DNA from: Hericium rajendrae
Taxonomy: Eukaryota > Basidiomycota > Agaricomycetes > Russulales > Hericiaceae
Direction of reading: 5' to 3'
NCBI GenBank assembly: GCA_033439255.1
Contig: CM065883.1
Span: 1,736,001 to 1,800,000 of the forward strand
DNA length: 64,000 nucleotides
The position numbers and the translations under genes were made by a program. This document shows, in pieces, positions 1-64,000 of the stretch (position 1 is its first letter; every line of letters begins with the position of its first letter). The notes beneath the pieces are model-generated. The model had not been told where the DNA came from and did no database searches. It worked only from the letters and a program-made list of their open reading frames with translations.

Positions 1-84
1 AAAGCTGCCGAGGTTGCTTTACGCTGCATAATCCTTCTGTCAGAAGACGATATCGAAGATAAGCGTGAGTGATTGATAAAATGA
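1..84 (+). CDS. 3' end of an unidentified gene (partial)
   Basis: From base 1, frame 1 reads 27 codons to a TGA at 82-84. The peptide ends in the acidic, charged run SEDDIEDKRE, which looks like a genuine C-terminus, and upstream it has a hydrophobic stretch (VALRCIILL). The start lies outside the window, so the family cannot be named. A GTGAGT at 68-73 could be a donor site, in which case the real stop would lie further on. A short AT-richer gap follows before the next signals. The call rests only on open frame and composition, so it is weak. Confidence 0.35.
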
Positions 85-131
85 ACTGAACGCACCGCGA
101 GCACAGAAAGACCTGGCGGGACTTCGAGCAT

Positions 132-750
132 CTATACATAACATCGCTCGAACACCAGGTGGCGCACCCATTGGGATTCACATGGGTGCAACACGACGTG
201 CCCTGAATGAAAACATACGAAATGATTCATTGAAACTTGAATGATGTCATGTTCTCCTGCATTCGAGGATGGTTCGAGGGCGTCCTGGTTGATAAGTTGG
301 AGTCATAAGTACACGCCGCTTGGAGGCGGTCCGTTAGCGTTTGGAGCTATGAAGTTACAGTATACTCCGCGCACCTCGTACCGGCGGTGGCGATCTGCAA
401 CAATGAGGATAAGATTTATAATAAACCTCACAGCGAGCTTTGGAAGAATGATGAGCGAAGGAATTGAGCTTTTCCTGCCGAAGGTTCGATAAGTAGAGGT
501 TCAAATATTCACCATTGGCTGAAGATGGGATGGAAGTGTTGGCAAAGGCGAGACCCGGCTATAATGTAGACTACCGTAAAAGGTGAATTTACGTCAAGCG
601 TAATTGACGCCTGTCGGTTAGCCAGGCTACACGTTCGACTTCCGTCAGTCCCTCGACTTCCTCTTCATCGTCGTCGACGTTTGACCCCAATCGCGCGTCA
701 TTCACGTTTTCGGTAAGGAAAATGCCTTGAAGCACAGCGTCAATCATTTC
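132..750 (-). CDS. Possible spliced gene of unknown function
   Basis: Several minus-strand blocks look coding. One begins with an ATG at about 750 (MEMIDAVLQGIF...), is acidic in the middle (DDDEEEVEGL) and runs to about 596. A second reads LNLYLSNLRQEKLNSF near 480. A third reads RRYEVRGVYCNF near 380, and a last block ends at a TAG at 132-134. Introns with GTGAGG...TTGCAG and GTGTAC...AACCAG would separate the later blocks. The join between the first and second block does not keep phase with any good donor, so either a base is missing or the model is wrong. No family is recognised. It would be divergent from the glycogen-binding-domain gene that starts at 875. Confidence 0.3.
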
Positions 751-874
751 CATGTGGTTTATTGACGACTCGTTATCACAGGTATCTGCGCACCTCTAAC
801 ACGTTGTGCTCGCCCTCACCCTCACCGTCACGCCGTTAATAATACGTAGCAAAACATCACGAGGCCCAAGCAGC

Positions 875-2832
875 ATGTCGAGCTCTAATGATCTACACGA
901 GGTCGTTCTCAAATGGTGCGTCCAATGCACGCTCATACTGCGTGCCAGGCTGTGTCCACACCTTCATACATACTTATACAGGCCACGCACCGATGCAAAC
1001 GAGGCTATCGTTACTGGCACATTTGACCAGGCAAGTCTCATATCCATTCATTCTGCATAGTTGAGCTATGCCTTCAATCACGACCGGTCTCTCTTTACGC
1101 CTACCTTCCTTCGCTCTCCCATCCTCTGCCTCCTCTTACCTTTGCTTCCAGTGGTCATCCTCCGTCCGCCTGTCACGCACCTCATCTGGTTTCGAGGCCC
1201 CTGTCCGGATACCATGGGGCGATAAAATCGCCTTCAAGTTCATCGTTGATGGAAAGTGGATGACGTCCGACTCGGCGCCCACTGAGGCGGACTCATCTGG
1301 CTTCATCAACAATGTGTACAGCGCACCTCCTAAGCCCGCTCCGGCGGTGGTGGAGGCTCCTCCTGCACCAGAGGCCGTAAAGGATGAGCCCAAAGCGACC
1401 GAAGCTGGGTCGACCACCAAGACAACGGAGCCCAAGCAGAACGGCGTCACTGGTGCCTTTTCGCGGGCGGCGAGTGCATTCCATGAAACTTTCGTCGCAC
1501 CAGCGGTTGAATTTGCTAGCCAGATGGACTCTGCGTATGACGTGCCCACCCCATCGGCCAACGAGGCCCCTTCTGACTCGGCAACCGAGGCCAAGAAAAC
1601 AGTTCCCTCTGCTGTTGAGAAGGCACAGGAGGTCCCCGCTCCTGTCGTGGAGAACACAGCCCAAGTCGCACCCAAGATGGAGGAAGTGGAAGAACGCAGT
1701 GCTGAAGTCACTAAGGTCTGTATTTATACCTCTGATCGGTAGAATGATGAGGCGCTAATCATAGCCGCCCTTATATACTCTATCTCCTGCAACCATCCTC
1801 GACTGTCCAACGATGTCTGAACAACAGCCTGCTCCATCTGCGGCCCCAGAGCCTGAGCCTGCCCGTGTGAAGCCACTGTCGACAACCGCCAGCGCGCTCG
1901 CACCGACAGCCCCAATAAACATCGTCCCGATCTTTCCCCAGTTGCCCGAGGTCGAGATCGTCGCCGGCTCGACCGTCGCTCCCACCGCCCCCGCCGAGCC
2001 AGAACCTATCGAAGCCTCCACACACACCCCGTCCTCACGAGCGGATGTCGCTCCAACGAGCGAGGCCACGGAGACCGAGGCCAGCGGAACGGTCACGGCT
2101 GTAGAGACCGCAGCAGCCGGACCTCCCGTCGTCGAGGTCGCGCCCACTGGCTCCGCCGCAACACCCGAACTTGCGCCGCCTGTCTTTGAGGCCTCTGCGG
2201 GCCCGCCGAAAGAGGTCGCCCCTGCGGATACCAGCGCCGTGGTCGAGACAGCGGCTGCCCCTGCCACTGAAGAAGTCCCAGTGGCTGCCGCTGTGGAGGT
2301 CGAAGAGAAGAAGGAGGAGGCTCCGGAGGTGTTGGCTGCTCCGCCGGTCGCGACGGAGGGTGCGAAGGAGGTAGAAGGGGTCATCGTGCCGCAGACGGAG
2401 GAGTCCAAGGCGGAGGAACCCAAGGCGGAGGAACCTTCCGCCAAAACCGAACCCGAGGTCCAGGTTCCAGAGGCGGTTGCCGTGCCCCTTCCAGAGACCC
2501 CCGCCGAGCCCGCTAAGGTCGAAGAGCCTGCTACCAACGGCGCGACCAACGGCACCTCGGAGGCGAAGCCCACGGAACCAGCCCCCGCCGCCGAAGCCAA
2601 GCCCGCCAACGGCACAGCCAACGGCAAGCGCAAGAGCTCCTCAGACCACCGGAGGGCGAGCAGCTTGATTTCGGCACTGGGGCCGAAGAAGGACAAGCAG
2701 GCGTTCCCCGCGGAGGATGGCGCGAGCCAGACCACTCCGTCGCGGCAGGGCAGCCAGCGCAAGAAGCGGAATAGCATCTTCGGGAAGATCAAAGGCATCT
2801 TCCACCAGGAGAAGAAGGAGCAGGCGAAGTAG
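875..2832 (+). CDS. AMPK1_CBM (glycogen-binding domain) protein with long Ala/Pro/Glu tail
   Basis: Four exons fit: 875-915, 982-1030, 1152-1715 and 1828-2832, giving 552 residues. The first 80 or so residues form a CBM48-type AMPK1_CBM fold: HEVVLKWPRTDANEAIVTG, then GTFDQW, then VPW-like loop residues (RIPWGDKIAFKFIVDGKW) and the closing NNVYSAP. This module binds glycogen or starch in AMPK beta subunits and occurs alone in fungal Crp1/Mdg1-like proteins. No kinase-binding ASC domain follows. The remaining 450 residues are low-complexity Ala/Pro/Glu/Val sequence ending in a basic block (KKRNSIFGKIKGIF) that may bind membranes or partners. The third intron is of the usual GT-AG type; the second begins with GC. 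Domain call is firm; the cellular role is inferred. Confidence 0.87.
1031..1151 (+). other. GC-AG intron
   Basis: The intron between the second and third exon of the glycogen-binding-domain gene starts GCAAGT and ends TTCCAG. Using it joins GTFDQ directly to WSSS, which restores the invariant GTFDxW core of the domain. The nearest GT donor, four bases on, would break the frame and lose the tryptophan. Confidence 0.75.
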
Positions 2833-3324
2833 GTCGTGGACGCTGATCGCTGCGCCGTCTTGGGTGGTGGTACGAACGATTTCTTTTAGATGAGGGGAGG
2901 ATGACCCGCACGAAAATGTTACGTCTTGATTTTACGACTTCATTCTCCTTTTGTTCAGCCTACATTTGTCTTCATCCTCTCCGTTCCGTTCAGTGTCTGT
3001 TCTGTGTTTGATTTTATGTGTTTGTTTCTCCGCGTCACCTCTATTCTCGCCGTGTTATCGTTGGATTTATCTATTCATTGTGGATATGCCCCTTTTGTAG
3101 CTTTCATCTCGTTTCCCGATGTCGATACGTTCGACTTAATAATACCTATGATTTGCTTATTTGCGAAGATGGGATTTGGTCTGTCCGACATCGTTGCACA
3201 AAATATATATCAATCGCGTTCTCAACGTACATGGTTCGTGTTTCTACAAATAAGCTATTGAAAAGCTACTGCTACATTTCCTTTGGTTCAATCTCTTCCG
3301 TTTGAAAGACTATCATTAACCACA
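2833..3324. other. Convergent 3' intergenic region
   Basis: This stretch lies between the stop of the glycogen-binding-domain gene and the stop of HBS1. It is pyrimidine-rich and AT-richer than the genes and presumably carries both 3' untranslated regions. An open frame at 2926-3261 has the composition of random T-rich sequence and no recognisable motif. Confidence 0.6.
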
Positions 3325-6300
3325 TCACTCAAGTATATCAAGTACAATTCCTTGTGTTGTTGTCAGATCCAGCTCACAGTATGAAAGCAGATGTGGAACT
3401 CACCAGCAGCGATCGTCTCGCCAGACCGTCTGATCAATACCCGGCCCATCTCTTTGCTCGTGGCGAAGGTCTCAAGAGGAATGGGCTGCGGTCGAGCACC
3501 ATAGCCCGACATCGATGCAGGACGAATTGAGATCTGTACTTCCGCCGATGTTCCTCTGGTTAGAACACTATGATCGCGATCGTCAGCGATATTGCGGATG
3601 CACATGAAGGACGTGAAGACGTACCGAGGGTTCTTCTTGATCGTGGAACCCGAGGCACGATCTAGCGTTGCTGTTAATTTAGAGATAGAAGCTGGGACAT
3701 CATGGGAGTGGTGGAATAATTCGACCTAATTCGCGAAGGTTAGCACTGTCGCCCGAGACACAGAAGCTTCTAACGACTCACCGATGTCCCTGCTAGTATC
3801 GGCACCTGGATGTCGAAGACGATGATGCGAGCAGTGAAGACCGAAGCGAGCGGGATCAAGTCCGTTGGAGGACAGAGCACGCTTCCGATGTTGAGATGAA
3901 TGGGATCCACAGCTGTCAGGTACAGCGTCACATTCCACCCAGCTACCGCCCAGGGCAATGACTTCTCTTCGGTCTCGATCGCTGATCGACAAGGTCCGAT
4001 GAGTTGGTAAGGTACGAATACGAGAGATGGTTGGAATAAACTGACATTTTACAATAGCGCTCTCGTCACCAGGCAGGATCCGCAAGCGTTCGCCAACTTG
4101 CACGACGCCGGAACAGATTCTGCCAGATACGCCGGTGCCAGAACTTGGGCCCTTGAAGACGTTGGAGATGGGAAATCGTAATGGTGCAGTGATATCGCGG
4201 GTGGGTGGTTGCAATATATCTGTCGACCAAACATAAGATTTCATCAGCTATCGTTAGGTTGCTCCATACCAAGTAATTCAACAAGGCTAGGACCCTTGTA
4301 CCATTTATTGAGCGTTGCTGCTTCCTCGCTATCCCGATTGACAAGATTTACACCTGCCATAGCACCGACGGGTGCAAAGTGCGTTTTTGCTGGATGGAAT
4401 CCCGATTGTGTCAGGAAAGGCTTGAGCTGACTGCAGATATCGTCGTAGCGTTCTTGGGCCCAGCCAACCTTCAAACATCCATAAATAAGGGATTCACGTA
4501 AAGATCCAATGCAAACAAACCTGGTCGAGCTTATTCACAGCTACGATGACCTGACCGACACCCAGGCTCCGTACAAGCAGCAGATGTTCCCGCGTCTGCC
4601 CGCCTCGTTCAAAACCAGCTTCGAACTCGCCGTCGCAGCATCGACGACAAGAAGGGCACAATCGGCCTGTGAGGCTCCGGAAATCATGTTTGGTATGAAG
4701 TCCTTGTGGCCTGGCGCATCTAGAATTGTGATATTCCGATGAGGCGTTTCTAGGGTTTGCTGCGCGATGTCCATAGTGATTCCTCTGTAAATCATGGCAT
4801 TCAATTTGAGTGGAAATGGAAGAAAGGGTTGGTTCAAACCGTTCTCGTTCTTCAGTGGTCCCATCTAGTTCCCATGCCCAGCTGAAGCTGCCCTTCCCAA
4901 TCTTGCTGCTGCCTCTTTCGTTGGCAGTCCTCTGCTTCTCGTCGACACGACCGAGTTCGTAGAGCAATCTTCCCATCAAAGTCGACTTGCCGGCATCAAC
5001 ATGGCCTAATAAACCACTATAAGCGGTCGAGCCAGGTATATCTGCGTGCTGCCTTACCGATGACCACCAGGCTGACGCCCCTGCGGCCGCTCTGCTCTTC
5101 GGCCGCCAATACTTGTTTTGCCTCTTCGAGGACCTTCTCTTTTGCAAGCGACATCTTTGGCGGCGGCTCCTCCACTTGAAGCTCCTCTTTCGTTTCTAAG
5201 TTCAAGCCAGCAATGTCAAGCTGCCTCTGATCAACTGCCACCGCTTTGTCTCGAAGCGGCGTTGATGGCCCCACTTTCTTAATACCTTTCGCGCCCTTGA
5301 CAGGTGCCCCCGGGACGGGCGAAGCAGCGCGCGAGGTCGGAGCCGAACGCGAGACACTCTCCGCAATCTTCCGCTGCGCGGCCAGCTTCTGAGCCTTTTC
5401 TTTTTCCTTTGCGGCTATAATCATTGACATAAATAAACAGCACTAGTCAGTACATCCGTGAGAACCACAAGCCCGTCAGGCTTTTACAGTAGAATGAGAA
5501 GCAGCAGAAGAACGAGAAGATGCAGTAGAAGGTGGGAAAATGGTGGCTGAAGAAGCAGAAGAACGGGCTAGTGAGGTTCCCTTGCGCGCGCTGAACACGG
5601 CGTCATCCGGGCTCGGGATGTCGAAAGCAAAGGCTCCATTGGAAGGTTTAGGCACTGGTGGCGGCACGGCGGGCTTGCATACATGCTTGTGTTCTCGGGC
5701 TTTAGACCTCTCGGAGGTATCGTCTACTGAATAAGTATGATGATGGTGATGGTGGTTATGGTTGTGGCCATTGCTCTGACTGCCGCTGAGGCTACGGCGT
5801 CGCTCCTTAGGCTCGGTAGCAGGCTTGTCCCCCTTCACCTTCCTGTGCCTGTGTTCTTTATCTTCAAGGTGCGTTAGAAGTTCGCCGTCGACAAGTAAGG
5901 AAGCGAAGGTTGACGGTGACGCACGGGAACGGTTGGCATCGGGTATGAACATTGTGGGCACAGGCAGGAAAGCCCTGACGTCCTCCTCCGGTTCTTGCGT
6001 GCGTTTCGCCTGGGACTTCTTGGCCTTCATTGCAAGCTTCGACTGTTTCGGCGAAGTAGGGGATTTGGAGCGCTCCGATGCAGAGGACGCTCCACTGTAA
6101 TCGGGAGGCGGGAACGACGGAGGCAACGCTGAACGAGCCGGAGAGATGAGGCGGTCCAATGATTGATAAGACGTTGTGATCGCAGTAGTAGCAGTTGGAC
6201 CATTCGCGATGGGTGTGAGATACTCCGTATGACTGGTGTTCAATAAGGTGTGCGGCGAAGGTGACCGAGGCTGCTTCGGCTTGGGCGACCAAGGGGCTTG

Positions 6301-8201
6301 CTTTGTCTTCGCCTGAGCGAGCAGAGCCAACTTAGAGGGTCCGCGGGTCTGAGCCGGAGGCGCTTCACCAGGGTCTGCACTGGACGTTGAAGTTTCAGAG
6401 TCCTGAGAAGGAGGGGCAGATGCGGACGCCTTGACGGTGGACTTTGAGCTGCTCGATGATGATACAGTAGCCTCGTCTCGAACATCAGATGGGGGTGTAT
6501 CGCCGACTTCTTGGTCCATGGCAGTTTGGATTGCGCGGCGAATTATGGAGGATGTCCCCGATGGAGCAGCAGATGCGAGGGAAAGCATAGACGCAGGAGA
6601 TGGCCGAAGCGCAGGATACGTCAGTATCGAATCCCCACCAACACTGCTGCTGCTCAACCGAGAGCTCTTCGTGTATGTGCTAGCTCTCGAACTGGCCGCA
6701 CGTGAGCTAGCCAAAGCGGATAGTTTACTCTTCCTTTGGGAAGGTGGCGGATCAAGGGATTCGGCCTGCGAATAACGAGGCTCGCTTGGCGGAGGTAATG
6801 CCGGCAGAGGCTTGTCCTCCAGACTTGATGGAGGACTAAGAACACGTATGGGTGAGGAAGCTGTGGGTCGCTCGCGGAAAACCTGAACTGGAATGGCATT
6901 ATGTCCCGGCGAAATGGCGCTAGACATCGAATGGGTCTCCAAAATGTCTGGCACACTCTCTAGGGGAGGTGTTGGGTCGCTCGGTGGCCCAGGCAGCGGT
7001 GTCCGAGTTCCCAAGGACGACGCCGACGGCTGCTCTTCGTGAATTGTCGATGGTAGAGCAGACAGAGCTGAGTGGGGAGGTGATACTGGGATAGTATTCG
7101 GATCCAGGGGTATCCCGACCTCATCCCTATTTAACCGCGAGTCTGAAGACAAAAAGGTGGCATGGGTACATCATATCACATTAACAACCGGCGTTTGCTA
7201 AACTTACCGATGACGTTTCCATATGAAGATGTGCTGGTCATACTTCGAGACGAACGTGTGGTCTGGTAGTTCGTGCTATTAAAAGTGCCTCTCCCTGGCG
7301 ACCATCGTTTAGATTCTTCGGTCTGTTCCGTGTGCTCCGAGATAGTGCTGAGCCGAGTCTGAAGCATAGAGCCACTGCCAGTGCCAGTGCCTTCGGAGCC
7401 CTCGTAGAAGTCATCCGCGTCTTGCTGAGCCCGAACAATCAGAGGACCATTGACCATCCCATACGCGCCACCGAGCATAGAAGCATGCATCCGGGCGCCG
7501 GCGATTCCGGAGGCACCCAGGTCGTCTTCCGGTAATGGAGGAAGGCCCTGCCTAGCCCGTTCTTCTGCAGCACGAAAGCAATGAACACGCACGACTCTCA
7601 TAGGAAAGAGCCAAGGGAGCCAAAGAGGGGAGATGCACCTTCTCTCGGTTATGCCCCATATATATGCAGGGAACCTCACGGCGTGAAGAAGGAAAGGGAC
7701 CAAGGGAACACGGCGCCACCGCCCCAAAGAATAGAAAACCACAACCAGGACGATCAAAGCTCACCTCTGCGTTCTGCTGCGGCATGTCTGCGAGCTTGTT
7801 CCTCTTCCGTAGGTCTCAGTTAAGGTACCAAAGCGCATTTGTCAAAGGCTGCGTACCTAACAACCATTCCACACTCTGGTCAACATCGAAATAACAATCG
7901 TAGAGCGTCTCCTCGATGAACGAATCCGTGAAGCCTGATTGCTGCTCCGAGCCAAGTATTCGCCGGACCTTGTCGAGCGCATCGTCCATTTGGGCTGGAA
8001 ACTCCTGTAAGCCTGGATGCAATGCTGTATCACGAGAGGAGCGCACCTCTCTCTTCAGGACTCATGTCGGCCTCTCCTCCATCTGAAAGCGCACCATCGT
8101 CTCGCTCATCTGCAAATCAGTCAGTCTTACCAAAGCGTAAAGGAGATGTGGGGTAACTCACCTGCGAGATCCATCTGCCGTACAAATCTATGACGAGACA
8201 T
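3325..8201 (-). CDS. HBS1: HBS1-like translational GTPase (ribosome rescue)
   Basis: Partner of Dom34/Pelota in no-go decay: it delivers Dom34 to stalled ribosomes. Exon 1 (8201-8162) and the next three carry the HBS1_N domain ([26 protein letters not shown]). A long disordered Ser/Pro-rich segment follows, including one exon of about 1.65 kb (7142 to about 5490). The GTPase core has GHVDAGKST (G1), GITMDIAQQ (G2), DAPGHKDF (G3) and NKLDQ (G4). EF1A-type domains 2 and 3 follow, ending [14 protein letters not shown] at 3325. About 15 exons and roughly 1,300 residues, about twice yeast Hbs1, because of the linker. Oddities: a one-base frame break at about 4631, where the strand reads DAATA instead of DAATGEFEAGF, probably a lost G; and an unclear donor near 5490. 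Start chosen at the first ATG before HBS1_N. Divergent from the mtSSB gene, 270 bp away. Confidence 0.93.
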
Positions 8202-8471
8202 GGTACCGATACAACTCTTTACGAGAAACAATTTGATGTAGACGTGATTGGGACGGAAGAGATGGTCAATGAAAAGTGAAGTGTGTCTGCCTCATGGACC
8301 GAGCGAACCCGGCCCAAGCGCGCAACCGAACGGAACATTACTCACCGTGACAAGCAGTCACTCTCACGTGACGTAATGTCACGGCAGCATGAAGCGCGTC
8401 ACTGCTCGCGCGCTGTCTTTGCGCTCTTGTCTTACTCCTGTCCGTCAAAGCTCATAACCATCGCAAGCAAG

Positions 8472-9162
8472 ATGTTGGCCGCCGCTCGTTCTTTTTCTGC
8501 TTCGCGCGCGTCCATGCGGGTAGGTGTGCTTGAGTTCCCGTACCCGACTTCACTAACGTTGGCCGATCAAAGGCGTTCTCAACGACACCGTCGCGTGCTG
8601 CTGACCTCTCCAAACTGCTTCTCATTGGTCGTCTGGGGAAGGAACCTGAGGTCCGCATGACGAAGAGCAATAAGGAATACATTTCGTACGTTCAATCTAC
8701 TTCAATGACCCTGCAAAGCTAAGTTAGGGAGGACAGCTACACCGTCGCGACCACCAACTTTCCCGCTCCCCCTGTAAATCCTGACGGAAGTGAGTGTCCA
8801 TTCCAACTGTTACGCTGAAGATATATGTTTACGCGATTATCGTTAGCCCGCGAGGAAAGCAAGACTACGTGGCACCACATCCTTTCGTTCAACCCCAACC
8901 AAAACAACTACCTTCGTACGCTCCCCAAGGGCACCAAGGTTTACGTGGAGGCGAACTTCGAGTTGCGTGAGCCTGACCCCAACGCCGACCCCAACACAGC
9001 TCAGGGCCAACGCCAGATCTTCTTGCGTCACGGTTCGTGTGCCTTCTCGGATTCTCCTCTCTCATTTAACGCCTCATTCTATCACTTTTCGCAGAGAACC
9101 TCAGAGTACTTAGAATGCCGTATAGCCAGCAGTCATCGGAACAGTCTGATGAGAGCTCGTGA
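8472..9162 (+). CDS. RIM1: Mitochondrial single-stranded DNA-binding protein
   Basis: Five exons (8472-8519, 8573-8685, 8737-8789, 8847-9032, 9095-9162) give 155 residues in a continuous frame. The N-terminus (MLAAARSFSASRASMR) is basic and Ser/Ala-rich, as expected for a mitochondrial presequence. The OB-fold shows the SSB hallmarks: KLLLIGRLGKEPEVR, then VATTNF, then KTTWHHILSFN, followed by LPKGTKVYVEANFELRE and GQRQIFLRHENLRVL. It would coat single-stranded mitochondrial DNA during replication, like yeast Rim1. The C-terminus is a short Ser/Gln/Asp tail. It is divergent from HBS1 and convergent with the UPF0303 gene. Confidence 0.93.
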
Positions 9163-10205
9163 AGAAGTCGTGAACATTACTAACGTATCGTAATAATCTA
9201 CTTACATGCCCCTCCTCTGCCCGTATATCAATGCACATGCTCGTGCTCACCCCCGTCTGAGAAATTCGACGGGCGGTAGAGTTTTCCTGCTGCAGATGTG
9301 GATATCCACTCCTTTCCCGGATATTATCAGTGTGCTTTGGAAATCCGAAATTTCGTGATCTTACCGAGCTGGTGTCCTGCGGCATTATTGGTGACGGCAT
9401 CGACCTTGGTGGTCCTCCTCGGACACTGATAGAAGGGATGGTCGGCTGTGGAGCCTTTTCGTTCATCTTGAGGATGTAATCTCGTACGGACGATACCACC
9501 ATCTTAAATTGAGACATGAGACCGTGCTGCATACACAAAGGGCAAAATCCTACATGATGATCGTCCGCACTCGAGCCCGAGTAGCACCCAACAACGGCGA
9601 TGGGGCAACAAGGAGCATTCTTTATGATTGAAGGATACTTGCCTCAGTCCTCCAGCTCACGGCGAAGGCTGACAGGACGATTACCTCTAGCCAGATAGGG
9701 AAAGCTGGATCATGATGCGACGCGTTGAGCCCGCGGCGCGCGACGATCGCAGAGAAGACCACTCACCGCCGCCATGTATTCGGAAATCGCCCTGGATGCC
9801 CAGCTGCCGCGGCGTCTTGCCCGTCGCGCCCATGCCCTTCTCGACGTAGAAGCTCGAGTGGCCCGTGCGGCGCACGACCGCGATCATGCCCTCGAGGCAC
9901 GCCCAGCTGTCGAGGCTGACGTCGCCCGCGTTGCTCCCCAGGTCACCGACCGTGCACGCGAAAAGCGTGTGCCCGACGATGGTCTGGACCGAAATGACGA
10001 GGCCCTTGCCCAGTCGCTGGTGCCGCGAGGATCCGCGGAAGCGCTTGCGCAGCGACAGCCCGAGCGTGACGGCGTCGTTCGCGTTCCAGGACGGGAAGCG
10101 GTAGCTTGCCTCCTCGTCGAGCGCCTTGGTCGCGAGGTCAGCGTCCGAGGGTTGCGCGGGTCTGTTGAAGCCGGTAAACATGAAATGAGTAGGGGCAGCA
10201 GACAT
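9110..10205 (-). CDS. UPF0303 (YBR137W-like) heme-degrading-fold protein
   Basis: The first exon (10205 to about 9770) starts MSAAPTHFMFTGFNRP and contains the UPF0303 signatures DEEASYRFPSWNANDAVTLG, LDSWACLEGMIAVVRRTG, SSFYVEKG and GDFRIHGG. Small exons supply AFPIWLE, then CPIAVVGCYSG with DDHH, then MVVSSVRDYIL. This is the DUF336/GlcG-like fold. Yeast YBR137W is linked to the tail-anchored protein insertion machinery, but no catalytic role is settled. The body is clear. The 3' end is not: read through, the frame continues to a TAA at 9110-9112 and overlaps the last mtSSB exon on the other strand; an extra intron (GTAAGA...CTGCAG) keeps the same frame. Confidence 0.82.
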
Positions 10206-11135
10206 AGGTAAGGGAGGTGGCAGGTGAGCGCGGTGGGATGCCAGGTTAAGACAGTGTTTGATGATGCACTAGCTATCGAGCCAGAGGCTAGAAGACCGCG
10301 GGGTGGCCCTGTGCGGGATGTTGGTAGCCATCTGTGCGCTATGCCCCACGGGGACTCCAGGACTCAGAAGCGCGCAAGCATGAGGTGGACCCAGGGAGAA
10401 GCAGGGACAGAAGACTGAATAGTTACGACACGCACATCTCAAACGATGGAATCCCCGTGTTTTCGTATAGCTGGTCGCGGTAACCGTTCATAGAAATAGA
10501 CATAGTGGGAACAAGACAGTACCGGCAAGACGCTCGTGGAGAAGGGGAGAAGAAGGGTCAGAACCCGCAGGTCCTGCTGAACGTCCCACGCAGGCCTTTA
10601 AAGGGGTAGAGGACAAGGCTTATGTGGCCGCTTGTAAGTATTTAAAAGAGCCTTTGTTGCGGGTTTGAGAGAAGGGGTCATTCCGACATCACACTACCAC
10701 GTAGCGCACAATATTATGGGTTTTCTGGAGACATCTCGCGGACGCCGTGCGCAGGAAATTTGGTTCCGTTGACAAACCACAAACTAGAACCGCTCTCTTC
10801 ATGCACGATTTATGCAACGGCTACCAAGCCTATACATAATACCTCTCTGTATGTCTCATAACCATATCTCTCTCGTCGTGCACCGTCGACATCGATGTTG
10901 ACGGAGAGAAAGACTTCAAGTGAACAACAGAGCTCGGCGTCGAGCTCGGACGGCAGCCGGCCCGCCGTTCCCGCAAGCGCCCTGTTATTCACGAGCATCC
11001 CGTCTCCGACTCGGGCGACTGCCTCCATGGCAGGCATTTGCAGCATCTCTCCGGGACCACGACTACGACTTGGCTGTACATCAGTGGAGGGCATAGGAAG
11101 CGCCACGTTTCTCGGAAGGATATACCTTCTGAAGT
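10206..11135. promoter_or_regulatory. Divergent intergenic region, UPF0303 / PEX12
   Basis: About 930 bp between two divergent starts, so it should hold both promoters. I see pyrimidine tracts close to the PEX12 start but no convincing TATA box, no RNA gene and no coding frame with recognisable motifs. Confidence 0.5.
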
Positions 11136-12514
11136 ATGGAGTTCTTCAACAGCACAGGCGGTGACCCGTTGAAGCCATCTTTGTTTGAGCTGGTCGCGCA
11201 AGAGCAGTTGAGGGACCTGCTTCAGCCAGCTCTCAAGTATGTGCTTTCGGTGCGTTCAACTGTCTGTCAGTGTGTGGAGGATGCTGTAGCTTCCGTTTCT
11301 CAGGTCTTCGCCCAAAGATATCCCAGATACCTCTTGCGCATTGTGAATCGACACGAGGAGTTCTATGCCCTGATAATGTTCTTCGTGGAGCGCCATTACC
11401 TCCGCACACACAGTGAGTCACCCTCCAACTTCTGACTACTCTCTTTCTGATGCAAGAGTAGATGCATCGTTTGCCGAGAATTTCTATGGCTTGAAGCGGA
11501 GAAGACGGCCGAATTTCGAGACTCCACGGGCACTCGCTGCCACAGGCGTCCCTCCAGAAGAAGCCCTGCGGAAGCGCGAGATCACCCGCTCCCTTCTTCT
11601 GCTTGTGGGTGACTCCCTCATGGCTTGACACGGCGTGGATGACACGTTTCCATCAGGTCGCAATTCCGTACATCCGGGCAAAGGCCCAAGACTATTTCGA
11701 AGATCTCGGTGGCGGGATAGATTCCGACATCCTCGAAGGCGGCGATGGCACGCGTCAGCTGCGTGCCCTCACCGATCAGGTGCGCGCATGCTTCTTTGAA
11801 TTCCCGCTACAAACACCTTGCTGACCGCGAAGCAGACGTTCCGAGGCCGTCTCCGGAGGCTGTACAAGCGACTATATCCGTGGCTGAACATGGGCTTCGA
11901 GGCCTGGCTTCTTGTGTACAACGTGGCGTACCTGTTCGACAAGACGCCGTTCTACCGGCCGTGGCTGGCATGGATCGGCGTGGACCTGCGTCGATTGGGC
12001 GTGGATGACCTCGTAAGTCCAAAGTTGTGCAGTGGAGTCAGCACCTATGTCCTGAACGCTGCTGCAGCGCGCTGCAGCGATGGCCGCGCAGAAGGCCACA
12101 ACGCCGGATACGAGGAAGGGCGTTATTGCGTGGATCCGACGTATGCTGCTGTCTTCGCCGCAACTGCTGTTGGATTCGCTCAAGCTGCTTCTGCCCACCG
12201 CCATTTTCTTCATCAAGTTCCTCGAGTGGTGGTATTCGCCGTCATCGCCAGCACGTGCCCTGTCGACTTCCCCGCTCGGCCCCGCAATTCCGCCGCCGTC
12301 GCTCTTGCCGCCACATCCGAATGGCATTCCGATCGACGGGACAAAGTACGGCCAGTGTCTGTTGTGCAAGAACGTGATTGCGAATGCGACGGCGCTGCCT
12401 TCGGGCTATGTGTTCTGTTATAGGTGTGCATATGAGCAGGTAGAGAAGCATGGGAAGTGCCCCGTTACTTTGCTGCCTGCGCGTGTGTGGCAGCTCCGTA
12501 AGGTGCTCGTATAG
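11136..12514 (+). CDS. PEX12: Peroxin-12, RING-type peroxisomal import ligase
   Basis: Membrane RING protein that with PEX2 and PEX10 ubiquitinates the import receptor PEX5. Exons: 11136-11249, 11304-11412, then blocks beginning near 11468, 11659, 11836 and 12069, ending at the TAG at 12512-12514. Pex12 hallmarks in order: SLFELVAQEQLRDLLQPAL, the conserved ASFAENFYGLKRRR, then KAQDYFEDL, then RLYPWLNMGFEAWLLVYN and TPFYRPWLAWIG in the membrane part. The C-terminus has the incomplete Pex12 RING (GQCLLCKNVIANATALPSG, then GYVFCYRCAYEQV and KCPVT). The acceptor of the third exon is ambiguous by a few bases. Downstream PHO81 is on the same strand, with an ordinary gap. Confidence 0.93.
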
Positions 12515-13148
12515 GCGACGGCTTGCAGAAGGAGTGTCTTGCAGGCACCGTGGAGGCGTGTTCTGCTTCTGCGTGGGCGGAACTTGGGCACGAGGGTACT
12601 ATTTATCGACGGCGTCTCAATACTATACTGTTACTCTACGTACTTAGTATGATCCTCTGGATTTACCTGCCAGATTTCTCTCGCTTTAACTTATTGATTT
12701 TAGACAGATACTCCTCGACAAGTGGGCAAGTCTGCAAGGCACGTGTGGTGCTTCCCGTCACGAGGGACGTGTCAGTCCCGTGATGGCAAAACGCCTGAGC
12801 CTGTTTTTGCAATTTGGACGCACGTTCGTGAATACGGCAGCGCAGACTCGGTGACTGGTGTCTATCGATGGTCTCGAGCAAGATCTAGGAGAGATACCGG
12901 CGAGATTTGCCATCTTTTTGACATAGTCCAGCCGCAGAGTTAAGCAGGTTGAGCGCCACAAGACGAAACCTGCGTTGTTTGCCGTTTTCGGACCGGCAGG
13001 AAGCTTGAGGAGGACGTTCCTCTGCCTCCCCCGTCGAGGTGCACGGTCTTAAGCTCAGTGATCGCTCTTCTGCTGCGCAAGCCTTGGTTTCACCCCCTAC
13101 ACTGCCGCACGTTCGCCTACCAAAGGGTAGACAACCCCCCCGCCAGCC
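12515..13148 (+). promoter_or_regulatory. PEX12 3' region and PHO81 promoter
   Basis: A 634-bp gap between two genes on the same strand. It contains a perfect E-box CACGTG at 12740-12745, about 400 bp before the PHO81 start. In yeast the same core is the Pho4 site and PHO81 is itself a Pho4 target. The link here is an inference from position and motif only. Short open frames in the gap show no coding features. Confidence 0.4.
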
Positions 13149-16100
13149 ATGAAGGTACGCCTGTCTTCCGTACCCTGCTCGAAAACCCTGTGTGCTTAAG
13201 CCCCCTCCAGTTTGGAAAGCAACTGCAAGCGGAGATCATTCCAGGATGGTCCGAGTACTATCTCGACTACAAATTTCTCAAAAAGATCGTTTCCTCGCTC
13301 GCCGCGAAGCGTCCTGCGTCCGAGGCCGCCGCACTTGCTCTAGGAGTTCGTCCTGGTGACCTCCTGGCCCAAGCGCCGTCCTCTGACGCCCAACCGGTGC
13401 CCATGTTCGGTGTCGAGCTGGATGAGCCCCCACTTCTTTCGACTTCTGGCCGGGACGATGACAGAGGCCCAGATTTCCAAGCCCACAAGGCGGCCTTTTT
13501 CTTCAAACTCGAGCGGGAACTGGAGAAGGTACGTACTTGTGCCTTATGCATGCCGGCAGCGTTGTTGACAGAAATTTCATATTTTAGATCAACGGCTTTT
13601 ATCTCCGGAAGGAAGCAGAGCTCAAGCTCCGCCTGGAGACTCTGCTTTCAAAGCGCAGGGCCGCTGCAATGCGAGTCCTTCCGGATGAGCTTGACGACAC
13701 GACGGAGAACTACGTCGAATGGAAGGCTGTCGAAGAGGGGTTCCAACTCCTCGAGCGCGATCTCGGGAAACTGCAGGTAAAATGCTTGGATCATGTTGTT
13801 TAGTCTCACATATGCACATTCATCGTCCCAGCATTTCATCGAGATTAATGCAACGGGCTTCCGCAAGATCCTGAAGAAGTGGGACAAACGCTCCAAGTCA
13901 ACGACGAAGGAGCTATATCTCGCACGTCAGGTCGACATTCAACCTGTCTTCAATCGACAGGTTTGTTTGTTATCCGCTCTCTTGTACCACACCGTTCACG
14001 AAGCATCTATAGCTTATATCCGAGCTCTCAGACATTGTGACGGCATGTCTCGTTGACATCACCGATATGTCGGCTGGAGCGGCACTGGAAGGTCAGGCTG
14101 TCAATGATCTGATCTTGAACCGCCAGATGTCCATCGAAGGCAATGCCCAGATTGGCCTGTTCCGCGACCTGGAAAGCAACCTGCGCAAAGCCATCGCCAA
14201 CGCTGACGAGGCAACCGTCCGCAGCCTGGTCCACTACTCTGACGCCCTTACGCAGCAACAATCTGGCAAGATGAACATCACCCGCATCCTGTGGAAAGCC
14301 GTGCTCGACGCCCCTCCAGCCCTCGCAGATATGATCCTAACGAGCACGGCCACTCCATTCGACTATCTGTTCGTGGACGATATCAACGGCCGGACGTGCT
14401 TGCACGAGGCGGCCATCGCAGGCACACTGCGCCTCGTCGATATCTGCCTTGCCAACAACGTTCAGCCCGATAAAATCGATGTCTACGGCCGCTCCGCTTT
14501 CCATTACGCCTCAATGCACGGTCACGCGGATATCTGCCGTCGCCTTCTCGAAGCCCGGGCCTCCCCACATCTGCGCGATATGGAAAACTACACGCCGATC
14601 GTCTACGCGACGCTCAAGGGCTCCGTCGAATGCGTGCGCGTCCTCCTCGAGCAGGGTGGTGTACCCGCTCACCCGACTGGACCTGACGGAGACCTCATAC
14701 CCCTATCAATGGCTGCTTTGGCCGGCCACATGGACGTGGTGCTGCTGCTCCTTGAGTACGGCGCCAAGAGCGTGCCGAATAGCAGCGGCGAATACCCGAT
14801 ACACTTTGCTGCTCGCAAGGGCCACGTCGACCTATGTCGGCTCCTCGTGCAGTACGAGGGGTGGGACATCGCGGACAAGTACAACGAATGGACGCCTCTC
14901 TTCCATGCGGCGCGTTACGGCCATGCGGCGTGCATAAAGTTTTTGCTGGCTGCGGGCTGTCGCACCGATGTAGTCGACGAACTGGGCAACCTGGCTATTC
15001 ATTATGCGGCTTGGTACGGACACCAGGATTGTGTTGCCCTTTTGCAGGAATCAGAAACAAGGCCGCGTACGGACGATCTGATTCGCAGCCCGTCAGACAA
15101 GTCGACTGGGTCAAGTGCGCTCAGGGCCATGGAATCCGACATTGATCTCATCCCTTCCTTGTCTCTGCCGCCGCCGATGATGCCCCATCGCGTATACGGC
15201 CACAACTATCTAGACAAGCAGTGTTTGGTCCAAGTTACCATTGGGAATACGTGTTCCAATATCAGCACCTTGCCAAACCAGCCTGTGGCCGCCATTCGAC
15301 TCCATCCTCGTCTCATGGGTTCAGCCCACGCCGACACAACCATGCTTTCCTCGCCCTTGCTCAAACTCGTGATGACGTCCTCGCCCAATGCTACTTCAGC
15401 CCCGCACAGCCTCTCCCTGCCCCTGTCAGATGAAGTCCACGTCCTCACGTTCCAGACGCCCGTTTTAGACAATCTCTGCCTAGAATTTTCCCTATATCCT
15501 AATTTTGGCACGAAGACCATCGGCCGGGCTGTCGCGCTCCCATCGCTATTAAGAGACGCCGATAATAATGAGTCCTTTACTCTGCCCATACTCGACCACC
15601 GTCTGCATATTATCGGAGAGGTAAGGCACATGAATTCATAGTCGCATCCTGACCGGACTTTCTTGACTCCGATTTCATATACACAGGTCACCTTCGACAT
15701 CAACGTCATCACGCCCTTCGAGGGCGTGACGCTCGAGATCGGCGGTGCCGTCGAGACGTACTGGAAGTCCATCGCCATGTCCAACGCCACGCCGACGCCG
15801 ACGCCGCGCCGCGCGACTCCGAGCCTCACCCGCTCGCGCCTCCTCGGCTCCGCTCAGGGCTCGCCCGCGACATCCACGCTTGCAACGTCGTCGACGCCGC
15901 AGCCTATCACCGTGACGTCCGTGGCGGGCAGCTACGTACACGTTACCGTCCAGGTCACGCGGGACGGGCACCCAGTCGTATATGCGGCCTGGCGACTGCC
16001 GGAACGCAATTATGATTTGGGTGTGGCGGATGTCACGCTTGCGCAGTTCGAGGGGCTTGCGAAGGATGTGGGGAGGGGCCTGGGCAGTGGGGAGTTGCCG

Positions 16101-16965
16101 TCGAGTGCAGCGGGTTGGTATAAGCTCGCGGCTTCATTAATGATGGGGCTTGAGGACTTTATGAAGGTGCGTGGTGCAAATATTTGTCGCATTTATCCGT
16201 CTTTGGGGAGTTGCTGACGCGGGTGTTCTTGCACTCCATAAGGTATTGCCGCCCGCAATTGGACTTTGCCTGGAATTAGCATATCCTACGGCGAATGTCA
16301 GGAATAGCCACGAATTAAGGCATGTCCCGCGCCTGAATGACTTCGTCGACTCGGTCCTGCGGACCATCTATCACGCCTCCGCATCGCCTGAAGGCCACGC
16401 GGGACGCCGGAAAATCATCTTCATGTCCTTCTCCCCAGACGCGTGTGCCGCTGTCAACTGGAAGCAACCGAACTGTGCGTCCATAGCATCCCTCCCGGCT
16501 TTTTAGTTCTGACGCTCATATTCTCTCATATCATTCCTGCACTGATTCCGACAGACCCCGTCTTCTTCGCATCGCACTGCGGGATAACGAGCCCCCATCC
16601 GTATTCGGCCACGGCAATGAGCGTGGACGATGCCCAGGACCAACGTCTCGCGAGCCTGAGCTCAGCTGTCGAGTTCTCGCGGAACAATAACCTCCTCGGC
16701 ATCTTTGTCGACGCGCGGCAGCTGGTGCGTTTCCTCGTGGCTTGTCAGATAGATAGAGTTTCCGCTCACACATTGCGCCCAGGTCACCGTGCCCTCGCTT
16801 GTACGGGGCGTGCGAGACGCAGGCCTGCTCGTCGGGGCATCGGGGACCCCCGCGGACATCGCCGCTCTCACGCCGAGCAACCTGTCAGAGGGCGTCTCCG
16901 TCGACGCACTTCACCAGGACGGCGTCATGGCCTTCCACGACCACGCAGCGCCCCTGTGGATATGA
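13149..16965 (+). CDS. PHO81: PHO81/NUC-2-type CDK inhibitor (SPX, ankyrin, GDPD-like)
   Basis: Phosphate-sensing regulator that inhibits the Pho80-Pho85 cyclin-CDK when phosphate is low. Nine exons (13149-13154, 13211-13528, 13588-13776, 13832-13960, 14013-15620, 15687-16166, 16243-16474, 16555-16724, 16783-16965) give 1,104 residues without a frame break. The two-codon first exon MK joins FGKQLQAEIIPGWSEYY, the start of the SPX domain; KKWDKRSK is its basic helix. Residues about 290-560 hold five or more ankyrin repeats (GRTCLHEAAIAGTLRLVD, GRSAFHYASMHGHADICR, EYPIHFAARKGHVDLCR). The C-terminal third matches the degenerate glycerophosphodiesterase-like region of Pho81 (RKIIFMSFSPDACAAV). 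I see no catalytic HRG motif there, as is usual for this family. Confidence 0.94.
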
Positions 16966-17210
16966 ACGCCCATCTAAAGCAGATGATGCAGCAGTGGGGG
17001 CTGGGGTCGCCTGGGGGAGATGTGTGCATGTGTAGTGTATCTAGCGATTTGATGTAGCGGTAGTGCGTGGTGCAATTGAATATAGCTATTAGATTGGTTG
17101 TTACTACAACACAGGCTTCTATACGCGGCTGGATGTATGGATGTACTGTAATACAAGCTTGAAAGTCGTCATCTCGTCTGACCATGATCTTGCATAGTCC
17201 TCGACCTCGG

Positions 17211-19851
17211 CTATATGGATGCCTGATACAGCGCGGCGTAGGCACCGCCGAGCTTGAGCAGCTCATCATGGGTTCCGAACTCGGTGATGGACTGAGAGCA
17301 GGGGTGAGCCACAGGTAACAGAACGAATACAGGATGGAGACGACGCACCCCGTGCTCCATCATGGCTATTTTGTCCGCGCGCCGCGCGGTTGCGAGGCGG
17401 TGGGTGACAAACACGACCGTCTTCGTTTTCTCACCGCTGGGCGAACGTGACATCGCGTCTATCGTCTCGAAGATCTTGTTCTGGGCATGTGGGTCGAGCG
17501 ACGACGTCTGTTGCCACGCAGGTGACATCAGCACTTTAGGCACACGACCGCCACAGGAACCATCGACGCACCGGCTCGTCGAACAGCAGGAGGTCGACCT
17601 CCGGCCGGTTTGCGCGCATGAAGGCGCGTGCGAGTGCAATGCGCTGCCACTGCGGGAACGATGGGACGAATGAGCCGCATGTAGATTGGTGAAAATTCAA
17701 TCAAATCGACCAGCGTACCTCGCCACCCGACAGCCCATGCGGTAGCCACGCGGGTCGTTCCGGCTTCGTTTTCCTTCCATTGCCTGCGGGCACGTTGCAC
17801 GGTGCGTGCGCCGTGGCGTCGAAGCCAGCGGCATCCAGGCGCGTGTTGATCCCGCGCGGCAGCGCGTGGACAATGCGCTCGCTCTCCGCAAGGCGCACGG
17901 CCTTCATGAGAGCCGCGGGGCGCCGCATGTTGCGCACGAAGCCGATGCCGACGTTGTCGGTGACCGTGCCGTTGTACTTCGAGAAGCCCTGGAACACGGC
18001 CGTCGAGGCGCGGTGCAACTCCGCGGGGTCGTAGCGCCTGATGTCGATGCCGTTGACGAGCAGCTCACCAGCCTGGAAGTCGAAGATGCGCAGGAGCACC
18101 TTGCTCAGAGTGGATTTACCTAATCCGGATCAGTCAGAAAAAGCGGGAGAAGGACATCGGTGCTAGTGCTAATGACGCACCAGAACCGTTGTAGCCCACT
18201 AGTGCTAGCGTCTCGCCTGCGTCCAGCGTGAAATTGATGTTCTTCAGTGCTGGTTCGGCGGAGCCAGGATAGGTATAAGATAGATTCCTGCGTAGGCGGC
18301 ATTATTACATCTAGTCAACGTAAGTGAGATGTGCGGATCGTTCCATACCTGGCTTCGATTTTCATTCCGCCACAATGTGACTCATAGCGAACCCGAAGGT
18401 CTTGCTTCGGCTTCAAGACGGGCTCTATGTCCATGGATGCGCAGAAGGCACCCATCAGGAAAATGCCTTGGACGGCCATTTGAACGGTCAAAAATAGGTT
18501 GCTGATAGTATATACGATCGCCTGCACAGAGTTGCGATAGAGGGCCAAGGAGCCGAGTGACGTTGATGATCGTAGCATTAAAACGAAGGGGATCTGTGCG
18601 AGAAGATCAGCAAGCCAATCAATTGAGCACGCGCCCCAAAGAACCTACATTTTGGAGTGCGGTGATCATCTCTGCAATATTAATATGGCCGAGAAGCTGC
18701 CAAAGACCCTGCGGGCGCGAGGGGCTCCGTGGACTATGTAGACCGAGCGCGGTCTTCCTCGCCGTCGCCCAGGTGTCAAGAATCCAAGGACCCAGACCGA
18801 AAAGCAAGACCTCGGGACGATGCGACTCACTGAAGGAGAGTTGTCGCATTTGCTCTTGCTTCTCTGCTTGTTGCATTTCCTCTTCTCCATAGTTGGGGGT
18901 GTCGAAGTGATACCGTTGGGGGTAAAATAGGAGTGGAAGAAAGGGTATACGGAGGAGATGATGGAGAGAATTAGGGTGACTAGTGGTAGAGGGCCATAGG
19001 TTAATGAGGAGAGAACATATATGTGAGAAGCAAGTTCGGAGATGAGCGTAAAGATGCGGATGAAGTCGAAGGGCGAGAGGAGGCCAAACCCGCCCATGCC
19101 TTGAAAGGATGACACGAAGATATCAGACTCGGAGAGCAGATCACGGATGATGGGATCTGACAGCGTGGGCACATCGAGGCGCACACGCTGCTCCATTTGC
19201 TGATACTCGACGAGAAAACGTGCTGAACTCTGTACGATGTGCTCGTTCTCGGTCCTGAAACGCATGCGTAAGTGATCGGTTATCCACAAAAAGAAACGCC
19301 TTACGCGAGCGAGTCGAGTATTTTTTCAGCAATGACTCTGAGAAATTCCGTGCCCAGCAGACGCAGTAAGCGCGTCCAAGTAAAGTGCCCTGACGATAAA
19401 AGGGACTGAATCTAACCGCAAAGTATTTCCCAGTCAGAAGACACAAGCATTCGGTGGACCACGTATGACGTACCTCGTCAATGATGAGGGCATGAGAATA
19501 GCCTTTAAACACCGGGAAAATTCCCCGGATGAGGCTGATGGCTATTACGACCATGGTTCTTACGGGATGAGTATTCCAGAACAACTTCAGGAACTGTGGT
19601 GCGCAAAGAGTCGTAATTCTCTGTGCGAGCCGGAGATTCGCTCTTGTGATGGGGCGTTGGGCGCCAGGCGCGAGATAGTCCGCAATGTGGTCCGAGGTGA
19701 CGCTGCGAGACGCAAACCAGGCGTCATAGAGTGAGTCCTGCTGTGATGGAAGAAGGTGAGGCTTGGGTGACTCGCTGCGCACAGGACAGTCGGATGGATG
19801 CATCCAGAGGTCAGAAAACAAAAGTTGGAGGAGCAGAAATGGCGAGTTCAT
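17211..19851 (-). CDS. ABC half-transporter (one TMD, one NBD)
   Basis: Read from 19851 the product starts MNSPFLLLQLLFSD. An N-terminal cytosolic part is followed by a transmembrane region (HPVRTMVVIAISLIRGIFPV, YGPLPLVTLILSIISSVYPF, FLTVQMAVQGIFLMG). One nucleotide-binding domain follows: Walker A GYNGSGKST, signature LSGGE, Walker B LLLFDEPTSSLDP and H-loop VFVTHRLATARRADK, ending LYQASI at 17211. Between Q-loop and signature there is a longer insert than usual, rich in Pro and Lys. It resembles a basidiomycete group of B-type half transporters, but the substrate is unknown. A frame change near 18925 in a run of four A (T on the coding strand) separates FHSYF from YPQRYHF and looks like one lost base. 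Half-transporters act as dimers. Confidence 0.86.
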
Positions 19852-20482
19852 TATGAGGACGGGGGCTGATGTACAAGAGCCTCAAAAGCGTTGCCACGGA
19901 CATTTAGACAGAGTCTATAAGAGCATGGGGCGGTCTGCGGTCCAGGCTGTGCTGCCCTGTCAGGGAATGTTTTTGTTTCGTCGGTATGAACCTTCCCTAA
20001 GAGTCAGTAGCCAAAAAGGGCTCGATGAACCGGTCGTATGGAGTCGCTGAAGGAGACCTCCGAGACATCGATGCAATAAGTGCAAGCATGGGGATAGACA
20101 AGAAATGTTTGGTTTAATGGATGCCGTTTCTCGGAAGAGGCAAACGGGTGCTGGCGTGGTGGCTCAAAGACGGGAAATAGAGGAGACGGAAAAAAAGAAG
20201 ACAAAGATAGGGATTATGGGAGTGTTCTCGAGGGTCCTGTGCAACAGCCTTCAAATCTCCGGAAGCGGTGAACAAGGTAGGAGAGGTCATGCATCCTGTA
20301 CAGGTTCCTACTGGTGGCGCCCGTAGTCTCTTACACATTCCCTTATTCGGCCATACGAAATCAGCAGATATTGATCACCATGCAAGGACAGTTACTCTTT
20401 TTTTCTGACTCTCCTCTGCTCCTCCACCTGCGGTGCTCTATCGATATCGGCTCTGCTCCTCTAATTGCCTTTTCACAGAGTC
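19852..20482. promoter_or_regulatory. Divergent intergenic region, ABC transporter / FOL2
   Basis: About 630 bp between divergent starts, expected to carry both promoters. The 100 bp before the FOL2 start are strongly pyrimidine-rich. No further gene or RNA is seen. Confidence 0.5.
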
Positions 20483-21645
20483 ATGTCCCTCGGAGCACCA
20501 GATGATTACGAAGCAAGACTAGTAGATGGCTTACGCCGACTTGAAACCTCCGCAGGCGCAGGCGCAGCAGTTGATCAGGCCGGCGACGCCTCTGGCGCCG
20601 TGTTAGATGACGATCTCGACGAATCGATCCAGCAGATGCATCCCCCCACAGTGGTCGCGCCTTCTGGAATTCTCGCCAGAACGGCTTCATCTTCGCTCGT
20701 GCGCGAAGGCTATGGGTTTCGCCCCACCTCCGGAGTATCCACGCCTCTTTCACTTCATGCTGGGGGAGCTGGCAGTCCTCTTCCTGACCCGAACGGGTTG
20801 GGATGGCCAGGTGCGCTTTCGAATTTGTACGGCATTGCGCTGCGTCCTTAGCTTTCTATGCCTTCAGCAAAGTCCACTGTATCGCGTCTCAATGCAAGTC
20901 CCGCCGAGAAGGCAGCACGGGAGAAGAAGCTCGCGGGTGCAATACGCACCGTGCTCGAATGCATAGGCGAAGATCCTGACCGCGAAGGCCTGCTCCGCAC
21001 GCCGGAACGCTACGCTCAGGCATTGATGTGGATGACTAAGGGATATGAAGAACGATTGGCAGGTGCAGGCCATTTTTGCAGCATTTTGTCCCCAAACTGA
21101 AAGGTAATGTCCGGTTACAGACGTTATCAATGATGCAATTTTCGCAGAGGACCACGATGAGATGGTTATTGTTCGGGACATCGACATTTCGAGCTTGTGC
21201 GAGCACCATCTCGTGCCGTTTACCGGCAAGGTCCGTCATTTTACAATACAGCCTGCTATCCCTCTCAACTAGTGTTGTTCGGCAGATCGCCATAGCGTAC
21301 ATCCCCAATAAGCTCGTCCTTGGCCTGTCTAAATTAGCTCGGATTGCTGAGACGTTCAGCAAGCGTCTGCAGGTCCAAGAGCGTCTTACACGGCAGATAG
21401 CCATTTGCGTCCAGGAGGCCATTAAGCCTCGTGGGGTAGCTGTCGTTATGGAAGCAACGTAGGTTTACATGCCGTCTTTCATCCGCGTGCAGTTCTCACG
21501 TTCGCTCTGTGCATGTAGCCATATGTGCATGACAATGCGCGGCGTCCAAAAGCCGGGCTCTATAACCGTCACGTCGTGTATGCTTGGGTGCTTCCGGACG
21601 CAACAAAAAACGCGCGAGGAATTCCTCACGCTCATCAAGCGGTAG
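20483..21645 (+). CDS. FOL2: GTP cyclohydrolase I
   Basis: Converts GTP to 7,8-dihydroneopterin triphosphate, the first step of folate and tetrahydrobiopterin synthesis, in the cytosol. Five exons (20483-20810, 20868-21062, 21121-21230, 21286-21458, 21519-21645) give 310 residues with phases that match throughout. The catalytic domain begins [19 protein letters not shown] and [13 protein letters not shown]. The zinc and active-site region is [18 protein letters not shown] (Cys-Glu-His-His). [20 protein letters not shown] and the second zinc Cys in [13 protein letters not shown] follow, ending EEFLTLIKR. The first 100 residues are a disordered extension typical of fungal enzymes, where it may be regulatory. 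Confidence 0.96.
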
Positions 21646-22095
21646 AAGGCAATCCGACGGATCCGCGATTCAACTCGCCTACGATATCCTATACTGGAGA
21701 GGCGACACTATCATTATTCACATCTCACAGACAATGTGCATCATCAACTGACAATAGCACGCTTTCTACAGAGCGGCGTAATGCAAACGGGTTAAGAGGT
21801 TACAAGGGATATAAATATGTATGAACAGAGATGAATGCTACATGCAGGATAACACGACAATGCCTGGGAGCGTCAGACTCCTGTGAGACGCGATTAATCC
21901 TTCCGACTGGGGCGGGACTTGTCTCCTGCCTGCGGATCAATAGGGAGCAGCCTCTTCGCTATGGCATGGGAAGAGGATCCTATGGAGGGATAGCGATTAC
22001 GGTTTATACGTGGCCGCTTAGGAGGCAACGAAGGATCTGGGCTTCCGATGAGCGGGCTGTCGCCGGTTGCATCCCTTTCGCGGTCTGTAGCAGGG
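21646..22095. other. Convergent 3' region, FOL2 / THO2
   Basis: About 450 bp between two converging stops. It should carry both 3' untranslated regions. Small open frames here have no recognisable content. Confidence 0.5.
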
Positions 22096-25000
22096 TCATT
22101 TAAGCTCAGACCTCACGAGCAATTGACGTGGAATCTCACCTGATATCGTCCGCTTTCTGCCGCCGTCACGATCTTCCTCAGGTCGATTACGTTCCGCAGG
22201 TGGGGCATCAGAGCGGAAGGGACTCGGGGCTTGCGGTAGGCGCGGAGCTTCTCGCTCGCCTATGCGGGAGCGAAGACTGCCACCATTGGGCTCTTGTGGC
22301 GAAGGGGGCATACCGCTAGAAGGTGGTAAAGGTGGACTTTTGGAGGGCTGATACGGCGCAGTGTCACGGATTGATCTGTCGCGTCCACCAGCGACCTCAG
22401 GCTTGCCCATCCTGGGCGGTTCGTTGGCAGCCATTGCGCGCGGCGCCGAGGGCGTTGACGCAGGGAGAGCTTTCACTGACGCTGGCCCTTCTGGGATTCG
22501 CTTCTCGAGAGGCTGTAACAATGACATGAGCAAGCAATTCGAACATGTAATAAAGGTTGTGTACCTTGTCCGAGGGCACAACGTCCGAGACATCGCGTTC
22601 CCTTCTGCGTCTGTCCGACTCGCGCGGTCGTTCGTGTTCTTTCTCAGAAGAACGACGTCCTCGCTCATCGCGATGGCTCCTCTCGCGTGAACTGCGTTTG
22701 GCAGCTCGCTCAGGCTGGAAAACAAGAGTCAACAGGGAAACCATATTGAAATCGAAGCACGTACGTCATCTTCCACGGGTCGTCGACGCTTCCCCAGCGC
22801 ATCTTCGGTAGTTTGTGTCGAGCGATGCCTGGAGAGGTCAGGTCGACCAAGCATCGGACGCTCGTCTGTCGGAGAAGGACCAATGCCACGACCGAGCATG
22901 TCACGGTCCTTCCTGCTTTCGCGGTCGCGATCCTTGTCGTCTCGACGATGGCGATCGCCCCTATCCCTGTCCCGTTCACGGTCTCTGGCGTCTCTGTCCC
23001 GGTCACGATCCCGAGGCTCCCTATCCCGCTCACGCTCACGATCTCTATCCCTCTCGCGCTCGCGGTCTCCATGTCTGTCGCGCCCACGCTCCTTGTCTCT
23101 CTCCCTGTCGCTCTCCCGAGTGGACGTGCGTTCTCTCCGTTCGCCCCTGTGTAAACCCATTTCCCGCCGTTCGGGCCGAAGGTCTCCCCGCTCTCCACGC
23201 TTGTCTTCGAGGCGATCTCCTTCGCCACGATCTGATCGCGACCGGCGGCTCTCGCTGCTCGTGTTTCGTGTACCTGGGCGTGGAGAAGGTGAGCGATGAC
23301 GTCCTGAGGGAGAAGGCGCCCTGGATCCGGCGGTAATATGCCGGGGCTCACTCGGCGGTGGCCGATGGATTCTCTCATCTTGTTCCTCTCTGCGACCGAA
23401 AGTTGATTTCGCAGTGTCCCGAAGACCCTGCGCAGTGCCAGTCTGACTTGGCGCCGAAGGCGGTGGCATAGCTGGTGGAAACTCGTGCCTCTGTGGCCGT
23501 TCCTCGGCTGCCCGGTGGCTGCGGGGAGATTGAGGTGGAGCTTTACTGGGGACAGTCGTCGACACGGGTGTGTGAGGTCGAGACGTGTCCTTGGCCGGTG
23601 GAGCAGGTGGTTTCCTTGCAGGACCACCGGGTGTCTCTGGTCGAGAAATGGGCGCAATTCCAACAGGTCGAGGGCTGGGACGAAGGGCGCTAACGTCCTT
23701 CGCACTTAGCCGAGCGTCACCAGATGGTGGAGGCTGCCTGCTCTCAGCAGCCGGAGCTGTCTCCACTTCCATCGGTTGCGGCTTCGTCTCCGGAGTTTTG
23801 CCATTTGCCGCAGGCTGTGTCGGGGTCGCTGACCTGGCGTCCGTACGCACCCTTCTGACGACCTCGGGCCTTGGGATGCTAGATTCAAGATCAGGAACAC
23901 AAATTCAAAAGGAGTGTGCTGTGACGTACCTGCTTATCGCCATCTTAGTGGATGGAGTTTCTAAACCTGGCTTTTCAGCACCGCCATTTGTTACAAGCTG
24001 TGCACGAGGAGCGGATGGTGTCGGCGTGGACACAGTCCGGGACTTATCAGCCTGAGATGCGGTGGTTGATACAGGTGTTGACACGGTCTTAGGTTTCTCG
24101 GCTGCTGCAGGTGCCGGAGACGATGAGATTGGTCTCGGCGATGCTGTAGAAACCGAAACCGGCTTCGTGCGAAAGGATCAGGACAGAGTTTTAATGTGCA
24201 GGCAGATTTGTTTACATACCTTTGGTACCGCAGACTTCGGTGAGGCCCAGTAAGACTCCCTCTTGAGAAGACTCGCGTGATAACTGTAGAAAGATGTATA
24301 ATCAATAGATTATCCCCCACGGAATCTGAGTGGCGCATACGCTTTTCCCAAGATCTTCAAGTCGCCACGTTTCTCTTTCTCCAAGAAAGCGATCATCACC
24401 TGGTTGAGATGCATGCCGAGCGATTCGGCCACATTTGCCAGAGGGAACACAGGGAGGATTTCCTTGAGCACAATGATGGCATTGTAGACATGCATGAATT
24501 CGCCGGTCTGAATACACTCCGCGAGCGACTGTAGAAGGAGAATCAAAACGTTAGTAACAAGAGACACGGTGAAATACAGCCGATACGAACTTTGAAAAGC
24601 TTGCGATGCCATTTACGCATAATCTGCTGGAAATTCGTCCACGACAGCACCGCAGACGGCTCCACGGTAGCGTTGTTCGAAAACTGCCGCTGGAAGCCTG
24701 GCAGCCATACCGCTCTCCCTGATACCTTGACGCGGTTGTCTTGCATATAGACCTGCTCGTCCTGATACCATTTGTAGAGGTCCGTGAGAATACCCAGTAG
24801 GAAGCGACCTGCATGAATAATTAGCAATGCTTATTACTTCACTATAGCAATGTGCACCAACCATAGTTCCGCGCCTCATACTCGCTGCACGAAAACACGA
24901 TGACTTTCGCATGCTCGCCCAGAAGCTTGTCATACACCATGAGCGTGCTGAACCCAGGAGTCCCCAGCGTATGAACGACTTTGATCATTTGAACGCAATA

Positions 25001-28000
25001 ATCGGCATCCATGGGTGACAAGAGGCAACGAGGCTGGATACAATGCTCGATAATCGCGGACGAAAGCACAGCAGCTTTAGTGCCTGTCAAACAGGTCAAC
25101 AAATTGCCCCGAATGACAACTGAAATACATACTATGACGGAACCAGTGTCCTTTCTCCTTATTCAACCGCTTGATGGTGAACATGCGGGAGATCATCTGC
25201 TCTTTCAGCTCCTGCGCCAAGGTGTGGACAAACATGTTGTAGCGCTCTCTTCGAGACCGATGCGCAAACGCGGTCTGGCGTTTCGTCCGATCTGAGGAAC
25301 GATCCGCTTGCACGTACTTGGTGTCCTCTTGGCGGCTCAGAGCACGGAGGTTGGCTCCTTCCTCGTCGTACTTGGAACTCGGTGGTGCGAGATCGTACGT
25401 CGATAGTTGCCAGAACGTCATGTAGAATCCAGGACTGCGTCGTCGCCGTTAGAAGGAGCGAGAAAATAACATAAACATGATACGTACCCAACGATATCAT
25501 AAGCTTCTTTAGGTGCGACCTTTTTCAAGTCATCAAACAAGGCCTCAATTTCTGGGACCCAAGGACTCTGCAGCGAAAACATAAGTACGAAAAGAGGCAG
25601 ATCTAGAATATAAGACGCACCTCAGACTGCGGAGGTGTGGTAACAACTGCATTCTCCATCACCACGTCTTCTGAAGGCTTGGGTTCTTGACTAGCAGGCT
25701 TAGCGTCCCCATTTGGTTCGGACGCGGGGGGCTCTGCTGAACCGGGCGACGCTATCCGAGAGTTGGCAGCACTGGGATCGCGCTTCGCAGCAAGCGCCGC
25801 CTTCAGTCGCCTTTCGGCTTCTTCGCCGGCGATGCGCTCCTGTTCGTTCACAGCGAGGGCGGATTTCTGTCTGGGATGTGAGATATGCTTCTTGGCTGAA
25901 TAATACGGAAAGGCGTACCAGGAGGGAAGCTTGAAGAATCGGCCGCATAATCTGCATGACCATTGGTGGACAGATACCATATAGCTCGCCGAGGTCTGCA
26001 AGAGAAGGGACGATCTTTTGCGCATAGTCTTGCGCAGAGATCACAGACGGCGTGGTCAACAACTCCAGATATTGCAGCAGCACACCATGCGTCTATCAAC
26101 ACCAAATCAGACTTATATACGGGATGGAAAAGGCCCGTATTACTTACCGTATCGTACAAGCTTGCAATCGACTTAAGATGCGCGTCCTGCGTCTGGTACA
26201 CCGCCGATTGGCGCTGCTGCGCCACCTGGATAAGCAGCGGCAGCGCAAGCGACGAATCAAGCAACGCCTTACCGAGCCTCTGCGGGCCCTTGTACACTTC
26301 CGCGGGGTCGAGGCGGGCGCCGCGTGTCACGGACGCGACCGACTCGATACGCAGCGTCGGCCCGCCGGCCATCGCGGTGACCTGCGCATCTGAGAGGCTC
26401 GGAAGCGGCTCGATGCCGGCGAGCTTCCAGATGAGCTCGCGCAGGACGACGATCTCGGTCGTTTGGTTGTTGTACAGTTGGTGCACAATATATTTGAGAA
26501 GAGGCGTGATGTCGGCGCTGTATCGCCGGAAGAGCATGCCGGTGAAGGATGCAAGGCCTGTGATGAGGGCGACTGTTAGAATGAAGATGACCGAGAAAGG
26601 AGAGTTGCTACGCACTCTGCAACCAATCCGAAGTATTTACTCCGTCGTCCTTGACCCTCGCCTTGTTAGGGTTGGACAAGGCCTCCAAGATAATGTACAC
26701 CAAGACGTCAAAGCCCATGTTCGTCACATACTTCAGCGCCTGGATGACGACTCCCGCCAGATTGTCATACGCCATGATCTGGTTCACCGCGTTCCGGAAA
26801 AAGATGCATGGGTTGCTATGTGCAAGCTTCGCAACGGTCCCCGAGAGCGTATCAATCGTGTTGTGCGATAGGCGCCGCATGATACCCTTCGACTCCCGGT
26901 CGGCTTGTACAGCGATGACACGCAGCTCCGGGTGGCTTTGGTAGGTGCGCGTCTTCCACTCGCCATATAGGCGCCAGCGGACCGTAGTCTCAAATTGCCG
27001 GATGATATGCCAGATCTCGACGGTGCAGACCGCATTGCCGCGGATGAGCGGGAGCGCGGGCAGGAGGTAGACACGCAAGACTTTGAACCAGAATTGGCGA
27101 ACGGGATGGTCGGGCTCGAGTGTGCCCAGAGGTCGCTTGTTGCCATCCTTTGTCTCAGCCTGGAGTTGTGGGATATTTAGTTTATAGAGTAAATCACGGT
27201 ATGAATGCATACATACAGAAGATTGAATATGGAGCCTTCCTAACCTCAAGAACTTCGTGAGGAAAATCGCTTCCCTCGACACATGCAAACCAATGAATGC
27301 CATCAAAGGTTCCACCACATCCACAAGATCATTCAGCTTCACACACACTGGCACTCTATCGGCCCAGCATGGGAAGAAATACACGAAGTCCACGGTGCTC
27401 GTGCTTGGCGGCGTAGGCGCCCAGAGAGTCAGCGCGGGCTTGCGAGTAGGGACCTGTATAAGGCCAGCTGCGCTGTAGCGTGGACGAGGCTGCGTATATG
27501 ACGACTTGCGCTCCTTCGTGACGAGATGCGAGTCGTACAATGGCGCGATAGCGTGCTTCACAGTGCGGATGATGAGATCCGCGACCTCGGGATGCGCATC
27601 CACCAACCAGCGGAAGCGCGTGAGGAGTACGAAGGCAGGGCGCAGCGCACCGACGGACAGCAGCGCGATGAGAACACCAAGCTTCTGATTGGGAGGCTGC
27701 TTTGGTTCGGAGGCAGCAGCGGCAGGCTTTGGCTCGGACACTGTAGACGGTCGAGATTTGTTGTTACGGGAGTCAGACGACTCGAGCGGCGCAGCCATGG
27801 CAAGCTGGCTGATCTTCGCGTTTGCGATTCGGGTATCGACAGAAGCGAGGTATGCCTTGTGCTCCTTCTCTTCCATGTCTTCATCGGTTGGCGTGATGTG
27901 AGGATAGAGGTCCTCCAGAGTGATAAACCCCTCCCGGATAAGAAGCGCTGCCGTCAAATATAGGTGCCGCGGTGTTGTCTCCGTCACTTCCGGCGACTGC

Positions 28001-29344
28001 ATCAACTTGAATAACGGGTTTCACAAGAATATATGCGCGGTAGGCCTACCTGATAATGGCGGAACTTGAAGCCTAGGACTTGCGCCATGACTCGGGGGTC
28101 ATTGGACTGCGCGGTTCGCTGCTGACCGGCAGTATCCTCCGCCTCGGCGATCGCCAACACCTCATCAATGCTTTTCCCCTTGAACGGACTCTTCTCCGAG
28201 CCCGACGAACTCCCAGTCTCCTTCGTCTTCGGCTCCGGCCCCTCCCAATCCCATGACGTCCGATTGTAATCACCCTTCCACGGCGACATACCCAGAAGCA
28301 CGATGAAGAAACTCCAGTGCGTTGTGAGGTGGACAGAGAACACATCGAGGATGACGTCGAGAGCTCTGTTTGGATCCAGATCGAAGTACCCAATCAGACT
28401 GACCACGCGCTCCCAGACAGGCCGGACGCGCGCCGCCACAATCTCAAACGACTCAGTGGGTCGCCCAGTCGCCATGGAGTGGGGAGGCGGAAACGAGCTG
28501 GTGACTTCGGTTATCAACTTGGAGTAGCCCTCGGACTGTTCGCGGAGGAGGTTGAACTTGTTCTGCTTGTAGCTGAATGGAATATGGATGAGCTGCGTGC
28601 AAGATTGCTACTGGCCGGAGAACGCACAATAGGCCTGTTCTCGTTCGAATTTCCTTCCTGTCGAAAGACGGCTTGTCCGTGACGAGGCCGGCATTGGCTA
28701 TAAGCACAATATCCAGGCGCTCCCTGCAGACTCCTGGATCGAGGACACTAGCATTCTACAAGCACACATTTTGTCAGAACAGTTGTCACAAACCATGATA
28801 ACTGGATATAGCATACCAGGAGCTGCTTCGTAATATCCACCAAAACATCCTTGTCCTTCTCCGCATTCCTCTTCACTGTCATCACTCCCGACGCGTCGCT
28901 CTCCCCGCCCACTGCATCAGATGCAGCAGCAGCCGCACTTTTGACATCGACGAGAATCTCGTCGAGCTGTGAGTCCATCGCCCAGATGGTGTCCACAAGT
29001 GTCTCTCCTATTGCTTGTGCGCTTGCAGGCGCAGGCGACGCATCGTGTGACGAGGACGGGAGCGCCTGCAGCGTGGACTGCACGAATGAGACGAACGCAA
29101 ATGGGCTTAGCGGATCCTGGGCCTTCCATGAGGAGAGCGTTGCAGTGAGAAGCGTGTGGTAAGCCGTGGCCAGGGCGTCCGCTGACTTCGCGTCGGACGG
29201 GTTCGAATACAGAGGCGCCAAAAATTGGCGGCTTTCGGAGGTTGAGCGAAGTTTCAAGCCAGAAGAAGGATATGCTCACCAATGTTCTTCGCCGCCGCTA
29301 CTCCACGTCGCTAGAAATCCGCGCATTTTCGTGATTATATCCAT
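22096..29344 (-). CDS. THO2: THO complex subunit 2
   Basis: Scaffold of THO, which couples transcription to mRNP assembly and export and prevents R-loops in the nucleus. The start exon (29344-29280) reads MDIITKMRGFLATW. Conserved Tho2 blocks follow: KPSFDRKEIRTRTGLF joined to YKQNKFNLLREQSEGYSKL, FFIVLLGMSPWKGDYN, then FKFRHYQ. Further on come SREAIFLTKFLRLGR, RQFETTVRWRLYGEWK, then SKGIMRRLSHNTIDTLSGTV, NPCIFFRNAVNQIMAYDNLA and GFYMTFWQLSTYDL, then KWYQDEQVYM and FQQIMRKWHRKLFK. Together these cover the THOC2 N, middle and C-terminal domains. The C-terminal 500 or more residues are disordered and very rich in RD/RE dipeptides (about 22,880-23,260), as in animal THOC2. About 15-18 exons and close to 2,000 residues. 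Frame changes between exons are all explained by GT-AG introns. Confidence 0.94.
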
Positions 29345-30680
29345 CTATAGTTGGATGCTCTTGTTCTACGGCCGAAGGTATGTCCTAGGGCGAGAAAGAA
29401 GAAAGAAACAAGAAGACGGAAGATATCGTAACTTGAACGTGTCGTGAAGTGTATGCGACAGGGAGATGGAGGGATACAAGAGAGAGAGGATGGAGGAGAG
29501 CACCGAGCACGGTGCAGACAAGACGTTGGAAGCTCCCGCCACAACGCTCCCGGGACGCTTTGGGACTCCGACCTTGCTTACGTGTACATCCCTTTTGTGT
29601 CGACCATCCCGATCTCGGCGCCGACTCGAGGACGAGCTCGAGCTCGAGCTCAATGCTGCTCGAACGTTCAACAAACCATGGACCCCTTCTCCTGTGCGAT
29701 TCCGTATGCGATCCAGAAGAACGCCTGTGCAACGGCATTTTTCATTAGTCATCGATGCCAGCATGTCTTTCACTCACATGCCACAGTTACTGACAAATAT
29801 CTACATGTCTCACTCAGACGCTGCAGGATCAATGGGTTAGCAGCATGCAGTATTCGACGCTCACTGCTGGGCCAGGTTAAATAACGATGACGCCAACCGT
29901 CTATCGCCCCCGAAAGTCTTGCCCGGTTTGTGGTCCCGGCGTTTCTCGTGACCTCTATGCACGCGGCATCGTTGGACCTCCTGGTCATCCGCCTATTTTC
30001 ATTCAAGGTCCCATCTCATGCGCTCATACCCCGCAGCTAAAGCCGCTTTCCAAGCTAGGCCTTCCGAGTCCAAAATTATATCCCCCAGTCCAATCTCAGT
30101 GACCTTACTTCACTTGCTCATGCGGCACTGCGGTGGCAGGACGGGTCGAAGTCGCTGACTGATCACGTTCCATTGCTCAGTATCAAGTTGACATGACATC
30201 TACTTCAGATCCTTCACAGCGACCAGTACCGCGAGGCAAGTATGCCGTTGTGGAGGCCTCCATCCTTGTTCGTTGGCGGGCCATCTCTGTTCACCCGACA
30301 CGCCGTCATCGTCCAACGCCTGCAAGCTCCACCTCATCAAATATCAATTAAGTTTCTGGACTTGGCTATCCTTGGCTATCCAGGCATCGTTTCCTCGGGG
30401 CATTTCCATCTTTTTTTTTTAAATTCAGTGTCGGGGCGTCAAGCCAGATCGGCTCCCGAGAATTCAAATATCTTTGGGCTTCTTATCTGCAAGGTTCCTC
30501 GGCAAATTTGGGTGCGTGATGCGACATTGATACATTGCAAATCTGCTGCTCATGTGGCCAGCATAAAACGAGCCATGGTACGTCCGTCCTCCACCGCTCC
30601 TCCGTCCTTTGGCAGCTTTCCGGCGCGTTGTTCCCGCTGTCTCGAGCCGCAAGTGTATTCTTCCCCACACGAGTCGCGAG
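29345..30680. promoter_or_regulatory. Divergent intergenic region, THO2 / glycosidase-like gene
   Basis: 1.3 kb with no gene I can defend. A 71-codon frame at 29887-30102 contains one CPVC and many prolines but no family features. A repeat of GAGCTC/CGAGCT units lies at about 29631-29653, and a run of ten T at 30411-30420. The region should hold both promoters. Confidence 0.45.
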
Positions 30681-32155
30681 ATGCAGTCTTGGATCACACT
30701 CGGTCTCGCAGTTGCGTGCGGCTTCAGCGCCGTCTCCGCCGCGCCCGCCGTCGCGGGCGGGTTCAGCGAGAGCGAAATCGCGCTCGTCAAGAAAAACGCG
30801 CAGACCATTTCAACACACAGGTCCGTAGCATGCCTACCGCCCGTATCTCGTCCATGGCACTGACAGCCTGACCTGTTGCAGCTGGGAACTCGGCACGCTC
30901 GCGGAGGCCCTGACCGAGCTCGAGTCGCCCCGACTCTCCGTCTTCAGCGCGCACTCCATCCCGCCGCCCGCACACCTCAAGCCCGATGAAGCCTCGGATG
31001 TGCTCAGCTTGGCCGCGAAGTGCGTCCACCTCATTTCGGGCTGATTATCACCCTCGGCTTACCAGCGAATTTATTTTCGACAGCATCGTCGCGAACAAAA
31101 CGCCAAGCTCAGGCCCGCTCATTGATGGCGATGGCGCCGCGGGCGACCCCGCCAGTACGTATACCACTTGCTTCCGCCGCGCGCCTCCCGTGCTGATATC
31201 AATATTTATTGCGTCCCAGGCTTAGGCGCCGCGGTGCTGCTACGCAACTGGACGCGCGAGGACCTGAGCGATCTGAGCTTCGCGCAAGCGGCGACAGGCC
31301 AGCTTAAGTACCTCCTCGAGGTGGTCCCGCGCGTCGAGAGCGGCCCCGCGAAGGGCGCGATCTCGCAGCGCGACCCGAACGAGTCGGTGCAGCTGTGGTG
31401 AGTTCCTCCCCTTCTTTTCGGTGTGCGGGGTAGTGCTGACGGGCGCAGGGCGGACTACGTGTACATGGTGCCGCCGTTTATCGCGTACTATGGCGCACTG
31501 GAAGGTGGCGACAAGGGAAAGGATAATCTCGCAGAAGCGTATAACCAGTGCCGCACGTACCGCGCCGCGCTTTTTGACGAGAATGCCAGTCTGTGGAGGC
31601 ATATCACGCTCGGGGATTTCCAAGACAACAACCACTGGGGAACTGGTGCGCCTGTCGTGCGACTGCCGTCATAGGCCGAGAGCGCTGATAATACCGAATT
31701 GCACTGCAGGCAACGCCTGGGCCGCCGCGGGCATGATGCGCGTCCTGACCACCATCGTCAACTCGCCGTTCAATAATGCCATGCTGAAGGAGCAGTCCGA
31801 TCTCAAGGCCTGGATCAACGAAATCTTCACCGGCGCGTGGGCGTACCAGAAGGACAAGGGCGAGCTGTACAACTACATCGATCAGGACAGCTCGTTCCCC
31901 GACTCATCGTCCACCGCGCTGCTCGCCGCGACCACATTCCGCTACATCAGCCTCACGCAGGACTACACGCATATCGTCCCGGCGACCCGCGCGCTGGAAT
32001 GGGTGCGCAAGAACGTGGACAAGGACGGCTGGTTGCTGAACACGGTTGACCCCGAGTCGTTCAGCACACCGAGCGGAGCGGGCACGCACAGTCCCGAGGG
32101 CCAGTCGTTCGTGCTGCTGCTGCACAGCGCGTGGAAGGCGTTCCATGGCCTGTGA
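30681..32155 (+). CDS. Secreted six-hairpin glycosidase-like protein, copy 1
   Basis: Six exons (30681-30820, 30882-31019, 31084-31154, 31220-31397, 31449-31645, 31710-32155) give 389 residues. The N-terminus MQSWITLGLAVACGFSAVSA is a signal peptide. The mature part shows repeated helical-hairpin motifs of the (alpha/alpha)6 barrel: WELGTLAEALTELESP, WADYVYMVPPFIAYYGAL, SLWRHITLGDF, HWGTGNAWAAAGMMRVL and HSPEGQSFVLLLHSAWKAF. The motif order recalls GH88/GH105 unsaturated uronyl or rhamnogalacturonyl hydrolases. Family membership is by eye only, and the catalytic Asp is not assigned. The four-residue stretch VYMV sits where those enzymes bind sugar. A paralogue lies inverted at 42043-43669. 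Confidence 0.87.
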
Positions 32156-32857
32156 GCATCTGTTCGTCGCGCGTTATCTGTTCTGCGTTAGAGAGAGTGA
32201 GCATCATTTCAATCATTATATCTACCTGCACTGCAAACGTGTGGCCACACATTCTTTATACAGTAACATACTTGATTATCATTGCGGGGATGTTGGAACC
32301 GAGTATCTATCTATTTATTGGCATGTACTGTATTCATCTATCTGACGATGCAGTACGCCATCCTTCGACTCGAATGATATTTTTCTGAATCCTCAGGCCC
32401 GCCATGCTCCTTCATAGTCAATGCGATGTTACGCTCCCACCATGATATAGCTCAGCTGAAGAAAATTAACATCTATGCATTGATGTGGGCTCTGCATTCA
32501 GAGCATAGCAATGTCCGTCCTCGATCACTGATGCAGCATATGTCGGGTCACAGTGCCGTCGCGCGCAGCGACTGCATTGAACAATTTGTGGACTGATCAC
32601 TGCCTTCGGATCTCTATAGTTCAGTGCATTCATTTTGCGGACCAGATCGTCACGTCTAGCGCAGTTTGGACATAGCAATATTTCCGTGGGCGCTAGAAGC
32701 ATATCTACATCATGATTAGGACAGGTTCTCGGCATGATATGACGACAAGATGATGCCAGGTTCGATTAACTATCTAGAGCTTGCGCAAGAGTTCTCTGGG
32801 GTCAAAACGCACGGCTCGAGGAGTGACTCGGAGTCGGAGGGAGCGCTGTCTTGAGCT
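32156..32857. other. Intergenic region before the hAT element
   Basis: About 700 bp of AT-rich sequence. It holds the 3' untranslated region of the glycosidase-like gene and one Cys-rich minus-strand frame listed separately. A tRNA-like A-box at about 32446 has no partner B-box. Confidence 0.4.
32466..32735 (-). CDS. Orphan Cys-rich open frame
   Basis: An 89-codon frame with four Cys pairs or near-pairs: TCPNHD, LLCPNCARRDD, QCSRCARRHCD and GHCYALN. The spacing could form one or two zinc ribbons. There is no intron, no known family and no clear promoter, and it lies beside a transposon in a gene-poor stretch. It may be a chance frame or a decayed gene. Confidence 0.25.
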   Translation of the reverse strand: MPRTCPNHDVDMLLAPTEILLCPNCARRDDLVRKMNALNYRDPKAVISPQIVQCSRCARRHCDPTYAASVIEDGHCYALNAEPTSMHRC

Positions 32858-32865
32858 GTGGCGGT
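32858..32865. repeat. Target site duplication, left (GTGGCGGT)
   Basis: The eight bases GTGGCGGT directly before the left end of the hAT element recur exactly after its right end at 33783-33790. An 8-bp duplication is the hallmark of hAT insertion. Confidence 0.88.
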
Positions 32866-32882
32866 CAGTGTTGTTACTGACC
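32866..32882 (+). repeat. Left terminal inverted repeat of the hAT element
   Basis: CAGTGTTGTTACTGACC, matching the reverse complement of the right end at 33766-33782 at all 17 positions; similarity stops at base 18. Confidence 0.9.
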
Positions 32883-33765
32883 TGTCAAAACCCAATTGAC
32901 TTGACGGGGTTATAACCGGTCAGTCGGTCAGTCAATTCGGGGACCGAATTTCGAGGGGTCAGTGGGGTCAGTCCCACTGATAGGTCAGAGAGCGGCGGAG
33001 GGTCCTGGACGCAATGGTTCGGGCACATTCAAGCCTCTTACTCAACTAATAGCATTGTCCGATGTATGCTGGCATATGACAGCCCTCTAAGCATTAATAC
33101 ATGCAGCTCGTGGGGCCCCGTGCTCAGCCAAGATTATGTATCCGACCCTCGTACTTACGAGCCCAGCACATGCTATGCGCATCTTTAGCCCCCTTCCCAC
33201 CTGACAAGCAACGGACGACAATAGTCCACAGATGTAAAACAAAAACAGAATAAAAACAGAATCAGCTATGCATCGAGGTGAGCAAAAATCACCTCCACCG
33301 AACTCGAGCGTCCGCGCTCCCAATGGCACGCACTGCCACGGAACGAGCAGAATATTTGGAACAACGTCGTGTCGTGTGCGCGTTGAAACACGTAGGGCAC
33401 TTATAGTATAACTTATAGCTCATTACATAGAAGTCCCTGGTCATGATTTTCGGAGCAGCCGAGGGTTGCGACGTTGCCTGGTCCCGCGCATTTTCGACTC
33501 TCAAGCGAGCGAAATTGTGGGCGCTTATAGTGGACGTGGACGCCAATCGTCGACGTCGCGACAGCCTTGCGACTCAACGTCAGTCGCAACTGATGCTGAG
33601 AGGTCCGTAGGTCATCTAGCTAAGATCGTAGACGACGGACTGCTGTTTGCAGGGTAGTTACAGGCATAAAATACATTCTGACCTTTTTGACTGCTCTGAC
33701 CCCGGGTCATTTGGGGTCAATTCAGGATCAATTGACCTCGAAATGACCGTATTAGTTATAACCCG

Positions 33766-33782
33766 GGTCAGTAACAACACTG
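33766..33782 (-). repeat. Right terminal inverted repeat of the hAT element
   Basis: Reads GGTCAGTAACAACACTG on the given strand, the exact reverse complement of the left repeat. Confidence 0.9.
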
Positions 33783-33790
33783 GTGGCGGT
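33783..33790. repeat. Target site duplication, right (GTGGCGGT)
   Basis: Exact copy of the 8 bp preceding the element at 32858-32865. Confidence 0.88.
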
Positions 33791-34150
33791 TGTCGCCGAC
33801 GGCGACGACGAGCTCGAAAAGCAAGGGGCCGATCGGGCCTCGGCGCAACGGGATAGCGCCCGTGGGGGAACGCGGCGCCTGTGCCGCATCGGGGTTACCC
33901 TAGAAAGTAGGTTCTCGGCTTACGTGAGCCGGCTAAGGGATGGAAGTTGACATACAGCGACATACAACAGACCAACCTACGACTCCGAGTCCCATTCCCT
34001 TCTTCGTCGTTGTCCCCGCCCCCCCACGTCGTCGTCCTCGTCGTGCACAACGTCGAGTGCCCCGGCCTCGCCGTGCTCACCCTGCGTTCTCCTCTGACAC
34101 TCCGCTGAGCTCGGTCCCGCGGGGTCGCCTTGGTAGCAAGTACAACAACT
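33791..34150. promoter_or_regulatory. Upstream region of the small membrane-protein gene
   Basis: 360 bp, GC-rich, with C-rich and CGTCGTC-type low-complexity tracts at about 34000-34060. No coding frame is supported. It probably holds the promoter of the gene starting at 34151. Confidence 0.4.
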
Positions 34151-34611
34151 ATGTTGGCCGTCCTAATCGCGACGCTGGTTACTGCCTTGTGCCTCCTCTC
34201 CCTCCGCATCCCATTCGTGTGGATGTCGCTCATGGCCATCGACGACCCGTCCGATGCGCACGAGCTCGGCATGGCTGTCGTCGCCACTCGTGAGTACCCC
34301 GCGCCGCACCCACCGTCATTGCCCTCACCGGGCGCCCTCTTTCCCACAGGCAATCCCTTCCGCGAACAGGGTCCCCCTGTTTGCATGGCGAAACTTATCA
34401 TGCTCAGACATAAGGTGCGCTTCTCGTGCGTCATCGCGCCGCTCCCGCCGACCAAATCCCCAAGCTCAATAACCAGACCAACTCGCGCAAGCGACGCGTG
34501 AGCTCACCTGCGCGTCAGAACCCGCGCCCCTTCGTTCTCCCCCAGACGCGCCAGCGTCCAAACACTGCGTGGATCCGCATGCCCAAAAGCACCTACGGAC
34601 GACTCCAGTGA
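34151..34611 (+). CDS. Small single-pass membrane protein, unknown function
   Basis: Three exons (34151-34289, 34350-34414, 34465-34611) join in phase to 116 residues. The N-terminus MLAVLIATLVTALCLLSL is a transmembrane helix or signal anchor. The middle has MSLMAIDDPSDAHELGMAVV and the C-terminal half is very basic and Pro/Gln/Arg-rich (NSRKRRVSSPARQNPRP). Each junction has a proper donor (GTGAGT, GTGCGC) and an acceptor AG. I recognise no family. Open frame, intron phases and hydropathy support it; expression is unproven. Confidence 0.6.
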
Positions 34612-35388
34612 TCCTTGTTCACACAGCGCCACGCCACGCACCTCACCGCTATAAGCAATTGCTATCCCCCATCGAACTCACGCCTGCGCTACCATGACCA
34701 CGCCCCCTCATAACCTTATCATAAGCCCCGACACCACCAACCCACGACGCATACGACCTTCGCCATTCGCTCCTGCTATTTATGTTATACCCAACCTTAT
34801 CGCCCCACCCTATTTCGATTGTGTTGTTTTGCGCTGGGAGGACTGTTTTGAATGTACGAGGCTCGAGGGGGAGGGGGATTAGGGCGAAAAGAGCAGCGCC
34901 CCCATGAAGACGATCCAACAAATTTATCACCAGCTAGAGACTATTCCTGCTTACATGTTCGATGTTCTCGATTTTCTCAGACTCTTTCTTGTTTGTTTTG
35001 GTTTGTTGACAGGCAGTGGGGATAGCTGCTTGGACTTTCGATTGGGTGTTGCTTCGTGATCTTCACGATTGTCATGATGGCAAGACATCATTTGCTGTAG
35101 TAGATACCCGAAGTACTGTACGAAGGGAAACTATGTACAGACTCCTGTCATTTGTGTGAATAGCACGAGAACAAGAACTGATGGGCTGTGAAGAGTAGGT
35201 ATGGTATGAACAGTGTACATGCACAGAGTCCGAGAGCATTATGGCGGATACAAGCGACTAAACAAGAACGAACAGCGACGAAACGAGAAGACATGACATA
35301 CGTGATGATGCATGAGGAGAACCGTCCACGAACGCAGCAACCCAGAGAACACCACAGCATTCTGGCACCTCGTACCGGTACATTTCCC
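34612..35388. other. Convergent 3' region, small membrane gene / MRC1
   Basis: About 780 bp. The frames present (for example 34649-34930, minus) show no motif or sensible codon use. I see nothing beyond expected 3' untranslated regions. Confidence 0.45.
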
Positions 35389-38300
35389 TCAATTCGTAAA
35401 CTTCCCCCGCCGCTCCGCCACCACCGCCAGCACACTCGCCGCCTTGCCCAGCTTGCGCACCGCCGGCACGCTCGCCTCCCGCGCGACTCCGCGCGCACCA
35501 CCCCCGGCCCCCGACCCCGATGCCTTCTTCGTACGCCCGAGGCCCGTAACGGATGACCCCGCGCCCCCATGCCCCGGCCCCGCAATGCGCGACGAGCTCT
35601 CCTCCTTGAGCCACGACGCCATGCGCACGCGGTCAGACTCACTGATTTGTTGCCCGCGGCGAAGCTGCACATCAGCAATGCATTCATTAATCGAATTCCG
35701 TGTTCGTAGGGCAGAAGAGGACGCACTATCCCGTCGGACTCGGCATGGCCAGGGCCGCGCCGTGTAAGCCTCCGCGCGCCGCCCTCGATTTCGTGGAACT
35801 TGAGCGAGCTGAGCGTGTCGTCCTCATCCTCGCGCTCAAGCCACGACACGTCCGTAGGGTCCATGGGCGTATACTCCTGTCGCCCCTGTCAGCAAATAGT
35901 GATACTCAACTGTGGTACCAGCGTACCTTCGTATCGCGCGCAAGCTCCCGCAGCTTGTCGCGCACCGTGGACGCGGCAATCTCGCGGCCCGCGCCCTCCT
36001 CCGCGCCCTCCTCCGCGCCCTCCTCCTCCTCCGCGTCCGCATCCGCCATCGCTGTGTCCTGGTTCAAATGCGCAAACTCCGCAAAGTCGTCCGCGTGCCC
36101 GACCTGGTACGCCTCGTAGAACGGACGCGTTGCCGCGTCCTTCGCGAGATCCTCAAGATTATCTCCGTCGATGCGGCGCTTCTTCGCTGCGCGCCGCACG
36201 CGTCGCGCCTCGTCGTCGTCATCCTCCGACTCACTGTCGTCCAAGCCCGACGCCGTGATTGCGCCGCTTCACGCGATAGCGGCCCTCGGCGACATCCTTT
36301 GCCTGCTTCTCGAGTGCCGCGTCATCTTCATCCTGATGCTCCCTGCGTTGCATCAGCGTCAGCAGTCCATCCACATACGAGACGAGAGCAGAAAAGCACT
36401 CACTTGACCTTCTCGCGCACGAGCGCCTCCGCCACCGCCGCATCGCTCATCGGCGCGTCGTCCACCAGCCCCTCGAGCGTCGGGTCGTCCTTCCCATCGC
36501 CATCGCCCTCGTCGTCGTCGTCCTGCCCCGGCCTCTTCCGCACCCCGCCGAACCCGAATGCGTCGTCCTCGTCTGACTCCACAGCGTCCGCATCGACGAA
36601 CTCCGACCGTCCAAGCTTCTCCTTCTCCTTGCCCTTGCCCTTACTTGCGCCGCGCATAAGCGCATCATACGCGTTCCGCTGCAGCGCGCGTGACGGGGAG
36701 GGCGATGGAGACGGAGAGGGCGAGGAGCCGTACCCGTCGCGCTCCCCGCGGCGGCGCAGGCGCTGCATCGGCCGCTGCGACGGCGTCTCCGTGTCGTCGG
36801 AAAAGGCGAGAGTGCCGAGCGGCTGGCGCCGCCCCTGCGTTTGCGTGAGGCCCGCCGCGGATTGCTGCGTGCGCTGAGTCTTGAGGAAGTTCGTATATTG
36901 CGAGGGCGAGGGGCGGTAGAGCTCGGGGGTGGACACGTCCGGGCGGGTCTGGGTGAGGAATCTGCGGGACGAAATGATGGGGTGAGTACGAGGGGAAATA
37001 GAATGCTGCGAGGACATACCCGTTCTCGTTCACGTAGAGCTCACGTTTCTGCTGCTGCTTCGCGGGCCGGTTGGCGGCCTCGACGAGATACTCCTGCTCC
37101 TTCTCGAAGATCTGCTCTGCCTTCTCGCGGAGCGACTCATCGACCTCGAGCGCGGGCTGGAGAAGCTGCGTCTTGAACGTCAGCGAGAGATCAACCTTCC
37201 GCATGCTATCGAAGCCCGAGTTGTTCTGCCAATTTATGCGTCAATTATCTGTTTCATCAGTGACGAGACTATGTGCGCACTTGTGTCTCTTCGAAGGCCT
37301 GCGTCAGCCCTCCCAACTGCATGGGCTTCGGACCCTGCGTGACACCAGCAGTGCCCGATTCAAACAGCTGCGAGAATCCGCCCCGCAGCGCCGCTGCGGG
37401 TTGCGGCACTGCGTCCTTGTCGCTCACAGCAATCACTTCCTCCTCACCAAAGAACTGCGAGAATCCATCCTTCAATTTCGCTGGTTGCGGCCCCTCGCCT
37501 TTCTGTTCTGCACCTTCCTCTTCATCAAAGAACTGCGAGAATCCCCCGGCCTTGCCTTTTGCACGCGTCCCAAATGCAGGCGTAGGCGATGGTGGCAGCG
37601 GCGACCGCAGGCGTGCGATCACGCTCTGCGCCTCGCCGCCTGTGCGCTTCGCCGGTGTAAATGCAAATGGGTCATCCGCCTCGTCGGGCAGCTCGCCCAG
37701 TGGTCTCCGCGCGCTATCGCTGGCGTCCACTCCGGCTCCCGACGGGCTCATCGACAACCGTTGCTGCACGCCGTCTGCGAGCCCGAAGAGACTCGACTCT
37801 TGGCGCAGAGGCTGCGCCAGCCGTTCGCCAAGCGCATGCCGCACAACTGCCTTATTCTCCTTATCTTCACCGCGGTCGAACATCCGGTTCTCGACGTTCT
37901 CTTTGTCGGTTTCATTCTCGTTCTCGTTCTCAGCATCGGTGGTTGGGACGGATGCGGACGCGTTCGGAGCTTTGTGCGCAGTGGCTGTAGGTAAAAATGG
38001 GAGAACGGGATTTTCGGTGTCGGATTCTGCGTCGAGTCGAGGACGGCGCGAGGGCGGATTGTCGAGCGGCGACGGGCCTTTGGGCGCGGCGGAGCGAACG
38101 GATTCTCTTCGTCGTCGTCCTCAGGTCCATTATCCACCTCGGCATTGTCTCCATCCACATGCTTTGTCTCACCTCGTCGTCGTCGTCCTCTGCTTGCGTT
38201 TCATCCGGCACTGGGCTAGCAGACCCTCTTTCTTGCTCATCCGGCACCCAGTCCCCATCCTCATCGTCGCTATGTTCCTCCATCCCCCTTTCTCTTTTTT

Positions 38301-40254
38301 CCGCAACTTTCAGACCCTTTTCCAGCCACTCACCCACGTCCTTCTCTTCCAAAACACCTTCCTTGATCCTTCCGCCCCTCTTCACAAACTCCTCTTCCTT
38401 CTTCCTCACCTCCTCCGCGCGCTGTTTCTCCGCCCTCTCCAGCAAAATTCTGTCCAGCTCCGCTCTCTTCAAACCCGTCTTCTGCGTGCCCCTTGTCTTC
38501 ACCTCGTTGGCCACGCTAAATGTTGACCGCCCGGCACTCTTAAGCGCATCGACACTCATCTTGATATTTTGTTTCTCTGGCGATCCCGACACTGCACGAG
38601 CTCCCGACCTGCCTAGAGCAAGCTCGAGCTGTCGCTTGTGTACCTCACTCTGGCGTGGCCGGCCCTTGCGATCCTGCGCCTCCTCTTGTAGGTCCGCCGC
38701 GACGATCTCAAGCTCATCGTCGTCATCGTCATCGCTGTGGACCATGACAGCACGTCGCTCGAGCGCCAATTGCTTCCGTTGCTGAAGCTCGCGCTTCGCC
38801 TGGTCCCGCTTGAGGATATCGCGCATGGAGGGCATCGCTTCCTCGTCATCGTCGGATGTGGCGTCCGGGATCGCGCCCAGTAGGCCGGTCGGGCGGAAGG
38901 GCGAGATGACCATGGGCGCGACAGGCGCTGCGAAATGGACTGCCACTGGGAAGGGAGGCGCTGGAGTATGCGCGTGTGGATGGGTCGAGGGCGAGGAGAA
39001 TTGTTGGATCGGGTCGGAGGATATTCCCACTTGTTTGGGTGCAGGAGGAGGTCTCACTGGCGCTGTTGGTCTGGAAGGAATATCTGGTAAGTATGTACGA
39101 ACAATAGGTAAGCGCGAGCGAATACATGCTTTAAATTGGTGAGGAACTCGGACATCGGTTTCGTCACGGTGCTTGACTTGATCGAGGTTCGTCGGTCAGC
39201 AGCTAAACGGGCCGACTCCCTTTTTGCTTCAGCGATCTCTTTCTTGGTTAGACGCTAGTGTGAGCAAGTATGCAATGCAACGGGAAGAATAGGATGTCAT
39301 CGTAAGTCGTCTCGAGATGTCGCAGAAAGACCTTCTGAAAGCACGGACCTTGTCCTTTTTTGCCTTCTCTTTGCCTTTGCCTTTCCGTCCATCAGCCGCC
39401 TTGCTTCCCTTCCGTGAAGTATTAGCACGGGAGACTTCTTCCTCATCATCATCAAACAGCGAGGTCGCCACACTCCGTGCACGCTCCTTCCCTTTCCCTT
39501 TGGCTGTCAGTCGCGTCGGCAACATCTCGTCATCTGTCGTGGGCGGCGTTGATGTTCGGCCCTTGGGCGAGCCGAGAGGATTTTGGGGAGAAGTGCGTGG
39601 CGACGACGCCTCCGCGGGCGGGACAGGTTCCTCGTCGGACGAGTCGTGGATAATCTGGCGTGCGTGAGCGCGCGACGGCCGTTTGACGGGCGCAGCTTCA
39701 GGTGAGGATAGCTGCAGGGAGGATTGTGTGAGAGAGGATAGGGTGCCACAGAATAAGTCATCGTGTTCGGGGAGTGGCTCTGTCGCGGGTGAAGTGGGGA
39801 TATCGCTTCCGTGATGCGTGCTATGAGATCCATCTTTGTCTACGTTCATGGCATCGTCGTTATCGTCGTACTCCTGCCCACCATTAGCACCAGAAACATG
39901 CTTGAGTTCATCGCCCTCCATCTGGTCTATCTCGACCAGATGCTTCTTGAAAGCAAACTGGAACGAGCGCTTGTCGCCGTCATCGTCTCCGTCGTCGTTT
40001 TCAGCTTCACCGCTGTCGTTCCCTGCACCTGTGAGCATCGATGTCTCCGGGACATCGTGTCCATCTGAGTCCTGCGCTTCATCGTTCTCCGGCTTGGCCA
40101 GCCGCTGTTTTCGCGCTGCAAAAAGTGACGCTATCAGAGAGGGTGCGCCTGAGTCCGCGTCTGACGCGCGGACGCCGGTGTTGCTGTCCTTGCGGCGCCC
40201 ATAGGTAACCTTCGTCCGCTTGATGATGGGTGAAGGGGAGGTGCTGGGGGACAT
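35389..40254 (-). CDS. MRC1: MRC1/claspin-like replication checkpoint mediator
   Basis: Fork-bound adaptor that transmits the S-phase checkpoint to Rad53/Cds1 and keeps polymerase coupled to helicase. Start MSPSTSPSPIIKRTKVTYG, with KRTKVTYG a conserved N-terminal element. In order there are many SQ/TQ sites (SLTQSSLQ, GLTQTQ), then LTKKEIAEAKRESARLAADR with SSTVTKPMSEFLTNL, then SMRDILKRDQAKRELQQRK. The repeated GGFSQFFDEEE / DGFSQFFGEEE / GGFSQLFES and GGLTQAFEETQ follow, then AEQIFEKEQEYLVEAANRP, DDSESEDDDDEARRVRRAAK (MRC1-like domain core) and WLEREDEDDTLSSLKF, ending GKFTN. Frame breaks near 38172, 38032 and 36244 are not explained by introns. The first two look like lost bases; the third is net +1 or -2. 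About 1,300 residues. Confidence 0.9.
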
Positions 40255-41050
40255 TTTGAGAGCAACGTACACGCCGACAACGGCGGCGGTGGAGATGAGA
40301 CACGCAAGGGACGACCGCGAGCATGTGGGGACCGCTCAACGGTCACGATCACGTTACTTGTGACTAGCGCGTTTTCGCGTCGAGTCGCGTCGCGTTGAGT
40401 AACGCGACAGCCGACTGCCGCGTGCTCGTCGTTCCTTTGCCTCTCGTCACATTTGTTCCACCCTATTTCCGCGTGTGACTTCCGTGAAACGAAAATGTTT
40501 CGATCAAAGTGGTGGTGAATATCGTAGTGGCTCCACGGGACTACTCAGAGAGAGCCAAAGACCCCCGCAGGATATGATAATGTGGCAGGAAGGTACGTCT
40601 CACTTTCTGCTGCATTCGTTATTAGCTTCACCTATGCAAACGGATCTCTAGCATATATCCTCTCATTGAGTCGTTGACCATTCACTGCTTCCAATACCTG
40701 TATAGAAGGCTATATAAGGTATGCGGGACAAAATGCGTCTTCTGCTGATGAGACCGCGGCGGTTTCGTATAGAGCTCGAAAGACTGGCACTTCCTTTCGA
40801 CTCAAATCCATGGAACATGCATCTAGCATCTACAGCGCCTCTTTCTCCAGCACGATCGAATCGGAAGAAGTTGCCCCTCGGAATCCTCTGAAACCCATTT
40901 GCAGCCTCAAGCCCTAGTTGTGTTCATATCACATCTCGCTACTTTTGCGGACTTCATTTACCATGTGCGTGTCATCTGGGTCTATATAAACCCTCGTACC
41001 TCCCGCAGCTAGCAACGCGACCTCCTTCCTCCTGTCACACCCTCCGCATC
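40255..41050. promoter_or_regulatory. Divergent intergenic region, MRC1 / small membrane protein
   Basis: About 800 bp between divergent starts. The MRC1-proximal part holds the cluster of cell-cycle-box-like motifs listed separately. The part near 40981 (GTCTATATAAAC) is a plausible TATA box about 65 bp before the start at 41051. Confidence 0.5.
40372..40408 (-). promoter_or_regulatory. Cluster of MCB/SCB-like sites upstream of MRC1
   Basis: Within 37 bp, 118-154 bp before the MRC1 start, the sequence holds TTTTCGCG (CGCGAAAA on the gene strand, fitting SCB CRCGAAA), GTCGCGT twice in overlap, and AACGCGAC. ACGCG cores are the binding sites of MBF-type Swi6/Mbp1 factors, which drive G1/S genes. 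MRC1 is S-phase expressed in yeasts. The regulatory link is inferred from motif density and target. Confidence 0.45.
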
Positions 41051-41704
41051 ATGGCACCCGCTTTCCTTCAGTTCGACCAAGTGGCGTATCCTGAATTCCC
41101 AGAGCATGTCGGGGTATGGATTGGTCTCAAGGAAGTCTTCTACTCCATTCTATATTGTAGGTCTCTCCCCAGTATAAATAGGATTTCAGAGACTAATTCC
41201 AAAATTTTCAGTCTTCGCCACATGTTTCCTTTTCGTCTTCGGCTGGTTGCACCCCGTCTTCCACTCGGTCAACAAATTTAGTACGTGCTGCCGCTTCCTC
41301 ATATATCTCAGCCCTTGCTCACCTGACATCCAGCCTACATCCACCCCTTCGGCACCGGCATCCCCCTGCTCGTCCTCGGCCTCCCCGATCTCCTCACCTT
41401 TACGCACTACCTCCTCGCCACGCTCTCCCTGCGCATCCTGGCCCATCTCGGGTACACCCGTACCGGTGCGTCCACCCAGCCCTCCGCCGACTCCCCACCG
41501 TCGTTCTGGACGCGCCTGCGCTCGCCAGGGTCCGCCTCGGACGGGTACCGTTCGTATGCGTACGGCGCGATCATGCCCGAGGAGTCGCGCCGCTCGCGCG
41601 AGCTGGCGCGCTGGCCGACGCTGCTGTTGCCGGCGGTGCTGCTTGGTGCGGCGTGTGGCTTCTGGGGGCTGTTCATCCTGGGGAGGTGGACGTACGATAC
41701 GTGA
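41051..41704 (+). CDS. Multi-pass membrane protein of unknown function
   Basis: Three exons (41051-41156, 41212-41280, 41334-41704) give 181 residues in phase. The protein starts MAPAFLQFDQVAYPEFPEHV. Hydrophobic segments are FFATCFLFVFGWLHPVF, TGIPLLVLGLPDLLTF with YLLATLSLRILAHLG, and at the end TLLLPAVLLGAACGFWGLFI, so three or four membrane spans are likely. A loop rich in Ser/Pro/Arg (about residues 105-150) lies between them. I do not recognise a family; the layout of short loops with a cytosolic linker suggests an endomembrane protein. The intron ends and continuous frame make it a convincing gene. Confidence 0.75.
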
Positions 41705-42042
41705 GGTTTTGACATTTTGGAGAGTACGTTCAGGTTTGTCTCTCCATGTCTGAATCAGAGACTCCATGCATATGCCGTGTAATGACTCTGGACTACATAC
41801 CACCTATTTCTGCCATTGTATCCGTTTGTCTCTGAATGGATAGAACGTTCTCCTCCTTGGAATAATGGATATACTTCAATGAATTCCATTGTCGTGGTTA
41901 TGAGTACATACAAATCCTTAATGATAATGCAGATGCAACACAGCTTCGGCTCTACGCCATATAAGGCCTCTAGAAATAATCAGTTCATTCCCGATATCCT
42001 TGAAAATCTTTTTTTTTTGCTTCCTCGATCAATCCCGGCCTA
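41705..42042. other. Convergent 3' region
   Basis: About 340 bp, AT-rich, with a T8 tract at 42011-42018. Nothing else is seen. Confidence 0.5.
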
Positions 42043-43669
42043 TCATATCAGCTCGATATCAGCGACAGTCTCGTTCATCTGAACACTAGCGACAACGCCC
42101 GCAGTCACCCACGCACTCCATGCGGCCTGCAGCAGCATCACGAACGACTGCCCTTCCGGGCTATACGCGCCCTCCGCCGAGGGCGAGTTGAATGTTAGTG
42201 GGTCGACAGTGCCCTGCAGCCACCCATCGTCGTCGACGCTCTGCCGCACGAGCGCGAGCGCGGCGCCCGCCGCGTCGAGATGCGCACTGCTGTTCGTATG
42301 CGCGGCCATGCGCAGCGTCGTCGCGGCGAGCAACGCGGTCGCAGACGTGTCGGCAAAGGAGGTGGGATCGTCAACCGTGTTGAGGAGCGTGCCATTGTCT
42401 TGCTGCAGGGACCGCAGCAGGGTGTTAAGGCTGGAGGTGCGTGCGTAAGAGGAAGACATACCTGGTGTGCCCAGGTCCCGTTCAGGATTTCGTGCACCCA
42501 CATGGTGAGGTTTTGCTGCTGGAGTCTCATAGCATCCGCCGCATCCGACATGGCGATCGTGCTCAGTACCCTCATCATGCCCGCTGCCGCCCAGCCATTG
42601 CCTATGCCGATGTCAGGAATCAAACGCGATGATCTCACAAACATACGCACCAGTGGCCCAATGGGATGGGTCTTCAAAGTTCTCGTACGCGACATGGCGC
42701 CACAGACTCGCGTCCGCATCGAAGAGCACGTCGCGATAGAGCCGGCACTGGTCGTATGCTGCTTGCAGGAGCCCCTGGCCGTCTTCGCCGCCTTGCAGTG
42801 CGCCGTAGTACGCGATGAATGGCGGGGCCATGTAAACGAAGTCGGCCCTGTTCCGCAGTACGATGTCGATTCCCATTTTGGCGAGATGCGAGATTCCCGG
42901 GACGTACCATAGCTGGACTTGGTCTACCCGGTGAGAGATTGCGCCCTCGAGGGTGCGCGGAGCCTGTTCCATAAGGTACTGCAGCTGACCTCTCGCAGCA
43001 TCAGCGAATGTAGCATTCCACGGGTCTACATTCGTCCAATTCGCGAAGAGAACAGCGTTCCCAATACCTGTGAAGGCAATTAGTCTCTGATGGCATCTCC
43101 GCATACAAAGGAAACATACTGGCGGGATCACCCACAGCTCCATCATCCGCGACGAGAGGCAGCGACCATGACGGTTTATTGCTGATGACACTGCCAAGTG
43201 TGAATCGACGTCAGGCGCGGTCATGGCTCTCCGAAATGTGAAGGTCTCGACTTACGTGTCCGCGATCGCGACAATGTTCGTCGCGTTGTCCAGGCCTGTC
43301 AGCTTTTGGGGAAAGGGTATCGCATGTCCACTGAATACGGCCATCGACGGCCAGTACAGCTCTGTGAGTGCTTCTGCGAGGGTGCCGATTTCCCAGCTGC
43401 ACGAAAAGAGAACGTCAGTCGTGGAAAAATTGGACAAAGGCACCTAGTGCGAGTAGAAAGTAGACGAGATACTTCTCGTGATCGCGATACAGGTTGGAAA
43501 CGCACCTGGCACTGGAGATATTTTGTGCATTCGCGCTTACTAGACTGATTTGCCTGTCGGTGAACCCGGATGCAAGCGTTGTGGTGTTATGAGCGGCGGC
43601 GGATGTGAAAGCAAGGCAGCCCGCGACAAGACATAACAAAGGTCTTGAAAGATCAGTGAAGCGCATCAT
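42043..43669 (-). CDS. Secreted six-hairpin glycosidase-like protein, copy 2
   Basis: Seven exons (43669-43506, 43396-43256, 43190-43120, 43067-42908, 42847-42651, 42601-42462, 42402-42043) give 410 residues. The signal peptide is MMRFTDLSRPLLCLVAG plus CLAFTSAAA. The body parallels copy 1: SWEIGTLAEALTEL, GNAVLFANWTNVD, WADFVYMAPPFIAYYGALQ, SLWRHVAYENFEDPSHWATG, NGWAAAGMMRVLSTIAM, DDDGWLQGTVDPLTF and YSPEGQSFVMLLQAAWSAW. The first five intron positions are the same as in copy 1; copy 2 has one more, after WAHQ. Likely an extracellular (alpha/alpha)6-barrel enzyme of GH88/GH105 type, specificity unknown. It is convergent with the membrane-protein gene and inverted with respect to copy 1. Confidence 0.87.
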
Positions 43670-45039
43670 CAAAGTTTTGTGCAGCTGCGAACGTCTGGAG
43701 GATGACCTCAATAGTCGCTGCTTGTAGTTCAGACTGCAACGCAATAGAGGGAGGGTGGACGTCTTGGATACCCGCAGCTGGGTGGGAGCATGACAAAGGG
43801 GTTCATCTCGCGCACATGGCATGTATATAAAGCTCGTGTTCTTCCTTCCTTCAATCACCGCGCAATGAGGTACCCCTTGGCATCGGGTTTTGCGGGACTG
43901 AAGCCATATGGCGAGGCAAGGGCTTGGAAGCAGGGCCGCGGTCAGAGCGGACTGATGGGCAGATGCACAAAAGACATTTCGGTGCGGCGGGCGGAAGATG
44001 TGCGTCTGTTCGGCGTCCCTTTTGCGTCATTTCATCATTATCTGGGCCTGCCACGTCAGTGCAGAATGTGTTCTTTCGAACGTTCGGACTATTCCGTAGA
44101 ATGATATTCAGGAAAGTTTGACCTTCCGGAGATAGATATTGTAATACTGTAGTCGGTGTCGGCACAGCAAGCGGAATTGAGCTAAAGGCGTAAGTAAGGT
44201 CAGAACGAAGCAACACAACTTGCTAGCTCGGGGGCTTCGCAGTTGCTCCATTGACCATATCGTTAGAAACATGTATGGCATAGGAATAAGAGGTTCGAAC
44301 TTCAAAGGTCCAGCAGTAGCAATTAAAAATCGGCATTATATTCTCGAGCTCAGATCGGGACCCGGACTCGGCGGAACGGCATGGTCTCGTTGTAGCATCC
44401 GACCGTCGGACTCGCTAGAGCACGTTGGACAATCTCACGACGGCACGGAGGAACAGACTCTCGCACGTTGCGAAAATATCGCCTCGAGTTTGCTTCAGGC
44501 CCACGTTTCAAGTCGCAGAGTTATTCCAGTACAACACATCTAAAGACACCTGAAGCCGCGCAAGCACCCCTGCGTGGACGAACAGCGCAGACAAGGTATC
44601 CACGGAGATACTGTAAGACCGCTTTGCTGCCTTCACGTAACAGCGTTCCGGTTGATATATTGCAGCGAAGAACAAGCACTCTTGGAGGAAAATTCGGCTG
44701 CATGGTAAGCTCGCCACGAGGATATAGTGCTTTAATACCTGTACACTTCAAATCTTCAGTGACAGACGTTATGACCGACCTACCAGGTCATCTACAATGA
44801 TACCCATACATGGTGAGATGTACAACTATCTTTATCACCTGGCGCTGGAGGGTGGAGCTTGGAGGCCAGAAGACGAGAATGGGCCGCAACCACCCACAGC
44901 AACAAGCGTTCTAGTCGCGCGACCGGGAGCAGGTCTCCTAGAGGCTACTTACAGATAAAATTAATCATGGCATGGCGATTATTGAACGAGAATAGCGACC
45001 CCGTCCCGAGGAATATGTGATTGGATATATACACAGGCG

Positions 45040-45165
45040 GACACGGGAACGGGTGAACCCATCGATATCTGGGATCAGCGATAACCGAAAATAAGATTTG
45101 TGGTTGTGTCGGATTTGTATCGTGAAACCTTGAGTCCCTCCGATCGCGTGCACTCATGAATGCAG
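45040..45165 (-). repeat. Diverged inverted repeat, copy A
   Basis: On the minus strand it contains GCGATCGGAGGGACTCA, which recurs at 45735-45760 on the plus strand. Similarity then continues in patches (ACGA..AATCCG, GATCCC.A.ATATCG.TGG) for about 100 bp. Its nature is unknown. Confidence 0.45.
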
Positions 45166-45721
45166 ATTTGCGTGAGCCACGAATCGCGCCTCATTCAGAG
45201 TGACCTCTGATTCTTACTCGTGAAACTCAGGATTGCGCGCTTGCGCCTTCGCGCTGTCACAGCACAAACACAGACGGCATTTTTCAAACTAAGTCAAGCA
45301 AACTCAGGCATCCACAAACATCTTCGAAGGATATATGTATGTTCCTGTCGACAGGAACACGCTGTCGGGCAGCGCGTCGTGGAACACGGATTTGGTGTCC
45401 TGAACATGCAACCCGCGTATAACTACGACCAGGACAGCACGGCGCGACTCGCGCTTGACCAGCATGCGCCCGAACATCATGTAACTCGGTTTCGCTAGCA
45501 CCAGACCCATTCACTGTTAGAATACCGGTCCATGTTTGTGATGTGCGAATACCTCTCACTGCTCCCTTTGTACATAGTTCAGTTCTTGCAGCAAATGAGT
45601 TTTTCTAATCTTTATTTCGAAATGGCGTCTGACAGGAAATAGCTTGGACATTCTCGGGCCGCGGGAACTGATTTCGTGCTGCCACCAATCTCCCCCAATC
45701 GTGAAAACCGTGAGTTTTGAT

Positions 45722-45830
45722 TCATGGCTCTATGCGATCGGAGGGACTCATGGCTACCACGAATCCGGATCTCGGGCAACCGGAGATCCCGAAATATCGG
45801 TGGCAGCACCCGATCAAGTGGTTGGCAGTG
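45722..45830 (+). repeat. Diverged inverted repeat, copy B
   Basis: Plus-strand partner of copy A, with a shared perfect 17-bp core and patchy similarity after it. It lies within 300 bp of the RPL3 start. One frame reads TNPDLGQPEIPKYRWQHP, resembling TNPTQPQ...PRYRWVHP of copy A, so an ancestral coding piece is possible. Confidence 0.4.
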
Positions 45831-46004
45831 TAGTTCCGCGTCGCAGAAGAAGCGCCCGCGGAGGCAAATGTAGCCGTGGGATACACGATCTCCAAATACG
45901 GGCAGAACTATACAGTTGCCTTCAGCCACCGCCACCGAACATTTCGCCGTGTCCTCATCGCGCGAGGCCGCCCTCACCACCGACCACCGCCGCAAGATTT
46001 CAAG

Positions 46005-47501
46005 ATGAGGTGCGCATTCTTGCCATTCCTGCGTTTTGGAAACTACTAACGTCCATTTGACAGTCACCGAAAGGTCTGTAGTTATCTTTGCATTGCCTTG
46101 GGAAACCACTGAAGCGAGGCGTCGATCGTCTAGTACGAAGCGCCCCGCCATGGCTCCCTTGGCTTCCTCCCCGGAAGCGTGCCGCCCGCCACCGCGGAAA
46201 GGTCAAGTCCTTCCCCAAGGTATGTGACTTTCTGTGGCAATGAGAAAGTCCGTAATTTATGATGTTTTGTAGGATGACCCCAAGAAGCCTGTGCACTTGA
46301 CTGCCACCATGGGTTACAAGGCTGGCATGACCCACGTTGTCCGCGACCTCGACCGTCCCGGATCCAGTGCGTCCGCAAATTTTCTCTCACATCCGATGTT
46401 CTGAACAGTTCTGTGTTTTCAGAGATGCACAAGCGTGAGGTCGTTGAGGCCGTCACCGTCGTCGAGACTCCCCGCTTATCGTCGTCGGTGTCGTTGGTTA
46501 CGTCGAGACTCCCCGCGGCCTCCGTTCCCTCACCACTGTCTGGGCGTCCCACCTGTCCGACGAGCTTAAGCGCCGCTTCTACAAGAACTGGTACCGCTCC
46601 AAGAAGAAGGCGTTCACTCGCTACGCCAAGAAGCACGCTGAGGACGGCGGCAAGTCGACTGCGCGTGAGCTCGAGCGCATCCGCAAATACTGCACGGTCG
46701 TCCGTGTGCTCGCGCACACCCAGATCCGCAAGACCGGCCTCGCGCAGAAGAAGGCGCACTTGATGGAGATCCAGGTCAACGGCGGCAGCGTCGCGGACAA
46801 GGTCGAGTTCTCGCACGGCCTGTTCGAGAAGCCCGTCGAGATCGGCAGCGTGTTCGAGCAGGACGAGGTGATTGACATCATTGCGGTGACGAAGGGTCAT
46901 GGATTCGAGGGTGTCACCCACCGATGGGGTACCAAGAAGCTCCCGCGGAAGACGCACAAGGGTCTCCGCAAGGTCGCGTGTATTGGTGCATGGCATCCGT
47001 CGAAGGTCATGTTCTCTGTTGCGCGTGCCGGTCAAAGTCAGTATCGGTATTTTCATTTTCTAATTATCAGCTTCTGATCAAATTTTTATAATAGACGGTT
47101 ACCACCACCGTACCGAGCTCAACAAGAAAATTTACCGCATTGGTCTCGGCACGGACGACGGAAACGCGTCGACCGAGTCGGACGTCACCAAGAAGACTAT
47201 CACGCCTATGGGTGGCTTCCCCCACTACGGTATCGTCAAGAACGACTACGTGATGGTGAAGGGCTCCATTCCCGGAACCAAGAAGCGTGTCATCACCCTG
47301 CGCAAGTCGCTCATGGTGCACACTTCGCGCCGGGATCTCGAGAAGGTCCAGCTCAAGTTCATTGACACCTCGTCGAAGTTTGGTGTACGTGCCTTCGTTT
47401 CTCGAGTTTGCTGCACCTGCTCACGATATATTTTTCAATAGCACGGTGCTTTCCAGACTTTCGAGGAAAAATCTGCGTTCTTGGGAACGCTCAAGCAGTG
47501 A
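46005..47501 (+). CDS. RPL3: 60S ribosomal protein L3 (uL3)
   Basis: Essential large-subunit protein at the peptidyl-transferase centre. Seven exons: 46005-46009, 46064-46073, 46134-46219, 46273-46366, 46423-47036, 47095-47384, 47442-47501. The protein reads [18 protein letters not shown], then [92 protein letters not shown] and [16 protein letters not shown]. Two CCCC runs (46169-46172 and 46470-46473) are each one base short of the frame needed for FLPRKR and for VETPPLIVVG. With both allowed for, the length is 386 residues, against 387 in yeast. A gene like this cannot be broken in a living cell, so these are best read as assembly errors. Confidence 0.96.
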
Positions 47502-48004
47502 TTTGCTTTGCATTGTTGTATTACGACTTTTCCCACTACCTAGGCATTATGCTCTCTGTCCTACATGGACCCCCATGCTATGCATTAGTACTGTCCCATT
47601 AATGCCATCAGTCTTTGCATGATCTCGAGAAAGCGTGAATGAAATAAATTGAGAGAAAGCGGGAGCCAATGAGAGCGTGCGGGGTTCCCGTAAGGAAGCG
47701 TGAGAAAGGTCTCCGCGTTGAGGAGACGCGCCGCGAAAAGTCTGCTGTCCGTCAGCGCGTCGCATCTGCACTCGCGCTGTGAGCTGGTCCCCGTTCTGGC
47801 TTCCCGAGCACGTTGAATACCCCCAGAAACACAAGTGTACGTCGTGCAGGGCAAAGATCTGTCTCTGCAGGATCACAGGCAGCCGTCACGACAATTTGTC
47901 TGGTCTGGATGTCCGGTACGTGTTCATCCCCGTGTTCGCAACATGCAGGTGTACTTATGGTGTAATAACATGGCGCAGACAGTGAATGACTGGCTGCTAT
48001 CTTA
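47502..48004. other. Intergenic region, RPL3 / PPR gene
   Basis: 500 bp between genes on the same strand. A frame near 47779 includes YPQKHKCTSCRAKICLC, Cys-rich but without context; I do not call it. Otherwise 3' and 5' untranslated sequence. Confidence 0.4.
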
Positions 48005-50094
48005 ATGCTGAGAGCGTCCTCTCTAGGCCTCTACCACAACCTGCGCTTGCCATGTCAGACCATCGCTACCCTTCCCGCCGTCTCCCGCGGCGCTTTCAAC
48101 ATACAGATCCGCATGCACACCAGCCCGACTGGGCAGAGACAGGGTTCGCCGCCGAGAATGCATGGCGCGAGCCGCCGTCAGAGTTCGAAGTTGGGTGTTC
48201 GAGGGATGCTGGGCCTGTCGGAGGTGTTGGCAGGGCGGAGACGGATGGCGGTGGGACGACGGCGATGCCCGCGTCAGAAGAAGAACTCGATCCCGAGATA
48301 GAAGAGGATGGCCAAAATCCGAGCGCAGAGGGCCAAATACCGAGTGAACAGGAGGATCAAAAACGAAGAGAGGAGAAGGGCCCAAAGGGCCGGGACGCCG
48401 TGGGAGCAGCCCGAGGAGGACCACCCGAGAGGACCAGACCGAGGAAGACCAGACCGAAGAGCCGATCAAAGCGCGCCCGCCGCATACGGTGTACGAGAGA
48501 GCAACCTTGAAGGACTGGCCGAAGGAAATCCAAATATCGCCACATGTCGGAGAATGGGAGCTCGCAGACTTGCAGAAGCAGTTCGACGACGACGAGGATA
48601 CATTTTCCTATCTTTATCGGCGGCCAGCGACAGCGACCACGTCATCGAGGAACTGCCCCACAGTCCGCGCCCCACCGGCACCATCTTCTCCGCGAACCGC
48701 TATCGACTGCTGCACAAGCTCGCGACGGTGCAAAAGCCGGACGCCGCCTGGGCCGCCTACGTCGCGCTCGCGCGCCTCCCCGCGCCGCCGCGCGCGCACT
48801 GGCTCGTCCCGTTCGCGCACCTGCACCGGCTCGTGCGCGTGCTCGGCACGGCACCGCGCACGCGCCGCACGTACCTGCGCGTGCTCGCGGTGCTGAGCGC
48901 GCTGCACCGCGCGGGCGGGCGCACGCGGCGCTGGGAGTGGAACCTGCTCATCGACTGCGCGGGCAACGGCCTGCGGCGCACGCGGCGCGCGGACTTCAGC
49001 GCCGCGGTCGAGGTGTACCTGGACATGACTGGCGGGCGCGCGCCGGGGACGACCTTCGCTGAGCGCCGACGCGCGCTCGAGGACACGGATGAGGAGCCCA
49101 ACGAGGGGCCGGAGTACAGGCCCGCGTTCGCGGAGCAGGAGGTCGAGGGGGCTGAGAGCGAGGAGGACGCGCGCACGCCGGACATCTACACGTACGAGAC
49201 GCTGCTCACGATCGCGGCTGCGTCGCGCCACCGCGCGTCGATCCAGTACGCGTCGGGGCTGCTCGCGCGCTCGGGGCTGGCGCCGACGCTCGGGTGCCAC
49301 CTCGCGCTGGTGCGCTACTTCGCGGAGCGCGGCGAGCTGAGCGGCATGCGCAGCGCGATCCTGCGCATGCGCGAGCAGGGCCTGCGCCTGAATGGGATCG
49401 CCATCAACGCGTGCCTCTGGGCGTACGTGCGCGGCGGGCGCGTCGACATCGCGAGCGCGCTCTACCGCGTGCTGCGCGCGCACGCCGTGCCCGAGGAGGA
49501 CCCCGACGCGGACGAGGACGTGCGCGCGGCGGAGGCGTACCTGCTCGAGCGCGAGAAGATGGCGATTCCGCCGGGGCTCACGCCGGACGAGATCACGTTC
49601 CAGATCATGGTGCAGGGGTATGCGCGCACGGGCGACTTCACGCGCTGCGTCGCGGCGTTCAGCGACATGCTGAGCATCGCGCCGCGCCCGCGCGACGGGC
49701 CGCCGCTGCCGCCGATGCTGCACGCGTACCGTGCCGTCTTTCTCGGGTTCTTCCACCACGGGGAGGTGCCGGGAGAGCCGCCGCCGCCGCCGGAGCCGCG
49801 CGGGGAGCTCGTGCGCGAGGCGACGGTCGACACGCGCGGGTGGACGGCGGCGCACCTGCGCACGTTCTTCACGCGCTTTCTCGAGCTGCCGCACGACCGG
49901 CCGCTCAGCGAGCGGCTTTCTTCTGGATCATCATGGGTTTCGCGCGGACGACGGGGTGGGACGCGCGCGTAGTGAAGAAGGTGTGGGAAGAACTTGAGGC
50001 GAAGTTCGGTAGGCCGGTGGGCGGGCGGTTGAGGACGTTGAAGAAACGGATTTTCGAGGCGGCGGAGGATGCGGACGACGGTCGATGGAAGTAA
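48005..50094 (+). CDS. Mitochondrial PPR-type RNA-binding protein
   Basis: The start MLRASSLGLYHNLRLP is a plausible presequence, followed by an acidic/basic linker and the block TVYERATLKDWPKEIQISPH. The main body has helical-repeat units typical of pentatricopeptide proteins: DIYTYETLLTIAAASRHRAS, SGLAPTLGCHLALVRYFAE, GLRLNGIAINACLWAYVRGG, GLTPDEITFQIMVQGYARTG. It ends FFWIIMGFARTTGWDARVVK...ADDGRWK. Such proteins bind mitochondrial transcripts for stability or translation. The frame changes four times without splice sites, near 48234, 48430, 48614 and 49912, each in the sense of one lost base. Allowing for these, the protein has about 697 residues. Very high GC (GCG/CGC codons) makes long antisense frames, which are not genes. 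Confidence 0.75.
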
Positions 50095-51533
<1,439 letters not shown>

Positions 51534-52752
51534 CGGTGCTGGTGGGGGTGGTGCACTGCAGGGACGCAGAGGACAAAGGGGCAGGAGGCAGGGGGAGGAG
51601 GAGAGAAGGAAGGAAACGGGGTAGCCGAGCAGATTAGACGGCTCGCGGAGTTTCCTCTTTTGGCGCCGTGCGGGTCTCTGCTAGCTGACGTTGCACTCGC
51701 TGCGACGTTTGTATGGACGAGAATAAATTTCCGGACCTTCAGGCTCAACCAGTATTGAACAAGTAGTCATCGAAGACCTAGATCCGATACCGACCCCCAT
51801 CCGATAACCACGCAGCGGTGCTCGGGAAGGGAAGGACCATGCCCTTCATTTCCGAGGTCGGCTGGTCTGCTACTGTCTCCGACAGCGAGAACGGACCTGA
51901 ATGGATGTGTTGACTTAGCCGCACTCTCCTTAAACAGTCTATAGAAGCCAGTCGATCTCCCCTGCAGGCCCAACGCAATCACGAATGGCAAAAACAGCGG
52001 GCGCGAACGGACAACTCTATTCTGTGCAGGAGAAGATCCGCATGGAACATTGATATTGCCAGGGCGTCTCGACGTCCTTATCTGCCGTCCGTAGCACGCA
52101 TGCATACATGTAGAGATGTCAATGTCAATCGCGAGTGGAACGAAAGGGCTCAGGAACGAATGATGTGCAACACACATACGACGCGCCGTGTCCTCAACGA
52201 AAATCAAATCAGAATCAGGTGGATGGGATGCGCGACCGTACAGGCGTACAGTAGAGGGCACGTTAAGTTAGCAGACAGATATGGTATACGGAGATAACTC
52301 AGTAGAAGCAGGTAGATGCGTGAGCGAGAGGCGATCAGGATGCGTGCCGAGACAGAGAAACGGGAAGGAGGGGGATTATGCTGTGCTGCGTATGTACGGG
52401 CGAGGTATGTATGATATGGACAGACGCGGATCGTCGTGGGGTAGTCGCGGGGAACGGAGCACTGCGCGGTCGTGGGGTGGGGTGGGGTAAGCCAAGCCGG
52501 GTGAGTGAGACAGACTGTGAGAAGGAAAACAAATGCAGAAGCGAGGTATATGGGCATAATCATCATCATGGGGCAGTACGTGCGGATATCTTGACGTGGA
52601 TATCGCAATGGGAGGGGGACATAGCGGGTGGATCATAGGCGGACGCGCCGCATCGGTCGGGTCCTGGGCATAGAGAAGTCGACGGCTGCAGAAGCCTATC
52701 TCGTGGGTAGGGGGATGCGCGGTCTGGCACAGAAGCTCGCGCGAAGCTGATG
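51534..52752. other. Intergenic region, AMMECR1 gene / Rab gene
   Basis: 1.2 kb between the AMMECR1 start and the Rab stop. It should hold the AMMECR1 promoter and the Rab 3' region. Minus-strand frames of 150-165 codons here (51767-52261, 52376-52834) lack motifs and have His/Ser/Pro compositions typical of noncoding frames. Confidence 0.4.
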
Positions 52753-54084
52753 CTATACGGCGCAGCAACTCCACCCCGCGCGCGCGGCTGCCGCCTTCTC
52801 GCGCGCCTCTTCCTCGTCGGCCTGCGCGGCCCACGTCGGCGGCGCGATGGGCGCGAGGAACACGCTGTCGCGCCGCTTCAGCTCGTTCTCGTGCTCGATG
52901 CTATCCTTCTTCGCGATGATCGCGCCGATGAGCGAGTCGAACAGATCCTGGATGCCTGTGGAGAGTCAGCACCAGTGCGGGCGGAGAATGCACGAACGCA
53001 CCGTGGTCGTTCTTCGCGGACACCTCGAAGAGCTCCATGCCCTTCTCGAGTCCCCACTCCGTCTTCGTCGCATTCGTCCTCGTCCTCATCCGCTTCTAGG
53101 CTGCCCTCATCCACGTCCTCGGGACCGCCCCACACGCGCCCGAAGCCGTATCCACCATTGGTGGCCGTGTACCGCGCGAGCGCGCCAGTCGAGCGCGTTG
53201 CAACGGGCTTGGTGCGGCCCTCCATCGAAGAGTGTGAATCGGGCGGCGACGGCTTCGGCGGGGAGAGTGGCACGGAACGCACGGAGGTGAAGGAGGTGAA
53301 GCGGGGGCGGATGTAGGAGAAGGCGGAGGGCTGCTGCGGCGCAGGTGCGGGGGGTGTGGGCGGGCGCGGTGGCGGGAACCACTGGTGCAGCGAGAGGCGC
53401 GCGAGGTCGGACGACACCTGGCGGTGGTGTGTGAGGTCGGCCTTGGCGCCGACGATGTAGATGATGAGGTCGGGTGCGCAGTTTCTTTTGAGTTCTGGCG
53501 GGGGATGAGCCTGAATGGGCATGTGCGGGCGGACAGGGGCGTACCTTCGAGCCAGCCGCGGACGTCCTCGAAGGAAACTGCACTCGTGATATCATACAGG
53601 AGAAGCGCTGCGTTCGCGCCGCGGTAGTACATGGGTGCCTGCAATCGAACCGACGCAATGCAATGCAACGATCAATCAAAACAATCGCGCCGGTCAGAAT
53701 CGCTCCAACGATGCAATACACTGAGGAACGACGCACCATGCTGCGGAAGCGCTCCTGGCCAGCGGTGTCCCAGAGCTGGAGGCGGACCTTGAGACCATTG
53801 ACGGAGATCTTCTTGGTGACGAAGAAGGCACCGGTCGTGGAGGTCGTGTTCTTGGGATCGAACTTGTTTTGTGTGTACCGCTGGAGTAGACTGGTCTTTC
53901 CGACGCCTGCAAAGTTCAAGGAAGTACATGGTTGACATCGAGTAGCAGTGAGCGGGACGTGAGTGTGCGGAATGGAAACGGATCCGAGGAACGCACCAGT
54001 GTTGCCCATGACCACGATCTTTGCGTCGATGCCGTGGTCATACCTGGACCGCTTGTATGGATCCATGCGCGGGTATGCGGCCAT
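52753..54084 (-). CDS. Rab family small GTPase (Rab5/Rab22-like)
   Basis: Membrane-traffic switch. Exons 54084-53997, 53906-53737, 53638-53545, 53494-53002 and 52955-52753. G1 GNTGVGKTS and switch [14 protein letters not shown] are followed by G3 [20 protein letters not shown] and [16 protein letters not shown]. The G4 position reads VGAKADL instead of the usual NKxDL. An insert of about 90 mostly disordered residues ([15 protein letters not shown]...) precedes G5 [10 protein letters not shown]. The C-terminus CCAV is a CCxx geranylgeranylation signal. A frame change near 53060, between the acidic stretch and EWGLEKG, is net +1 or -2. A second ATG at 54066 ([12 protein letters not shown]) is an equally possible start. 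The Rab subfamily is a judgement from [20 protein letters not shown]. Confidence 0.9.
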
Positions 54085-54495
54085 GGGGACCGACGCCGCG
54101 TCGGGGAGGAAGAGGGGGAGGGAGAGAGTTGGAGGAAGTGGGAGGAGGAGAGGGAGAGGTGGTGGCCAGATATGGACCCCTGACCAGACGCGCCCACAGT
54201 GACTCACGTGCTCGTTCTCCCGGATCGCGTCTTGCGCTGCATTGTCTTCCTCGGAACTACGGATCGATGCTTATCTCTCCATTCTCTATTGTCTCTTCCA
54301 CCGCCTTGCACGGCGCCCGTCACTCAAAACACGCGCTAGCAGGTGCATAGCTCAGACAAGGCTCCTCGGGCGCTTCGTTTCATGGCTCGGCATGGTCATA
54401 TTTTTGTGATTGCGAAATAAGGAGAAACATGTCATAGCTCTTAAAAATGCCCGCTCGAGCCGCCACATCCCCATCCCCACACAGTCTCCTCTCCT
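54085..54495. other. Intergenic region, Rab gene / RPS7
   Basis: 410 bp upstream of the Rab start and downstream of the RPS7 stop, on the same strand. Promoter sequence is expected. I see no gene. Confidence 0.45.
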
Positions 54496-55200
54496 CTACT
54501 CTTGTGCCTGCTGTACAGGGAACTCAAACACGACGTCCTTGCCCGTCAGGCGGCGGTAGATAGACGTGAACGAGTCGAGCTTGTACTCGAGTGATGTAGC
54601 GTCCTTCGCGTCCAGGAACCTGTACCCCTACAGTCAGCCAGGCCGGTCGGCGAAACACAGGTGTCCGTACGCACACTTTGAGCAGTTTTGAGCCATCGAC
54701 GGCAACGCGGGACCGCTTGCCGACGATCTCCGTCGGGAAGACAAGATCTTCGAGGATCTTCTCGTGCACGCTCGTGAGCGTGCGGCTGCGGGGGCGCTTC
54801 TGCTGCACGCGCGACGTGCGCGTCGGCTTGCGCAGCATCCGGCGCTGGGCCACAAACACCACATGGCGGTCGGAGAACTTCTTCTCCAGCTCGCGCGTCA
54901 GTCTGCCGCGCCCCCCATCCATCAGCCCGCTGTACTGTGCGCATGCAGCCGGTACGCACCTCTGCTGGACCTTGTGGAACGCCTTCAGCTGGGGCACGGG
55001 CACGAAAACGACGATCGCCTTCTTCCCCCGCGTACGTCCACCTCGCGCGCGGCGCTGATCTGCAGCGGGCGCAGCTCGACCTTGAGCTCGGGCACGTTGT
55101 TCTCGAGGTCGATGAGCGCCTGCGCGACGGCGATCTCCGTCTCGTCGGGGGGCGTGGTCGGCGCGTTCGCCGAGCGGAGGATCTTGTGCTGAACGGACAT
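54496..55200 (-). CDS. RPS7: 40S ribosomal protein S7 (eS7)
   Basis: Small-subunit ribosomal protein. Three exons (55200-54960, 54902-54675, 54619-54496). The sequence reads [14 protein letters not shown], then [60 protein letters not shown], then [20 protein letters not shown] and [20 protein letters not shown], ending [21 protein letters not shown] five-base C run at 55025-55029 (G5 on the gene strand) is one base too short for VRGGKKAIVV. Allowing for that, the length is 197 residues, close to the 190 of yeast Rps7. Intron phases agree throughout. Confidence 0.96.
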
Positions 55201-55925
55201 CTTGTTCTTGCTGTTACGGTTGTCGCGGTGGTGGTCGGCCCTGCAATGCGTCGGTCAGTCGCTGCATCCGGGGGCGCGGGGTTGCATCCATCCCTTCCTG
55301 CCGCTCTTTCGCGGGATTTTTGCGATGGATGGCATTTAGGACCGTCTTCTGACGGCTTTGGAGGACACAAATGGGCAGAATGGACTCACCGAGCGTGTCC
55401 CGTCGTCAATGTCTTTTTGCGTTGATGATGCTTGCCAGGGCACTCGGGAATGAGTTTGTGTGCCAAACAATGACAACGCGGGATGTGGCGGTGCGCCCCA
55501 GCTCCCCGCGCCTCCACACTCGCTCTCCTGCACCTATTCCATGTTCATTTCTTTCGCACTTGTGTTATAATTTGCTCCTGAAATTGTATTCTACTGTGCG
55601 CAGAGGTGATATTTGATGCATCACGCAGACGACGCGCATGGAGTCCATTTGCAAGTACTTGGAGATGTGCCAATTACGATTCGTATAGTATCCCAGCATC
55701 TTTTGATTGAGTGTTGTATTCGGTCCTTTCTTTTTTATGATATCTCTTGGTTTTTGGTTGGTAAAGTTCCACTTGTAGGTGGTTGCTTTGACAGCCAGAC
55801 CGCTAAACACTCCACCATGCTGGCCACAGCCCGCACTCTTAGTTCATACGGTACGACCGCCCCCCGCCAACGCTAACAATGCTCTATGGTTCTATGGCTA
55901 CAGTAATTGAGACACTTCAACCAAC
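55201..55925. other. RPS7 upstream region and TTC4 3' region
   Basis: 725 bp. The bases next to RPS7 may contain a 5' leader with its own intron, as is common in ribosomal protein genes, but I cannot fix one. AT-rich sequence follows toward the TTC4 stop. No gene is seen. Confidence 0.4.
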
Positions 55926-57157
55926 TCACGCCTCCCGTCCGCTCTTAAATTCTTCCACCCATTTCCTCTCCACCTCCCCTCTCGGCAGCACCACAAACGT
56001 CAAGCACCCATCCTTCAGCTCAACCCATCCCGCGGCTCGCCATCCCGCGCCCGCGCCGCGCGACACACCTCCCGCAGCGTCATGTTCTTCCCGACCTTAA
56101 GCAGCCGCCGCCGGCGCGTCATCGCATACACAACCAGATTCCCATCGACGTACGCGCCCGCGGCGTCCCACGCGGGCGCAGGTGCGCAGGCGGAAACATC
56201 GCGGCGATGTGCGCCGCGAACGGCGTGTCCTCGACGAAATGCGGCACCGCGTCGCTCGTCGCGTGCTCCGGGTAGAGGAAGAAGACGGGCAGGACCAGCG
56301 TGCGGCGCGCTGGGTCCTCCGGGTCGAAGTAGGGCGCGTACGGGTTCGCGGTGCCCTGTGGGTTTGGGATCTCGATGAGGTTGCGCTCCTGCGGCGGGTC
56401 AGTTCGTGGGTGGTGGGTGGGGCAGGAAAGAAACGTACGGCGAATGCGGCTTTGAGGGCTTGTGCTTCGGCTTGCTCTTTTCGTATCCGCTCTGCGCGCT
56501 CGCGCTCGGTCGCTGCTTTTGCTTCTTGCCGCGCGAGTACCTTGTCTCGGAGGGCACGCACACCTGCATTTTTGGAGTCGAACACAAGGCAGCGATCACA
56601 GACATCGAGCGCGTCGTCAACGCGGTCTAGGGCGAGGAGCGCGAGCCCCGAGCGGTAGTGCGCTTTTGCCGAGCGCGGGTTCAGCGTGATCGCGCGGGAG
56701 CAGTCGCGCAGTACCGCGCCGAAGTTTTCTGTCGCCCGCCATCAGGCCTTTTGCACGAAACAGAGTGAAAGAGACAGCGCACTGAGTTCAAGGTTGCACG
56801 CAGCACGATTGCACAAAAGCGCCTCCAGGAGCACAACGTCCGTCGGCTGCGCATCGACGCCCTGCGTATAAAACCCCAGCGCCTCGCGCCATCGACTGCC
56901 CTTGAAGTAGTCGTTCCCCTGCTCCTTGAAGTTCTGCGCGATCTCTGCGCGGGCGAGGTTGGCGGGGCGACGGGAGAGGAGGAGGGGGGCGCACCGTCGG
57001 GCGTGCCCTCGTACGCGAGGCTCTGCAGCGCGGCGAGCGTGTCGTTCGCGCTGTCGTCGGCGGGGAGCGAGTGCATGAAGAGCGGGATGGTGTTGAAGGC
57101 GGCGGCGAGCCGGGCGTCGTCTTCTGCGTCGGGGCGCGGTTGTGGTTGGGAGGCCAT
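55926..57157 (-). CDS. CNS1: TTC4/Cns1 Hsp90 co-chaperone
   Basis: TPR co-chaperone linking Hsp90/Hsp70, essential in yeast. Exon 1 starts MASQPQPRPDAEDDARLAAA and has NTIPLFMHSLP. The TPR domain follows: IAQNFKEQGNDYFKGSRWRE, ALGFYTQGVDAQPTD, LLCNRAACNLELKNFGAVLR, DCSRAITLNPRSAKAHYRSG. A helix rich in Arg/Glu/Ala (ATERERAERIRKEQAEAQAL) precedes the C-terminal wheel domain: NPYAPYFDPEDPARRTLVLP, FFLYPEHATSD, YVDGNLVVYAMTRRRRLLKV, GKNMTLREVC, and WVELKDGCLTFVVLPRG, ending EEFKSGREA. Two places, near 56185 and 56052, need one more base to keep the domain in frame. Confidence 0.9.
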
Positions 57158-57492
57158 GGTGGGCGCGGATTTTGTTGCGTGTAGTGGGATCGGGTGGTTT
57201 GTGCTGTAGTTAAGTCAGTAGAGTTAGAATCTGAGTGGCCGGGGTGTATGTAGATGTCGGTTAGATATGAGCGGATGAGCGGATGGAGGGAGAGGATAAG
57301 ATGCGGGGCCGACTCCGCCGCGCACCGAGAATCATCATGGCCCGTGACATTGACCACGACCTTGTGCAACTCGCGACGACCGGACGGCGACCCGTGTAAA
57401 TCTGACTCCTTTCTGTTTGAGTCATAAGCTTGAGAAAAGGAACGTTGAGTCTTTGTCGAAGACGATCAGTGATCTGAAGGCAGTTCTGCAGT
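57158..57492. promoter_or_regulatory. Divergent promoter, TTC4 / L2HGDH
   Basis: 335 bp between divergent starts. An ATG at about 57337 opens a short frame (MARDIDHDLVQLATTG) that ends within 40 bases or so, a possible upstream frame of the L2HGDH leader. No clear core motif. Confidence 0.4.
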
Positions 57493-58971
57493 ATGCAGCG
57501 ACTGCGCGGGCTTACAGTCGGGCTGAACAGCTCGGGGAGGTACAAATTCAAGGTGCGCATGCTCATCATACCCATAAATCGACCGCATCCTTACATATTT
57601 TCTTCCAGCCACCAGAATCTGTCGTAGATCATCTGGTCATAGGCGGAGGTAAGTTACCACAAGTACCCCCGCCGCCTAGTGCTCATCTTCTCCTCAGGCG
57701 TAGTCGGCCTCGCCGTCGCACGGCGTCTCGCACAACGCTTCCCCGACAAAACCACCTTTCTCATCGAGCGACACACCCGCGCAGGCGAAGAAACCAGGTA
57801 CGTCTGAACCCCTCTCGCACGCACTCTCCCCATCTCACCCCTCCCCAGCTCGCGCAACTCCGAAGTCATCCACGCAGGCCTGTACTACCCGCCCGATTCG
57901 CTCAAAACCAGGCTCTGCCTCCGCGGGCGCGCGCTCCTCTACGCCTACTGCGCAACACATAACGTCCCCGTGCGCAAGACGGGCAAGCTCGTCGTCGCGC
58001 GCGCAGAACAGACGCCGTACATCGAGCGCCTGCACGCGAAGGCCGCCGCGCTCTCCGCTGCTTCTCCCGACACACCAATATTACCCACGGAGCTCATCAC
58101 CGGCGCGCGCGCCCGCGAGCTCGAGCCTGACCTCTCGCGCGACATTGCCGCCGCGCTGTGGAGCCCCGAGACGGGCATCGTCGACTCGCACGCGCTCATG
58201 GCGAGCCTCGAAGCCGACATCGCCGACTCCGAAGGCGGCGCCCTCGCCTACGCGACGCGCGCCGTGCGCGTCGACGCCGCGCCCGACGGCTGGGTCGTGC
58301 AGGCCGTCACGGGCGCCGACGACGGGGAGGGCGACGCGCTGCTCGCGCGCACGCTCGTGAACGCGTCGGGCTCGCGGGCCCGCGCGTGCTCAACGCGCTG
58401 CTGCCCCCCGCGCGTCGCATCCCGACGTACTTCGCGCGCGGCTCGTACGCGTCCTACCGCGGGCCCGGCGCACGCGCCGCGCACCTCATCTACCCGTGCC
58501 CCGACAGCCGCCGCGAAGGACGGGACAGCCACGCGTTCCAGTCGCTCGGGACGCACCTCACGCTCGATCTGCAGGGCAAGGTGCGCTTTGGGCCGGATCT
58601 GGAGTGGATTCAACCTGATGCAGATGAGGAGGGCGAGGTTGATTTCTGGCGGCGGTATTTGGTGCCGGACGAGTCGCGGTTGGGGGAGATGTACAAGGCG
58701 GTGAGGGAGTATTTGCCAGGCGTGGTGCTCGAGGGCATGCAGCCCGACTATGTCGGCGTGCGGCCGAAGCTCGTGCCGCCCGGGGGCGGCTTCCAGGACT
58801 TCGTGATCCGCACGGACTATAGTGGCGATTTCGTGGCGGCGAAGACGGGGGAAGGGCGGGCCCATGGTCAGTTTGCTGGGGATCGAGAGCCCGGGGCTCA
58901 CGGCCAGCCTGGCGATCGCGGAGACGGTGGTGGACGATATTCTTGCGAAAAGGAAGGACGTTGTACAATAG
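57493..58971 (+). CDS. L2HGDH: L-2-hydroxyglutarate dehydrogenase (FAD-dependent)
   Basis: Oxid ises L-2-hydroxyglutarate to 2-oxoglutarate in mitochondria, a metabolite-repair step. Exons 57493-57552, 57609-57648, 57698-57797 and 57849-58971. The Rossmann FAD motif VDHLVIGGGVVGLAVARRLA is split by an intron. Then SSRNSEVIHAGLYYPP, KTRLCLRGRALLYAYC, LEPDLSRDIAAALWSPETG, PTYFARGSYASYRG, LGTHLTLDLQGKVRFGPDLE, GMQPDYVGVRPKL and LLGIESPGLTASLAIAE. The N-terminus MQRLRGLTVGLNSSGRYKF is short and basic. The frame must change near 58369 (after NASG) and once or twice between 58830 and 58862 (before PMVSLLG), each in the sense of lost bases in G-rich sequence. Length about 441. Confidence 0.91.
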
Positions 58972-59030
58972 AAAGAAAGCACATGCATTCTATCAGGAAG
59001 AAACATCTGCGTGTATGTATGGCGAGCGAG

Positions 59031-59664
59031 CTACTCTCCCCGCGGTGTCACCTTCGGCTGCCAGTGCTCGACTTTGGGCTTCACGGTGTTGTAACATCGG
59101 TACGCGCCGCGGGTCCCAGTCAGGTTCTCTATCCATGGCTGAAGAAATACAGACATTCAGTCCAGCACGGATTGACCAGATAGGAGATACGTACGGCCTT
59201 CCACGGCGGCGACACGCTCTGCATCACAGCGTCTACCGGCGGCGGCTCCTTGCGGATATGCGACAGCCACGAATGCCACTCCGCCGGGACCTGCGTCGCG
59301 TTGTTGTCGTGCTGGAAGAAAGCCAGCATCAGCAAGCGTGATCACGCACAGTGTTCGGGGTGCGAACCTGCGCAAAGTCGACCCATCGGTGCCGGCCTGG
59401 CAATACATGAGTTCAAAGCACGTTGACACAGCGGAAAGCACGCACCAGGAAGCTCCTGCTCCGCATTCAAGTTCTCAAAATACCTGTTCCCAAATCTACA
59501 GCAGCCGGTCAGCGCCCTCTCCGCGTCGAGTCCGTGTGCGCGACGTACTGGTCCTTCCCCATGAACTTCCCCGACTTCACATCGCCGATGTACTGCATCT
59601 GGTGCCACCATTCCCTGATGCCCACCTGCCGGATACCACGGATGTACCGTACGATGCCGACCAT
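59031..59664 (-). CDS. NDUFA12: NADH:ubiquinone oxidoreductase subunit NDUFA12 (B17.2)
   Basis: Accessory subunit of mitochondrial complex I. Exons 59664-59446, 59396-59368, 59311-59195 and 59138-59031 give 157 residues once one base is allowed for near 59526. The protein reads MVGIVRYIRGIRQVGIREWW, GKFMGKDQYVAHTDS, FGNRYFENLNAEQELPG, RHRWVDFAQ, then VPAEWHSWLSHIRKEPPP and PWKAPWIENLTGTRGAYRCY, ending KVEHWQPKVTPRGE. These are the classical B17.2 blocks. The stop lies 60 bp from the stop of L2HGDH on the other strand. Confidence 0.93.
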
Positions 59665-60185
59665 GTTTCGTGTTGTCTGAGAGGAGGAGAGATGTTTGGC
59701 CGGGTTTGGCCGGGAGGTCGGAGGTGCGTTTGTTCGTAATCCGTTCGAGTGTCCGGGTCCAAGCCTGCTCTTCAGACAGCTGCAGGCTCTGAAAGCTCTG
59801 ATTCAAATTCAGGACAAATACAAGTGCTGGACAAGTCAATGAGAAGGTGCAGTGCATAGTGCACACATTCTATTACAGGCATACATAAGTACACGCTAGA
59901 AATACGGCTTATCCGCACAGCCTACTTACAGCGAGAGATCGAGTAGTAGTTACGAATGTGGGCGTATAGTTCGAAGTAGGAACAGAAACCAAAGCCGGAC
60001 GAAGCTAGGTATATAGATATAGGAAGCGCAGAGCGAACAAAGTCAAAAGTCACAGACAGAACGACAAAGTCTCGAAGGGAGAATAAAGAAAGTCGAAAGG
60101 GCGCGGAAAAGGCAAGCATAAACATCCGTAGATCGCAAAGGCGAAGAAAACAGTCGTGTATAGACTAAGAGAGTCAGACCAGCGC
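59665..60185. other. Intergenic region, NDUFA12 / BEM1
   Basis: 520 bp holding the NDUFA12 promoter and the BEM1 3' region. AT-rich near 59880-60060. Nothing else is recognised. Confidence 0.45.
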
Positions 60186-62374
60186 TCAGTCCGCGTACAG
60201 CACGTGCTTGTCCGTGCTCTCGAGCCATATCCGCAGGTCCTGGTCCTGCTCGAGCGGGACAAAGTCCTCCGCGCCGCCAACGCTCTCGCGGTACGACAGC
60301 GCGCCGACCTTCCCGCCGAGGCGCTCCTGCACCTTCCCGACGAGCTGCTCGTGCGTCACCTTCGGGTGCACGCGGATCGCGATGAGGTCGTCGCTCACGC
60401 GGTCGAAGATCTTGATCTTGATGAACGCCGTCTGCGGGTTCTGCGCGGAGATCGGGTTCGGCGACGCGAGCGACTGCGAACGTGAGCGCGCGGGCGCCGA
60501 GTCTGCGACGGAGGAGCGCGACTGGTGCGAGGAAGGCGATGTCGCCTGGGTGTTGTGCGACGAGTGCGAGTGCTGCTCGGGCCACCGCGACACGGAGGAC
60601 GTCGAGGAGCGCGAGTATGACGACGTGCGGTATGTGTCTGTGTCGAGCGCCGTGAGATTGCCCGGGTAGGATGGGTGTGGCGCGTGCCCGCGCACACGGC
60701 CGTCGGGCGAGGGGCCTCGAGAGTAGGAAGATTGCTGGGAGGGCTGCGTGCGGTGGCCGTTCGCGCGGCTTTCTTGCCGCTGGTGACCGTTCGCGGGGCG
60801 GCGGGCGTCGTCACCGTAGTCGGAGCCATCGCTCTCGCGGTGTCGCCCATTGGTGGCGCGGCTGGCGGTGTGATGGTGGCCGGACGAGTTCACGTGGATC
60901 GAGCTCAGCCGTGACGATTCGATCTCCTCGACGACTGAGAGCGGCGGGACGATGGCCGGTTCCTCCACGGGCTCGTACCAGTTCATCTCATCCATCATGT
61001 CAAACTGGGGATCTATCGCGTTTTCCACGTCGCCCGGCTTGACGGACAGGAACTGCCGCGTGAGCTCGGCTTCGAGAATGTAGCGGCCAGTCGTGCGGTT
61101 GAGCCGAGTCAGATGACGGAGATAGTCGTCGAGCTCCTCGCGCCGAGCCGCTGTAAGCTTGTCGTCGACTGTGTCCGCCGGACCGGGCATGTATGGGATG
61201 ATTCTCGGGTACGGCTCCTGCCTTCCAGCTTCGCGAGGGAAAAGTTCGATAACGGACGATTGATAGTCGAAAAAATCGTTGTACGCGCGGAATAGGACAA
61301 GGTCGCGCGCAGGTGGCAGAGAGGTCGTATCGTCGAGGTCGTACGGCTGGTACATCGCGTGGATGCGGAACCAGTACTCGTCGGTCTCGAAGTGGAACGA
61401 GACGACTGATGCGGAGAGTAGAAGGCCGGGGGTAGCACTTTGGGGGAAGAAGGGGGAGAGGACTGCTCTGCAGGTTGATGTGCGGTTTGATAGGGATGTG
61501 GAGACGGCTGTTGGACGGAGATGGTGGGCGGGCGAGCGGCGCCCGCGGGTGTAAGGGGGATAGACTGGGCTTTGGGTGAGAACGTAGAGTCGGCCACGGG
61601 GCTTGTGTTCGGCGATGAGTCCAGTGTGCCGAGGGGATGCTGCTCGCCTTGTAGCTGAGCATCTGCTTCTTCCACTCCTCGACGCGAGGCAGACTGCCGT
61701 TATCCATAAGCGCATCGAGATTTTCGATACGCTTGTTCGTTGCAGGATCGCGAATCTCCACGAATGAGACGGGAATGAGGCCCGGTTTGCCAAGTTTGCC
61801 GATAGGCTTGGCTACGAACCACTCGCGGTTGGATTGCGCGACCACAGAGATGGAATCGCCCGCCTTGGCGTCGAGCTCATCAGCGCGCTCGGCGACAAAG
61901 TCATGCATGACTACGGCATAGAAGGCTTGCGATTTTGGAGAGCGCATCGAGGGCGGCCGGTCCGACGAGAACGATAACGACTGGGAAGATCGGGTTCTGC
62001 AGCGGATGATGGGAATCAAAAACTCAGCATTCCCCAGCCGGAACGACGAGAAACCGCAAGACTCACGTTGCAGCGCCCTTCTTGAACTCCTCGAACAACG
62101 CTCTAGGGACCAGCCCGCGGGCCCCGCTCGCAGGATTATGTGCTTCGTACCATGTGCCCTGCTCGTTGACCTCACGGATTACGTAGAAAAAATCGCCCTT
62201 CTGAAACGAAAGCTCCTGTGGGGCCTGGGATCGATATGGGCTAGTTGCACGGATGACTTTCTGCGGGGGTATGATCGCGGCGGAAGGCTTGGATACGGGC
62301 GGGAGGGGAGTAGAGATCTGGTGATGATGGGAAGTATCTTTGTTGGCGTTCAGGGACTTCCTTAGGGCCTTCAT
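60186..62374 (-). CDS. BEM1: Polarity scaffold Bem1/Scd2 (SH3-SH3-PX-PB1)
   Basis: Scaffold that binds Cdc42, its exchange factor Cdc24 and PAK kinases at sites of polar growth. The first exon (62374-62067) reads MKALRKSLNANKD and holds SH3-1: IRATSPYRSQAPQELSFQKG, DFFYVIREVNEQGTWYEAHN, GLVPRALFEEF. The second exon, from 61996, has SH3-2: FYAVVMHDFVAERADELDAK, AGDSISVVAQSNREWFVAKP, GLIPVSFVEI. A Ser/Pro linker and the PX domain follow (VVSFHFETDEYWFRIHAMYQ, RAYNDFFDYQSSVIELFPRE, LTAARREELDDYLRHL). The PB1 domain closes the protein: FIKIKIFDRVSDDLIAIRVH, EDFVPLEQDQDLRIWLE, ending HVLYAD. Two one-base frame breaks lie near 61634 and 61440. Confidence 0.96.
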
Positions 62375-63366
62375 GACTGGGAAGGAGCGACGGCAGGCAA
62401 GAAAGCGTAAAAGTCGTAAGGTGGGGGATATAGAGGAAGAAGAGGTAAGCAAAGACTGAGGCAGAAAAGCAGGCCAGCCGCGGACGCTGTGACTGTCCAA
62501 ACGCGAACCTGAGATCATCCTCTTCTTCCAATCCCGCCCTTTCCCACGCCCATCTCCTCATCCTTATTGTCTCCGCCTCTTCGCAGTTTCGTCGTGTGCG
62601 TGTGATCCGAGACCTCATGCTGTTCATCACAATAACAACCTTGTCCTCTGAACCATCCAAGGCTTGTTTTCTGCCTTCTTCAGATGCCATAACGTATACG
62701 TACACCCGACGTGTGATATGAAATCCCGACTGCTGTGACGATCGGATCGATCTCGGCGGCATCGCAACAATCGAACAAGGCCGAGTCTCACTCTGCAATG
62801 CTTTCAGGATCGGTTCTGACGATGCGCTTGCTCATTCGCAGTGATGCGCAACTCCACGCACTCTTTATAGAGAAGCACCATCACCAGCTTCTTGTGTGAT
62901 CTTACCCATGGGTGACTCGCACGTAGGTCCAGCTGTGGATCACGAACATTAGCGGAATTGGAACCGACGTCACTGACGTCCACACGTCGCCCGTGCTATC
63001 TATGATCACTTTGATGATTCCCAGATCCTGTCCAGCCCGGAGGCTTGTTTCGCGTCACTGGCCGTGGACCAGGTGCTGTGTTGATGTACGGATTATCAAA
63101 CCACCGTACGGAGAATACTGCCAGACACTTCTATACAGCTCGTAGTTTCGATTTCAAACATTTGATGTGACTGAGAGCGTGTAATGCACAAATGATGACG
63201 GAGGTCAGCACAGTTCCGAGACGTTGCGTTGTTGAGTGCGCACGGGTGGGAGATTGGCTTACCTCAGCAGGACGCGATTGGCCACCCCTTTGAGCGGCAA
63301 GCAAACGACTTGCACTGAATCTTCATAACCACTCGACGCCATCCTCCATATCCGTCGCTCATAGCC
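62375..63366. promoter_or_regulatory. Divergent intergenic region, BEM1 / NOT3
   Basis: About 1 kb between divergent starts, carrying both promoters and leaders. The 185-codon minus-strand frame at 62241-62798 crosses the BEM1 start in another frame and is not a gene. No RNA gene is recognised. Confidence 0.45.
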
Positions 63367-64000
63367 ATGGCGGCACGGAAGCTACAAAGTGCGCTATACA
63401 CCTCTAATGCCAGACTCTGGATGCTGAAAATAGGATTCTACCTCCACTGCAATCAGCGGAAATCGACCGAACACTAAAGAAGGTCGCGGAGGGCATCGAG
63501 CTCTTCGAGAGCATATACGACAAGATGCAGGCGTCGACAAACCAGACGCAGAAGGAGAAGCTCGAGACAGACCTCAAGACACAGATCAAGAAGCTCCAGC
63601 GCATGCGCGACCAGATCAAGACCTGGGTCGCGAGCAATGACATCAAGGACAAATCGGCGCTGCTGGAAAACCGGAGGCTCATTGAGATGGTGAGTATCCT
63701 TTCGACGTGTACACCTCCTTTTCTCTGGTGGATATGCTGCTGGGAGGGCTGGGATGCCACTGGACACGCGCGCATACGGTCCGCCGCGCTGCTTTGTCTC
63801 CCGTCGCGCTCATGCAATTTTATGTTGTCCTGTCCTATGTGTCTCTCTTTCTTTGCAATGGATCTGAATCGTTTCCTGTAACTAGCAAATGGAGAAATTC
63901 AAGGCGTGCGAGAAGGAGATGAAGACCAAAGCCTTCTCGAAAGAGGGTCTCATTCAGTCTGCAAAGCTCGATCCCGAACAACAGAGGAAGCTCGAGGCGG
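63367..64000 (+). CDS. NOT3: CCR4-NOT subunit NOT3/NOT5 (5' part)
   Basis: N-terminal part of the NOT3/NOT5 subunit of the CCR4-NOT deadenylase, which senses slow ribosomes in yeast through its N-terminus. Exons 63367-63388, 63457-63689 and 63886 to the window end. The coiled-coil Not3 domain is textbook: [100 protein letters not shown]. The gene runs off the end of the window. Start chosen because the first codons match the invariant MAARKLQ. Confidence 0.94.

What the first reader, a model, noticed from the sequence alone, without database searches (positions are those of the whole stretch)
35389..62374. Pervasive one-base frame breaks in essential genes point to assembly deletions, not pseudogenes
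RPL3 (two), RPS7, NDUFA12, BEM1 (two), TTC4 (two), L2HGDH (two or three), MRC1 (two or three), AMMECR1, the PPR gene (four), and farther left HBS1 and the ABC transporter, each shift frame inside conserved motifs with no splice site. Nearly all are in the sense of one missing base, mostly in or beside runs such as CCCC, GGGGG or TTTT. Cells cannot lack RPL3 or RPS7. The pattern fits homopolymer undercalling by an uncorrected long-read or pyrosequencing assembly. Automatic annotation would split or truncate these genes.
Basis: partly seen in the sequence, partly recalled or inferred. Interest (0 to 1): 0.72.

Follow-up and report, generated by a model that had tools for sequence, protein, structure and literature searches.

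The report
Assembly indels break mushroom genes
Several indispensable genes look broken in this stretch of a mushroom genome, but the breaks are almost certainly single-base errors left in a nanopore-based assembly, so they are a warning to annotators and not a discovery about the living fungus.

Summary
The window lies in the assembly of the mushroom Hericium rajendrae NPCB A08: total length, contig number and two contig lengths equal the published total, contig count, largest contig and N50. It was built from nanopore R9.4 reads and polished with Racon and Pilon. I located 12 frame breaks in nine genes (ten lose one base, two gain one) and one probable one. RPL3 and RPS7, both broken, were found nowhere else by profile search. 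Three of nine chaperonin genes on other contigs also carry a break, and calls in 35-62 kb are 6.7 times denser than in a 200-kb sample. Single-base assembly error is the best explanation. Homopolymer undercalling is only part of it: 4 of 12 losses with a known place (ten here, two in chaperonins) could lie in runs of 5 or more (about 5% expected), 8 could make a run of 4 at most, and a 16-base run is kept nearby. Errors at sites where the two nuclei differ are not excluded. No reads were available.

The parts
4623..4645 (-). HBS1 frame break, net loss of one base
   Evidence: read by eye; homologue continues across with one residue at the join; missed by the gene finder
36234..36254 (-). MRC1 frame break, net gain of one base (or loss of two)
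   Evidence: Pfam MRC1 positions 59-93 and 94-140 one base apart in different frames, both pieces under the cut-off; gene finder call at 36260-36263
46161..46183 (+). RPL3 first frame break, net loss of one base beside a C run
   Evidence: not called by the gene finder
46461..46483 (+). RPL3 second frame break, net loss of one base beside a C run
   Evidence: gene finder
49904..49923 (+). PPR-protein gene, frame break near its 3' end, net loss of one base
   Evidence: gene finder and reading; no family match spans it
50866..50888 (-). AMMECR1 frame break, net loss of one base
   Evidence: Pfam 27-88 and, weakly, 126-167 in two frames; gene finder; no solved-structure hit
55016..55035 (-). RPS7 frame break, net loss of one base beside a G run
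   Evidence: called by the gene finder only at the lower penalty
56016..56038 (-). TTC4 second frame break, net loss of one base
   Evidence: Wheel domain 46-87 and, weakly, 89-114 in two frames; sequence; not called by the gene finder
56168..56193 (-). TTC4 first frame break, net loss of one base
   Evidence: Wheel domain 2-44 and 46-87 in two frames; TTC4 of 6hfo aligned across with a gap at the join; gene finder
58360..58380 (+). L2HGDH first frame break, net loss of one base
58844..58867 (+). L2HGDH second frame break, net gain of one base
   Evidence: gapped part of the alignment
61416..61451 (-). BEM1 probable frame break, net loss of one base
   Evidence: read by eye only; not called by the gene finder
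61625..61641 (-). BEM1 frame break, net loss of one base beside a C run
   Evidence: reading and gene finder
   Evidence: spliced protein matches NDUFA12 of solved complex I

Best explanation
The frame breaks are single-base consensus errors of the assembly, and the genes are intact in the fungus (Hericium rajendrae NPCB A08). Nanopore R9.4 reads of a two-nucleus (dikaryotic) culture gave a consensus with scattered one-base losses, a few gains, and an excess beside G/C runs. The published Illumina polishing left a residue, which is dense in this stretch of contig 6 and sparser in the other places looked at. Shown: the breaks, their sense, their contexts, their presence on other contigs, the identity of the assembly. 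Inferred: that the reads would carry intact frames, and why polishing failed here.
For: Assembly identity: 46,767,965 bases in 19 contigs, C1 5,307,752 and C6 3,238,877 equal the published total, contig number, largest contig and N50. Paper passages: R9.4, NECAT, 2x Racon, 2x Pilon, heterozygosity 3.61%, BUSCO 91.6% against 96.4 and 97.5 in two relatives. RPL3 and RPS7 families matched only here in an exon-by-exon search of the whole genome. Proteins continue across seven of nine joins searched. Breaks also in 3 of 9 chaperonin genes, on contigs 5 and 7, two losses and one gain. 4 of 12 located losses could lie in runs of 5 or more, about 5% expected, P about 0.002. A decayed copy of TTC4-L2HGDH on contig 12 looks quite different, disrupted in all frames as I read it.
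Against: No reads or cDNA were available. The paper reports Pilon polishing, which should remove most such errors. Eight of the 12 located losses could make a run of 4 at most, six of 3 at most. A 16-base G run is kept at 51127-51142. A stretch kept in two versions (contig 6 start and contig 15) shows only four one-base gaps in 10 kb, so errors are not uniform.
Confidence: 0.93

Rival explanations
1. The errors arise mainly where the two nuclei of the dikaryon differ. At such a site the consensus either drops both alleles (loss of one base) or keeps both (gain of one base), and short-read polishing fails because the reads split between two bases.
For: All 12 located losses can be read as loss of a codon third base with no residue changed, where random base loss would allow this for 50% of bases; the three gains (MRC1, L2HGDH, chaperonin delta) can be read as two third bases side by side. 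Heterozygosity is 3.61%. The two window pieces searched (46000-47500 and 56000-62500) have no second nuclear version in the assembly, while a stretch kept in two versions has few one-base differences.
Against: Any loss from a run of three or more is also readable as third-base loss, so the test cannot separate the two models, and I placed the joins by eye. The excess at long runs is not predicted. As I read them, all three gains would need transversions. The two-version stretch is short and its coding content was not established.
Confidence: 0.25
2. True pseudogenes: a recently decayed chromosome segment.
For: Several neighbouring genes are hit and the stretch is a hot spot (binomial P 4e-4, for a stretch chosen because breaks were seen there).
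Against: RPL3 and RPS7 have no other copy found; lesions are only single-base; proteins are otherwise conserved; breaks also occur in chaperonin genes elsewhere; a decayed copy on contig 12 looks different.
Confidence: 0.02
3. Unrecognised introns explain the frame changes.
For: True for NDUFA12 and for the ABC gene joins that I read.
Against: At the 12 located sites the pieces, as I read them, abut within one or two bases, with no room for an intron.
Confidence: 0.03
4. Programmed frame shifting or RNA editing restores the frames.
For: None beyond the breaks themselves.
Against: Both senses occur, in unrelated genes, with no shared slippery motif seen by eye in the contexts (no motif statistics were run); the solved homologues need no shift.
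Confidence: 0.01

Closest known systems
Residual indel errors in nanopore assemblies that truncate predicted proteins (Kastor, PMC12007338; Polypolish, PMC8812927; only the start of each abstract seen, in the listing)
   Same: Single-base errors, commonly homopolymer-length errors, that split genes and can remain after polishing.
   Different: Here only 4 of 12 located losses could be in runs of five or more, some breaks are gains, and the source is a strongly heterozygous dikaryon.
Decayed duplicate of TTC4-L2HGDH on contig 12 (L040)
   Same: Also interrupts these frames.
   Different: Only pieces remain, at 67-85% identity, disrupted in all frames as read by eye; the window copies carry one-base changes.

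Membership tests
Residual long-read assembly indel | Assembly built from error-prone long reads | tested here: met
   Assembly matched to PMC10608310 by four exact figures; passages read name nanopore R9.4
Residual long-read assembly indel | Single-base changes, mostly losses | tested here: met
   10 of 12 located window breaks are losses, 2 gains
Residual long-read assembly indel | Excess at homopolymer runs | tested here: met
   4 of 12 losses could lie in runs of 5 or more against about 5% of third-base sites, P about 0.002; but 6 of 12 allow 3 at most
Residual long-read assembly indel | Accurate reads disagree with the assembly | not testable with these tools
   No reads held
Pseudogene | Working copy elsewhere, or a dispensable gene | tested here: not met
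   RPL3 and RPS7 families matched only in this window; not tested for the other seven genes, except that DNA of TTC4-L2HGDH-BEM1 has only a decayed partial match elsewhere
Pseudogene | Accumulated lesions beyond single-base shifts | tested here: not met
   Proteins conserved on both sides of the joins; compare the decayed copy
Programmed frame shift | Common slippery site and one sense of shift | tested here: not met
   Both senses occur; contexts differ, judged by eye without motif statistics
Spliceosomal intron | GT-AG stretch that restores the frame | tested here: not met
   Not met at the 12 located sites as read; met at NDUFA12 59548-59496

The most novel reading that the evidence does not exclude
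The genomic bases are right, and the fungus restores the frames of essential genes such as RPL3 and RPS7 at the RNA or ribosome level, by base-insertion editing or pervasive frame shifting.
Probability: 0.01. Interest if true: 0.95.

Novelty: not a real feature. Interest (0 to 1): 0.15.

Why it matters
Automatic annotation of this public genome is likely to split or truncate such genes. A rough extrapolation from the sample (6 calls in 67.4 kb of predicted coding, detection about 56%; 93,499 exons of mean 182.74 bp in the paper) gives of the order of 2,700 breaks genome-wide; false calls are included in it. It may explain part of the lower BUSCO score. Absence of a gene in this species should not be inferred from the assembly without reads.

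Tried and rejected
A test of undercalling on ribosomal RNA failed: the 18S pattern had no match, and the Rfam query gave no usable answer twice. The run-length spectrum hints at few G/C runs above five, but no eukaryotic yardstick was on hand, so I do not lean on it. The third-base test cannot separate run loss from allelic-site loss. The two-version stretch (contig 6 start and contig 15) is too short to decide; a third pair of pieces (L038, L039) did not match. Of the six sample calls of the gene finder, five were put to Pfam: one (L016, 2855) ends a glutamine-synthetase match, and the motif beyond the join is recalled; for the other four no family spans the break. The sixth (L005) lies in a simple repeat and was not tested. 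The call at L034 1221 has no length difference from the other version, so it is false or shared by both. At both RPL3 breaks my query held one X too many; the homologues show no residue there. The mean run length test gave P 0.0003 with chaperonin and 0.012 with window background. The L016 loss, found later, fits the same pattern and is not in the counts.

Full report
What the window is. It is contig C6:1736001-1800000 of a 46,767,965-base, 19-contig genome. Contig lengths seen here include C1 5,307,752 and C6 3,238,877. A paper found by its size (listing; passages and one section read) reports for Hericium rajendrae NPCB A08 a total of 46,767,965, 19 contigs, largest 5,307,752 and N50 3,238,877. 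Its methods: nanopore R9.4 reads, NECAT, two rounds of Racon, two of Pilon with Illumina reads, purge_haplotigs. The strain is a dikaryon with 3.61% heterozygosity. BUSCO is 91.6%, against 96.4 and 97.5 for two relatives. The words frameshift, pseudogene and RNA-seq do not occur in the held main text.

The breaks. I read the genes in three frames and checked open frames with Pfam and read-throughs with X at the joins against solved structures. Twelve breaks are located: RPL3 two, TTC4 two, L2HGDH two, and one each in RPS7, AMMECR1, BEM1, MRC1, PPR and HBS1. Ten lose one base, two gain one (MRC1, second L2HGDH). A further BEM1 break is probable. Of nine joins searched against solved structures seven are spanned; AMMECR1 gave no hit and the second TTC4 join lay beyond the alignment. 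The PPR and BEM1 breaks rest on the gene finder and reading only. HBS1 lies outside the given coordinates.

The NDUFA12 site is a 53-base GT-AG intron (59548-59496); spliced, the protein matches complex I NDUFA12. The ABC transporter gene joins at normal introns where I could read it. In MRC1 one break is supported; the other junctions that I read are introns.

Not pseudogenes. Searches of the whole genome, exon by exon, match the RPL3 and RPS7 families only in this window. The other seven genes were not tested this way. A DNA search with 56000-62500 found one other place, on contig 12. I fetched it: it holds pieces of TTC4 and of the start of L2HGDH at 67-85% identity, disrupted in all frames as I read them. 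That is what a decayed copy looks like in this assembly; the window genes do not resemble it.

How widespread. Of ten chaperonin places listed I fetched nine, from six contigs, and left out C1:1063134. Six read clean; three have one break each (two losses, one gain), and homologues show exactly one residue at each join. A gene finder based on codon usage, with introns and a costly frame shift, was trained on 3,671 codons taken from eight of these chaperonin loci and from window genes, four stops among them. It found 67 of 120 artificial single-base losses and made no call on the six clean chaperonin genes, five of which were in its training set. It made 9 calls in 15.2 kb of predicted coding in 35389-62374, none in the other 14.7 kb of the window (HBS1 was missed), and 6 in 67.4 kb of a sample of twenty 10-kb pieces. 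The share in the stretch is higher than chance (binomial P 4e-4), but the stretch was chosen because breaks were seen there. With a lower penalty there are 13 calls in the stretch and 20 in the sample, 13 of those 20 gains, so many of them are probably false.

What kind of error. For the 12 losses whose place is known (ten in the window, two in chaperonins; the probable BEM1 site left out), the longest run that the missing base could have made is 2 (once), 3 (five times), 4 (twice), 5 (three times), 6 (once). About 5% of third-base sites reach five; here it is 4 of 12, P about 0.002. So runs matter, but eight of the 12 allow a run of four at most. A 16-base G run (51127-51142) stands in what I read as an AMMECR1 intron. 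All 12 can be read as loss of a codon third base with no residue changed. Random loss would allow this for 50% of bases, but loss from a run of three or more always allows it. The three gains can be read as two third bases side by side. This fits sites where the two nuclei differ, and polishing would fail at just such sites, but the data do not separate it from run errors. A stretch present in two versions (contig 6 start and contig 15, 97.2% identical over 10 kb) has nine gap openings, four of them of one base: one 83 bases from the contig end, one at what I read as an intron end, two in sequence of unsettled status.

Conclusion. The breaks are real in the sequence and most likely artefacts of the assembly (0.93). 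Reads would settle it.

Noticed in passing
L040 (C12:1630500-1634400), about 197-1899; compare window 55924-57958: Decayed partial duplicate of the neighbouring TTC4 and L2HGDH genes on contig 12; pieces of 67-85% identity, disrupted in all frames as read by eye.
   Followed up: partly
L034-L037 (C6:1-20000 and C15:86401-106400): The start of contig 6 is also present, inverted, in contig 15 at 97.2% identity over 10 kb: probably both nuclear versions were kept although the paper reports purging.
   Followed up: partly
window 51127-51142: A run of 16 G, in what I read as an intron of AMMECR1; the longest run in the window.
   Followed up: no
window 31277-32152 (+) and 42046-43251 (-): Two separate matches to glycosyl hydrolase family 88 in one window; only one piece (42616-43251) passes the curated cut-off.
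   Followed up: no
window 52750-54270 (-): Ras-like gene with a long low-complexity stretch and a possible frame gain near 53072, for which an intron is not excluded.
   Followed up: partly
   Followed up: no
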